Assembly: GCF_047663525.1 (NCBI RefSeq)
Contig: NC_092621.1
Coordinates: 10,637,001-10,701,000, forward strand
Source of the DNA: Anas platyrhynchos
Taxonomy: Eukaryota; Chordata; Aves; Anseriformes; Anatidae
Length of the DNA stretch: 64,000 nucleotides
Reading direction: 5' to 3'
Position numbers and translations under genes: made by a program. A model generated the notes under the pieces. That model saw nothing but the letters and a program-made list of their open reading frames with translations. It did not search any database and was not told the origin of the DNA. Each line of letters begins with the position of its first letter. Position 1 is the stretch's first letter. Shown piece after piece: positions 1 through 64,000 of the stretch.

Positions 1-207
1 TCCCCTCCCAGCTCTTACTGCACCCCCAGCCTGCCCGTTGGCAGGACAGAGCAAGAAACAGAGATGTCCTTGGCTTAGTATAAGCACTGCTCTGCAACAA
101 TTAAAGCATCGGGGTGTTATCAGAACTCTTCTCATCCTAAGCCAAAACACAGCATTCCACCAGCTACTAGGAAGAAAATTAATTCTGTTCTAACTGAAAC
201 CAGGACA
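1..207 (-). mobile_element. ERVL-type solo LTR, 5' part, cut by window edge
   Basis: This is the same LTR that is seen whole at 11313-11919; positions 1-207 match 11713-11919. It ends at the same point and is followed by the same CCCTG, so the insertion came before the A/B duplication. It lies in intron 1 of gene A, in the same orientation as the gene. It is a fossil with no coding part. Confidence 0.85.
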
Positions 208-339
208 CCCTGGCACGGACATCGCCTCCAGCCTCTGACAGAGCTGCTGCGTGCTGCCGGTGGCGAGGGGACACGGCAGACACGCAGCAAGGGAGCCCAA
301 CACTTTCCTCTCGCAGGGAGAAGAGCGCCCACCTCTTAC

Positions 340-442
340 CTGCCTGTCGGCGATTTTCTCTGTAACCGGTCTCATCCCTTTCCATCTTTTCTGCTGCCAG
401 CAGAGGCGTGAGGGCCAGGAGAAGGCTCCAGCGCAGGGCCAT
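340..442 (-). CDS. Receptor gene A, leader exon (partial gene)
   Basis: This is the first coding exon of the leftmost receptor gene; the rest lies beyond the window. It begins with ATG at 442 and encodes a signal peptide with hydrophobic core WSLLLALTPLLA, then a short polar stretch, 34 codons plus one base. It ends at a good donor (CAG|GTAAGAG), so the following intron is in phase 1, as in the other four leader exons. It is nearly identical to the leader of gene B (12052-12154). The solo LTR follows 132 bp downstream in intron 1. The assignment rests on paralogy with B to E; whether the rest of gene A is intact cannot be seen. Confidence 0.75.
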
Positions 443-2420
443 GCTGCCTTCTCCCCCCTGGCAGGACCGAGGGCTCGTCCAGCCGGCTGCTGCTCAGTGC
501 CCGCCCGACTGCGAGATGTGCAAGCAGCGAAAGGAAGCAGGCAGGCAGAGCGGCTGCATGCGGGGCGAGAGGCTTCCTCATTGGAGAGGGAACCTCTGCC
601 GCTGTCAGCACTGCTTTCGTTCCTCGGAGCACCGGGGCAGCTTCGCACCCGTCTCACAGCCCCGCAGCTCTCTGAGTGCTGGCCGGAGAGGCCGTTTTGG
701 GGGCTCTCTGTGGGAGCAGCCACGCGACACGACGCCTGAGCTGCCCCCTCGGGATGGGCAGCAGCGGTCCCAGAAGGACGTGTGAGCAGCCTGGCTCTCC
801 AGGACTTCTGCGGGAAGATGGAGCTTCCACGCTCAGTAGAGTCATGCAGAGACTACGTCAGCACAACTCTCCCTTGATTAAGATCTGAAAACTTGGAAAG
901 AATTGTGGAAAAAGGCTGCCAAATGGGCATTGATGGTCTTTGTGAGCTGGTGGCGCACGCTTGGGCAGGAAAGCCGAGGTGCTGAATGGGTGCTGGAGCG
1001 CAGGCTGAGAGCAGATGCTGGGTGACACGCTGGTGACAGCCACGGGGACCCGCAGTGTGGGTGCCATGGCAGTGATCCCAGGCCTGAAAGTCTGTCTGGT
1101 GGTAGGAGCCTTGAGGTGTTTTGTTTTCTCTGATGGAGACTTTGGAGTCTTTCAGTGTAGAGGCTCAAAAACCATTTATAGAGCTGCAGAAGCAAAAAGC
1201 AAACCACATTAGCAGGAATGAAGTTCCCCTTTTGGGGGAATCTTTGGAAAATAACTAGGAAAATTCCATATGTCAGAAAAAATCCCCCCCCCCACCCCAA
1301 AAATAAAAACCCACATCCCAGTACCGCAGCCCCTCCGGTAGGGACCCTTGGGCACAGAGGCTGCCACCAGCCCCTCCCCGCCCAGGCACCCCTGGGGACC
1401 TAGGGCAGGCGCAGGGGCTGCCTCCCACTGCCTTTGGCATCTCCCCCTATATCCCCCAGCACTCAGGGGCTCCAGGAGAGCTCCTGGCACCTCTCTTACC
1501 CACACACTGCACCACAGAGCTCCTTGCTGCCAGAGCGCGTTCACCAAACGCCACTCACGTTCCTGAGGCTTCTGCCACACGCTTCCCAAAGCCTCTTCAT
1601 GCACACATGGCTTCTGGAGATGTCACAGGTCACAGCACTTCCCCTCAGTAATCACAGCTGTTTGATGTCTTCCAAGACACGGTTAGAAGAGCTGGCGAGA
1701 GCCAGGGGTAGGAAGGAGAGGGGAACTGAGAGGAGTCCCTCAAAACCCTCACACAAAGCTCCTTCAGAAAGACACGGCCAACAAACACCGCGTGTTGCCC
1801 TTCCCCTCAGCTCTGTCCCCAGCTGCCTCCTCCTCCTCCCCCTCAGCAGGGAATATTGTCTGTCCCCATCCAACCAAGCACCCTGCCCTCCAGTGCCAGC
1901 TGAATGCCTCAGGAAACCCTCGGAGCTGCTCAACCCTCCCTCCCACTCCTAAGCACTACTGCTTTTCTATTCCTCCAGAAACAGGCCCCCAGCCATGTCC
2001 TGGGGATCACTGGGATGTTGTCTGTGGAAGACAGCCATCTCTGCTGCTTCTTCAAACGGCCCCGTTCACCACCAGGCTCTGAGCCCTGCTCTTCAGCCCG
2101 TTCATCACCCAGTGCAGTGTGAACATGCTCAGCCCATCCTCCAGCAGTGTGCTGCTCAACAAGGAGAGCCTCTGGGCTGACCTTCCATGTCTGGGATGTT
2201 CCAGGCCCTGGTGTCCGGGGGGGAATAGGGAGGACAGAAACAGCTCCTCACCACAACCAGAGCTCTGAAGATCCTCAGGCCTGCTGCTGAGGGGTCTCAG
2301 AGGAGCTGCAGAAGGACAGCTCTGGGCTCATCTCCCACGTCCTGCGGGAGATGACTTGAGCCAAAGGGGAACAGTTGGGCCTCCATCACCACGCAGGCAG
2401 ACAGCCCGCTCACAGCCTTC
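443..2420. other. Spacer between gene B 3' end and gene A leader
   Basis: This spacer should hold the gene A promoter. It contains a relic of a receptor CCP exon and intron (1321-1514), then a block from about 1515 that matches the upstream regions of genes B (13219 on) and C (22674 on). The C-rich run near 1285 and the A/T-rich stretch at 1215-1310 are unremarkable. I see no protein gene; the open frames here are not conserved between copies. Confidence 0.6.
1321..1514 (-). pseudogene. Relic of CCP-5 exon end and following intron
   Basis: Positions 1321-1499 match the intron after the fifth CCP exon of B, C and D (for example 6330-6492 and 21600-21780). They include the splice donor GTAAGAG at 1493-1499 and the last 15 bases of the exon (1500-1514). 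The match stops there and switches to sequence shared with the upstream regions of C and D. It is a recombination scar, not a working exon. Confidence 0.7.
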
Positions 2421-2435
2421 TGCAAACCACAGGCC

Positions 2436-2441
2436 TTTATT
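2436..2441 (-). terminator. Poly(A) signal of gene B (AATAAA)
   Basis: AATAAA on the minus strand lies inside GGACAAGCAATAAAGGCCTG. The same hexamer in matching context occurs at 14140-14145 (C) and 23580-23585 (D), and in more diverged context at 35017-35022 (E). It lies about 1.5 kb past the stop of gene B, which implies a long 3' UTR that includes an antisense CR1 fragment. Confidence 0.55.
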
Positions 2442-2712
2442 GCTTGTCCCAACAGAGCGGGCAGAGTGGGGTAAAGCATGTGGGCACCCAGGAGGTGGAA
2501 GGAGCACAAACCGCCCCTCAGTTTCCCCATCTCACAAACCCGCTCATTCCCCGTTGGCTTGAGCCCACCCTTTCCCTCTCGGCCCGATATCCACGGGGAG
2601 CAGCTCCAGCAGAGCACGCAGGCCACACCAACAATGTGCTTGGTCCCAGAGGCCGGACACACTCCCTAGGATGAGGGGCAGATGCATCCAGAGCACTGGA
2701 GGACACCCAAAA

Positions 2713-3394
2713 CCTGAGAACGACCTGGGCGTGATGGTTGATAGTCGGCTGAATATGAGCCAGCAGTGTGCTCAGGTGGCCAACAAGGCCAACGGCATCC
2801 TGGCTTGTATCAGAAACAGTGTGACCAGCAGGGCTAGGGAGGTGATCGTCCCCCTGTACTCGGCTCTGGTGAGGCCGCACCTCGAGTACTGTGTTCAGTT
2901 TTGGGCCCCTCGCTACAAGAAGGACATGGAGGTGCTTGAGCGGGTCCAGAGAAGGGCGACGAAGCTGGTGAGGGGCCTGGAGAGCAAGTCCTACGAGGAG
3001 CGGCTGAGGGAGCTGGGCTTGTTCAGCCTGGAGAAGAGGAGGCTCAGGGGTGACCTTATCACTCTTTACAGATACCTTAAAGGAGGCTGTAGTGAGGTGG
3101 GGGTTGGCCTGTTCTCCCACGTGCCTGGTGACAGGATGAGGGGGAAAGGGCTTAAGTTGCGCCAGGGGAGGTTTAGGTTGGATGTTAGGAAGAACTTCTT
3201 TACTGAAAGGGTTGTTAGACATTGGAACAGGCTGCCCAGGGAGGTGGTGGAGTCACCATCCCTGGAAGTCTTCAAAAGACGTTTAGATGTAGAGCTTAGG
3301 GATATGGTTTAGTGGGGACTGTTAGCGTTAGGTCAGAGGTTGGACTCGATGATCTTGAGGTCTCTTCCAAGCTAGAAATTCTGTGATTCTGTGA
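2713..3394 (+). mobile_element. CR1 LINE, 5'-truncated 3' end
   Basis: The plus strand encodes the C-terminal part of CR1 ORF2 ([38 protein letters not shown]). It ends in the typical CR1 3' tail with repeated ATTCTGTG at 3378-3394. It is 5'-truncated like most CR1 copies and cannot move. It lies antisense within the probable 3' UTR of gene B. The same insertion is present at 14417-15098 and 23857-24536 but absent from gene E, so it dates between the E split and the later duplications. Confidence 0.95.
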
Positions 3395-3951
3395 AAACAC
3401 GCCTTCGCTGGCACAGGCCGTGGGCAGCTCCTGCCCTGTAGCAGAGGGTGCTGGTGACAGACGAGAGAGGCAATGGGAGGGGAAACAATAACCCAGCACA
3501 GGCTGTACGAGGTCCTGCTTACAGCTGGGGAGCACCAAAACTCGAGAAAGGGCCATGAGGAGGCCTTCAAAATGCCGGGCCCAGGAGCACCCAGTGCCTC
3601 TTCCCACGGTCAGACTGGGAAGCCTCTCGCACCGCTGCCTGTCCAGGCAAGGCCAGGAGGGCTGAAGAGGGCAGTGTCTTTGTGCCCTTAAAGAAATGGC
3701 CGCAGTCCTCTTGCTCTGGTTGCCCGGACGAGACCCCCAGTGCTGGTCACAGTCACACGAGAGACGGGGTCCTGGCAGCCACCAGCACTAAGCTGGGGTC
3801 GTCCTCCCCGCGGTCTCTGCTCTCTGACACCCGCCGTGGTCTCCCAGCGTCCTGCGCAGGGACGGGGACGGTCGCTCTCCAGCCCGGCCACCTCTACCTG
3901 CGGACACCAACAGCACCCAGGGCAGAGGCTGCTGCCAGCCCTCGGCAGAGC

Positions 3952-6900
3952 TCACGCTGCCACAGCCGTGAGGGTCTGAGACAGGCCGGAGCGCTGGGCA
4001 CTGCCTGGCACCGCCACGGCCCTTTCCTCGGGTCGCTCTCGACCCTCTGCCCCATACATGTGTGGGGGCCATCTCCTACCTGCTTCTTCTTCGGCCAGAA
4101 ACCTCTCCTTGATCACACAGTAGTGGTCCGAGTTTTCATAGGGCTGGAGCTCTGCAGGGGACAAAACAGCCTGAGGGACCTAGGGCTGCAGGAGGAGGAG
4201 CAGCGCAGACCCAGGCAGGCAGCGGCACAGGGTCCGTGGGGCTCTCCTGGCAATGACCTGCCCTCCTTACATCCCAGCCCTGCTGCCGTGGCCCTACCTG
4301 TGTAATGGTCCTCCTCGGCTTTCCTGGGCAAGGCTTTCCTCCTCCTGGGAAGGCAAAGGGGTGTCCTGAGGCTGGGCAGAGGCTGATGGGGCTGCTGACT
4401 TGCAGACCCAGCCAGGAGCCCACCAGCCAAGCCACAGTAGCACCAGCTGCAGCCCCCATGGCACCCAGAAAAGAGTGAGAGCAGTGCAGAAAGCCCCCTC
4501 TGTCACCAGCCACCCCGCTAGCCCAGCATGGCCTGAGGCAGAGCAGTGACTCTGAGTTCCCTGCCTACTCACCTGCACATCACAAACCACAGGATCCCAG
4601 CAGACAGCATGACCATCGCTGACAGCACAGCCACCACGGTGACCGCAGTCCATGGCCAGGGGCCTGGAGGCTGCCCTGAAAAGAAGCACACAGCCAGCAG
4701 TGGGTGCCACAGCCTGGGCCTCGAATCTGCAATGGCCCCAGCGATGGCAATGAATCTGTGCAAGGGTATAGAGGTGTCTGTGGGCTCATGTACTGTGTGG
4801 GATGGAGGATCACCCGCACTTATGGGAAAAGAGAGGTGTCCTGTGCCCCAGAAGGAGCTCCTGCCCTCGCCAGCCCCTGACCACAGCAAGGTGCCAGGCT
4901 GGGAAAAGGGAGGACGTGGCAGAGAGCCTCGGGCACAGGGCGCGGGGTGAGCCAGCCCCTCCGCGGAGGAGCCCACTTACCACTGCTATCAACTAGTGAC
5001 TTATGGCTTCCGAATGGGACACTGTGCAATCCCCTGATATCTGGCCAGGTGGCCAGGAGATTAAGGAGAAGAAAAAAGAAGCTGAAGGATGGCTAGGAGA
5101 CAAAACTTGCAGGGGACGCTGTGTAAGCTTTTGACATGCTGCCAAGGAGTACAAAGGGAAGGACAAGAAAAAAAAAACTGAGAGGAAGACTACGAGCCTT
5201 CAGCATGAAAGACCCCCAGAGACCCCCAGGGAGACCACCGGAGACTGATGCGCATGCTCCAGTAGGAGGGACTGGGTTTGGATTCTGGAAACTAATTATA
5301 ATAACCCAGTCTTTTTTAGAAGTAGTAATGAATATGTATTAGTCTAGGAGCATAAAAATCAGCTACTTGATGTGGCTGGTGTGCGTACTGGTGGAGTGGA
5401 GACTCCCGGCGCACCCAGCGCTGTTTGCTTACCTCTATTCCTTTAATAAATTGTGAACTTTGATTGTAGTCCTGATTTGAAGACTGAGCCATTTATAACA
5501 GAAGGAAGCATTGAAGAGGGTCACTGCCTTGCCTTCCCTTCCCCTGGCACCCTTGCAAGGTGCTGCGGTCACAGCCCTGCTCCCAGCCAGCAGCAGGGAG
5601 AGGAAGGCGGAGGTGACACTGCCCACGGCAGGTCTCCAGCTGCAGAGCTGGAGGAGTCTGGATCACTGGAAGCTGGGCGTGAGCTTTGCATCACCTCTCA
5701 GTGCTCGAGGCAACTGCTGGTGGGAGCAGACCCCTGGCTCCGTCCCCTTGCTGCCTGGCAGCGGGCTCAGCCCCTCGGGAGGGAAATGCTCCCACGGGTG
5801 CTGGCCCTCTCGCCACAGAGCGTACCCGCACCCAGCTGGCAACCTCCATGCGTGCCTCTGAAACAGGGCCAGCAGCACTCTGCCATCGGGACCACCCTTC
5901 CCTCTTAAATGCACCTCCTCACTCACCCTCGCACAGCCAGTAATCTTCAGGCTGCCAGTAGTCAGTGCTGTTCTTCACAACCCAGGACCTCTGAGGAGTT
6001 GGAGAGCTTTGGCCTGGGATATCTACACAGGCGATCTTCATGGGAGGAGGCCAGTACCCTTCAGGGCAGCTCACCATCACCACTGCACCGACCATGTAGG
6101 ATGCCATGTCTGGGACAAAGATTAATCTGGGGTCCCAGCGGGGCTTCTGGCATTTTCCTGCAACAACAAGAAGGGAAGGTGCTAGCAGGGCAGGGGCTGG
6201 CCATGCAGGGCAAGGCAGGGGACGTGGCAGGAGATCCCTGCCCTGGCACGCTACGGTGAGGGATGGAGCTGCGGGACACGACGTGGAGCAGCTTCTGCAG
6301 CACGGCCCCAGGAAGGGGATGAGGGCAGGTCTCCAACTCTGCAGCCACCAGCCCCCTCCCCACCAAGACACCCCTGGGGACCCTGGGCGAGCCCTGGGCA
6401 GGTGCAGGGGCTGCCTCCCACTGCTTTTGGCATCCTCCTCTATATCCCCCAGCACGCAGGGGCCCCAGGAGAGCTCCTGGCACCTCTCTTACCCACACAC
6501 TGCACCATGGAGCGAATGCGGGTCCAGGCACCTCCTGAGCCCTTTCCCATCCAAACTTCTCTGTACACAGGCTTCCCAGCGCTGATGGACTGGTCTTCTC
6601 TTGAACATTTGATGTGGGTGAAAGATGGCTCGAAACCCTCAGGGCAGCTCAGCGTCACTTCTTCCATCCTGTTGTACTCCTCCTGCTCTGGTGCCAGACG
6701 GAGCCTTGGGTCCCACGAGGGCTTTCGGCACGTTTCTGGCAGAGGCAAAAGCAGGTGAGTGGCTGTGGGGGTGGGGCTGCCCAGGGGTGGGTGAGGCTGG
6801 GCCACCATTTGCTTGGGCACTGGTCTCAGGCATCAAACCCAGGGAGACCGAGGGATGCGCTCAGGTATGGGGAGCATGGCCCAGGACACGGTGGGGATGT

Positions 6901-9900
6901 GGGAAACGCAGAGAGGCATGGAGGGTAGGACTGGATGACAGGGCTGCAGAGAAGGTAATTCCTGCCAACCCACGTACCAAGGCACTCCACAGGCCCCTCA
7001 ATGTGAATCCAGACACCTGTGCTCTTCCTCCCCAGCCAGGTAGTTCTGCCTACAAATCCAGAATGTTCTGCTGTCTGCACTCCCCCTGCACATCTGATGT
7101 GGGTGAAGGACGGCTTGAAACCCTCGGGGCAGCTCAGCGTCACTTCTGCGTTCTCCTTGTACACCTCCTGCTCTGGTGCCAGACGGAGCCTTGGGTCCCA
7201 CAAGGGTTTCTGGCATGTTCCTGGGTGAGGCAAAAGCGAGTTTAGTTGGGGTGTGGGTGCTGAGGTGGGGCAGGGTACCACCAGCTATCAGCAACCACCA
7301 GCAGTCCCTCCAGACACCAAAGGGAGACAGAAGGAGAGCCGTCCATGTGCCATGACGTGCCCCCCAGCAAGCCTTGCTGGGAGGGAGGGGGCTCCCCTTG
7401 TCACTTGCCCACAAAATCCCTTCTCCACCCCATTTCCATGCTCGCTCTTTGCCCCCCACCACATCCCACGGCCGGCAGCTCCCCAGGACAATCCCACCTG
7501 CAGCAGGAGACCCCCTGCAGCCGCTCTCTGGAGCTGACCCCAAGCCCAACTCAGGCTGCCCTTCACCTCGCCGTGCCCTGGCACCAGAGGAGTCGCAGGG
7601 CTCCAGGTGAGGCACCTCCTGTCACCCCACTTACTGATGCACATTGTGGGGCTCTGAATGGGGATCCATTGCCCCAACTCGTTTTTCTGTGTCCAGGTGC
7701 CCTTGTGCTCCCCTGTAGCCACAGCCTGAGGTATCCATGCACATTTAGCCTGCTGGAAGGGGGGCTGGAAACCCTCTGGGCAGCTCAGTGTCACTTCTTC
7801 GCCCTCATTATAAACCTTGCGCTCTGGTGCCAGACGAATGTCAGCGTCCCACTGGGGCCTCGAGCATTTTACTGTCAAAGGCAAATTTGTGTGAGAGTTG
7901 GGGGGGAGGATGCAGGAGGCTCGGGGAGGCCAGAACCAAGGCCGTGAGGAAACCCGAGGGGTGCTGAGCCCAGGACAGCAGCGTCACAGGGAGCAGTGGG
8001 GAAGGAGGGTGCTCTGAGGGGGGAGCTCCTCAGCAGCCGGCAGGGCACCGCAGCGCCAAGCAGGGGCTGGGGCGGGAGTGTGAGGGCAGAGAGGGGACGG
8101 GGAGAGCTGCCCCACGTACCCACGCACGCTACGGGCTCCTCAATGCGGGTCCAGGCGCCTCTGCCTCTCCTCCCCCACCAGCTGTCCCCATAGACAGGTT
8201 CTCCTGAAGTCACTCCTTGAAATTCCCTCACACATTTGGCACTGGTGAAGGAGGGCTTGAAACCTTCAGGGCAAGACAGCCTCAGTTCCTCATTCGGTGT
8301 GTAGCTGCCTTCCTTTGGGACGAGCACGATCCTTTTGTCCCACTGGGGTTTCTGGCATGTTCCTGCAGGGGAGAAAGCGTGACAGTCCTCCTTGGGGATG
8401 GGGTGCTCGGGCAGGAGGGGGCCGAGGCTGGACCACAACTGCCTGCGGGGTCATCTGTCAGCAGAGCCCCTGGGTGCGGGACAGGAGCCCCGCGGGGCTG
8501 TGAGGTGCTCAGAGCAGCAGGGCTGAGGGCAGGATCTGGCCACAGCTCAGGCAGGGCAGAGGCAAGGCCGGGCCCCGCTGGGGGCTCCTGTCCCGGCCCA
8601 GCTCGGGGGCTGCTCCCGGCCGGGGCCATCCCAGAGCCGAGCCCGAGGCATCCCACGGGCACGGTGAGACGCCAGGGGCCCTGCTGACGGAGAGGAGCCC
8701 GCGGCAGGGGAGAGCTGCTGTCTCCGAGTTACCTGTGCAGGCCTGGTACATTTCAATGTGATGCCACCTTCCCCACTTGTCCTTCACTTTCCAGGCATGT
8801 TCCCAGTCACTCCATGCAACACATCTGATCACAGCGAGATGAGGAACATCCTCAGTGAGGCAGCTCAGTGTCAGCTCCTCCCCGTTATCATAAGATGTCT
8901 TCTCTGGGACAAAGCGGAGGCTTGAGTCCCACTGCGGCTTCGGGCAAACTGCAGAGAGAAGAAGGAGAGCGTGTCAGTGGGATGGGAAGAGCCAAAGCTG
9001 ATGGACCTCTCCAGGGGTTTGTGCCTCGTTGCAGGGCACATCCCGGCAGAGGCAGGGGTAACGCTGCACAGCACGTGGGGCTGGCCCCTTCCTCCAGGCT
9101 GGAGCTCCGGGAGTGCTCCGAGAGAGCAGGGAAAGGAGCACTGGGCTTCCAGCCCTGGAGGGATTCACAGCATGCCCGAGCACGGAGGCACTCAGAGACA
9201 CACACCGGGGCCATGCAGAGAGCTGCCCATAGGCCCCAGACACAATAAAGCGTCCAGGTGAAGCTTCAGCGAGGCCAACACGGTGCAGGAGGGCAGCTGG
9301 CATGCTTTGAGCAGCAGGAGGTGAGGTTGGTGTTTCGGGAAGCTGTGCTGTGGAGCAGGAAGTGGCAGCACGGGGCAGCATGCAGCTCACAGCCGGGGTG
9401 TGCGGCCCCACGGGGCTCCTCCACGGCCTCCCTTGGGCTTTCGCTGCCCCAGGATTATCCTTGAGCCCCTTCTGGCAGCTCAACTCCACTAACACAAACT
9501 GTTTGAACAGAGCCTCGTTCTACCTAGCGCTGGGCATTGCTGCTATGGCTCCTGGGCGTCTGCGAGTGAATCATGGCCAAACAGAGCCAGCCCTGCAGGA
9601 AAACATCCCCTGCAAGCTTCTCCACCTCCCTGCTGGGCACAACGGGGCTGTAAGAGCACGAGGCCTTGGTACAGGCATTGAGTAAAGCTCTGAGCAGTGT
9701 GCCGCGGGTCTTCCACTGTCCCCTGGCCTGTGCCCCTCTCCCTGATTGTACCCCGTGTAATACACCCTAAATGTTTGTTCGTTGTCTTTTGTATTAGAAA
9801 AGCAAGGAGTTCTGTTTGAGGAGCGGGAGTTGCGAAAGCTCCCTGCTGAAGGAAGGAGCTGTAGAATGCTTGGCTAGACACTATGAAACTTCTTTTGCTT

Positions 9901-12154
9901 AATGTAAGAAAAAAGAGAACCCCCTCCCCTTCTCTCCTTCTGCATCTCAGTTGCCTCTTGTGTTCAAAGACACTGTTGCAAAGCTCAGGTAACCACCTCC
10001 TGATAAGTTGCTAAAGTAGTGTGTCAACATCCTGCCTTCCTGTGTTGCGCTGGGCCAACATGACCAAATAAAAAAAGAAGATGAACCACAGCGCTGAGGA
10101 AGACCAAGGCCTTCATCTTCACGACCACCAGAGGGACAGAGACGACCCGCTAGCAACAGTGCGCGCAGTCGCAGAACATACCAGGATGTGCTGCGTAATC
10201 CTGGAATTACCGAGACCTAAAAAGGGACCCTGGCGGGGGTGAGGTGCGCGCCGTTGGCAGAGCAGAGACTCCCCGGCCACCCAGCGCTGTTTTGCTTGCT
10301 GTTTGCTTACTCAGTAAATTCCTTTCTATTATTAATGCGATGCTCTCTGAAAATTAATTAAGGGGGCAACTTATAACACCCCTCACGTGCCTGCAGGGCT
10401 GCCCGTGCCTCTGGGAGTGGCCAAGAAGCGTTCGTGTTTCGATTCCTTTTTCACAAACACCAAGGTGCAAACTCAGCAATACCGTCTCCGCTGCAGGCAA
10501 CCCCAGAGTTGTCCTAGGACGGTCGGGTGACCGAGACGTGCAGAGCACACCCAGGACAGCTTGGGTGGAGGATTTGGGAAAGGGGCAGGGGGATGTCTTC
10601 TGCTGCGGGCTTTGCCCTTGGTTTTCCAGTGATGGCGTGCTGTGCTCACACTCCCTGTCCCTCCAGGGGCACAGCTCCCCTGGCCTATGCCATGCAGCAC
10701 AGACCCTGCTGTCCCCCACCTGGCCTGAGTTCAAATCAACACCTGAAAAAAAACAGTCCCATTTTGGGGCCCTGGTGACAGCCAGGGTCCTCGACTTGCG
10801 GGCTCCTCCAGCCTGTGCCAGCCCAGGGACATACATGTACATACAGCAGCTCCCTACAACGTGAGCACGTGCAAACTGAACATTTGTTGCCCCCCAGCTG
10901 CAGCAAGGTGAGTTTAGAGACGGCCTCCAGGTCAGATGGATGCAGAACAAGGCAGGGCGATGGTCCCCAGAGCTGGGCTCAGGCCCCAGGCCGTGCTGCC
11001 CTGGATGGGTTCACCACCTCCTGCAAGCTCAGATAGCACCTGGCCCTCCAGGCACGCAATTAACCGGCTCTGCTGCGATTAAAATGTCAGTCCCACTTCC
11101 CAGTTCTGCTGACGGACGCTGGAAATAGCAAAACAACCTCGATCTGCTCTTAGAAAGCGAGCCTTGCTGCGAGGTACCCCTGTGGGCTTGGCTCTCCACC
11201 CTCTCACCCCGTCCCGGGCTGCAGCCCCGGCTGCTATACAGGGGGAGCTGGGGGCTGCCTGGTGCTGGGGGGCTCACCCCACCACACCATGACCGATGCC
11301 CTCATGTCCCTGTGTCGTGGTTTTACCCGGCCGGCAGCTAAACACCACACAGCCGTTTGCTCACCTTCCCCCCTCCCTCTCTGGGACGGGGGAGAGAAAT
11401 GGAAAGTGAAGCCCGTGAGTTGAGATAAAGACAGTTTAATAAGACAGGAAAATAATAATAACAAAAATAATAATAACAATAATAATAATAATAATAATAA
11501 TAATACAATGGTGATAATAGGACAGTAATAATAATATGTACAAACAAGTGATGCACAATGCAATTGCTCACCACTCGCTGACCGATGCCCAGCCTAACCC
11601 CGAGCAGTCCGGCCCCCTCCCCCCAGCTAGCCACCCCTATATATTGTTTAGCATGACCCCAGATGGTATGGAATACCCCTTGGGCTAGTTTGGGTCACCT
11701 GTCCTGGGTCTGTCCCCTCCCAGCTCTTACTGCACCCCCAGCCTGCCCGTTGGCAGGACAGAGCAAGAAACAGAGATGTCCTTGGCTTAGTATAAGCACT
11801 GCTCTGCAACAATTAAAGCATCGGGGTGTTATCAGAACTCTTCTCATCCTAAGCCAAAACACAGCATTCCACCAGCTACTAGGAAGAAAATTAATTCTGT
11901 TCTAACTGAAACCAGGACACCCTGGCACGGACATCGCCTCCAGCCTCTGACAGAGCTGCTGCGTGCTGCCGGTGGCGAGGGGACACGGCAGACACGCAGC
12001 AAGGGAGCCCAACACTTTCCTCTCGCAGGGAGAAGAGCGCCCACCTCTTACCTGCCTGTCGGCGATTTTCTCTGTAACCGGTCTCATCCCTTTCCATCTT
12101 TTCTGCTGCCAGCAGAGGCGTGAGGGCCAGGAGAAGGCTCCAGCGCAGGGCCAT
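3952..12154 (-). CDS. Receptor gene B: leader, six CCPs, TM, ITAM tail
   Basis: Predicted single-pass surface receptor, about 580 residues. Exons from the 5' end: 12052-12154 leader; CCPs at 8733-8948, 8120-8362, 7635-7871, 6978-7220, 6493-6735 and 5927-6157; 4573-4675 transmembrane; 4298-4344 and 4080-4151 tail; stop TGA at 3952-3954 after acceptor 3957. Each CCP shows four cysteines and a tryptophan near the last one; those at 8120-7220 and 6493-6735 are long (about 81 residues). The membrane exon reads [19 protein letters not shown] and has no charged residue. The tail joins to YTELQPYENSDHYCVI, an ITAM. No FN3 exons remain: an LTR lies where gene C has them, and CCP-6 and the membrane exon stay phase-compatible. 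Every exon is open. Intron 1 carries two solo LTRs. The ligand is unknown. Confidence 0.85.
4997..5500 (+). mobile_element. Solo LTR at the FN3 deletion point of gene B
   Basis: About 504 bp, in plus orientation with AATAAA near 5446 and the end TTATAACA. The U5 part resembles that of the LTR ending at 10378. No target-site duplication is visible: the flanks are CTAG and GAAGG. On the right, host intron sequence resumes a few bases short of the FN3-1 acceptor of gene C. The copy at 26139-26642 differs at four positions by my count. The left boundary is my estimate. It is a fossil with no coding part. Confidence 0.7.
9756..10378 (+). mobile_element. Solo LTR in intron 1 of gene B
   Basis: The right end is clear (CAACTTATAACA at 10378, followed by CCCCT). 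The left end near 9756 (CCCCG, then TGTAATACA) is a guess from the near-match of the flanks. The stretch CACCCAGCGCTGTTTTGCTT and the end are shared with the LTR at 4997-5500, so both belong to one broad group. Gene D has no copy at the matching place, so it inserted after, or was lost since, the B/D duplication. Fossil. Confidence 0.6.
11313..11919 (-). mobile_element. ERVL-type solo LTR with CCCTG target duplication
   Basis: Read on the minus strand it starts TGTCCTGGTTTCAG and ends AAACCACGACA. It has a TATA-like ATATATA, then ATTAAA before the end, and an AAT-rich stretch. It resembles the ERVL LTR that is abundant in many birds. CCCTG flanks it on both sides (11308-11312 and 11920-11924), the 5-bp duplication expected for ERVL. 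It lies in intron 1 of gene B, 132 bp past the leader exon, in the sense of the gene. Looks whole as a solo LTR; no internal part. Confidence 0.85.
11446..11536. repeat. (AAT)n microsatellite inside the LTR
   Basis: AAT/ATA triplets with scattered AAC interruptions fill most of this interval. The tract is a normal internal part of this LTR family and likely varies in length. Confidence 0.95.
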
Positions 12155-14120
12155 GCTGCCTTCTCCCCCCTGGCAGGACCGAGGGCTCGTCCCGCCGGCT
12201 GCTGCTCAGCGCCCGCCCGACTGCGAGATGTGCAAGCAGCGAAAGGAAGCAGGCAGGCAGAGCGGCTGCATGCGGGGCGAGAGGCTTCCTCATTGGAGAG
12301 GGAACCTCTGCCGCTGTCAGCACTGCTTTCGTTCCTCGGAGCACCGGGGCAGCTTCACACCCGTCTCACAGCCCCGCAGCTCTCTGAGTGCTGGCCGGAG
12401 AGGTTTTGGGGGCTCTCTGTGGGAGCAGCCCCAACCATTTCGGGATGGACAGCAGCGGTCCCAGAAGGACGTGTGAGCAGCCTGGCTCTCCAGGACTTCT
12501 GCGGGAAGATGGAGCTTCCACGCTCAGTAGAGTCATGCAGAGACTACGTCAGCACAACTCTCCCTCGATTAATATCTGAAAACTTGGAAATAATTGTGGA
12601 AAAAGGCCGCCAAAAGGGCATTGACGGTCTTTGTGAGCTGGTGGCGCACGCTTGGGCAGGAAAGCCGAGGTGCTGAATGGGTGCTGGAGCACAGGCTGAG
12701 AGCAGATGCTGGGTGACACGCTGGTGACAGCCACGGGGACCCGCAGTGTGGGTGCCATGGCAGTGATCCCAGGCCTGAGAGCCCGTCTGGTGGTAGGAGC
12801 CTTGAGGTGTTTTGTTTTCTCTGATGGAGACTTTGGAGTCTTTCAGTGTAGAGGCTCAAAAACCATTTATAGAGGTGCAGAAGCAAAAAGCAAACCACAT
12901 CAGTAGGAATGAAGTTCCCCTTTTGGGGGAATCTTTGGAAAATAACTAGGAAAATTCCATATGTCAGAAAAAATCCCCCCCCCCCGCCCCAAAAATAAAA
13001 ACCCACATCCCAGTACCGCAGCCCCTCCTGTGGGGACCCTCGGGCACAGAGGCTGCCACCAGCCCCCTCCCCGCTCAGGCACCCCTGGGGACCCTGGGTG
13101 AGCCCTGGGCAGGTGCAGGGGCTGCCTCCCTCTGCCTTTGGCATCCTCCTCTATATCCACCAGCACGCAGGGGCTCCAGGAGAGCTCCTGGCACCTCTCT
13201 TACCCACACACTGCACCACAGAGCTCCTTGCTGCCAGAGCGCATTCACCAAACGCCACTCACGTTCCTGAGGCTTCTGCCACACGCTTCCCAAAGCCTCT
13301 TCATGCACACATGGCTTCTGGAGATGTCACAGGTCACAGCACTTCCCCTCAGTAATCACAGCTGTTTGATGTCTTCCAAGACACGGTTAGAAGAGCTGGC
13401 GAGAGCCAGGGGTAGGAAGGAGAGGGGAACTGAGAGGAGTCCCTCAAAACCCTCACACAAAGCTCCTTCAGAAAGACACGGCCAACAAACACCGCGTGTT
13501 GCCCTTCCCCTCAGCTCTGTCCCCAGCTGCCTCCTCCTCCCCCTCAGCAGGGAATATTGTCTGTCCCCATCCAAGCAAGCACCCTGCCCTCCAGTGCCAG
13601 CTGAATGCCTCAGGAAACCCTCGGAGCTGCTCAATCCTCCCTCCCACTCCTAAGCACTACTGCTTTTCTCTTCCTCCAGAAACAGGCCCCCAGCCGTGTC
13701 CTGGGGATCACTGGGATGTTGTCTGTGGAAGACAGCCAGCTCTGCTGCTTCTTCAAACGGCCCCGTTCACCACCAGGCTCTGAGCCCTGCTCTTCAGCCC
13801 GTTCATCACCCAGTGCAGTGTGAACATGCTCAGCCCATCCTCCAGCAGTGTGCTGCTCAACAAGGAGAGCCTCTGGGCTGACCTTCCATGTCTGGGATGT
13901 TCCAGGCCCTGGTGTCCGGGGGGGAATAGGGAGGACAGAAAGCAGCTCCTCACCACAACCAGAGCTCTGAAGATCCTCAGGCCTGCTGCTGAGGGGTCTC
14001 AGAGGAGCTGCAGAAGGACAGCTCTGGGCTCATTCCCCACGTCCTGCGGGAGATGACTTGAGCCAAAGGGGAAAAGAGTTGGGCCTCTATCACCACGCAG
14101 GCAGACAGCCCGCTCACAGC
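12155..14120. other. Spacer between gene C 3' end and gene B leader
   Basis: Copy of 443-2420; it should hold the gene B promoter. It contains the relic CCP at 13013-13218. No gene is supported here. Confidence 0.6.
13013..13218 (-). pseudogene. Relic of CCP-5 exon end and intron (second copy)
   Basis: Same scar as at 1321-1514: intron sequence, donor GTAAGAG with its final GT at 13202-13203, and 15 bases of exon at 13204-13218, then a switch to shared upstream sequence. Confidence 0.7.
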
Positions 14121-14139
14121 CTTCTGCAAACCACAGGCC

Positions 14140-14145
14140 TTTATT
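14140..14145 (-). terminator. Poly(A) signal of gene C (AATAAA)
   Basis: Minus-strand AATAAA in the same GCAATAAAGGCC context as for genes B and D, about 1.5 kb past the gene C stop. Confidence 0.55.
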
Positions 14146-14416
14146 GCTTGTCCCAACAGAGCGGGCAGAGTGGGGTAAAGCATGTGGGCACCCAGGAGGT
14201 GGAAGGCACACAAACCGCCCCTCAGTTTCCCCATCTCACAAACCCGCTCATTCCCCGTTGGCTTGAGCCCACCCTTTCCCTCTCGGCCCGATATCCATGG
14301 GGAGCAGCTCCAGCAGAGCACGCAGGCCACACCAACAATGTGCTTGGTCCCAGAGGCCGGACACACTCCCTAGGATGAGGGGCAGATGCATCCAGAGCAC
14401 TGGAGGACACACAAAA

Positions 14417-15098
14417 CCTGAGAAGGACCTGGGCGTGATGGTTGATAGTCGGCTGAATATGAGCCAGCAGTGTGCTCAGGTGGCCAAGAAGGCCAACGGC
14501 ATCCTGGCTTGTATCAGAAACAGTGTGACCAGCAGGGCTAGGGAGGTGATCGTCCCCCTGTACTCGGCTCTGGTGAGGCCGCACCTCGAGTACTGTGTTC
14601 AGTTTTGGGCCCCTCGCTACAAGAAGGACATGGAGGTGCTTGAGCGGGTCCAGAGAAGGGCGACGAAGCTGGTGAGGGGCCTGGAGAACAAGTCCTACGA
14701 GGAGCGGCTGAGCGAGCTGGGCTTGTTCAGCCTGGAGTAGAGGAGGCTCAGGGGCGACCTTATCGCTCTTTACAGATACCTTAAAGGAGGCTGTAGTGAG
14801 GTGGGGGTTGGCCTGTTCTCCCACGTGCCTGGTGACAGGACGAGGGGGAAAGGGCTTAAGTTGGGCCAGAGGAGTTTTAGGTTAGATGTTAGGAAGAACT
14901 TCTTTACTGAAAGGGTTGTTAGACACTGGAACAGGCTGCCAAGGGAAGTGGTGGAGTCACCATCCCTGGAGGTCTTTAAAAGACGTTTAGATGTAGAGCT
15001 TAGGGATATGGTTTAGTGGGGACTGTTAGCGTTAGGTCAGAGGTTGGACTCGATGATCTTGAGGTCTCTTCCAAGCTAGAAATTCTGTGATTCTGTGA
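14417..15098 (+). mobile_element. CR1 LINE 3' fragment (copy of 2713-3394)
   Basis: Same 5'-truncated CR1 as at 2713-3394, duplicated with its flanks. The ORF2 remnant here carries an in-frame stop near 14739 not present in the first copy. Ends with the repeated ATTCTGTG. Confidence 0.95.
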
Positions 15099-15655
15099 AA
15101 ACACGCCTTCACTGGCACAGGCCGTGGGCAGCTCCTGCCCTGTAGCAGAGGGTGCTGGTGACAGACGAGAGAGGCAATGGGAGGGGAAACAATAACCCAG
15201 CACAGGCTGTACGAGGTCCTGCTTACAGCTGGGGAGCACCAAAACTCGAGAAAGGGCCATGAGGAGGCCTTCAAAATGCCGGGCCCAGGAGCACCCAGTG
15301 CCTCTTCCCACGGTCAGACTGGGAAGCCTCTCGCACCGCTGCCTGTCCAGGCAAGGCCAGGAGGGCTGAAGAGGGCAGTGTCTTTGTGCCCTGAAAGAAA
15401 TGGCTGCAGTCCTCTTGCTCTGGTTGCCCGGACGAGACCCCCAGTGCTGGTCACAGTCACACGAGAGACAGGGTCCTGGCAGCCACCAGCACTAAGCTGG
15501 GGTCGTCCTCCCCGCGGTCTCTGCTCTCTGACACCCGCCGTGGTCTCCCAGCGTCCTGCGCAGGGACGGGGACGGTCGCTCTCCAGCCCGGCCACCTCTA
15601 CCTGCGGACACCAACAGCACCCAGGGCAGAGGCTGCTGCCAGCCCTCGGCAGAGC

Positions 15656-18600
15656 TCACGCTGCCACAGCCGTGAGGGTCTGAGACAGGCCGGAGCGCTG
15701 GGCACTGCCTGGCACCGCCACGGCCCTTTCCTCGGGTCGCTCTCGACCCTCTGCCCCATACATGTGTGGGGGCCATCTCCTACCTGCTCCTTCTTCGGCC
15801 AGAAACCTCTCCTTGATCACACAGTAGTGGTCCAAGTTTTCGTAGGGCTGGAGCTCTGCAGGGGACAAAACAGCCTGAGGGACCCAGGGCTGCAGGAGGA
15901 GGAGCAGCGCAGACCCGGGCAGGCAGCAGCACAGGGTCCGTGGGGGTCTCCTGGCAATGACCTGCCCTCCTTATACCCTGGCCCCGCTGCCGTGGCTCTA
16001 CCTGTGTAATGGTCCTCCTCGGCTTTCCTGGGCAAGGCTTTCCTCCTCCTGGGAAGGCAAAGGGGTGTCCTGAGGCTGGGCAGAGGCTGATGGGGCTGCT
16101 GACTTGCAGACCCAGCCAGGAGCTCACCAGCCAAGCCACAGGAGGACCAGCTGCAGCCCCCATGGCACCCAGAAAAGGGTGAGAGCAGTGCAGAAAGCCC
16201 TCTCTGTCACCAGCCACCCCGCTAGCCCAGCATGGCCTGAGGCAGAGCAGCGACTCTGAGTTCCCTGCCTACTCACCTGCACATCACAAACCACAGGATC
16301 CCAGCAGACAGCATGACCATCGCTGACAGCACAGCCACCATGGTGACTGCAGTCCATGGCCAGGGACCTGGCGGCTGCCCTGAAAAGAAGCACACAGCCA
16401 GCAGTGGGTGCCACAGCCGGGGCCATTCACCCAAACCCTGGCATTGGGTGTCAGTCTGGAAGAACTTCCAAGCCAGTCTGGACAGCACGACTGGGCTCCA
16501 CAGCCAAGATCCACAGCCTTAGCGTTCTCCGGCCGTAAGCCCCAAGGGTCCCTTCAGGCAGGGCTGGGCACCATCTTCTGTACTGGAAGAGAGGGGCCAG
16601 CTCTGCTCACACAGACCCGAGTAGGGGCTGAAGCAATGCCACAGCTCTGGGGCCAGGACACTATCTTGTATGGCACAGGGTGCACAGACAGACACCAGCC
16701 TAAGCAGGCCCATGGCACAGAAACCTTTACCCAAGACACTGGGTTGAAATTCCAGGTAGGAAGCATCCCCGGCACCAGCAGCCGTCAGGCCCTGGACTGT
16801 CACTGTGTACTTGCTCCCCAGCATCTGGCAGGATGGTATGTACTGGGTGACAGAGCTGTTCACTGTCACCTGCTGGAATTCCAGGAAGCTGCCGTCCTGC
16901 GCGCTCCTGGCCGTGATGTTCAGCTGCAGGAAGGACAGGAGCTGCTGGGGACCAGCACCCGGCTCCCACCCGGCACCGAGGGGGATGGCAGGGTCCTGAT
17001 CTCACCACAAACACCCCTCTCCCTGCTGCCTGCACCCACAGGCAGCCCCTGCTCCCCTGGTACCTGGTACCCGAGGATCTCCCCTTTGCAGGAGGGCAGC
17101 ACCTGCCACCGCAGCGTCCCCGTGCTGGCATCCAGCCACAGCCGCTCTGGCTTCTCGGGCACTGGAAGCACAGCGAGACAGAGTCATGCACAAAGCACAG
17201 AACGCTTATTTTGTAGTCTCTTCAAAAACTTTGTTGCTGTTCTCTGAACAAATTCTAGCAGCTCAATATCCCTCTTATACTGATGTGCCCAAAAATGAAC
17301 ACAGTATTCAATATGCTTTCTCACCAGTGCTGTGTACAAGGGGACAATAACTTCATAGTCACAGAATCACAGAATCATCTAGGTTGGAAGAGACCTCCAA
17401 GATCACCCAGTCCAACCTCTGACCTAACACTAACCAGTCCTCCACTAAATCTTATCACTAAGCTCTACATCTAAACATTTTTTAAAGACCTCCAGGGATG
17501 GTGACTCCACCACCTCCCTGGGCAGCCCATCCGAATGCCTCACAACCCTTTCCCTAAAGAAGTTCTTCCTAACATCCAACCTAAAACTCCCCTGGCTCAA
17601 CTTGATCCCATTCCCCCTTGTCCTGTCACCAGGCACGTGGGAGAACAGGCCAACCCCCACCTCTCTACAGCCTCCTTTAAGGTATCTGTAAAGAGCGATA
17701 AGGTCGCCCCTGAGCCTCCTCTTCTCCAGGCTGAACAAGCCCAGCTCCCTCAGCCATTCCTCATAGGACTTGTTCCAGGCTCCTCACCAGCTTCGTCGCC
17801 CTTCTCTGGACCCACTCGAGCACCTCGATTTCCTTCTTGTAGCGAGGGGCCCAAAACTGAACACAGTACTTGAGGTGCGGCCTCACCAGAGCTGAGTACA
17901 GGGGGACGATCACCTCCCTAGCCCTGCTGGTCACACTGTTTCTGATACAAGCCAGGATGCCGTTGGCCTTCTTGGCCACCTGAGCACACTGCTGGCTCAT
18001 ATTCAGCCGACTGTCCACCATCACTCCCAGGTCCTTCTCTGCCTGGCAGCTCTCCAACCACTCATCTCCCAGCCTGTAGCTCTGCTTGGGGTTATTGCGC
18101 CCCTGGTGCAGGACCCGGCACTTGGCCTTGTTGAACTTCATGCAGTTGACCTCAGCCCATCGGTGCAGCCTATCCAGATCCTCCTGCAGAGCCTTCCTAC
18201 CCTCGAGCAGATCGACACATGCGCCTAACTTGGTGTCATCTGCAAACTTACTGAGGGTGCACTCAATGCCCTCATCCAGATCATTGATGAAGATATTAAA
18301 GAGGACCGGCTCCAGCACTGAGCCCTGGGGAACGCCACTAGTGACTGGCCTGCAGCTGGATTTGACTCCATTCACCACGACTCTTTGGGCCCGGCTACGC
18401 CGCCAGTTTCCAACCCAATGAAGCGTATGCCATGAGCAGCCAGTTTCTTGAGGAGAATGTTGTGAGAAATGGCATCAAAAGCCTTCCTGAAGTCCAGGTA
18501 GACCACATCCACAGCCTTTCCCTCGTCCACCCAGCACGTCACTTTGTCATAGAAGGAGATCAGGTTCATCAAGCAGGACCTGCCTTCCATAAACACATGC

Positions 18601-21600
18601 TGACTGGGCCTGATCGCCTGCTTGCCCTGCAAGTGCTGCGCGATGATACTCAAGATAATCTGCTCCATGAGCTTCCCTGGCACTGAGGTCAAACTGACAG
18701 GCCTGTGGTTCCCCAGGTCTGCCCTCTGACCCTTCTTGTCGATGGGCGTCACGTTTGCTAGCTGCCAGTCGACTGGGACCTCCCCCGATAGCCAGGGCTG
18801 CTGATAAATGATGGATAGGGGCTTGGCCAGCTCCTCCGCCAGTTCCCTCAGTATCCTCGGGTGGATCCCATCTGTCCCCATCGATTTGTGCACATCCAAG
18901 TGCCGTAGCTGGTCACCAACTATTTCCTTGTGGGTTGTGAGGGCCACATTCTGCTCCCCATCCCCTTCCACCAGCTCAGGGTACTGGGTATCTGGAGAAC
19001 AACTGCTCTTGCTGCTAAAGACTAAGACAAAGAAGACATTAAGCACCTCAGCCTTTTCCTCATCTCTTGTCACTAAGTTTCCCTCCGTATCCAGTAAGTG
19101 ATGGACATTCTCCTTAGTCCTCCTTTTTGTGTTAATGTATTTATAAAAACATTTTCTGTTATCTTTAACAGCGGTAGCCAGATTGAGCTCCAGATGAATC
19201 CTGCTGGCCTCCATTTCTGGTGCAGGCCAGGATGCCATTGGCCTTATGGCCACACTGCTGGCTCATGTCAACCAGCACCCCCTGGTCCTTCCGTGCTGGG
19301 CAGCTTTCCAAACACTCTTCTCCAAGTGTAGACCACTGCAAGGGGTTGTTGGGGCCCAAGCACAGCACATGGCATTTAGCCATGTGGAATACCAGACGAC
19401 TGGTAGGCCTCAGCCCATAGGCCTAGCTTACCTAGACCCACCTGCAGAGTCCTCCTGCATTCAAGCAGATCAACGCTCCCATGAAACTTGGTGTTGCCTG
19501 CAAAATGTCTAAGGGTGCAGTCGAACCCCAAAACCTCCTGCATCCTCCTTCCTGTCCTTCTCACAGAACAGAGGCACATATGCTAACCTGCAGCCAACCT
19601 CCAGATCTCCCTGGTTAGTCAGAGCTGATGGTATATGATTGAAAGTGTCTTGGTGTGCACTTCTGCCAGCTCCTTCAGTACCCTTGGATGGATCCTGCAC
19701 AGCCCCATACACTTACAAACATTCAGAAGATGGAGGGACGTCACTGATAGTTCCCATTGTATGACAGGGGTTTCATCTTGCCCCCTGACACCACCTTCCA
19801 ACTCAGGGGGCTGGGTACCCTGAGAGCAATTGGCCTTGCTGATAAGGAGTGATGAAAAAAAGGCATTAAGTACGTCAGTCTTATCCTCATCTTTTCTCAC
19901 TAGGATGGAGATTCCACTTAGTCTTCTATTTGCCGTTTTCCTGCTGAGGTATTTATGAAAGTATTAATTCTTGTCTTTTACTGCACTAGCCAAATTGAGT
20001 CCCAGGCTTTGGCCCTTCTCATTTTCTCCCTGAACAGCTTGACAATAGCTCTGTGTCCTCCTGAGCTGCCTGCCCCTTCTTCCAGAGTTCATAAACTCAC
20101 TTTCCCTTCCTGAGTTCCCAAAAAAGCTCTCTGATCAGACGGGCAGGTCTTCTCTCCCACCAGCTCAACTTTGGGCACGCTGGGATAGCCTGCTCCTGAA
20201 CCATTAAGATTTCTCCCTCGAAGAAAGTCCTGCCTTCCTGGAGTCCTTCAGGATGTGGAATTGCCTAACAGGGGACTGTGTCAACCAGATCTCTAGACAG
20301 GCCAAAGTCTGCCCTCTGGAATCCCAAGGCAGCGGTTCTGCTAAGTGCCTTCATTCATTCACCAAAGACTTAATGTTCTATTGTTTTCTGATTGCTGTGC
20401 CCAGCACAGTCGCTGACCATCACAATATCTGTGGGGGGACACTTACCTGTTGCATTTGTCCTCAGGAGCCGTGTCAGCAGGACGGTGCTGGGGGGCACTG
20501 AGATGGTGACGTTATAGTCAGTGAAGGGCTGCAGATGGTCACAGGTAAATGTTCCATTCTGGCCGTGCAGCATCTCCTGTGCCGTGACCTCCTCAGCCTC
20601 ACAGGACGGGGAGGAAGGCCCTGCCAGCCTGCACGTGGCCTGCATGCGCTGGCAGGCATCGGGCAGACTGCAGGTCCAGTTCAGTTTGATGCTGGTGGTG
20701 GAAACCTCCAAGGTCCCAGGCACGACCTGGAAGGCCTCTGTGAAGGAAGCATTGAAGAGGGTCACTGCCTTGCCTTCCCTTCCCCTGGCCCCTTGCAAGG
20801 TGCTGCGGTCACAGCCCTGCTCCCACCCAGCAGCAGGGAGAGGAAGGCGGAGGTGACACTGCCCACGGCAGGTCTCCAGCTGCAGAGCTGGAGGAGTCTG
20901 GATCACTGGAAGCTGGGCGTGAGCTTTGCATCACCTCTCAGTGCTCGAGGCAACTGCTGGTGGGAGCAGACCCCTGGCTCCGTTCCCTTGCTGCCTGGCA
21001 GCGGGCTCAGCCCCTCGGGAGGGAAATGCTCCCATGGGCGCTGGCCCTCTCGCCACAGAGCGCACCCGCACCCGGCTGGCAACCTCCATGCGTGCCTCTG
21101 AAACAGGGCCAGCAGCACTCTGCCATCGGGACCACCCTTCCCTCTTAAATGCACCTCCTCACTCACCCACGCACAGCCAGTGATCTACAGGCTGCCAGTA
21201 GTCAGTGCTTTTATTCACAACCCAGGACCTCTGAAGAGTTGGAGAGCTTTGGCCTGGGATATCTACACAGGCGATCTTCATGGGAGGAGGCCAGTACCCT
21301 TCAGGGCAGCTCACCATCACCACTTCACTGAGGACGTAGGATGCCATGTCTGGGACAAAGATTAATCTGGGGTCCCAGTGGGGCTTCTGGCATTTTCCTG
21401 CACCAACAAGAAGGGAAGGTGCTAGCAGGGCAGGGGCTGGCCATGCAGGGCAAGGCAGGGGACGTGGCAGGAGATCCCTGCCCTGGCACGCTACGGTGAG
21501 GGATGGAGCTGCGGGACACGATGTGGAGCAGCTTCTGCAGCACGGCCCCAGGAAAGGGATGAGGGCAGGAAGGGTCAGCTCCAGCCACTGCCCCCGGCCG

Positions 21601-22406
21601 GCTGCCACAGCCCCTCCTGCCAGGACACTCGGGCACAGAGGCTGCCACCAGCCCCCTCCCCGCCCTGGCACCCCTGGGGATCCAGGGCAGGCGCAGGGGC
21701 TGCCTCCCACTGCCTTTGGCATCTCCCCCTACATCCCCCAGCACTCAGGGCCCCAGGAGAGCTCCTGGCACCTCTCTTACCCACACACTGCACCATGGAG
21801 CGAATGCGGGTCCAGGCACCTCCCGTGCCCTTTCCCTTCCAAACTTCTCTGTACACAGGCTTCCCAGTGCTGATGGACTGGTCTTCTCTTGAACATTTGA
21901 TGTGGGTGAAAGATGGCTCGAAACCCTCAGGGCAGCTCAGCGTCACTTCTTCATTCTCCTTGTACTCCTCCTGCTCTGGTGCCAGACGGAGCCTTGGGTC
22001 CCACGAGGGCTTTCGGCACGTTTCTGGCAGACACAAAAGCAGGTGAGACACCTCCTGCTCCCAGGGACACTGCCCCCTCCATGGAGCGTGACAGCCCAGA
22101 GCTCACAGAGGCTTTCCCAGCACACTGAGCCTTGCTGCCCTCCCTCCCCAATCCCAGCTGCACCCCACCCTGCTACAGGCATCGCCTCCAGCCCCTGCGG
22201 TACAGCTGCCGCGTGCTGCCGTGGCTGAAGATGCTCACCAGAATTGGAGCTGAAAGAGCAGAAAAAGCTTCTCCTGCAGAGAGGAGCGGACACTTCTTAC
22301 CTGGTTCCCGGGGTGCTCCTTGGGTCTTGGGACCAGTATCTTCCTGTGTTCCCAGCAGCGGGACGAGGACCAGGAGGAAGCTCAGAGCCAGCAACTGCAG
22401 GGCCAT
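15656..22406 (-). CDS. Receptor gene C: leader, two CCPs, two FN3, TM, ITAM tail
   Basis: Predicted surface receptor of about 462 residues. Exons: 22301-22406 leader ([15 protein letters not shown] core); 21781-22023 and 21167-21397 CCPs (residues 36-116 and 117-193); 20447-20737 FN3-1 (194-290); 17064-17161 and 16731-16923 FN3-2 (291-387); 16277-16379 transmembrane; 16002-16048 and 15784-15855 tail; stop at 15656-15658. FN3-1 shows TSIKLNWTC and [13 protein letters not shown]3-2 shows ILGYQ split by a phase-0 intron, then [10 protein letters not shown]. The tail joins to [16 protein letters not shown], fitting an ITAM, with a basic RRRK stretch after the membrane. FN3-2 has an extra cysteine (PSCQM) where both E copies have arginine. 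The intron between the FN3s is swollen to 3.3 kb by nested CR1s in the sense of the gene. All exons are open. Confidence 0.85.
17200..20170 (-). mobile_element. Older CR1 LINE, split by a younger CR1
   Basis: The two halves are 19199-20170 (upstream part of ORF2: [10 protein letters not shown], the [10 protein letters not shown] region, [13 protein letters not shown]) and about 17200-17350 ([21 protein letters not shown]). In an intact CR1 these adjoin ([22 protein letters not shown]), so the element at 17359-19198 inserted between them. The older copy is much more diverged and has several stops and shifts. The outer ends are approximate. It lies in gene C between the FN3 exons. Confidence 0.85.
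17359..19198 (-). mobile_element. Younger CR1 LINE with reverse transcriptase region
   Basis: The 3' end is at 17359 (CAGAATCACAGAATC on the plus strand) and the 5' truncation near 19198. On the minus strand ORF2 shows [67 protein letters not shown] and the FADDTKLGA catalytic box. A frameshift near 18400 breaks the frame between DAISHNIL and SGVPQGS, so it is not autonomous. It is clearly younger than the CR1 it splits. Confidence 0.95.
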
Positions 22407-23560
22407 GCTAGCATCCAGTGCCCGGGCACAACTCAGCCCTCAGCCCCACTTGCTGCCTCCAGGCACTGGCAGCTGTGATTGCAAGAATTGCAACCAGAGG
22501 AAGGAAGCAGCCGCATGAGCAAGTCGTATGTGGTGAAAGAGCCTTCCTCTTTGAGGAGGGATCCTCCCATCGGTGTCAGCACTGCTGCCTTTTGCTGCTT
22601 TCCTTCCCCACGGACACCCTGGCACTGGCACTCCCCAGAGCCCCAGCCACCAGGATCCCAGAGCTTCACCCCACAGAGCTCCTTGCTGCCAGAGCGCGTT
22701 CACCAAACGCCACTCACGTTCCTGAGGCTTCTGCCACACGCTTCCCAAAGCCTCTTTTAGGAGATGTCACACTCACAGCACTTCCCCTCAGTAATCACAG
22801 CTGTTTGATGTCTTCCAAGACACGGTTAGAAGAGCTGGCGAGAGCCAGGGGTAGGAAGGAGAGGGGAACTGAGAGGAGTCCCTCAAAACCCTCACACAAA
22901 GTTCCTTCAGAAAGACACGGCCAACAAACACCGCGTGTTGCCCTTCCCCTCAGCTCTGTCCCCAGCTGCCTCCTCCTCCTCCCCCTCAGCAGGGAATATT
23001 GTCTGTCCCCATCCAAGCAAGCACCCTGCCCTCCAGTGCCAGCTGAATGCCTCAGGAAACCCTCGGAGCTGCTCAATCCTCCCTCCCACTCCTAAGCACT
23101 ACTGCTTTTCTCTTCCTCCAGAAACAGGCCCCCAGCCGTGTCCTGGGGATCACTGGGATGTTGTCTGTGGAAGACAGCCATCTCTGCTGCTTCTTCAAAC
23201 GGCCCCGTTCACCACCAGGCTCTGAGCCCTGCTCTTCAGCCCGTTCATCACCCAGTGCAGTGTGAACATGCTCAGCCCATCCTCCAGCAGTGTGCTGCTC
23301 AACAAGGAGAGCCTCTGGGCTGACCTTCCATGTCTGGGATGTTCCAGGCCCTGGTGTCCGGGGGGGAATAGGGAGGACAGAAAGCAGCTCCTCACCACAA
23401 CCAGAGCTCTGAAGATCCTCAGGCCTGCTGCTGAGGGGTCTCAGAGGAGCTTAGGAAGGACAGCTCTGGGCTCATCTCCCACGTCCTGCGGGTGATGACT
23501 TGAGCCAAAGGGGAACAGTTGGGCCTCCATCACCACGCAGGCAGACAGCCCGCTCACAGC
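22407..23560. other. Spacer between gene D 3' end and gene C leader
   Basis: It should hold the gene C promoter. From about 22674 it matches 1515 on and 13219 on, and to about 22795 also 32050-32220 upstream of gene D. The A/B-type insertion with the relic CCP is absent. No gene is supported. Confidence 0.6.
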
Positions 23561-23579
23561 CTTCTGCAAACCACAGGCC

Positions 23580-23585
23580 TTTATT
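23580..23585 (-). terminator. Poly(A) signal of gene D (AATAAA)
   Basis: Minus-strand AATAAA in the shared GCAATAAAGGCC context, about 1.5 kb past the gene D stop. Confidence 0.55.
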
Positions 23586-23856
23586 GCTTGTCCCAACAGA
23601 GCGGGCAGAGTGGGGTAAAGCATGTGGGCACCCAGGAGGTGGAAGGAGCACAAACCGCCCCTCAGTTTCCCCATCTCACAAACCCGCTCATTCCCCGTTG
23701 GCTTGAGCCCACCCTTTCCCTCTCGGCCCGATATCCATGGGGAGCAGCTCCAGCAGAGCACGCAGGCCACACCAACAATGTGCTTGGTCCCAGAGGCCGG
23801 ACACACTCCCTAGGATGAGGGGCAGATGCATCCAGAGCACTGGAGGACACCCAAAA

Positions 23857-24536
23857 CCTGAGAAGGACCTGGGAGTGATGGTTGATAGTCGGCTGAATAT
23901 GAGCCAGCAGTGTGCTCAGGTGGCCAAGAAGGCCAACGGCATCCTGGCTTGTATCAGAAACAGTGTGACCAGCAGGGCTAGGGAGGTGATCGTCCCCCTG
24001 TACTCGGCTCTGGTGAGGCCGCACCTCGAGTACTGTGTTCAGTTTTGGGCCCCTCGCTACAAGAAGGACATGGAGGTGCTCGAGTGGGTCCAGAGAAGGG
24101 CAACGAAGCTGGTGAGGAGCCTGGAACAAGTCCTACGAGGAGCGGCTGAAGGAGCTGGGCTTGTTTAGCCTGGAGAAGAGGAGGCTCAGGGGTGACCTTA
24201 TCGCTCTTTACAGATACCTTAAAGGAGGCTGTAGTGAGGTGGGGGTTGGCCTGTTCTCCCACGTGCCTGGTGACAGAACGAGGGGGAATGGGCTTAAGTT
24301 GGGCCAGAGGAGTTTTAGGTTGGATGTTAGGAAGAACTTCTTTACTGAAAGGGTTGTTAGACACTGGAAAAGGCTGCCCAGGGAGGTGGTGGAGTCACCA
24401 TCCCTGGAGGTCTTTAAAAGACGTTTAGATGTAGAGCTTAGGGATATGGTTTAGTGGGGACTGTTAGCGTTAGGTCAGAGGTTGGACTCGATGATCTTGA
24501 GGTCTCTTCCAAGCTAGAAATTCTGTGATTCTGTGA
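23857..24536 (+). mobile_element. CR1 LINE 3' fragment (copy of 2713-3394)
   Basis: Third copy of the same insertion, with the frame shifted near 24125. Same ends and flanks as the other two. Confidence 0.95.
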
Positions 24537-25093
24537 AAACACGCCTTCGCTGGCACAGGCCGTGGGCAGCTCCTGCCCTGTAGCAGAGGGTGCTAGTGAC
24601 AGACGAGAGAGGAAATGGGAGGGGAAACAATAACCCAGCACAGGCTGTACGAGGTCCTGCTTACAGCTGGGGAGCACCAAAACTCGAGAAAGGGCCATGA
24701 GGAGGCCTCCAAAATGCCAGGCCCAGGAGCACCCAGTGCCTCTTCCCACGGTCAGACTGGGAAGCCTCTCGCACCGCTGCCTGTCCAGGCAAGGCCAGGA
24801 GGGCTGAAGAGGGCAGTGTCTTCGTGCCCTGAAAGAAATGGCTGCAGTCCTCTTGCTCTGGTTGCCCGGACGAGACCCCCAGTGCTGGTCACAGTCACAT
24901 GAGAGACGGGGTCCTGGCAGCCACCAGCACTAAGCTGGGGTCGTCCTCCCCGCGGTCTCTGCTCTCTGACACCCGCCGTGGTCTCCCAGCGTCCTGCGCA
25001 GGGACGGGGACGGTCGCTCTCCAGCCCGGCCACCTCTACCTGCGGACACCAACAGCACCCAGGGCAGAGGCTGCTGCCAGCCCTCGGCAGAGC

Positions 25094-28000
25094 TCACGCT
25101 GCCACAGCCGTGAGGGTCTGAGACAGGCCGGAGCGCTGGGCACTGCCTGGCACCGCCACGGCCCTTTCCTCGGGTCGCTCTCGACCCTCTGCCCCATACA
25201 TGTGTGGGGGCCATCTCCTACCTGCTTCTTCTTCGGCCAGAAACCTCTCCTTGATCACACAGTAGTGGTCCGAGTTTTCATAGGGCTGGAGCTCTGCAGG
25301 GGACAAAACAGCCTGAGGGACCCAGGGCTGCAGGAGGAGGAGCAGCGCAGACCCGGGCAGGCAGCGGCACAGGGTCCGTGGGGGTCTCCTGGCAATGACC
25401 TGTCCTCCTTATACCCTGGCCCCGCTGCCGTGGCCCTACCTGTGTAATGGTCCTCCTCGGCTTTCCTGGGCAAGGCTTTCCTCCTCCTGGGAAGGCAAAG
25501 GGGTGTCCTGAGGCTGGGCAGAGGCTGATGGGGCTGCTGACTTGCAGACCCAGCCAGGAGCCCACCAGCCAAGCCACAGTAGCACCAGCTGCAGCCCCCA
25601 TGGCACCCAGAAAAGAGTGAGAGCAGTGCAGAAAGCCCCCTCTGTCACCAGCCACCCCGCTAGCCCAGCATGGCCTGAGGCAGAGCAGTGACTCTGAGTT
25701 CCCTGCCTCCTCACCTGCACATCACAAACCACAGGATCCCAGCAGACAGCATGACCATCGCTGACAGCACAGCCACCACGGTGACCGCAGTCCATGGCCA
25801 GGGGCCTGGAGGCTGCCCTGAAAAGAAGCACACAGCCAGCAGTGGGTGCCACAGCCTGGGTCATGAATCTGCAATGGCCCCAGTGATGGCAACGAATCTG
25901 TGCAAGGGTATAGAGGTGTCTGTGGGCTCATGTACTGTGTGGGATGGAGGATCACCTGCACTTATGAGAAAAGAAAGGTGTCCTGTGCCCCACAGGGAGC
26001 TCCTGCACTCACCAGCCCCTGTCCACAGCAAGGTGCCAGGCTGGGAAAAGGGAGGACGTGGCAGAGAGCCTCGGGTACAGGGCGCGGGGTGAGCCAGCCC
26101 CTCCGCGGAGGAGCCCACTTACCACTGCTATCAACTAGTGACTTATGGCTTCCAAATGGGACACTGTGCAATCCCCTGATATCTGGCCAGGTGGCCAGGA
26201 GATTAAGGAGAAGAAAAAAGAAGCTGAAGGATGGCTAGGAGACAAAACTTGCAGGGGACGCTGTGTAAGCTTTTGACATGCTGCCAAGGAGTACAAAGGG
26301 AAGGACAAGAAAAAAAAAACTGAGAGGAAGACTACGAGCCTTCAGCATGAAAGACCCCCAGAGACCCCCAGGGAGACCACCGGAGACTGATGCGCATGCT
26401 CCAGTAGGAGGGACTGGGTTTGGATTCTGGAAACTAATTATAATAACCCAGTCTTTTTTAGAAGTAGTAATGAGTATGTATTAGTCTAGGAGCATAAAAA
26501 TCAGCTACTTGATGTAGCTGGTGTGCGTACTGGTGGAGTGGAGACTCCCGGCGCACCCAGCGCTGTTTGCTTACCTCTATTCTTTTAATAAATTGTGAAC
26601 TTTGATTGTAGTCCTGATTTGAAGACTGAGCCATTTATAACAGAAGGAAGCATTGAAGAGGGTCACTGCCTTGCCTTCCCTTCCCCTGGCCCCCTTGCAA
26701 GGTGCTGCGGTCACAGCCCTGCTCCCACCCAGCAGCAGGGAGAGGAAGGCGGAGGTGACACTGCCCACGGCAGGTCTCCAGCTGCAGAGCTGGAGGAGTC
26801 TGGATCACTGGAAGCTGGGCGTGAGCTTTGCATCACCTCTCAGTGCTCGAGGCAACTGCTGGTGGGAGCAGACCCCTGGCTCCGTTCCCTTGCTGCCTGG
26901 CAGCGGGCTCAGCCCCTCGGGAGGGAAATGCTCCCACGGGCGCTGGCCCTCTCGCCACAGAGCGCACCCGCACCCGGCTGGCAACCTCCATGCGTGCCTC
27001 TGAAACAGGGCCAGCAGCACTCTGCCATCGGGACCACCCTTCCCTCTTAAATGCACCTCCTCACTCACCCACGCACAGCCAGTGATCTACAGGCTGCCAG
27101 TAGTCAGTGCTTTTATTCACAACCCAGGACCTCTGAAGAGTTGGAGAGCTTTGGCCTGGGATATCTACACAGGCGATCTTCATGGGAGGAGGCCAGTACC
27201 CTTCAGGGCAGCTCACCATCACCACTGCACCGACGATGTAGGATGCCATGTCTGGGACAAAGATTAATCTGGGGTCCCAGTGGGGCTTCTGACATTTTCC
27301 TGCACCAACAAGAAGGGAAGGTGCTAGCAGGGCAGGGGCTGGCCATGCAGGACAAGGCAGGGGACGTGGCAGGAGATCCCTGCCCTGGCACGCTACGGTG
27401 AGGGATGGAGCTGCGGGACACAACGTGGAGCAGCTTCTGCAGCACGGCCCCAGGAAGGGGATGAGGGCAGGAAGGGTCAGCTCCAGCCACTGCCCCCAGC
27501 TGGCTGCCACAGCCCCTCCTGCCGGGACCCTCAGGCACAGAGGCTGCCAGCCCCCTCCCCGCCCAGGCACCCCTGGGGACACAGGGCGAGCCCTGGGCAG
27601 GTGGAGGGGCTGCCTCCCACTGCCTTTGGCATCTCCCCCTACATCCCCCAGCACTCAGGGCCCCAAGAGAGCTCCTGGCACCTCTCTTACCCACACACTG
27701 CACCATGGAGCGAATGCGGGTCCAGGCACCTCCTGAGCCCTTTCCCATCCAAACTTCTCTGTACACAGGCTTCCCAGCGCTGATGGACTGGTCTTCTCTT
27801 GAACATTTGATGTGGGTGAAAGATGGCTCGAAACCCTCAGGGCAGCTCAGCGTCACTTCTTCATTCTCCTTGTACACCTCCTGCTCTGGTGCCAGACAGA
27901 GCCTTGGGTCCCACGAGGGCTTTCGGCACGTTTCTGGCAGAGGCAAAAGCAGGTGAGTGGCAGTGGGGGTGGGGCTGCCCAGGGGTGGGTGAGGCTGGGC

Positions 28001-31000
28001 CACCATTTGCTTGGGCACTGGTCTCAGGCATCAAACCCAGGGAGACCAAGGGATGCGCTCAGGTATGGGGAGCATGGCCCAGGACACGGTGGGGATGTGG
28101 GAAACGCAGAGAGGCATGGAGGGTAGGACTGGATGACAGGGCTGCAGAGAAGGTAATTCCTGCCAACCCACGTACCAAGGCACTGCACAGGCCCCTCAAT
28201 GTGAATCCAGACACCTGTGCTCTTCCTCCCCAGCCAGGTAGTTCTGTCTACAAATCCAGAATGTTCTGCTGTCTGCACTCCCCCTGCACATCTGATGTGG
28301 GTGAAGGACGGCTTGAAACCCTCGGGGCAGCTCAGCGTCACTTCTGCGTTCTCCTTGTACACCTCCTGCTCTGGTGCCAGACGGAGCCTTGGGTCCCACC
28401 AGGGCTTCTGGCATGTTCCTAGGTGAGGCAAAAGTGGATTTAGTTGGGGTGTGGGTGCTGAGGTGGGGCAGGGTACCACCAGCTATCGGCAACCACCAGC
28501 AGTCCCTCCAGACACCAAAGGGAGACAGAAGGAGAGCCGTCCATGTGCCATGACGTGCCCCCCAGCAAGCCTTGCTGGGAGGGAGGGGGCTCCCCTTGTC
28601 ACTTGCCCACAAAATCCCTTCTCCACCCCATTTCCATGCTCGCGCTTTGCCCCCCACCACATCCCACGGCCGGCAGCTTCCCAGGACAATCCCACCTGCA
28701 GCAGGAGACCCCCTGCAGCCGCTCTCTGGAGCTGACCCCAAGCCCAGCTCAGGCTGCCCTTCACCTCGCCGTGCCCTGGCACCAGAGGAGTCGCAGGGCT
28801 CCAGGTGAGGCACCTCCTGTCACCCCACTTACTGATGCACTTTGTGGGGCTCTGAATGGGGACCCATTGCCCCAACTCGTTTTTCTGTGTCCAGGTGCCC
28901 TTGTGCTCCCCTGTAGCCACAGCCTGAGGTATCCATGCGCATTTAGCCTGCTGGAAGGGGGGCTGGAAACCCTCTGGGCAGCTCAGTGTCACTTCTTCGC
29001 CCTCATTATAAACCTTGCGCTCTGGTGCCAGACGAAGGTCAGCGTCCCACTGGGGCCTCGAGCATTTTACTGTCAAAGGCAAATTTGTGTGAGAGTTGGG
29101 GGGGATATGCAGGAGGCTCGGGGAGGCCAGAACCAAGGCCGTGAGGAAACCCGAGGGGTGCTGAGCCCAGGACAGCAGCGTCACAGGGAGCAGTGGGGAA
29201 GGAGGGTGCTCTGAGGGGGGAGCTCCTCAGCAGCCGGCAGGGCACCGCAGCGCCAAGCAGGGGCTGGGGCGGGAGTGTGAGGGCAGAGAGGGGACGGGGA
29301 GAGCTGCCCCGCGTACCCACGCACGCTACGGGCTCCTCAATGCGGGTCCAGGCGCCTCTGTCTCTCCTCCCCCACCAGCTGTCCCCATAGACAGGTTGTC
29401 CTGAAGTCACTCCTTGAAATTCCCTCACACATTTGGCACTGATGAAGAAGGGCTTGACAACTCCAGGGCAAGACAGCCTCAGTTCCTCATTTGGTGTGTA
29501 GCTGCCTTTCCTTGGGACGAGCACGACCCTTCTGTCCCATTGGGGTTTCTGGCATGTTCCTGCAGGGGAGAAAGCGTGACAGTCCTCCTTGGGGACGGGG
29601 TGGTGGGGCAGGAGGGGGCTGAGGCTGGACCACGACTGCCTGCGGGGTCATCCGTCAGCAGAGCCCCTGGGTGCGGGACAGGAGCCCCGCGGGGCTGTGA
29701 GGTGCTCAGAGCAGCAGGGCTGAGGGCAGGATCTGGCCACAGCTCAGGCAGGGCAGAGGCAATGCCGGGCCCCGCTGGGGGCTCCTGTCCCGGCCCAGCT
29801 CGGGGGCTGCTCCCGGCCGGGGCCATCCCAGAGCCGAGCCCGAGGCATCCCACAGGCACGGCGAGACGCCAGGGGCCCTGCTGATGGAGAGGAGCCCGCG
29901 GCAGGGGAGAGCTGCTGCCTCCGAGTTACCTGTGCAGGCCTGGTACATTTCAATGCTATGCCACCTTCCCCACTTGTCCTTCACCTCCCAGTCATGTCCC
30001 CAGAAGATCCATGCAACACATCTGATCACAGCGAGAGGAGGATCATCCTCAGTGAGGCAGCTCAGTGTCAGCTCCTCCCCGTTATCATAAGATGTCTTCT
30101 CTGGGACAAAGCGGAGGCTTGAGTCCCACTGCGGCTTCGGGCAAACTGCACAGAGAAGAAGGAGAGCGTGTCAGCGGGATGGGAAGAGCCAAAGCTGATG
30201 GACCTCTCCAGGGGTTTGTGCCTCGTTGCAGGGCACATCCCGGCAGAGGCAGGGGTAACGCTGCACAGCACGTGGGGCTGGCCCCTTCCTCCAGGCTGGA
30301 GCTCCGGGAGTGCTCCGAGAGAGCAGGGAAAGGAGCACTGGGCTTCCAGCCCTGGAGGGATTCACAGCATGCCCGAGCACGGAGGCACTCAGAGACACAC
30401 ACCGGGGCCATGCAGAGAGCTGCGCATAGGCCCCAGACACAATAAAGCGTCCAGGTGAAGCTTCAGCGAGGCCAACACCGTGCAGGAGGGCAGCTGGCAG
30501 GCTTTGAGCAGCAGGAGGTGAGGTTGGTGTTTCGGGAAGCTGTGCTGTGGAGCGGGAAGTGGCAGCACGGGGCAGCATGCAGCTCACAGCCGGGGTGTGC
30601 GGCCCCACGGGGCTCCTCCACGGCCTCCCTTGGGCTTTCGCTGCCCCAGGATTACAGGCGTTGAGGAAAGCTCTGAGAGAGCCGTGCAGAAAGACAGCCG
30701 GGGGACAATAGGACAAAGGGACAATGCCGCCTGCTCAGCGCAGGGAGCAGCGCTGCGCCACACGCCCCGACCACATCCTCTGCCGGCAGCGTTGGCACCG
30801 CGCACGCAGCGCTGCCTCCTCCCCAGTGCTGGGACGCAGATTTGTCATCTGGCTTCCTCAGCGCGCCCCCAGAACCCTGCCCGCCACCCCCACTCCTTCG
30901 CTCCCAGCCGCATCGCCTTGCCTGCGGCTCTTCAGGTAGCGGAGCTCAGAGCTGGGGCACGCGCGAGGCTGGCCCAGAGGATTTGGCACACGGGAGCTCT

Positions 31001-31810
31001 GCTGAATGGGGACAGCCTCCTAATAGGAACATAATTGGAAATGCCTATGATTCCTGCAGTCAGCAGCCTACACTTCTGGTATGTAGATAAGGAGCACTTC
31101 CCTATTCAAGCCTGTCTCAGATCCTTCAGGTCCTACAGAATTTATGCAATGAACTTCCTTAACATGACGTTGGAGAATGATCGCATCTCATGAGTTTCAC
31201 ATCATCTGAACAGAAAAGAATGGATATAAATATATATATGTATATATTCAGTTAGAGAAGGCAAGGGTTGGCCCGTCACACCACGTATCCTGCCCCCAGG
31301 GTCTCCAAGAGGCAGCAGGTGTCCCAGCTGGCAAAACTCCTTAGGTGTCCCCCTGGTCTCCAGCCCACAGATCCAATAAGCACCAGCACCAGCACCAGCT
31401 CCCCAGCAGAGAGGACATTGCCCTTATCGTCCCAGGAAGGCCACATGCTCAGGCTTTGTCTACATGCCATGCGGTGAGAACCAGACACCTCTTTCTCCCA
31501 GGGACACTGCCCCCTCCATGGAGCGTGACAGCCCAGAGCTCACAGAGGCTTTCCCAGCACACTGAGCCTTGCTGCCCTCCATCCCCAAACCCAGCTGCAC
31601 CTCCAGCCCCTACGATACAGCTGCCATGTGCTGCCAGTGGTAAAAGGCACATCAGACTGGCAAATGAAAGAGGAAAAATTTCTTCTCTTTCAGAGAGAGG
31701 AATGGGCATTTCTTACCTGCTTCCCAGGGTGCTCCTTGGGCCTTGGGACCAGTATCTTCCTGTGTCTGTATTCCCAGGAAGAAGGTCAAAGCCAGCAACC
31801 GCAGGGCCAT
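25094..31810 (-). CDS. Receptor gene D: leader, six CCPs, TM, ITAM tail
   Basis: Near-twin of gene B, about 577 residues. Exons: 31717-31810 leader; CCPs at 29930-30145, 29317-29559, 28833-29069, 28176-28418, 27691-27933 and 27069-27299; 25715-25817 transmembrane; 25440-25486 and 25222-25293 tail; stop 25094-25096. The tail joins to YTELQPYENSDHYCVI. FN3 exons are missing, with the LTR at 26139-26642 in their place. The leader belongs to the C/E type but its hydrophobic core is four residues shorter (LLALTFFLGIQT), so secretion efficiency is uncertain. The second CCP differs from B in a short run (PGVVKPFFIS where B has PEGFKPSFTS). All exons are open. Intron 1 lacks the LTRs of gene B. Confidence 0.85.
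26139..26642 (+). mobile_element. Solo LTR at the FN3 deletion point of gene D
   Basis: Copy of 4997-5500 with the same flanks, carried by the segmental duplication. Four differences in about 504 bp by my count. Fossil with no coding part. Confidence 0.7.
31223..31250. repeat. AT-rich microsatellite
   Basis: Alternating AT/TA with a few G and A interruptions, in intron 1 of gene D. Confidence 0.85.
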
Positions 31811-34800
31811 GCTAGCATCCAATGCCTGGGCACAACTCAGACCTCAGCCCCACTTGCTGCCTCCAGGCACTGAAACTGTATCTGATGGTTTTTCTCAACG
31901 GGAAATCACTTTGAACACAAGAGCCTTCCTCTTTGAGGAGGGATCCTCCCATCGGTGTCAGCACTGCTGCCTTTTGCTGCTTTCCTTCCCCAGGGACACC
32001 CTGGCACTGGCACTCCCCAGAGCCCCAGCCACCAGGATCCCAGAGCTTCACCCCACAGAGCTCCTTGCTGCCAGAGCGCGTTCACCAAACGCCACTCACT
32101 GAGTCTGAGGCTTCTGAGTTCCTGAGGCTTCTGCCACACGCTTCCCAAAGCCTCTTCATGCACACGTGGCTTCTGGAGATGTCACAGGTCACAGCACTTC
32201 CCCTCAGTAATCACAGCTGTTTGATGTCTTCCAAGACAGTATTAGGAGATCTGGCAAGAGTCAAGGGTACAAAGGAGAGTGGAACTGCAAGGAATCCTGC
32301 AGAGTGTAAAAGAGAGAGCAGAACCAGAGTGTTGCACAACTGATAACACAAATAACTCCTTTGTGTCATCAGAGAGAAAGAAAAAGACATCATTATCCCC
32401 AAGCCATAAAGCCTGGATGCAACTACACCGTGATTGCCATGTGCTGTTCTAGGGCCTGCAGCTCCAGGAGGGCAGGCACAGAGGGCAAGAGTCATGGCAA
32501 TGACAGAGGGAAGGAACTGGCCTCCAGATTCACTGTTCAGAATCAGGTACTCATCTCCAAGTTGGGAGGGAGGTCTGTGATGGGAGGTTACAATATCCTG
32601 AAGGCTAGGGTAAAGATGGATGTGGAAGCACTGTTCCCCCAGACCTGCTAGAACAGATGTAGGAGGGTCACCCCCATACAGGGGTGACAGCTCTTACCTT
32701 CCTCTGGTCACCGAGCTCATGTCTGGGGTATGACAAGAGGATAGCTCTCACCTGAGGAAGCAACTGGTTCCAAAATGAAACAGGTCTGCTCTTCTCAGGG
32801 AGCAGAGTCTCAGACTCAGGGGGGGCAAGGAGTCACGCTTGTTGACGATGCCTGGTGTTAAAAACAGAAGCCAGCTGTGACAGAACGCTGCAGAATGAGA
32901 GCAGACTCCAATGACTGGCAAACAGAACTGCAGATAAAATGCAGCTTAGGTAAACAAGGAACAATCATACTTTTACAGCAAGATGTTCTCCTCAGAGCCA
33001 TGAGAGCACAAGATCCCAAGTACTAGAAAGTCTGTCAGAGGCAGCTCAGGGCCCACTGCCTGTTACAACACGTACGCCTACCAGGACAAATGAGAATACA
33101 ATACCAGATAAATCCATGGTTCACCTCTTTTTAGTTCACCTGCTTCTTGAACACCATGTGCAATCCTGCACCCCCATTTCCAAAAGGATATGGGAAAATA
33201 GGGATGTTCAGAGACAGGCGACTGAGCAGGCACCTGGGATGCCTTCTGGATGGGGAGCACCCAGCAAGCCACAGCTCTTCCTGCAGGAAAAAGTAAAATG
33301 GAAGCAGGATATGGCAGCTGTATAAAATGAGGGACTCAGAGAGGAGGGAAAGGGAATGCCTGCCATTCGATTTTCTCCATAATACTGGGAGGGAGGAGCA
33401 TTCAAAAGGTGGCAGTTTAGAAACAAAGAAAGGAAAGGGGATCTTTATGCAGTGTCAGGTGAAACTGGAGAACTCCCTGCCAGTGTACAGAGTGCATCCT
33501 AAGGCTGTTGTATTATCCAAAAGAGGTTAGACAAGCTCAAGGAAGAAAACACCATCAAAAGCCATTACATGCAAAGATAGCCCCTCTGACTCAGGGAGTC
33601 CTTGACCTGCAAACTGCTGGAAGCTGAAAAAATGTCCCTGAGAACTCTTTTTTTTTTTTTTTTTTTTTAAACTCAGCCCTTGGCTCCCATGACCTGTCCC
33701 TTCTGGGAAGAGGTGCCAGAGCCACATGCCCTGGGAACGACCGGCCTCCCCCTGCCTCGGGTCCTTGGCTATCTTTTGGGATGAGCTGTGCGGCTGTCAG
33801 GTTGCTTTTATAGCCTGCAGCATATTGCAAGAGGTACACAAGGCTCTTGTGCAAAATTGTTAGGCAAGGATGATGTGCTGATATCTGAAGGGTTTCCTGC
33901 TTGCAGTGCCTAGAGACACCTTGTTGCCTGTCAGTCCCACACCAAGCAGGGATTTTCCTATTGCTCCATGTCTCTCTCAAATGTTGGCATTCCCCAAGAC
34001 TGGCACAACAAACACTGAACCCTCCCACCATAGCTTGTGCCACTTTATTCTCAGACCCACCTCTGCAACCAGAGAACAAGTCAGACCAAGAGACCACAAG
34101 AGTCACTTACTTGTGCAGATCTGAGTCAGCGGATGGTGGTAGATGCTAACAGGAGAAACCCCCCAGGCGAGGGACTTCCCAGGGGATGACTTCAATAAAA
34201 GTACAGCACAGCAAGCTGGCACTCGGCTGCTCATTTTGGCTGTCAGGAAGGGGAGTGCTCTGTGAGTTGGAAGACATGCGAGAGATGCTTCCTACCATCT
34301 GGGATGGCAAATGCAGACAGGCACATCTTGCAGGCTTGGGAGGTGCCACATCAACCCAGGAGACTTGTGGCATTCCCACAAGGGGAAAAGATCACAACCC
34401 AGACCTTGCAGAGGTGCAAGGACAGGGAGACAGCCTCAGTCTTACAATCACAGGGCATCTACTGCATTAACTGCCAGGGCAGGACTGGAGTCTCAGCACT
34501 ACTCACCACCACTCACCACGCACACCTACGCAATGGCCTGCAAGGAGAAGCAAGCATCGGGGTGAAATGATGACATCTGGCTCAAGTGGATTCTTCACAG
34601 CAAAGGGAAAAGCTGCTGCACAACAGCAGCTGGGAGAGAAGAGTGAGAACTTGGCAGAGAAACAATCCCACCAAGGCTGCAGACCAAGGGGCAGTGCAGA
34701 AGGAAGGCAGGAGGTGTTCCTCCCGCATGTCCCTCCCTCCCATCGTGGCTGCATTTTGGGGTACAAAAAGCACATCCCACAGTTTTTCACAGCCCATTCA

Positions 34801-35000
34801 TGACGGCCCGTGTCCCCAAGGACAGGAGGAGGACATACAGACATCTCAGCCTACCCACAGAGCTGGAGAAGACGGCGGCGATCGTCCCTGCAAAAGCCTG
34901 GGCCAGTCTTCTTTGTGAAGATTCACACAGACACAGCTTTCACACACACAAAAGGGAGGACTCATGGCCAGGTGGATGCCGTAGTGGGGCAGGCAGCCCC
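31811..35000. other. Spacer between gene E 3' end and gene D leader
   Basis: 31811-32220 matches the upstream region of gene C and should hold the gene D promoter. Beyond 32240 the sequence is unlike any other spacer in the window. It contains a run of 21 T at 33648-33668 and no convincing open frame, splice pattern or recognised repeat. I see nothing more in it. Confidence 0.55.
33648..33668. repeat. Poly(T) run
   Basis: Twenty-one T in a row; possibly the tail of an old minus-strand retrocopy, but no recognisable body is attached. Confidence 0.9.
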
Positions 35001-35016
35001 CTGCAGACCACACTAC

Positions 35017-35022
35017 TTTATT
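35017..35022 (-). terminator. Poly(A) signal of gene E (AATAAA)
   Basis: Minus-strand AATAAA about 560 bp past the gene E stop. The flanks (a CTGCAGACC stretch before, AACAGAGC after) are recognisably related to those of the B, C and D signals, but here no CR1 separates signal and stop. Confidence 0.5.
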
Positions 35023-35576
35023 GGTTGTTTGGATACAACAGAGCAGTTGAGAGGGCAGCAAGCTTGGGCAAAGCTCAGGCAGAGTCCTGGAGTTAGATGG
35101 GGATGGGGCTGCAAAGCAAAGAGGGGCTGGGAACCCAGTGGGGTGCTTTGGTCTCAAATGACACTTGCAAGCACCAGGTCAGGATGGAATAGCTGAGCCA
35201 AAATACTGGAGGACACAATTTTGTGGGTGCAAGCGTTTCATCCCATGCCTTGGGCTGCTCCTGGTGTGTTACAAAGTGTGCAGGAGCTTAATGAGGGATG
35301 AAATATGGGGGGTGGGGGACAGTAGCACAGCACAAGCTGTGAGGCCCTGCTTCCAGCTGTGGAGGACCAAGAGACAATGAAAGTGCCACCAGCACGGATC
35401 CGGGGACATTCACCCCATCTTCTCCTCTCCCTCACTGCTTTGTCTGATTCCTGAGGACTCCAGGATGGGCAGGGGCAGGGGCAGGGACAGGGATGGTCGC
35501 TCTCCAGCCCGGCCACCTCTACCTGCGGACACCAACAGCACCCAGGGCAGAGGCTGCTGCCAGCCCTCGGCAGAGC

Positions 35577-38500
35577 TCACGCTGCCACAGCCGTGAGGGT
35601 CTGAGACAGGCCGGAGCGATGGGCACTGCCTGGCACTGCCACGGCCCTTTCCTCGGGTCGCTCTTGACCCTCTGCCCCATACATGTGTGGGGGCCATCTC
35701 CTACCTGCTTCTTCTTCGGCCAGAAACCTCTCCTTGATCACACAGTAGTGGTCCGAGTTTTCATAGGGCTGGAGCTCTGCAGGGGACAAAACAGCGTGAG
35801 GGACCCAGGGCTGCAGGAGGAGGAGCAGCGCAGACCCGGGCAGGCAGCGGCACAGGGGGCTGCAGGGCTCTCCTGGCAATGACCTGCCCTCCTTATACCC
35901 TGGCCCCACTGCCGTGGCCCTACCTGTGTAATGGTCCTCCTCGGCTTTCCTGGGCAAGGCTTTCCTCCTCCTGGGAAGGCAAAGGGGTGTCCTGAGGCTG
36001 GGCAGAGGCTGATGGGGCTGCTGACTTGCAGACCCAGCCAGGAGCCCACCAGCCAAGCCACAGCAGGACCAGCTGCTGCCCTCTCGTGTGAGAAACTAAG
36101 TTGTGTTTTTGCAGCAGAGAACTAATTTTCTGTATTCCAAGGTGGTTGTGTAGTCATAACAAGGAGAAATGCTACGTAGATAAGTGGACAGTAGAAGGCC
36201 TCGCTGTTCCAAAATAAGGTGGAAAATAAGTTGAGATAAACAGGATGAGCAGCGTGGGAACAGTAAAACAAAGATCACAGGTTCTCAAAACGTAAGAAAG
36301 GAGAAATTAAGCAGCTGAAAAAAAGAAAAATGGTTCATATATGGTACAGAGGGGCGTCGAGTAGCTTGTGAACCTTTAGTACTAAGCCAGTGATGAAACA
36401 GAGAAGGTGAGCAGGTGTTGGATAAGAGGGAATAAAAGGTTATGATTTGTTTACTAAAATGCACTCCTGATTGACAGGACGCCTGCCATTGCAATCACAT
36501 ATAAAATAACTTCACAGAAGATCCTGTCTGAAGAAAATTATTTGAGATGTTTCTCACACATGGCACCCAGAAAAGGGTGAGAGCAGCCCCCTCTGTCACC
36601 AGCCACCCCATTAGCCCATCATGGCCTGAGGCAGAGCAGCAACTCTGAGTTCCCTGCCTACTTACCTAGACAGTGCAAACCACAGGATCCCAGCAGACAG
36701 CATGACCATCGCTGACAGCACAGCCACCACGGTGACCGCAGTCCATGGCCAGGGGCCTGGAGGCTGCCCTGAAACTAAGCACACAGCCAGCAGTGGGTGC
36801 CACAGCCTGTGTGGGTGCCCAAACATTGCCTTGGGGTGTGTGAATGTGTGCGTGCGTGTGTCCAGGCTCTGCAGTCCTGGCTCCATGCAGGGACAGGTAG
36901 TGAGGCACAGCCATGTCCTGCCTTCAGGTGAAACAGGCAGGAAGGATCTGGAGTGACAAGAAGTGTCCCATCTCCAGGAAACACCCACAGGGACCAGAAA
37001 CCTGTCCAATGCAGTCTGGATAGACTGAGGGCACACAGTCCTAGGGTTGTAGTGCTCTGTCCCCACAATTCTGGGGCCAAGCTGCTATCTTATATGGCAC
37101 AGGGTGAACAGACAGCAGCCTAAGCAGGCCCATAGAACAGAAACCTTTACCTGAGACATAGGCTTGAAATTCCAGGTAGGAAGCATCCCCAGCGCCAGCG
37201 GCTGTCAGGCCCTGGACTGTCACTGTGTACTTGCTGCCGGGCATCTGACGAGGTGGCGTGTACTGGGTGACAGAGCTGTTCACTGTCACCTGCTGGAATT
37301 CCAGGAAGCTGCCGTCCTGCGCGCTCCTGGCCGTGACGTTCAGCTGCAGGAAGGACAGGAGCTGATGGGGACCAGCACCCGGCTCCCACACTGCCCCGAA
37401 GGGGACAGCAGGGTCCTGATCTCACCACAAACACCCCTCTCCCTGCTGCCTGCATCCCACTCCCCTGGTACCTGGTACCCGAGGATCTCCCCTTTGCAGG
37501 AGGGCAGCGCCTGCCACTGCAGCGTCCCCGTGCTGGCATCCAGCCACAGCCGCTCCGGCTTCTCGGGCACTGCAAGCACAGCGAGAGGGGGTCACGCACA
37601 GGGACACCCACCTGGGGCTGAGTTTTATGGGAGAAAAGCAAAGATACCTTGACAGGCAGGGGACACTTACCTGTTGCCTTTGTCCTCAGGAGCCGTGTGA
37701 ACAGGATGGTGCTGGGGGGCACTGAGATGGTGACACTGTAGACAGTGAAGGGCTGCAGAGGCGGACAAGTAAATGTTCCTTTATGGCCATGAAGCATCTC
37801 CTGTGCCGTGACCTCCTCAGCCTCACAGGGAGGGGAGGAAGGCCCTGCCAGCCTGCACGTGGCCTGCATGCGCTGGCAGGCATCGGGCAGACTGCAGGTC
37901 CAGTTCAGTTTGATGCTGGTGGTGGAAACCTCCAAGGTCCCAGGCATGACCTGGAAGGCCTCTGTGAAAGAAGCATTGAAGAGGGTCATTGCCTTGCCTT
38001 CCCTTCCCAGCCCTGTGCAGGCCTCCCTCACTGCCACGTCCCCAGCAACGAGAGGCCGAGCCCATCCTGCCTTCTCCCCCACGACATTTGGGCACTGCCT
38101 GCACTTTCCTCTGGGCCTGGGGTGCTCCCAGACACGCTGGCAGAGGACAAGGCCAGGTGCTTGTGGTCCCTCTAAGTCTCCACCACAGGCCTAGCAGCTG
38201 ATTTGTGACTGCTCCCTTTCACTCTGACAGGGACAGACACAAACCCTGCTGCATTAGCAGCTCTTTTCTCCACAGCGAACACCCACACCATTCCCGCACC
38301 ACCCCAAGCACAGGGCCTTGGTGCCTTAGGGCTGTAGGCTGTATCTGGCACCGCTTTCCCTGCCTGGGGAGAACAGAGTGGCTGCTTCACTCACTCACCC
38401 ACACAGGTCATATTCCCCTCTACAGGCTTCCACTGTCCCGTGCTGTCCTTCACAAACCAGCCGATCTGAGGAATCAGGAAGCGTTGCCTTGGGTTGAGTT

Positions 38501-41500
38501 TCATGCAGGCAACCTCAGGGCTGGATGACCAGTACCCTACAGGGCATGTCAGTGTCAGCGTCTCATTGAGGTCGTAGGAACCACGGTCAGGGGCAAAGAG
38601 AATCCTGGTGTCCCACTGGGGCTTCTGGCATTTCACTGCACCGACAAGAGGGGAAAGCATTAGCAGGATAGAGGCAGGACCCACAGAGCTTAACAGGGGA
38701 CAGGGCAGGACATGTGGGGAAGGGGATCCTGTCTCTGGTCCGCTCTGGTGAGGAATGGAGCTCCAGGACACGATATGGGTGAGCCCCAGACATGCACAGG
38801 AGCTGCCTCCCACTGCCTGTGGCAGCTCCTCCTGCTTTCCCCAGCACACACAGGCCCCAGAATTGCTCCTGGTGCCTCCCTTACCCATGCACTCCACCTT
38901 GGAGCGAATGTGGATCCAGGCACCTCCCGGGTCCTTTCCCAGCCACTCCTCGATGTACACAGGTTTGCCATGAATGTTGGGCTGCACTTCCCCTGCACAT
39001 CTGACATGGGTAAAGGGTGGCTGGAAACCCTCGGGGCAGCTCAGTGTCGCTTCTTCGTTCCTGTGGTACTCCTCCTGGTCTGGTGCCAGACGGAGCCTTG
39101 GGTCCCACCAGGGCTTCTGGCATGTACCTGGGCAAGGCAAAAGCGGGTTTAGTTGGGGTGTGGGTGCTGAGGTGGGGCAGGGTACCACCAGCTATCAGCA
39201 ACCACCAGCAGTCCCTCCAGACACCAACGGGAGACAGAAGGAGAGCCGTCCATGTGCCATGACGTGCCCCCCAGCAAGCCTTGCTGGGAGGGAGGGGGCT
39301 CCCCTTGTCACTTGCCCACAAAATCCCTTCTCCACCCCATTTCCATGCTCGCTCTTTGCCCCCCACCACATCCCACGGCCGGCAGCTTCCCAGGACAATC
39401 CCACCTGCAGCAGGAGACCCCCTGCAGCCGCTCTCTGGAGCTGACCCCAAGCCCAGCTCAGGCTGCCCTTCACTTCGCCGTGCCCTGGCACCAGAGGAGC
39501 CGTAGGGTCACTGGGCTCCAGGCGAGGCACCTCCTGTCACCCCACTTACTGATGCACTTTGTGGGGCCCTTAATTGCAAATTCAGGTACTTAAACTGTTT
39601 TTCCTTGTCCAGGTGCAAGGCAATCACACCCTGCACAACAAAAAGGTGGGCACTGTTATTGTTGCCCAGATAAAAGGTCCAAGTGTGCACTCACAGAAGG
39701 ATAGATACCATACTGCAATTACTTTGTTCAGGGAAAGTAATAAAACCCTCTGCCTCCTGCAGGAGCTACAGAATAGCATGGTAACCAAGCCCTACATGCA
39801 TGCCTTGCTGCCTCTGATGCCACAACTCACAGATAAAAAGAACAGATATTCATTTTCTGACCTGTCTTCCTAGCACAACCTGTGATTCCTGCAGACTCCT
39901 CATATGCTCCCTGCTGTTGCCAGAATTAGATGTCAGAGAGGGGCCAGCTCTGCTAGTGCAAACCCAAGCAGGGGCTGAAGCAATGCCACAGAGGCATCCT
40001 CTGGGGCCAGGGCACTATCTTGTATGGCACAGGGTGGACAGACAGACACCAGCCTAAGCAGGCCCATAGCACAGAAACCTTTACCCAAGACACTGGGTTG
40101 AAATTCCAGGTAGGATGCATGCCCGGCACCAGCAGCCGTCAGGCCCTGGACTGTCACTGTGTACTTGCTGCCGGGCATCTGACGAGGTGGCGTGTACTGG
40201 GTGACAGAGCTGTTCACTGTCACCTGCTGGAATTCCAGGAAGCTGCCGTCCTGCGCGCTCCTGGCCGTGATGTTCAGCTGCAGGAAGGACAGGAGCTGAT
40301 GGGGACCAGCACCTGGCTCCCACCCGGCCCCGAGGGGGATGGCAGGGTCCTGATGTCACTACAAACACCCCTCTCCCTGCTGCCTGCACCCATGGGCAGC
40401 CCCCACACCCCTGGTACCTGGTACCCGAGGATCTCCCCTTTGCAGGAGGGCAGCGCCTGCCACCGCAGCGTCCCCGTGCTGGCATCCAGCCACAGCCGCT
40501 CTGGCTTCTCGGGCACTGCAAGCACAGCGAGAGGGGGTCACGCACAGGGACACCCACCTGGGGCTGAGATTTTGGGGAGAAAAGCAAAAGTACCTTGACA
40601 GGCAAGGGACACTTACCTGTTGCCTTTGTTCTCAGGAGTCTTGAGAACAGGATGGTGCTGGCAGGCACTGAGATGGTGATGCTGTAGAAAGTGTAGGGCT
40701 GCAGGTGGTTGCAGGTAAATGTTCCATTCTGGCCGTGCAGTGTTTCCTTTGCCGTGACCTCCTCAGCCTCACAGGAGGGCGAGGAAGGCCCTGCCAGCCT
40801 GCACGTGGCCTGCATGCGCTGGCAGGCATCGGGCAGACTGCAGGTCCAGTTCAGTTTGATGCTGGTGGTGGAAACCTCCAAGGTCCCAGGCACGACCTGG
40901 AAGGCCTCTGTGAAGGAAGCATTGAAGAGGGTCACTGCCTTGCCTTCCCTTCCCAGCCCTGTGCAGACCTCCCTCACCCTCACCCTTCTCTCACTGCCAT
41001 GTCCCCCCACACCTAGTGTCTGAGCCCATCCTGCCTTCTCCCACACAATATTCGAGCACTGCCTACAGTTTCCTCTGGCTCTGGACCACTCCTCAGCACA
41101 CTACAGGTGCTGCAGTGTCTGGAGAAGATTTGGGTTGGAAGGGAAATTTTTAGACCCTGTAGTCCACCCTGCTGCCACTGGCAGGGACATCTTTCACATC
41201 CATTGATGAGGCATCCACAACTTCTCTGGGCTGTCTTGCCAGTTTCCAGTGTCTTGCTACCCTCTTTGTATATTTCTTTTGTGTGTGTGTGTGTGTCTGG
41301 ACACACACAAGGGGCTCTTAAGATGCACAAAGCTAGCACAGAGATGGATGGATCAGCATTTGATCCCAGGGTCCTGTGGGATCCTTTAAGAGGCCAAGGC
41401 CTTAGGAATTGCCCCACAAAGGCAGCAAGGTGAAGCACTCAGGGGGCATGCATCAGGACACCTGGAAAGATTGGGCTGTGCATGGAGCTGCCCCTGCTGG

Positions 41501-43667
41501 CTGACTGCAGAGTGGCAGAGAAGAAATATCCCGTTCCCCTCCAATTTTGTCCCCACTCTCCTGGCACCCAGGATGGCTCCTGGTGCCTCCCTTACCCATG
41601 CACTCCACCTTGGAGCGAATTCGGATCCAGGCACCTCCCGTGCCCTTTCCCAGCCACCCCTCGATGTACGTAGGTTTCCCGTGAATGTTGGGCTGCACTT
41701 CCCCTGCGCATCTGACGTGGGTGAAGGGTGGCTGGAAAATCTTGGGGCAGCTCAGCGTCACTTCTTCATTCTGGCTGTATTCCTCCTGGTCTGGTGTCAG
41801 ACGGAGCCTGGGGTCCCACAAGGGCCTTTGGCACGTTTCTGGCAGAGGGAAAAGTGCGTTTAGGTGGTGCGGGAGGTGCTGAGGCGCAGCAGTGGCTGAG
41901 GAATCACTAGAGATGTCTTTTGGGTCCCAAACAGAGAGGGGAAGGTCTTGCAGCTGTCATGGTGTCACACCTCAGCCAGGACAAAAGGCAGAAGCCCGGC
42001 CTTCTGCTGACAAGGCACAACTGACCACAAAGCCTCAAGATGAACCCATCCAGCTCTTCTGCCTCCCAGCGGATGCCGTCCATGGGGACAAAAGCATCCA
42101 GGTCCTCCTGGACAGCCGTGTCACGGAGCCACCAGCCCAGGGCAGTGGGATCAAGGTGCTGCAGGACTGTGCTTACAGAGGTGCAGGTGGTCTTCTTGTT
42201 ACACAAGCTCTGGGTGCCCCTGGAAATGCATCTGGGGGACCGGTGGGCTGTAGTTCCTAGCGCAGCTCAGCTGGATCAGCTTGCTCAAGGCATAGCTGGT
42301 CTGGCCAGGGGTAAACTGCAGCCTGGGGTCCCTGTCGGAGGGAGCTTTGCATCCTCCTGAAGGAGGGAGAGCCCAGGGGATCACAGGGCGATGGCAGTGC
42401 CCTCAGGTGTGAGCAGGTCCCATCAAGAGGGCTGCTGGTCCTCCTTATTCAGAGCTGAGCACCTCCCAGGATGAGGCCCCTAATCCCCACTCGCATCCCC
42501 AGGCCTCACAGCCCACTCAGTGCACCCACCCTTTTCCATGTGTTTCACCCAAAATGAGCCCGTCTTGCCCTACCTCACCCAGCTTCCCTTCCCTTGTGGT
42601 GGATTCTCACACCCTGCTCCTTCGTATGTGTTACCCAGGTGGGAAACTTCATCCCCTTCAGCTGGATCCCAGTGCCCTCACACCAGACAGCCAAAAATCT
42701 TGACAGACCTTAGACCTCAGTCATCCATCTGCCTAAACCTTGTCCATCGCTGCAAGAGCAGCATCGCTCCAGCCACCAGAGATGGTTAGCATGATTCACG
42801 CCCCATAGGACAGCTTGGCAGGCCACTTCTGCTCACATTTCCCTGCAGAGATAATGACTCACGCCCCAGGCTCCCCATCCCCTGCTGCAAAGAGCAACAA
42901 TTCCTGCCGTGCCGCAGGGGGAGCTCGGCAGGTACCCCCAGCCCCAGGGTACAGTACATGAGAGCCCAGCACAGCCCTAAGGGATGCCCCTAGCTCTCCT
43001 GCCATGGAAAAAGAATAAAAAAAAAAATAGAAAAAAAAATAGAAAAAAATGTTTGAAGGACAATCCCACCAAAATACAGACTGGACAACCACAGGGACTG
43101 GAGAGAGAACAAGTGTCCCAGCCAGCACAGGGCTGGGTCTCGCGGCTCCCCAGGTCTTTGCTGGGCACTAGCACCCATGTCTACAGCAACGGGCGATTTT
43201 TTTGCTATTATCACCCCAGAAAGGCCATGTGCTCAGGCTTCCCCTGCCCAACACACAGTGAGAACCAGCCACCTCCTGCTCCCAGACGTGCTGCCCACCC
43301 CATGGAGGCACGGAGGGGGCTGTAGTGTGGAGGCATTTCCAGCACACCGAGGATCACTGCCCTACATCCCCAAAACACAGCTTCACCCCACCACAGCCTG
43401 ACATGCCCAAGAGGCTCAGGACCAGTATGGATACTGGGTTTAGTCCTCTCCAGCACAGCCACCATGTGCCAAGCAGTGGAAAGCCGCAAGGACGACTTGC
43501 AGGGAGACGAGCAGCAAAAGCTTCCCTTGAAAAGAGAGGAGCAGCCAGCCCTTACCTGCGTCCCTGGCTCCTCGTCGGGCTCGGGCAGCAGGATCTCTCT
43601 GTTCCTGTGTCCCCAGCAGAGGGCTGAGGACCAGCAGAAAGCCCAGAGCCAGCCCTGGCAGGGCCAT
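35577..43667 (-). CDS. Receptor gene E: double CCP/FN3 unit, TM, ITAM tail
   Basis: Exons: 43556-43667 leader; 42026-42356 CCP (damaged); 41596-41838 CCP; 40617-40907 FN3-1; 40418-40515 and 40085-40277 FN3-2; 38885-39127 and 38399-38635 CCPs; 37671-37961 FN3-3; 37472-37569 and 37151-37343 FN3-4; 36666-36768 transmembrane; 35924-35970 and 35705-35776 tail; stop 35577-35579. The tail joins to YTELQPYENSDHYCVI. The first CCP opens with GCKAPSDRDPRLQF but hits a stop near 42199 and fits only with a one-base shift. If it is skipped, leader and next CCP join in frame for about 741 residues. The two CCP/FN3 halves look like two genes fused after the first lost its membrane and tail exons and the second its leader. 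It is the most diverged copy and lacks the CR1. An LTR-like insertion lies in the intron at 36087-36558. Confidence 0.75.
36087..36558 (+). mobile_element. LTR-like insertion in gene E
   Basis: About 470 bp not found at the same intron position in B, C or D. The ends are perfect 10-bp inverted repeats, TGTGAGAAAC and GTTTCTCACA, that start TG and end CA. AATAAA near 36431 suggests plus orientation. I read it as a solo LTR of unidentified family; a short DNA transposon is possible, but no target duplication is clear. Fossil. Confidence 0.5.
39550..39574 (-). pseudogene. Relic of CCP-3 exon end in gene E
   Basis: Only the last 25 bases and the donor GTAAGTGGGG of the third CCP exon of B and D remain. 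From about 39575 to 39930 the sequence is unrelated to the other genes and unrecognised. The exon cannot be used. Confidence 0.65.
41280..41297. repeat. (GT)n microsatellite
   Basis: Nine GT units in the intron between the second CCP and first FN3 exon of gene E. Confidence 0.9.
43008..43051. repeat. A-rich tract
   Basis: Three runs of seven to eleven A separated by ATAG, in intron 1 of gene E. Confidence 0.85.
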
Positions 43668-45090
43668 GGTGCTGCCCAGCACAGGGCAGGACCACAGCTG
43701 GAGCCCCACTGATGGGGAAAGGTGTCTGCGTGACCGAGCACCGGAGGGAGAGGTGCAGACGGAGAAATGAAACAGACACCAAGGGAAATCATGCCTGGCG
43801 TGAGGAGCTTCCCCTTTGGGCAGCCAGCACCCACAGACCCGCTCCTCGCTCACACGCACTGGTGTCGCAGGGGTACCTCGGTCCATCCGCTCCCATGGCT
43901 CCTCCAAAGCCTCCCCGGAGCCACTCTGCTGCCCCAGGGAAGCACACGAAGGGTGTGCAGTACCGGGGGCAAGGGGGTCTTCCTGGAGCCAGATGGAGAA
44001 GATTGTCCTGGGCTAGTTCAGGCTTTTGGGTAGGTTAGGAAACTCCCTCATCTTGGCCCATAACCCCAAAGCTGTATAACCCAGACTCCCCAGGCCTCCT
44101 CCCAGACATCACCAAGTTCTTCCCTGAGCCATCTTCCAGGCCACTCGCTGCTGCCAGGCTTCCCCTGCTGCTGCAGCTCTCCTGAGCAGCCCCTTCCCAG
44201 CCCCACAGAGCTCTTCACCACCCCACTGATGTATTTCTTTTCCTTTTCCCTGCCCTGAGATGCAGTCTGTACTGGTCCTCCTTCTCCTTAGAAATTCATC
44301 CTTTTTTGTTATTGTTATTTTTATTTTTTTTTTCAGTGTATAACAGGCAGTAGAAAAACGCTGAGGACCTGCTGAAAGCCACAGCACGCAGCCACATGTC
44401 TGGCCCCTGCACAGTGTAACATCAGAGCTGCTAAACCGACTGATGATGCCTTATTTCGCCGGGATCCCTACGGGGTTCAAGCAGGAGATGGTTTCCAAGG
44501 GACTGCTGAGTCACACAGCAGTTCACAAGTGCGTGATTTATGGGAGCTGATGAGCTCCAGATCCATGAGACCACCCTCTGGGCCTGTGATGTCTGGGCTG
44601 CTAGTCCTCCACATGCACTGCCCTCGCCCTTGCCATGGGAGTAAATCTCACTGACTCATCTCAATATCTCTCAGATGCTTTCTACTACAGATTTCCTGCT
44701 GTAGCATTCAGAGAGTGTGTATTTTTTATTTTATTTTTTTCTAATAACAGAGCTACCCAGCCACATAACCTCCCTTCAATTGGGGTGAGACCTCGGGAGT
44801 TTTGATTTGACCATCATGAACATGATTGATGGGCCGTTTCCCGAAGGTTTGGTTCAGTTATCAATGAACTAACAGCACTCGAACCATCAGATTGATAGGG
44901 GGAAAAACCCAAACCACCTATAATTTACAGCCAGTTTTACTTCTGACGGGGAAGAGCATTTAGGGCCCAAAACCACCCACAGAACCACAGAGAAAAGAGA
45001 AGTAGCTGTGGCTTTTGGAGATCCGGCTTTGTGGAAAACACTGCTAACACATCCACCACATTCTCCTACAGTAAACTCTATTTCCCATGT
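43668..45090. other. Upstream region of gene E
   Basis: It should hold the gene E promoter. It has T-rich runs near 44310 and 44730. No gene or recognised repeat. Confidence 0.5.
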
Positions 45091-45099
45091 CATGCTCAT

Positions 45100-46030
45100 C
45101 CTCCTGGCATCCTCTGGACCCGCTCTAACAGCCCCACATCCTTCTTGTGCTGGGGGACCCAGACCTGAACATGGCACTCCAGGTGGGAGCAGAGGGGCAC
45201 AATTCCCTCCCTCCACCTGTGCCTTCTTGGCTGCTGTCTCCTGTCAAGCTTTTTGTCCTCCAGAGCCCCCAGGTCTTTCTCTGCAGGGCTGCTCTCAGTG
45301 GATTCTTCTCCCAGCCTGTGCTCATGTCTGGGATTGCCCCAGCCCAGGTGCAGCACCTTGCACTTGGACTTGTTGAACCTCATTTGGTTTACGTGGTCCC
45401 ACTGCTCAGGTTTGTCCAGGTCCCTCTGGATGGTTTCCCTTCCTTCTGTTGAGTCAACTGCAGCACTCAGCGTGGTGTCATCTGCGAACTTGCTGAGGGT
45501 GCACTTGATTCCATCGTCTATATCGTTGCTCAAGATATTATAAACAGCATTAGTCCCAAGAAAGACCCCTAGGGTTCATTGCCAGTCTCCACCTGGATGT
45601 AGAGCCATTGACCACCAGAACTTTTGAAATATGATGGAGAGAGGCTCGGCAACTCCATCAGCCAGTTCCCTCAGGACCTTGGAATCCGTGCCATCAGGCC
45701 CCACAGACTTGTACCTCTTCAGTTTCACCAGGTGGTCTCCAGCCTGCTCTTCACTTACACCAGGAGGAACTTTTCTCCCCCAGCCCTCACCTGCAGATCA
45801 GGGGCTGGAGGGATGTGGGAAGCCTGACTGGCAGTGACGGCTGAGGCAAAGAACCTGCTGAGCACCTCAGCTTTCTCCAGGCCTGTTGTTACCCGTTCTC
45901 CCTTCTTGTCCATCTCACACACACTCTCCTTGGCCCTCCTTTTCTGGCCAATGTACCTACAGATCCCTTCTTGTTATTCTTTGCATCCCTTGCCAAGCTC
46001 AGTTCCACCTCTGCTGTGGCTTCCCTGATG
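45100..46030 (-). mobile_element. Old CR1 LINE fragment
   Basis: The minus strand shows [14 protein letters not shown] with the FADD catalytic box, [14 protein letters not shown] and [10 protein letters not shown], all typical of CR1 ORF2. The copy is diverged, broken by stops, and belongs to a different subfamily from those in the receptor genes. The ends are approximate. Confidence 0.85.
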
Positions 46031-49000
46031 TATCCAAACATATCCTTTCCCTGCGTATCCAGACAGCAGCCCCGTGCTCTTCCCAGGCCACATGTCCCTG
46101 CCTCCCCTGCCTGTGCATTTCCTTTCCACACCTCCAGACTTTGGCAGAAGGAGGGTTGGGGGATCCCCACAAGTGCCGGGGTGCAAAGAAATCCCTCCAG
46201 CACCCTCTGTCCAGGGGTGGAAGCCGGACCTTCTGCCATCTCAGCACCTTTCCCTTCACACTGCAGCCTGCTCCCATCTGGCTGTGCACTTGCTGACCAC
46301 CCCGAAAGATATTTTTAGCCCCAAAATCGGACGTAAGCATTTTGCAGCCGGGAGCAGGGTGAGGTAAGGCAGGAGGGGCGTGGGTTTGAAGGAGATGTGC
46401 TCAGAAATGGGGTTTCCAGCTCCGAGCAGCTCCACATCTGTCCCAGCCCTTCCTGCTCCCCTCCCTGGGGCCGCCCGCAGCTCGTCCCACCCTGGTTCTT
46501 GGACAGGCAGCACGGATAAACCCTGGAGGTGGGGAAATGTGAGATGGTCTCCCTTCTCGCATTCCTCAGGCCTCTGTGCTGCTCCCCCCAAAACGCTCCA
46601 CCCATCGCCCCACACATCACAGCTCGCCTTCCTCGGCAGCTGATGGACTGCATGTGTTTGGCAGAGCCTCTCCTTCCACACACGGGGCTTAAATAAAGGG
46701 CTTGGCATTTCCCCTTTTCGGTTCTCAGCCTGCACAGCTTCCAGAGGAAAGCCAATCCTGTGCCACCCAGGGTAGCTGGGAACAGAGAAGTGCCCAAAAT
46801 ATCCCGAGCCCGGGAGGAGCCGGATGAATAGGGGCGAAAAAGCCACGCAGCTGTTTCCCCATGAGCTGCAGCCAGTGGCCTGGCGGAGGGGGAAGGTGGC
46901 ACAGCTACTGGAGCAAACTGGGCTTCTGCAGGGTGCACAACGCTTCGTCCTGCCTGCCCTGCACCGATGGAGCCTTGGAGGTGGCCGTCACCTTGCCACC
47001 AGCAAGATCCGAGCTGGAAGAGCCCCTGCCTGAGTCAGCCGTGTGCTGGCTGTGGGGTTGCCATCATCACGGGTGTGTCTGTGCCTCCTTTCACCACTTT
47101 CTTCCATTTGAGCAGCCGGGGAGCCTGCTGGTTTTTTCCCCTCGCCTTCAGGACAGGTCGGGACATCTGGCCGCGTTGTGTGAGCTTGTTCCCCACAAAG
47201 GAGAAGGAGAGAGAAGGGCACGGTGTCCTGGTAGGTCGGTGCAAGTGGTGAGCATGGCACGGTGCCCAGGGAGCAGCTGCCCTTTGTTGTATAAATACGT
47301 GCACAAAGCCACGTGTGCTTCCAGCCCGGGATCCAGCCGGGATCCCTGCTGGGAGACTGGGGAGGGAAGGCTGGTGCTGGACACAGTGGAGCTCAAGCCT
47401 CAAATCTCTGGAGGAGTTAAGAGGAGGGTGCCTCTCACCCCTGGGGATTTCGGCAGGATGTTGCCTGTGATGGTTCTCCATGAGAACCCAGGCTCCGGGG
47501 CACCCCGCAGGGAATGTCCCCACCAACATGGGGACATCACGGCGTGACTTACAGCCCGTGTCAGGACTGGTGGTGACACACAGCTCACCCACAACCTCCT
47601 GGCTTTCCCAGGTCCCTCCTGGCTGCCAGCACCCCAGGAGACCAGTTCACCCAGCGCTGGCGCAACCAGCCACCGCACAGCCAGGCAGGGTGGGGTGACC
47701 GGCCACCCTCACACGGCTGGGCAGAAAGTAGGACACCGTAATCAAGGTGATTAATGGCTTGGGGTGGCATGGGAGCAGCTCAGCGCCCTGCTGGGGCCAC
47801 CGGTTCGAGGTGGCACCGTCCCCACCTGCCCCAACTCCTCACCGCTGGCCTGGGTTTGTCCTGCAGGGCTGCAGGCAGGCTCCGTGCTGAGCCACACACA
47901 CTCTCCCCAGCCTTTCCCTGCTCCCCGCAGCGACGCCAAGCCCGGCAGGATCAAAGGGCCAAGCCCCACGGAGCCTCCCAGCCCTGCTCCCCTGCAGCTG
48001 GCAGCGCAGGTCGGCCAGCACAGGGCTGGGCAGCTCTGATGTGTCCCCACGCTGCCCAGCAGCTCCAGCTCCTCAGCATCTCTTCTCCTGACACACGTAC
48101 GGAGAGCCACAAGCATTTTGGGGATGCTGCGCTGTGGTTATTAGCGTGGCACACGTTGGGAGATCAGCCTCTCAGGAGGGGGAGATGCTGGAGGTGGTCG
48201 TGTGCTCCTACCTGCCCGGCACAAGGTGACCAGCTCCCGGTGACCAGTGAAGCTTCTCTGCAGTGCTGGATCACTGCAAGGACGTGGTTGTGCTTACACG
48301 GCTGCGTGTCACCTCGCCAAGGTCACAGGGCTGCTTGTCCTTTCTTTTCAGAGCGTTGGGCTGAATTTCTTCATATATATATGAAGAAATATTATTATTT
48401 TTCCCCACCATTCCCGTGTTTGCAAACACACAGCCCTAAGTGCTCCCACTGGGTACCCACCCAGCCAGACTCAGAGTTTCTCAGCCCCCTGGCACCCCGT
48501 CGTACATCTTGGCAGGGCTCATGTGAGCAACCTTGAATCACTGCCCACCGATAAGATTTGGGCTGGGATGCGGATGCTGCCCCAAAAACCCACAAACGCC
48601 GTGATACCGGCACCCAGGTGTGAGCAGCATCAGCAGGAAACAAGAGGAGGGGGTGAGCCAACGCTGCCCGGCTGCTGTGCTGACTCTGCTCGCAGAAAAT
48701 TACTGATACAACAAATATTTGGCCTTCATCCTTGCAGCTGGAGGGCCGGGGAGCAGGGCAGCACTGCGCCTGCACAGCAGGGACCGCGGCAGCCCCTGCT
48801 CGCAGCCGGAGGCGGAACGCTGCAGCTCGCAGCCACGGCACTGGGCGCCGAGCACGGGGACAGGCAGAGCTCTGGGAAATGTAGTCCTGCTGCGTCACCT
48901 GCCCTGGGTGCTGCTGGGCACGGCCTGGCTGCACGTGGGTGGCCCCCTCGAAAGCAGGGAGCTGGGGAAAAGGAGGGGAAGCAGCGGGTTGGGAAGGCCA

Positions 49001-49980
49001 CAGAGTGTGGGCAGAGGGGACAGGGGGAGGAGAGGACACTGGGGCTGACTGAATCAGGAGATGCTCCCCTGTCCTGCGCACCCTGGGTCTGCACCTCCAG
49101 GCTGGAAATCCCTCCCGTGTAGCTTCCCAGGACCTCTCCCCACAGCAGCCCCAGCAGGCAGGGCAGGGGGAGGCGTTTGCTGAGCCCTCAGCCTTCTCCC
49201 TGAGAAGGGCAAAGAGGACACAGCCCCCTAGCCCCCCTCCTCTACCCTGCAGCTCCACAGGGGAGCTAAGCACAGCCGGGAAGCCCCTCCTGCTCTTCTA
49301 GCCAGGGCTTGAGGGGCTTAATTCGGGTTTTGCAGCAGGCTCAGCCCAGCCAGGCTTTGCACTGGAGGGCACCTGATGGCACCACTGGAGGGCTGGTGGC
49401 CCTGGGGACCCGGGCTCACCACTGCTGTGCCAGGCAGGAGCAGATCGGGGTGGAAATGGCACAGAAGAGTTACCAGCACTGATGAGAGAAGGGACCATAA
49501 ATCCTGCAGCAACAATTTCCACAGCCAGGGCTGTCTCCGGGGCTTTCATTTATTCGTTACAGCTTAATTGGATGTGAACTCAGCCACTTGTAAGCAGCAG
49601 GAGCCCGGAACGGGCTGCGGTCCTGTGAGCTTCTCTCTCTGAGATGCCTCTCCGGGCCTCTCCATCACTGCCTTGGCCCTGCTGGGGCTGCTGCTCGCAT
49701 GTGCTGAAGGGAAGGGCAGGGATGGGGAGGCCTGGCTGGTTTTGCTCGGTGGAGGAGGGAGCTGCTCCCACTGCAAAGAGATCAGAAGCTCGGCTCCCCT
49801 GCCCTAGGTTGTCCTCCCCTCCTGGGATAAGGAAGAAAACCTTGTGTTTGTTGTACCTGGAGCCAAGCACCGGCCAAAAATGCCATGCTGGGGGACACCC
49901 CGTGGGGCTGCGCTCCCAGCAGGGACAGGAGGGGCTGGGGCAGGCAGGCAGCTGGAACAGAGCACGGACAGCCCGGCTGC
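46031..49980. other. Intergenic region upstream of TESK1
   Basis: About 4 kb with several open frames on both strands, none of which I recognise or can tie to a splice pattern. Part may act as TESK1 regulatory sequence, but I see no defined element. Confidence 0.5.
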
Positions 49981-49989
49981 ATGAAGGAC

Positions 49990-50524
49990 CGTGCAAATCA
50001 CCCACGGAGCAGGGAAAAAAGAGCAGCGAGGAGGAGAACAACGGGGAGACAGCGGGGACCCCAGGAAAGGGGCGCGGGGGGCGTCTCGGCTGCGCTCCCC
50101 GCTGCCGGGCAGGGCTGTGCGCGCAGGGAGAGCCGAGACCCCGGCCCCCAGCGCCTCTCCCCGAGCCCCTGGGGCTGCCAGCAGGCAGCGGGGCCGCTGT
50201 CGGCAGCCGGCAAGGAGTTAAGGGGCTGAACCCGCCCCGTCTCCGCCCCGCCGGTGCCTGCGCTCGGGGCGGCGGAGGCGCAGCGCCGGGCCGCGGCGGG
50301 GGTCGGGGCTCCGCCGCCGGGCCATGAGCACCGCGCACCTCGCCGGCACCTCGTCCCCGCCGCTTGCAGAGCCGGGCAGAGCCGTGCCGGGCCGAACCGG
50401 GCCGGGCCGAGCCCGGCCGGGCGGCGGCGGAGGAGGAGGAGGAGGAGGAGGAGGAGGAAAAGGCGGTGGAGAAGGAGGAGGAGGCGGCGGAGCCCCCCCG
50501 GCGCCGTGCCCCGGGGGGATGTGA
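49990..50524 (+). promoter_or_regulatory. TESK1: GC-rich promoter and 5' leader of TESK1
   Basis: GC content and CpG density rise sharply from about 50040, with CCGCCCC and GGGCGG-like boxes around 50230-50290 and a (GGA)n-rich purine tract at 50430-50510. There is no clear TATA box. This looks like a CpG-island promoter; the transcription start is not visible. Confidence 0.6.
50324..50524 (+). CDS. Upstream ORF of TESK1 with polyglycine tract
   Basis: A 66-codon ORF in the probable TESK1 5' leader, with G at -3. The (GGA)n tract is read here as about thirteen glycines, then a second glycine run. It stops at TGA 50522-50524, and the first TESK1 ATG follows with no gap (50525). It may tune TESK1 translation. 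There is no evidence in the sequence alone that it is translated, and it may lie upstream of the real transcript start. Confidence 0.35.
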   Translation: MSTAHLAGTSSPPLAEPGRAVPGRTGPGRARPGGGGGGGGGGGGGKGGGEGGGGGGAPPAPCPGGM

Positions 50525-53500
50525 ATGGCGCTGGGGGTGCTCGGCGGGGCCGAAATGGAGTGGGAGAAGCTGCCGCGGAGGCCCGGGCTGGCACCGAGGG
50601 GGGAACGAGCCGAGGAAGGCGAGGGGGAGGCGGCGGGGCCGTGGCCGGGCTGCGGGAGGCTGCGGCCCTCCTCGTACCGGGCGCTGCGCAGCGCCGTCTC
50701 CACCCTGGCGCGCATCGACGATTTCTACTGCGAGAAGATCGGCGCCGGATTCTTCTCCGAGGTCTTCAAGGTGGGCGCATTCGCCACCCCCCAACCCTCA
50801 GGGGTCTGCGGGGAGGGCTCCGGGGGTCCCCGGTACCGCCGCGGTGTGGGTTTTTGGGGGGGGGTCCGTGGGGATGCTCGGGGACCTCACCAGGCTGCCG
50901 GTGCTGTTGTTGCTCCGTCGGAGGGAGCAGGCGAGCGGCGGATCTGATCCCCACCATGGGGGGACACAGCCCCCCGGGGGGGTGACAGCCCCTGGAACCC
51001 GCTGTGGGGTCCGGGCGTGCCGGTGGCAGGAGGTGCAGCCACTCCGGGGTGACCCTGGTGGGGTTTTTGGGGAGCCCACAGCGGGTGAGCGGGGTGGGGA
51101 GAGCGGGGTGGTGCCGCACAGCCCCCCCGGTGCCACCCCCCTGCCCTCCGATGCTCAGGGTGGGTGGGCGAGGGCAGTGGGCGCGGGGATGCTCAGCCTG
51201 TGGCCGTGCCCGGGTTGGGGTCCCGGTGGTGCCACCCGCCCGCTGTCAGCACCCAGCCGAGGGGCGGTGCGTGCACGTGTTGTTTTTGTCCTCGGCGTCG
51301 CTGCAGAACGCAGGGCCAGAGCCGCCCTCACGCTTCCAGCGGCTTCGAGAGCCGCTCTGCCCAGCCAGGACCCTGCTGCCCTCGCTGGGATCCCGCCTGG
51401 GGGAGAAGCAGCCCCCAGGGAGGGGGGATGCAGGGTGGGGGGCACAGAGGGGACCTCTCTTTCCATGAGGCCGTGGCCTCCCCGCTGGCCGGGCTCCTGC
51501 TATCGATCCCTGGCTGGGAGCACCCGGGAGCAGGGGGGAGGCATTTAATAATGCCAGGCGTGGATACGGCTCGTTAATAATGGATGCTGCCACGTCTCTG
51601 CCAGGCCACGGTGTCTCCTTGCTCGCTGTCTCTGCTCCCCTGGCCCCTTCTGGGAGCTATGCTGTGCTCCTTGTGCTCCAGCACCGCTTGCCCTGGTGGT
51701 GCCGTGCCCACCGCGGTGTTGGGGGCTGGAGCAGGCAGGGGCAGGAGGAGGCCAGATGGGGCTTTGTGCCGTGCGGTGGGTTGGGGCCAAGATCTCAGCA
51801 GGATGGTGGGCCGCCGAGCTTGGGGTTTGGGGCTGGCGAGGCTGACGAGGAGGATGCAGCTTGGCAGGGCAGCACGGAGCCCCTTTTCCTCCCACCTCCC
51901 TTGTTCCCGCAGCGCTTTCCATGGCCGTGGGTGCTCGAGGCTCCCCCCTCCGAGCGCTCACTGGGTCCTGCCTCATTCCAGCCATGGTGGGTGGGTGAGA
52001 GGGGACAAGGAGGAGACCTGGACCTCGGTCCCCATTCCCTGGCACACTGATGGTGCCAGTGGCTGTCTGATGGCATTCCTGGGATCACCCCCGGTGCAGC
52101 CAGGGCCCGAGCGCATCTCTCCGAGAGGCCGCACAGAGCAGGCGGAGCACTGCTGATGGAAAGCTGCCCTCATCCCCAGGGGCTGCTCCCTGCCAGGCCG
52201 AAGCTGGGCCTGGTTTCTCTCCCCGTGTGCCTGTTCCCTTTGCCTTCCCCATGTGATTTTGGAGGCACCAGGCCCCCTGTTCCCTCGGGTGCACGGACGT
52301 TGCTGTGAGCCGCCCCTCCATCCCTCCGACAGACGGAGCAGACTGAGCCCGGCGTGTTTGTGCCAGGCGTTTTCTCCAGCCCTTACACCACCCTTGCATC
52401 TCATCCCCGGGTCCCGTGCTCGCTTCTCCAAGTGCCACCCGCAGCAGGGGCTGTGCTGGGACATCGCCGTCCTCACGCAGGCGCCGGCGGCGGGGCGCAG
52501 CCCTGTGCCGTGCCTCGACCTCGCACGAGGGCTGCGGCACGGCGCCCGCCTGCCCGTCTCCACCGGCGTTCCCTGCCAACCTTTGAGACCTGCTGTTTAC
52601 TCCTGACCCAGCGGCGCAGCTCATGACACGCTGGCTCTTATCTCGTGCCCTTCATCGGCGGACCTTGCCTCGTTTCACAAAGCAGGGTGGAGCAGCGTGG
52701 CACAGGCGGCACCGGCAGGGAAACCGGGGCAGGCGGGGAGGAAGCAAATTCACAAAGGCCGGCCTGGGAGCAGCCTGGTTGTTTTTTTTTTATTCCTCGC
52801 ACGATCCTCCTTTCCCGTGTGATGAGCAGCTTTTCCAGTCCCGCCCGGTGACAGACCTGTTGCGCTACTGGGATCCCTGCGAACTCAGGCACAGCCACCC
52901 TGGGGTTGCCCGCAGCTTGGTGTGTGTGTGCTCCTTCTGCCCTCAGCGCCTTCCCACACGGCTCCCCGGGGAGCAGGGGTGCAGGATGCCCCTGTGGGAC
53001 TGTGCTGGGCTGGGGGCACTGGGTACCGAACCCCCCCTCCTCCCGGGGGGCTTCGCCCTGCGTCTAGACAGCAGCAGCGGCTGCAGGGAGGGCCCAGGCC
53101 GTCTGCTCGCTCTGATTAGCATGCTCTTTAAATAAGACTCTAATTTCCGCTGTGAAAAGAGCCCGGATCCCTCGTGCCCAGGCTGGGGCCGCAGCCAGCC
53201 CCGTCCCTTCCCCCAGCCAGGGCAGCAGATGGGATGGGGATGTGGGATGGGTGGGGTGCCCCTCCATCCCCGGCCAGGCGCACGATGTGGGGGGCTCTGC
53301 AAGGTGCTGGGGGGCTTTAACAGGGGGCGAGGGTTGGCTCCCGGGTGGGGGACAGAGGGCTGCTGCCTCCCCCAGCACCCGGCTGAGCTCAGCTCTGGGG
53401 AATGTGCTGGGATTCCTGGGCGCACGGCCAGGGCGTGGAGAGGCGAGGGGGACCCGTGCTGCCCGGGGGGGGGGGGGCTCTGCTGCCCACTCCCTTTGAT

Positions 53501-56500
53501 GCTGGCATTTGGGAAGGTCGGGAAGGGGGTGGAAAACCCCCCAGTGTGGGCCTGTGTCGCCTGGGGTCGTGGCTTGCTGTGTCTTGGGGCTGCCACTGCT
53601 TCCGGAGGGCATCCGAGGTGCTGGGATGGTGCCAGCCCCTGGTGGCGGTGGGCTATGGGGGCAGTGCCTGTGGGAAGCCACCTGCCAGGCCAGGGGGCTG
53701 TCACCCCTTCCCCTGTGTGACCAGGGGTGTCCTCCAGCCATGGAGCAGGCAGGACAGACACCAGGACAGCTTGTGAGTGTGCTCAGGGTGCCCGGTGGCC
53801 CCGTGGGCTCGTGGATGGGGCTGTGCCAGGACCCTCCTGCCCCTGGGCGCAGAGTACCAGGCCCAGTGGGCTCCCTGGGGGAGCCACCCAGCCCTTCCCA
53901 CGGCACAGAGCCACCAAGGAGCACCACGGAGCATGCCACCAGGCATCCCCATCGCAGCCACTCAGCACCCCCATGCCTTGGAGCCCCGTGGGGCCGAGCA
54001 GGGTGCTGGTGCCGAGCTGTCCCCCCCAGCCCCGTGCCCTGTGTGAGGGCAGCACTGCCGCCGGGATGCGCCGGGCACGGGGATCTCGTGGGGCTCCCGT
54101 CTGTGCAGCACGTGCTCGGGGAGCCCCCGGTGTTTTTGCAGACGCCGTCTGTGTTTGGCCATGGCAAGGCTGGCCGGGGGGGGGGGTGGAAGGGGGCACG
54201 TGGGGAAGGCCAGGGGCTGGCAGCGGCGCAGCGGCTGCAACCAGCATCGACTAAAAAGGAGAAGAGCAGCGAGCTGACGGCAGCGCCGAGGAATGCCTGG
54301 GCTCCCCGCCTGCCAGGGGGGGGCAGCTGGGACCAGCAGGGTGCCCCCCTCCCATGGGGTGCTGTCCCAGGGTCCTGTCCCGACCCCTGTGTCTGCTGAG
54401 GAGGGGACCCCCCCCCAGTGCCGTGCTCTGCCCCGTGCCCGTTTCCTCGCCCCCCCCTCAATGCAGGGTGGGGGGTCCGGGGGTGTCCGTGCTTGGCCGC
54501 CTTCCTGGCTGCTGTTCCTGGCAGGGGGCCAGCCCCCCGGCTCGTGTGACAGCATCGGGCTGGGGTTGGCTAAATATACGGCCTCGGCCACGCGCCGTGC
54601 CCCACGGGGATGATTTGGGCAGGATGCGACCCCTCTGCCCTCACGCCCACCACCACCACCAGCTGATTGGGGTCTGGCTGGGGTTGTGGTCCTGAGACAA
54701 AACAGCCAGCTTGTGCTGCCCCCTCCCCCCAGTCCTGCACCCCTGGGGCTTGCAGGAGCTGCCATGGTATCTCCAGGGGTCTGGGCACGTGCTGGGGGGA
54801 GCACAACAAGCGGGGTGTCCTGGGGAGAGCGGGGTTGGGTGTCATGGGTTGGGAGAGCACCCCTGTAATGCTATCGGTCCCTTGGGTGCTGAGCCCCCTC
54901 TCGTGCCCCCCCACAGGTGCGGCACCGCCAGTCGGGGCAGATCATGGTGCTGAAGATGAACAAGCTGACGAGCAACCGGGGCAACATGCTGCGGGAGGTG
55001 CAGCTGATGAACCGCCTCTCGCACCCCAACATCCTCAGGTGGGGCCCGCTCCATGGAGCCTGGGGGGGGTTTTGGGGGCTGCCACCGGGGCTGGGCAAGC
55101 TCCTGGGTCCCCCCCGGTGCCACCCTCAGCAATTCTTTGTCCCGCAGGTTCATGGGGGTGTGCGTGCACCAGGGGCAGCTGCACGCGTTGACAGAGGTGA
55201 GAGCGGGATGGTGGCCACGAGTCCGGGGGGAAATCCATGGGGAGGGGGTGAAAACGTCCACGGGGACACTTCCTTGCCTTCTGGGGGTGGCTGTGCCATG
55301 GGGTGGGAAGAGACCCATGCGCAGGGGATGGAGACGGGGGGGTGCAGCGAGGCGGTGTCTGTCCCATCAGTACATCAACGGTGGCAACCTGGAGCAGCTG
55401 CTGGACAGCCCCGTGCTCCTCTCCTGGTCCACGCGCATCCAGCTGGCCCTCGACATCGCCCGGGGGCTGCGCTACCTGCACTCCAAGGGCATCTTCCACC
55501 GCGACCTCACCTCCAAGGTAGGGGCCGGCCCGCTGCCCTCGCCTCCCTGTTCCTCGAGGTGTGCCCGAGGTGTGACGGGGTCCTCCCTGTCCCCCCTCCA
55601 GAACTGCCTGGTGCGCTGCGAGGCCAGCGGCTACACGGCTGTGGTGGGAGACTTTGGCTTGGCGGAGAAGATCCCCACCTACAGGTGTGTGGAGCGTGTC
55701 CGTCTGTCCGTCGCATTCTTCAGAGCAAGGGGATCCAGCTCGCTGGGAAGGGGGGGATTTTGGGGTCCAGCTGGAAGGGCAGGGATGGGGGTGGTGGGGA
55801 CATATGGGGCTGGATTTGGGGATGGAGAAGGGTGTGATGGCGAAGTGTGGGTGGCCTGGTGGAGAGAAGAGTCACGGGGTGCATGGAGGAGAGCTGGTGT
55901 AAAAAGGGAGAGGGAGGTTTTGGGGGGTACGGGCACGGGGGACAGGGCCCCTGACATCCTGCTGTGTCCCCCCCCCAGCGAGGGCAGCGAGAAGGAGCCA
56001 CTGGCCGTGGTGGGCTCCCCATACTGGATGGCGCCCGAGGTGCTGCGAGGGGAGATCTACAACGAGAAGGTGACGCCGTGTGGGGCCGTCTTCAGGGTTT
56101 GCAGCCCTGGGGTCAGCTGGGCACGTGGAGGGGCACGGAGGGATGGGGACGGGTGTCCCTGGGGTGCCGAAGGGGCTGGGACCCGGTGCTGCTGTGCAGG
56201 GAGGGCTGACAGAAGTGGGGACACATCGCAGGACCCCCCCGTGACTCCTCTCTCTCCTCAGGCTGATGTGTTTGCCTACGGCATCATCCTGTGCGAGACT
56301 ATCGCTCGCGTCCCCGCGGACCCCGACTACCTGCCCCGCACCGAGGTGACCCTGGGAAGGGGGGAGCGAGGGTGGCACCTGGTGGGACCGGGGCTGGGGA
56401 CACGTCTCCAAACGAGGGGGACTGACATGCACAGAGCAGAGCCCCCTGCGTATGGTAGAGGTTTTGAGGAGCTGCCCCACATCTCGGGGTGGGGGTACCA

Positions 56501-58368
56501 CATCCCCAACGTCTCCTGGCAGCAAGGGGGATGCTCTCTGCCCATAGCCTGTCCTCGGGGCCTGGGGGCAGCCCAGGCAGGAGGGTGGGTGCCTTCAGAC
56601 AGGGAGCAGAAGGGATTTATGCCCAGCACCTGCAGCCTTCCCCCAGCCTGGGTGACCCCAGGGTCCCCTCTTCCTTTAAGCAGCCCCATAACACCTGGCC
56701 TCACCCCCCCCCCCATCTCCCCCGTGCAGGATTTTGGCCTGGACGTCACCGCTTTCCGCACCATGGTGGGAATCGACTGCCCGGCCGCCTTCCTCCAGCT
56801 GGCTTTCCACTGCTGCAGTGTGAGTCCCAGCCCTGGGGATGCCCAAATTCCTGGCGTCCCATCGGGGATCCCCTTCCCTGCCCGTTGGAGCCTCTTCCAG
56901 GCAGTGCACCCTGAGGGTATGGGGAGGGGACACAAACCTCACCATGGACCTGTCCTGCCTACAGATGCAGCCGACCTCCCGCCCCTCGTTCCTGGAAATC
57001 ACACAGTGCCTGGAGGGCGTCCTGCAGCACCAGCTGGGCGTGGAGGGCGCTGGGGCCACCCTCTTCAGCATCAGGGACAGCCTGCCCGCACCCGGCACCA
57101 CGCCTGCGCTCAACGGTACGTGGGTGTCTGGGGGGGTTTGGGGTGCCCCTTCCCCACCCCAACAGCTACTGGGGAGCAGGCTGGGGTGGGAGGAGGTCTG
57201 CAGGATGCAGCCCTGCTTCTCACCGCCCGGCTGCTCCCCGTTTTGCCCCGTGGTGCCGGGGGGCACCCAGGGCACCGGTGACCCCCCTGTCCTGCGCCCC
57301 TGCCCAGGGGTGGCCGGGAGGGCGCCCAGCCGTGCCGAGCAGTCGCCCCTGCGCGAGCTGGGGACGCAGCACCTGCAGCCGGACCAGCGCCTGTCCCGCA
57401 GCCAGTCCGACGTGTTCCCCCCCAAATCGCCCACCCCGCCGCGGCCGGCCGAGCCCTGCGTCGGGGCCAGGACCAAGGAGACGCCGGCGCGCGTCAACCC
57501 CTTCTCCCAGCGCGAGGACCTGAAGGGGGGCAAGATCAAGCTCTTCGACACGCCCAGCAAGTCAGTCATCTCGCTCACCTTCGACCTGCCCCCCCCGGCC
57601 CCGATGCAGCTCGGCACCCCTGTCACACCCGAGCCAGCCGTGGAGGTGCAGTGTGACTTCTCGGCGCCCGCCGCGGCCCCACGCAAGTGCCACTCGCTGC
57701 CCGCCTCCCCCGAGCTGCCCCGCCGCGGGGGCCTGGAGCTGGGCGTGGGGTCCCCAGCCCGGCCCCACAGCCCGAAGCGGGGCCAGGAGGATGCTGAAGA
57801 GCTGGAGAACGGGGTCCGTGCCTCGTCTCTCAGCCCCGCGGCGGAGGAGCAGATGGACTGCAGCCCCGACAACCCCGAGCCGCCGCCACCGCGGGTCCCC
57901 GCGCCGGCACCCGCCACCAGCAACTTCATCCGCACGGCGGCCTCGGGGGCCCAGCCCTGGCACCCGGAGCCGAGGGCACCCAACGGGCTGCTCTTCAACA
58001 ACAACCACGTGGTGGTCAGCAAGCCGCACGCCTGGGGCAGCGAGCTGGAGCGAGGCTTCTCCGAGCTCAGCATCCCCTGCGCCGCTGCGGCGCTGGAGCG
58101 GACGGAGCGCGCGGCCATGCTGCCCGGGCACAGCGCCGGCACCGTGCTGGAGCAGGACGAGGTGCTGCCCTGCCCCGGCTGCTGCTTGGGGCCTTTCAGC
58201 TTCAGCTTCGCCTCCGTTTGCCACCGGCCCGCGCCCAGCCCTCCCCGCTACCAGAACCTCAACTGCGAGGCCAAGAGCCTCCTCTGCCACGAGCGCGGCC
58301 GCCTCCAGAAAGCCCCGGGGCCGATGCTGGCGGAGCCCAGCCTGAAGCTGCCGGAGGCACAGTCCTAG
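50525..58368 (+). CDS. TESK1: TESK1, testis-specific dual-specificity kinase 1
   Basis: Kinase of the LIMK/TESK group; in mammals it phosphorylates cofilin and acts on actin and cell spreading. Exons: 50525-50770, 54917-55038, 55148-55196, 55371-55517, 55602-55684, 55979-56069, 56262-56345, 56730-56819, 56965-57115, 57308-58368, with sound splice sites and matching phases. The product is 707 residues (626 in human, from memory). Motifs: glycine loop GAGFFSEV (73-80), lysine 95 in VLKMNK, HRDLTSKN with aspartate 184, DFG at 205-207, SPYWMAPE ending at 236. The proline-rich C-terminal half keeps [30 protein letters not shown] and [11 protein letters not shown], as in human TESK1. Codon 11 (ATG at 50555) has a better start context than codon 1, so the protein may be 697 residues. 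Intact. Intron 1 (4.1 kb) holds no gene I can support. Confidence 0.97.
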
Positions 58369-59272
58369 TGCTGGGGACCGTGGCTGCGGCCAGGGGTCCC
58401 CAGGACCCCCCCCTAGCACATGGGGTGGCTCTGGGAGCCTGGGGTTTTGTGTCCCCCTCCCCGAGTCTGTCCTCGCGCTCGCCCGGTGCCTGGTGGCCAC
58501 GACGGCGCTGCCGAGGTGCCCGTCCCACTGGGATCGGCCTCGGGGGGCTGTGGGGAGCCCCGAGGTGGGCTGGGTCCTTGCGGGGGTCCCGGTGGGGCTA
58601 GGCTGAAGTGCAATAACACCGCTGCCCCGGGCAGCAGGGCTGGTTCCCCGCAGGGCTCAAGCCGTGGCTGCGGGACCCCCCCTGTCCCCAAGGGCTCGCC
58701 CCTCGGCGGGCACTCAGAGCCCCCCAGAGAAGGGGGAGAGAAGGGGGATAAGCAGATTTTTTGGGGGGGAGGGTGGGAAGGGGCAGAGCAGTCACGTGTG
58801 TATGTGTGTATTGGAGGGACTATGGGGATTTTTTGGGGTGTCCTTGCTGCCTCCTCACAAGGGGGGGGAGCATTCCTGGTCCCCCACACGCCAGAGGCAC
58901 TGTGGTGTGCAGAGGGGCGATGCCGGAGAGGCGCAGTGTGCAGGTGGGGGGTGCCAGCTCTTGGCACTGAGCCCCCTGGCACACTGGGCCCCCTCCGGCC
59001 CCGCCACCACACCGGTGTCGGGGGGACACCTCCGTGTCACCTCCCCTCAGTGGAGGGCAGCCTGCGCCCCCCAGCACCTCCCGAGTGGCCGGGAGGGCAC
59101 TGGGGGGGGGGGATACCCAGCACAGGTGGGAGCCGGCTTTCCTCCCTCCCGCACCGTGCACTGGTGAATGCAGAACTCTTGTGTTTTTTGTTTTTTTCTT
59201 TTTTGTTTCTGTTTTTTTAATATTAATAATAATAATTGCTAGTAATATATACCCAGCTTATTTAAAGTGTTC

Positions 59273-59278
59273 AATAAA
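59273..59278 (+). terminator. TESK1: Poly(A) signal of TESK1 (AATAAA)
   Basis: AATAAA in TTCAATAAAAACTG ends a 3' UTR of about 0.9 kb, after a T-rich and AAT-rich stretch at 59180-59245. Confidence 0.85.
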
Positions 59279-59531
59279 AACTGAATGTCCCAGCGAGCCG
59301 GGCTGCTGCTTGTGTCTCTGGGGGTGCGCTGAGCGGGGTGGGGAGCCCGGTGACAAGGACGTGGTCTGGCCGTGTCCCTTGGGGGCTGGCAGGATGAATC
59401 AGCCCTGCCACAGTGCCCCCAAAAGTGTCTGCCTCAACTGGGGCAGCTTTGGTGAAATTCCCATTTCTGTTTGGGGATGATTGGGTTCCGCTTCGGGGTG
59501 GTGAAGGCAGAGGCAATCAGCAGACAAGCTC

Positions 59532-59537
59532 TTTATT
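59532..59537 (-). terminator. CD72: Poly(A) signal of CD72 (AATAAA)
   Basis: Minus-strand AATAAA in GCAAATAAAGAGC, about 830 bp past the CD72 stop. The two convergent genes then end within about 260 bp of each other. Confidence 0.6.
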
Positions 59538-60362
59538 TGCTACAAAGTGGGTTCAGCCGGTGGGCAAGACAGAGCAACGACACGTGCGCCTCCAAAACCC
59601 GCCTGTAACAGCCCTGTGCTCTTCAAACAGGGTGATTTACATACCAATTAATCGGCTATAAATGGCACGCAGGGCCCGATAATAAACCCGAGAGCATCTT
59701 TGCCTGGTTGAACATGACTTCCTCTGCTCTCGCCAGGCTGAAGGTAAATCAGGGCCACGCTGCACGTGTGGCAGCTATTAAAATCCCCGGTGGCTCGTCT
59801 CGTGTCCAAGCACCGCGAGTGCCGGCGCTGCTTGGGCCGTCAGAAGGCTGCGATCCTAAAGGTCACTGCGCTGCTCCCTAATTAGCAGAAGTCCTAAATG
59901 CCAGCGCTGGTGATGGCTCCATCCTCGGGCTCTGAAGCTGCCTGAAAGCTGCGGCCATCCTAAAAGCCTAAAAGTGGGGTGGGGGCAGGTGCCGCCGTGC
60001 TATCCCCTGCTCCAGCCTCAGGGCTGGGGCTACTGCACGGCGGCGGTGGCGCTGGCCATGGGGGCTCGCTGCTGGGGGCATGGGGCTGGCTTTTGGGGCT
60101 GTGCTGCCCCGCTGTAGCACCTCGTTTGGGGTCGGGCAGGGCTCTGCAGCACGGGAAGGGGCTGATGTGCGTGGGGCAGGCTCCATCGCGGGGTGCAGCA
60201 GGGCTGAAGCAGGGGTGCGGGCGCTGTGAGGGAAGGCAGAGGGGGAGTGCTCAGCGGACGGCACCCAGGGATGTTTTTTTTTTTCCCCATTTTTCCCCCT
60301 TTGCCTCCCCTCCTCGCACACCCCCGGGGGCTGAGCTCACCGTGGCCAGCAGCTGCCACCCA

Positions 60363-62661
60363 TCACATGAAAGGGCCGCTCGGCCCCGCCGCCTTCTCGC
60401 AGATCCAGAGGTGCAGGTCGTCCTCAGCCTCGCACGGCGCCGGCTTGATGTTCCCGCGGCTGATCACGGCACAGGACCCGTTCAGCTTCGACTGCCAGGG
60501 CCTGGATGGACAAACACCAACATCGGGGCTGCATCCAAGCCCCGCTGAGCCTGCCGATGGCCAGCACCAGCAGTGTTTTGGGGAAAAGCCCGAGGGTGCG
60601 AGGGGCAGGGGCCGGGCACCCGGCCAGACGAGGCCGTTCCTCCCCACCGGTTCCAGACACCGCAAGAGGAAGCGGTGCTGAGACGCACGTGGCGGGGAGG
60701 AGCCCCGGACCCCCGGGGTGGGAAGCTCTGATTTCCCCTCAAGGATGACCGGGGAGGCAAGTGGGAGAAAAGAGTGGTGCCCAAATGCTTTGTCTCGATC
60801 CCAAATAAAGCCTGAGGTTCCTTTTGTCCCCCCTCGCAGAAAGGGGTCCGGGCAGGGGGTGCCAGCCCGGCCGTGCCGTGGGTACCTGTCGTAGAGCGAG
60901 CCGTCCACCCAGAACCAGGCGTCCGTGATGCCGTCGCTGTCCGGCTCCCCTTCCTCCAGCCAGCCGTAGTCATACCAGGGGAAGCTGGTCTTCTGCAGCC
61001 CGATCCAGTACACGGTGTCCGCGTTCTTCAGGAAGGTCTGGGGAAGGAGCAACAGGGTCATTCTGGGGCTTTTTCGTGCTGTTTTTTGTGCTGTTTGAGT
61101 TCTTCATCTCCCCACCAAAGCTGACCAGCCCTGGTGCCCCGCTCCGACCCCGTGCCACCCGATGCCCCTGGGGTGCCCCAGCTCCATACTGGCACGGTCC
61201 AGCGACTCCAGGACTTGGTGATCAGGAGCTGGGAGTATTTTCTCTCGCACTCCGCTCTGCTGTCATCCCACGTCTTCTTCTCCGAGGACACGAAGAGGCA
61301 CTTGCCGCGGTACAGCAGCCAGCCCGAGGGGCAGCAGTCTGGGGACAGGGGGGCACCGCTCAGCCACCCACCAGGCTGCAGATTCATGGGGGGGGGGGTG
61401 CACCACACCCCCCAAAACCCAGCACCCGTGCCTCGGTGCTGCGGCCACCCAGAAGTGCTGGGGCCGCTCCATCACCATACCTACAGCCGTGCAGGAGCGC
61501 AGCAGGCTCACAGTGCTCTCACTGGTGTTGAGCCTCCCCTGCACGTCCTGCAGCTCTCTCTCAGCACCAGCCAGGGCTATGGAGACGCGTGCCAGCTCGG
61601 CCTCCTGCCTGCCCAGCTCCAGCAGGCTGCTGTTGCCCTCTCGCCACGCTCGCTGCAGCTCCGTGCGCGCCTGCGCCAGCTCCCGGCGCGCCTGCTCCAG
61701 GCTCTGCTCCCACGCCCGCGCCTCCTGCGAGAAGCGGCCGCGCTCGGCCGCCTGCTCCAGGGACGTGTCCCGCAGCTCGCGGGTCGCCTGCCAGTCTGGG
61801 GAGGGTTTGGGGTGAGGTGGGACGCGGGGCATGGGGTGTGAGGGCAGGGAGGTGTCCTCGCCGGGTGGGAAGGGATGGGGGAGGCAGGGAAGCGTGGAGG
61901 TGGCAGGGGAGGGCAGGGCAGGGGCAGGAGAAGGAAAGAAGAAGATGGTTGAGGGAGATGCGCAGGATGTGAGAGAGACGTTGGCCAGCCAGGGGCAGAC
62001 AGGGCAGGGGGACCCACAGACACACACACAACCTGATATCCGCCTGTGGCACCCACCCCGTCCCCTCTCCCCTGTCCCCATGCCTCGTTACCGCCCCGTC
62101 CCCACTCACAGCAGGCCCCCAGGACCACGGCAGCCACCATCAGCAGCAGGCAGGTGACCAGCAGCCCCGCAGAGACACAGAGCCGCCGGGAGCAGCGCCC
62201 TGCAAGACACGAGGAGCCCCAAGCATCACCCACCGCCACCACCACCACCCCAGGCCAGCCCCGCGGTGGCAGCAGGGTGGCACAGGTGGCACGGCGTGGG
62301 CGCCTCATCTCTCCAAGGGGAGATGGGGAGCACCCTCAGGCACCACCCACTGCCCACAGCAGGATGTCTCCAGGTGCCCTGTCCCCCTCTGGGCGCTCAC
62401 CTGGGCTTTCCAAGGTCCCTTCCCCAGCCGGCCCCGCGGGTGCCGGCCCCGATGCCATGTTCTCGTAGGGGCTCTCGGCCTCGTCCATGCCTAAGGCTGC
62501 GGGAGGAAGGCAGGGGGCATGGAGCCAACAAATCTGGGCACGGCACAGGGCAATGTGGGGGTCCTGCAGCTCTCACCTGCCTCCAGTGCCTGGCTGGCCG
62601 TGCCACGGCCCCCCGGCCCCTTGGCGAAGCGCAGGTCGGCGTAGAGCACGCTCTGTGCCAT
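60363..62661 (-). CDS. CD72: CD72, B-cell inhibitory C-type lectin co-receptor
   Basis: Type II membrane protein; in mammals it damps B-cell receptor signals through SHP-1. Exons: 62577-62661, 62401-62496, 62110-62199, 61481-61795, 61190-61338, 60886-61037, 60363-60501; 341 residues. The ITIM is VLYADLRF (tyrosine 7) and a second motif is SPYENM (tyrosine 39, YxN type), matching the two tyrosine motifs of mammalian CD72. A membrane helix follows (about 70-89, LLVTCLLLMVAAVVLGA), then a coiled-coil stalk in one exon (91-195), then a C-type lectin domain (196-341) with DCCPSGWLLYRGKC, WIGLQK and LWICEK. All splice phases agree and the gene looks intact. It lies tail to tail with TESK1, the order known from mammals, which supports the call. 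Confidence 0.95.
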
Positions 62662-62988
62662 GCGGGAAGATGCCGGGCAAGTCCCGATCCCTGCTGGCTC
62701 CCGCCCGGCTCTGTGGGGTGCCTGTGGGGTGGCCCCGCTGCCTGGCGGTTGCCCGTCTCGGGGTGCAAAGGAGAAGTGAGGCCGGCGCTCGCAGAAGCAG
62801 AAGTTGGCTGCGAGCCGTGGCAGATGGGACCAGCGAAGCACGGCCGCGGGGACCGGCCCCCTCCCCGCGGCCCCAGCGCCACCAGCACGTCCCCTCCCAC
62901 GCCCCGAGAGCCGTCACGGGCCCCTGGGTGCACAGTGGCGTGGGGCTGAGCCCTGGGGCTCAGCGGGGTGAGGGGGGGACCCAAATCT
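62497..62988. repeat. Inverted repeat, left arm (CD72 promoter to intron 1)
   Basis: The arm matches the reverse complement of 63597-64000. It covers CD72 intron 1, exon 1 and about 330 bp upstream, for example GCAGAAGTTGGCTGCGAGCC here and its complement near 63780. The match fades where the spacer begins near 62988. Small gaps separate the arms; I did not compute identity. Confidence 0.85.
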
Positions 62989-63182
62989 CCTGAGCAGGAC
63001 CGGGTGAGGCAGCGCTCCCCCAGGCAGGCAGCAGGGGTGGAAATGTTCGCCCTAAAGGGGGCTGCGGGGGGCACCTCGAGCTCCTGCACCTCCTCGCATC
63101 CCAGGGGCTCCTGGGGAGAGCTGGGACCCCGGTGCCCCTCCAGCCACCCCCAGGTGGAGATGGACATTTGTGATGGGTATTT

Positions 63183-63222
63183 ATTTGTGCCAGGATATTT
63201 GTGCCAGGATATTTGTGCCAGG
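63183..63222. repeat. Short tandem repeat, 14-bp unit
   Basis: Nearly three units of ATTTGTGCCAGGAT in the spacer between the head-to-head CD72 genes. Confidence 0.85.
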
Positions 63223-63596
63223 TCCCCCCAGCTCATCCAGCACGGCCCCTTGCTCTCCTGTCCCCACCAGCCCATTTTTCCATGTCCCAGCCCTGAAGGG
63301 TCACGGTGCAAGGCCCCCATTGCTGTCCCCGTGTCCCCAGCCCATGGGGACACTTGTTCCCAGAGCTCCTTCACAAATCCCACTCAGCCAGCACTGTGTC
63401 CCCCCTGGTCACCACGTGCCCCACAGGATGTGCTCCATCTCCTGGCTGAAGACTGGGGGGAAGCTGCTGAAACTTTCTCTCTTCAGACTCCTCCTTGGCC
63501 CCTCTGAAGGTGGCCGTGGCTCTCCTCATTCCCTGGGGAGAGATGGATGTCAGCACAGAGGAGGAGCAAGAAGAGGCTTTCCCTAAGCCCCAGAAA

Positions 63597-64000
63597 TTTG
63601 GGCTCACCTCTGCCCTGCCCGTGCCCCCACAAACCGCTGCCCGAGAGCCGCGGTGCACCCAGGGGACGCTGTCGGCTCTCGGGGCGTGGGAGGGGACGTG
63701 CTGGGGCTGCTGCTGCCATGGCAAGGGGCCGGTCCCCATGGCTGTGCCTCGCTGGTCCCATCTGCCACGGCTCGCAGCCAACTTCTGCTTCTGCGAGCGC
63801 CGGCCTCACTTCTCCTTTCAGCTGCCGCGGGTGCCGCATGGCGCACAGCGTGCTCTACGCCGACCTGCGCTTCGCCAAGGGGCCACGGGGACACGGCATG
63901 GCCAGCGGGGTGCTGCGGGCAGGTGGGAGCCGCGGGACCCTCCCCATTTCCCCGTGCCGGACCCCTGCCCACTGCCCCCTGCCTTCCTCCTGCAGCCCCC
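63597..64000. repeat. Inverted repeat, right arm (CD72-like promoter to intron 1)
   Basis: Partner of 62497-62988, separated by about 600 bp. It continues at least through intron 1 to the window end, where CTTCCTCCTGCAG matches the CD72 exon 2 acceptor, so the full arm may be longer. Confidence 0.85.
63838..63922 (+). CDS. Second CD72-like gene, first exon (partial)
   Basis: The exon encodes 28 residues plus one base, ends in phase 1 at GCAG|GTGGGAG, and matches CD72 exon 1 in length. It keeps the ITIM VLYADLRF; differences cluster after KGP. It runs opposite to CD72, with start codons 1.18 kb apart, and intron 1 reaches the expected acceptor at the window end. It is either a second working CD72 gene or an inverted fragment; the window cannot tell. 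An inverted assembly error is also possible, but the many differences between arms argue for real paralogues. Confidence 0.7.

Follow-up and report, generated by a model that had tools for sequence, protein, structure and literature searches.

Bird receptors that join CCP or CCP/FN3 ectodomains to an ITAM-type tail on one chain, and their possible pairing with receptor tyrosine phosphatases

Four genes, B to E, in the 64,000-nucleotide stretch of duck (Anas platyrhynchos) DNA analysed here (the window) join a CCP or CCP/FN3 ectodomain to an ITAM-type tail on a single chain; the tail is kept in annotated bird proteins ranging from those of tinamous and kiwi to those of songbirds, and the ectodomain modules recur in receptor tyrosine phosphatases (RPTPs). 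That these are single-chain receptors, as an earlier sequence-only reading had proposed, is well supported by both the gene models and the conservation across birds. The best explanation, and one that we consider fairly probable, is a bird family of single-chain ITAM receptors with Syk-type signalling, whose partner is probably a phosphatase receptor with a similar ectodomain. The receptor type of the sequence-only reading is thereby retained, whereas its lone activating receptor gives way to a possible paired system, because the FN3 ectodomain is common to the RPTPs and to tail-less forms. To our knowledge this type of ectodomain is not known to carry an ITAM, and a literature search found nothing on this receptor family.

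All four copies have intact GT-AG models that are open throughout signal peptide, ectodomain, helix and tail (Table 1). The ectodomain is of CCP type in B and D, and of CCP+FN3 type in C and E. CCP exons were located with an HMM built from the CCPs of the same window; Pfam Sushi scored 55.5 bits for B (cutoff 20.7) and 16.2 bits, below cutoff, for E, which scored 77.5 bits for Pfam fn3 (cutoff 25). By eye, the CCPs of the duck genes look atypical, with long inserts. The B signal exon has an identical second copy at about 340-442, part of another gene, A, that runs out of the window. A tblastn search (E 0.01) gave no match within the window to the phosphatase part of the relative P0183, and these genes show no PTP domain. 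C-type-lectin-like pieces joined by eye, and the open reading frames there, were unrecognised by Pfam, and one open reading frame from that stretch found nothing in a PDB search.

Table 1. Features of the four receptor genes, in window positions
Feature	Position	Strand	Remarks
Gene B	3788..12154	-	signal exon, six CCP exons, TM, ITAM-type tail; open model, GT-AG sites, phases match
B signal-peptide exon	12052-12154	-	MALRWSLLLALTPLLAA...
B six CCP exons, span	5927..8948	-	CCP HMM and Pfam Sushi
B CCP exons	8733-8948, 8120-8362, 7635-7871, 6978-7220, 6493-6735, 5927-6157	-	
B transmembrane exon	4573..4675	-	no charged residue
B tail exon 1	4298..4344	-	47 nt; supplies the first half of ITAM box 1 at its end
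B tail exon 2	4080..4151	-	72 nt; completes box 1; holds YEN and box 2
B last coding exon	3788..3897	-	GRGGRAGERPSPSLRRTLGDHGGCQRAETAGRTTPA stop; acceptor, frame, match to annotated duck proteins
Gene C	15492..22406	-	CCP+FN3 ectodomain, TM, ITAM-type tail
C signal exon	22301-22406	-	
C CCP	21781-22023, 21167-21397	-	
C FN3-1	20447-20737	-	
C FN3-2	17064-17161 + 16731-16923	-	
C TM	16277-16379	-	
C tail exon 1	16002-16048	-	100% identical to B tail exon 1
C tail exon 2	15784-15855	-	
C last exon	15492-15601	-	
Gene D	24930..31810	-	CCP ectodomain, TM, ITAM-type tail
D signal exon	31717-31810	-	own to D
D CCP exons	29930-30145, 29317-29559, 28833-29069, 28176-28418, 27691-27933, 27069-27299	-	
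D TM	25715-25817	-	
D tail exon 1	25440-25486	-	
D tail exon 2	25222-25293	-	ELQPYENSDHYCVI
D last exon	24930-25039	-	
Gene E	35410..43667	-	CCP+FN3 ectodomain, TM, ITAM-type tail
E signal exon	43556-43667	-	
E CCP	41596-41838	-	
E FN3	40617-40907; 40418-40515 + 40085-40277	-	
E CCP	38885-39127, 38399-38635	-	
E FN3	37671-37961; 37472-37569 + 37151-37343	-	
E TM	36666-36768	-	
E tail exon 1	35924-35970	-	
E tail exon 2	35705-35776	-	ELQPYENSDHYCVI
E last exon	35410-35522	-	
Decayed CCP exon upstream of E	42208-42351	-	in-frame stop; excluded from E model

The two tail exons of B lie where the sequence-only reading had placed them, with matching exons in C, D and E, and in each gene they are joined by GT-AG sites of matching phase to yield the motif. 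Box 1 is indeed split across the splice, the first tail exon ending in ...EEDHYT and the second completing the box. B, D and E share the spliced tail EEDHYTELQPYENSDHYCVI, and that of C reads ...ENLDHYCVI, giving a four-copy consensus of YTELQPYEN[S/L]DHYCVI; shuffling of the full tail produced a strict ITAM by chance in 0.1% of shuffles. A search of solved structures with the tail alone as query gave no meaningful match. The membrane helix was likewise found to be uncharged, with no charged residue in the TM exon of any of the four duck copies; in the TM windows called automatically for bird tails 62 of 72 are without charge, and the other 10 windows look truncated, misplaced or drawn from models that lack a TM. 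The proposed read-through of B to position 3952 is probably wrong and is replaced by a spliced last exon, since the last exons of B, C and D match the C-termini of the annotated duck proteins P0001 and P0002 (97-100%) and that of E resembles the C-terminus of goose P0004.

The copies are 93-100% alike around the tail, intron sequence included (ungapped repeat families D2-D4), with pairwise differences of 0/282 in tail exon 1 and 52/876 in intron 2. It is true of B, C, D and E that all four genes keep the motif; as recent tandem duplicates they provide weak evidence, and their agreement was rejected as a sign of selection.

Stronger evidence comes from other birds, where the relatives are database proteins taken to be gene predictions. 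Loss of either box in orthologues from other birds would have refuted the sequence-only reading; both boxes proved to be kept in tail-bearing proteins across birds. Searching with the tail region of P0024 yielded 23 candidates, and the 18 matches were all from birds. Both boxes were present in 72 tails out of 210 listed proteins, as counted by a regular expression that demanded YC or YS as well as EN or GN and hence misses tails that have lost these; tail exon 2 occurs without box 1 in 11 of the 210 models, at least 5 of which join FN3 straight onto the exon, and 31 are incomplete or other. The strict form (YxxL/I-x6-8-YxxL/I) is found in 4/4 duck copies and in 40 of the 72 bird tails, the other 32 having the relaxed form only. 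These 32 tails count against the ITAM reading, and so does box 2 (YCVI), whose +1 and +2 residues are more hydrophobic than an ITAM normally has. In alignment A2, of 49 bird proteins from 48 species hand-picked for having the tail, the majority residue has a mean share of 0.87 over the ITAM stretch, compared with 0.66 in the tail downstream and 0.67 over the last CCPs. The middle tyrosine, absent from the discussion in the sequence-only reading, falls little short of the two ITAM tyrosines in conservation (Y 46/49, E 49/49 and N 48/49 in the YEN triplet). An ITIM or ITSM reading was rejected: in none of the 72 tails is Y-2 occupied by an ITIM-type residue (I, V, L or S) in box 1 or box 2, or by the ITSM-type T in box 2.

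The same tyrosines could instead form an endocytic or sorting tail on a scavenger-type CCP receptor, in which YTEL and YCVI/YCVV/YCVM would be two YxxPhi signals for AP-2 and YEN an adaptor site, with no Syk signalling. Every variant of box 2, V and M at +3 included, fits YxxPhi, and the songbird spacing of 9-10 would be immaterial to AP-2. We nevertheless regard such a tail as unlikely, as YxxPhi alone leaves unexplained the acidic Y-2 position of box 1 (72/72), the spacing of constantly 8 in all 49 tails outside songbirds and the YxN between the boxes (YEN; 70/72). Alternatively, box 1 could be the sole Syk site, acting in dimers as in Dectin-1 and CLEC-2, with YEN and box 2 recruiting Grb2 or other SH2 proteins. 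Consistent with this, box 1 is strictly conserved (A2: Y 48/48, L 48/49) in an EED-x-Y-x-x-L context that resembles a hemITAM, while box 2 is variable at +3 (V at its last position in 9/72 tails) and its distance is altered in songbirds (spacing 9-10 in 23/72 tails, all songbirds). The box 2 tyrosine is, however, present in 48/49 aligned sequences at a spacing that does not vary outside songbirds, and this arrangement seems quite improbable. That the genes are annotation artefacts or decaying duplicates expressing no receptor might be suggested by the recent tandem copies, the CCP exon of E interrupted by a stop, introns that contain a CR1 insertion and an LTR-like stretch, and the database model P0001, in which D-type 5' exons seem fused to C-type 3' exons, but is very improbable given that all four copies are open throughout and different bird orders conserve the tail.

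What is new here, on comparison of the protein sequences, is that FN3 modules are common to the ITAM receptors, to bird and turtle RPTPs (CCP-FN3-TM-PTP-PTP) and to tail-less forms, which end just before box 1. FN3 domains were extracted by HMM from 202 of the 210 proteins, replacing a regular expression (79/210), and compared by mean identity and by nearest neighbour. In 11 pairs of an ITAM and a phosphatase gene the FN3-1 domains are 0.90-0.97 alike (class mean 0.679), and in 10 of these pairs both genes come from the same bird family; the likeness is seen in several bird families, but not in songbirds. Class changes counted on FastTree trees (27 for FN3-1, 20 for FN3-2) were set aside, because the count had no shuffle control and the domains are short and noisy. 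The phosphatase-type relatives show 50-71% identity to the scored FN3 region of a tinamou protein and retain the first-domain signature VHCSAGIGR; the PTP domain is present in relatives such as P0183, and two-domain chains outrank one-domain chains in the phosphatase subfamily comparison. The ITAM, phosphatase and tail-less genes are apparently on the same chromosome; the length of the longest contig is the same for them in 14 species, and related genes in Columba guinea bear the locus tags _016451 and _016453. Gene-model fusion may lie behind shared-ectodomain forms.

From these sequences we infer that the ITAM receptors are expressed as single-pass type I proteins whose CCP and FN3 modules would bind ligand outside the cell; with a membrane helix free of charge, the chain should need no adaptor. 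Clustering would lead a Src-family kinase to phosphorylate both boxes of the putative module D/E-x-Y-T-E-L-x2-Y-E-N-x(2-4)-x-Y-C-V-I/V, on which Syk or ZAP-70 could dock, and the YxN (Grb2-type) tyrosine between the boxes would add Grb2-type adaptors. Since related genes link similar CCP/FN3 modules to a two-domain receptor tyrosine phosphatase, or end without a tail, the family probably operates as a paired set: one arm would become phosphorylated and the other would take phosphate off, the phosphatase being a possible brake. Tentatively, this may be a bird paired system, probably Z-linked, of gene-converted CCP/FN3 twins on an ITAM chain, a transmembrane phosphatase and a tail-less third form, the activating twin having perhaps arisen in the bird lineage when an ancestral sauropsid phosphatase receptor had its tail exchanged. 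If the receptor reading is true, a whole uncharacterised activating family would be added to the immunity of birds, which include poultry and influenza reservoir hosts; if the receptors are paired with a phosphatase receptor, the brake of the pair would be the enzyme itself and not an ITIM.

Among known systems, CEACAM3, Dectin-1 and CLEC-2 are likewise innate-cell receptors that bring their own ITAM or hemITAM, but have Ig or C-type lectin ectodomains without CCP or FN3. CR1, CR2 and CD46 are type I membrane proteins built of CCPs, with no FN3 and a tail without an ITAM. FcγRIIA (human FCGR2A) is an unrelated gene with an Ig ectodomain that binds IgG, unlike the CCP/FN3 bird receptors. It resembles them in carrying its own ITAM-type tail on one chain, FcR-gamma being unneeded; the spacing in that tail is 12, against 8 (9-10 in songbirds) in the bird receptors, and with this non-classical spacing and three phosphorylation sites it is still classed as an ITAM (PMC6563257). 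The bird and turtle RPTPs, annotated in birds as PTPRK/M/T/U/F/alpha-like, have FN3-1, FN3-2 and CCP-type modules in common with the ITAM receptor, whereas the window genes carry the ITAM tail in place of the phosphatase domain. Paired receptors such as the FcR-like, SIRP, TREM and CHIR families similarly place a similar ectodomain on activating and opposing chains, with sequence exchange between them; the opposing arm in birds would differ, with the phosphatase built into the chain where those families use an ITIM to recruit SHP-1.

B, C, D and E were shown by repeat comparison within the window to be recent tandem duplicates, and each was rebuilt with GT-AG sites and matching phases. Their modules were tested against Pfam: Sushi (CCP) scored 55.5 bits in B against a cutoff of 20.7 and fn3 scored 77.5 bits in E against 25, while Sushi in E, at 16.2 bits, was under its cutoff. 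The last exon of E uses another frame (...PLPILESSG...) than those of B, C and D, which diverge after AGERPS; the E frame resembles that of goose protein P0004 and of many other birds. Near the left end lies an exact copy of the B signal-peptide exon, and a further family member, gene A, seems to extend past that end. B and D are without FN3 exons and have an LTR-like stretch there, and the intron of B adjoining the membrane (TM) exon reads like the read-through end of another goose protein, P0098, after its CVCYSFSV exon, which makes B and D look like products of recombination between two gene types.

Receptor genes, repeat remnants and flanking genes, with positions counted from the window start
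Feature	Position	Strand	Architecture or content	Basis
Gene B, last exon	3897-3788	-	signal, six CCP, TM, tail	splice and frame; C-terminus as in annotated duck proteins
Gene C, last exon	15601-15492	-	signal, two CCP, two FN3, TM, tail	splice and frame; C-terminus as in annotated duck proteins
Gene D, last exon	25039-24930	-	signal, six CCP, TM, tail	splice and frame; C-terminus as in annotated duck proteins
Gene E, last exon	35522-35410	-	signal, CCP, FN3, FN3, CCP, CCP, FN3, FN3, TM, tail	splice and frame
Gene A, signal-peptide exon	~340-442
LTR-like stretch in B	4700-5520			LTR identity by eye only
Counterpart in D	about 25840-26660			placed by offset
CR1-like remnant	18375-19262	-	reverse transcriptase, as in the two CR1-like remnants below; between FN3-1 and FN3-2 of C	RVT_1 above cutoff
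CR1-like remnant	45099-45575	-		RVT_1 below cutoff
CR1-like remnant	2563-3312	+		by eye only
Presumed TESK1-like kinase gene, right flank	50300-58400	+	ORF 55011-57278	ORF matches Pfam kinase; name and extent assigned by eye
Presumed CD72-like C-type lectin gene, adjoining the receptor cluster	60400-63000	-	YADLRF ITIM-like motif

The tail join is as the sequence-only reading had written it: exon 1 ends ...EEDHYT and exon 2 starts ELQPYEN, giving YTEL-x8-YCVI. A strict ITAM arose by chance in 0.1% of full-tail shuffles and in 0.4% of random sequence of equal length. The further claim that all four genes keep this tail stands in that the motif is present in B to E; their agreement is not independent, since the copies are 93-100% alike around the tail (repeat families D2-D4), with 0/282 pairwise differences in tail exon 1 and 52/876 in intron 2.

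A protein search with model C gave 239 matches, the best 120 of which were all from birds and mostly named uncharacterized or hypothetical. The best, Anas platyrhynchos LOC113840127 (P0001), looks as if first exons of D type had been fused to a C-type tail, so gene models in this family call for caution. Forty-nine hand-picked tail-bearing sequences from 48 species (Cuculus twice), ranging over tinamous, kiwi, ducks, landfowl, pigeons, cuckoos, waders, raptors and songbirds, were then aligned. The earlier reading had tied its case to both YxxL/I boxes persisting in other birds, and among these tails the tyrosine of box 1 is retained in 48/48 and that of box 2 in 48/49. The box 1 leucine is kept in 48/49 and the middle YEN at Y 46/49, E 49/49 and N 48/49; position +3 of box 2 is I in 39, V in 7, M in 2 and L in 1. 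In this alignment the mean share of the majority residue was 0.87 for the ITAM stretch. The FN3s, at 0.82-0.84, and the TM stretch, at 0.82, came next, and values were lower for the last CCPs (0.67) and for the tail beyond the ITAM (0.66).

The 210 proteins listed in three protein searches were classified by regex: 72 have both boxes, 76 are phosphatases (PTP), 11 have tail exon 2 only, 31 are other or incomplete and 20 are tail-less, the last an undercount as at least five of the 31 end alike by eye (P0075, P0080, P0084, P0096, P0110). The regex requires part of the motif, so that tails without that part fall outside the 72; within these, a strict ITAM is found in 40, an acidic residue at Y-2 in all 72 and YxN between the boxes in 70, and none is of ITIM or ITSM type. 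Box spacing is 8 in 49, 9 in one and 10 in 22, the longer spacings all in songbirds, judged by names, and box 2 has V at +3 in nine and M in three.

Tail-less forms, which end immediately ahead of box 1 (for example ...SRKRKSLPSKAKEDN or ...KAKEDN), occur in many birds, among them ostrich and kiwi; examples are P0016, P0018, P0072, P0118 and others by regex and P0075 by eye. They may be decoys, or may arise where the phosphatase gene has an alternative end. In at least five of the 11 listed exon-2-only models (P0003, P0021, P0025, P0106, P0116) FN3-2 is joined straight to tail exon 2. The frame is kept if TM (103 nt) and tail exon 1 (47 nt) are skipped together, and soluble forms are therefore possible.

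A search scored on the FN3-FN3-TM-tail of tinamou P0024, for lengths of ~550-1750 residues, gave 124 proteins. Among the best 120, most long ones are named bird receptor tyrosine phosphatases and five are turtle phosphatases; none is a non-bird ITAM protein within this length range, outside which shorter non-bird proteins fall. In chicken P0183 Pfam recognises Sushi, fn3 and two stretches of Y_phosphatase. The first PTP domain of this protein keeps VHCSAGIGR, and at the second domain the four proteins inspected have VTCWDGASR. The best PDB scores of P0183 were to two-domain PTPRS, PTPRE, LAR and PTPRA structures, then CD45. One-domain chains of PTPRK, T and M scored lower, in part through their shorter length, and the ranking therefore does not fix the subfamily of P0183. 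The 64-kb window itself gave no phosphatase match.

Of the 210 listed proteins, 202 have both FN3s; 163 of these fall into the three classes, and the 146 non-identical rows among them were used to compare the FN3 domains. Mean ITAM-phosphatase identity was 0.679 for FN3-1 and 0.605 for FN3-2. For either domain the nearest neighbour of a row usually came from its own class, an ITAM row being nearest to another in 55/63 (FN3-1) and 60/63 (FN3-2). FN3-1 identity reached at least 0.90 in 11 ITAM-phosphatase pairs, from a loon, pigeons, eagles and hawks, a cuckoo, cormorants and ducks, and FN3-2 identity did so in three. Ten of the 11 lie within what we take to be one bird family, the remaining pair being eagle with ibis. 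In loon and cuckoo the FN3-1 domains of the two chains are 97% and 95% alike, on equal-size contigs; being alike and not identical, these are not one exon counted twice. High FN3-1 identity was seen in only some of 16 chosen comparisons (13 within species; Falco, Corvus and Numida-Coturnix between species) and in none of the six from songbirds (60-68%). Exact common stretches reach at most 135 residues between ITAM and phosphatase models (cuckoo) and at most 322 between tail-less and phosphatase models (ostrich), where the match breaks off at the junction that precedes TM. Fusion of gene models, or one gene with alternative ends, could also account for such stretches. When the two match tables were compared by hand, both forms had the same longest-contig size in 14 species, and in Columba guinea their locus tags are _016453 (ITAM) and _016451 (phosphatase). 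On these sequence comparisons, the ITAM and phosphatase receptors would likely form a paired system.

Neither Pfam nor PDB searches confirmed the CD72-like identity of the lectin gene. TESK1 and CD72 are, we presume, neighbours at a locus on the bird Z chromosome, and the contigs of 70-126 Mb in many listed species would fit such a location.

ITAMs are read by Src-family kinases and Syk, which would be the readers of this tail too. The fixed points for such a mechanism are a helix lacking charge, an acidic ITAM that encloses a YxN, and conservation through birds. Alternatively, box 1 might be used as a hemITAM, or the tail might be an endocytic YxxPhi tail. A full-text literature search, with slight coverage of subscription papers, gave nothing on this family or kind. 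The nearest lead comes from a review (PMC5465252), which mentions a glycoprotein of ascidian hemocytes bearing two ITAMs. For a self-contained ITAM chain such as B to E the precedent is FcgammaRIIA, whose own ITAM is widely spaced with three phosphorylation sites (PMC6563257).
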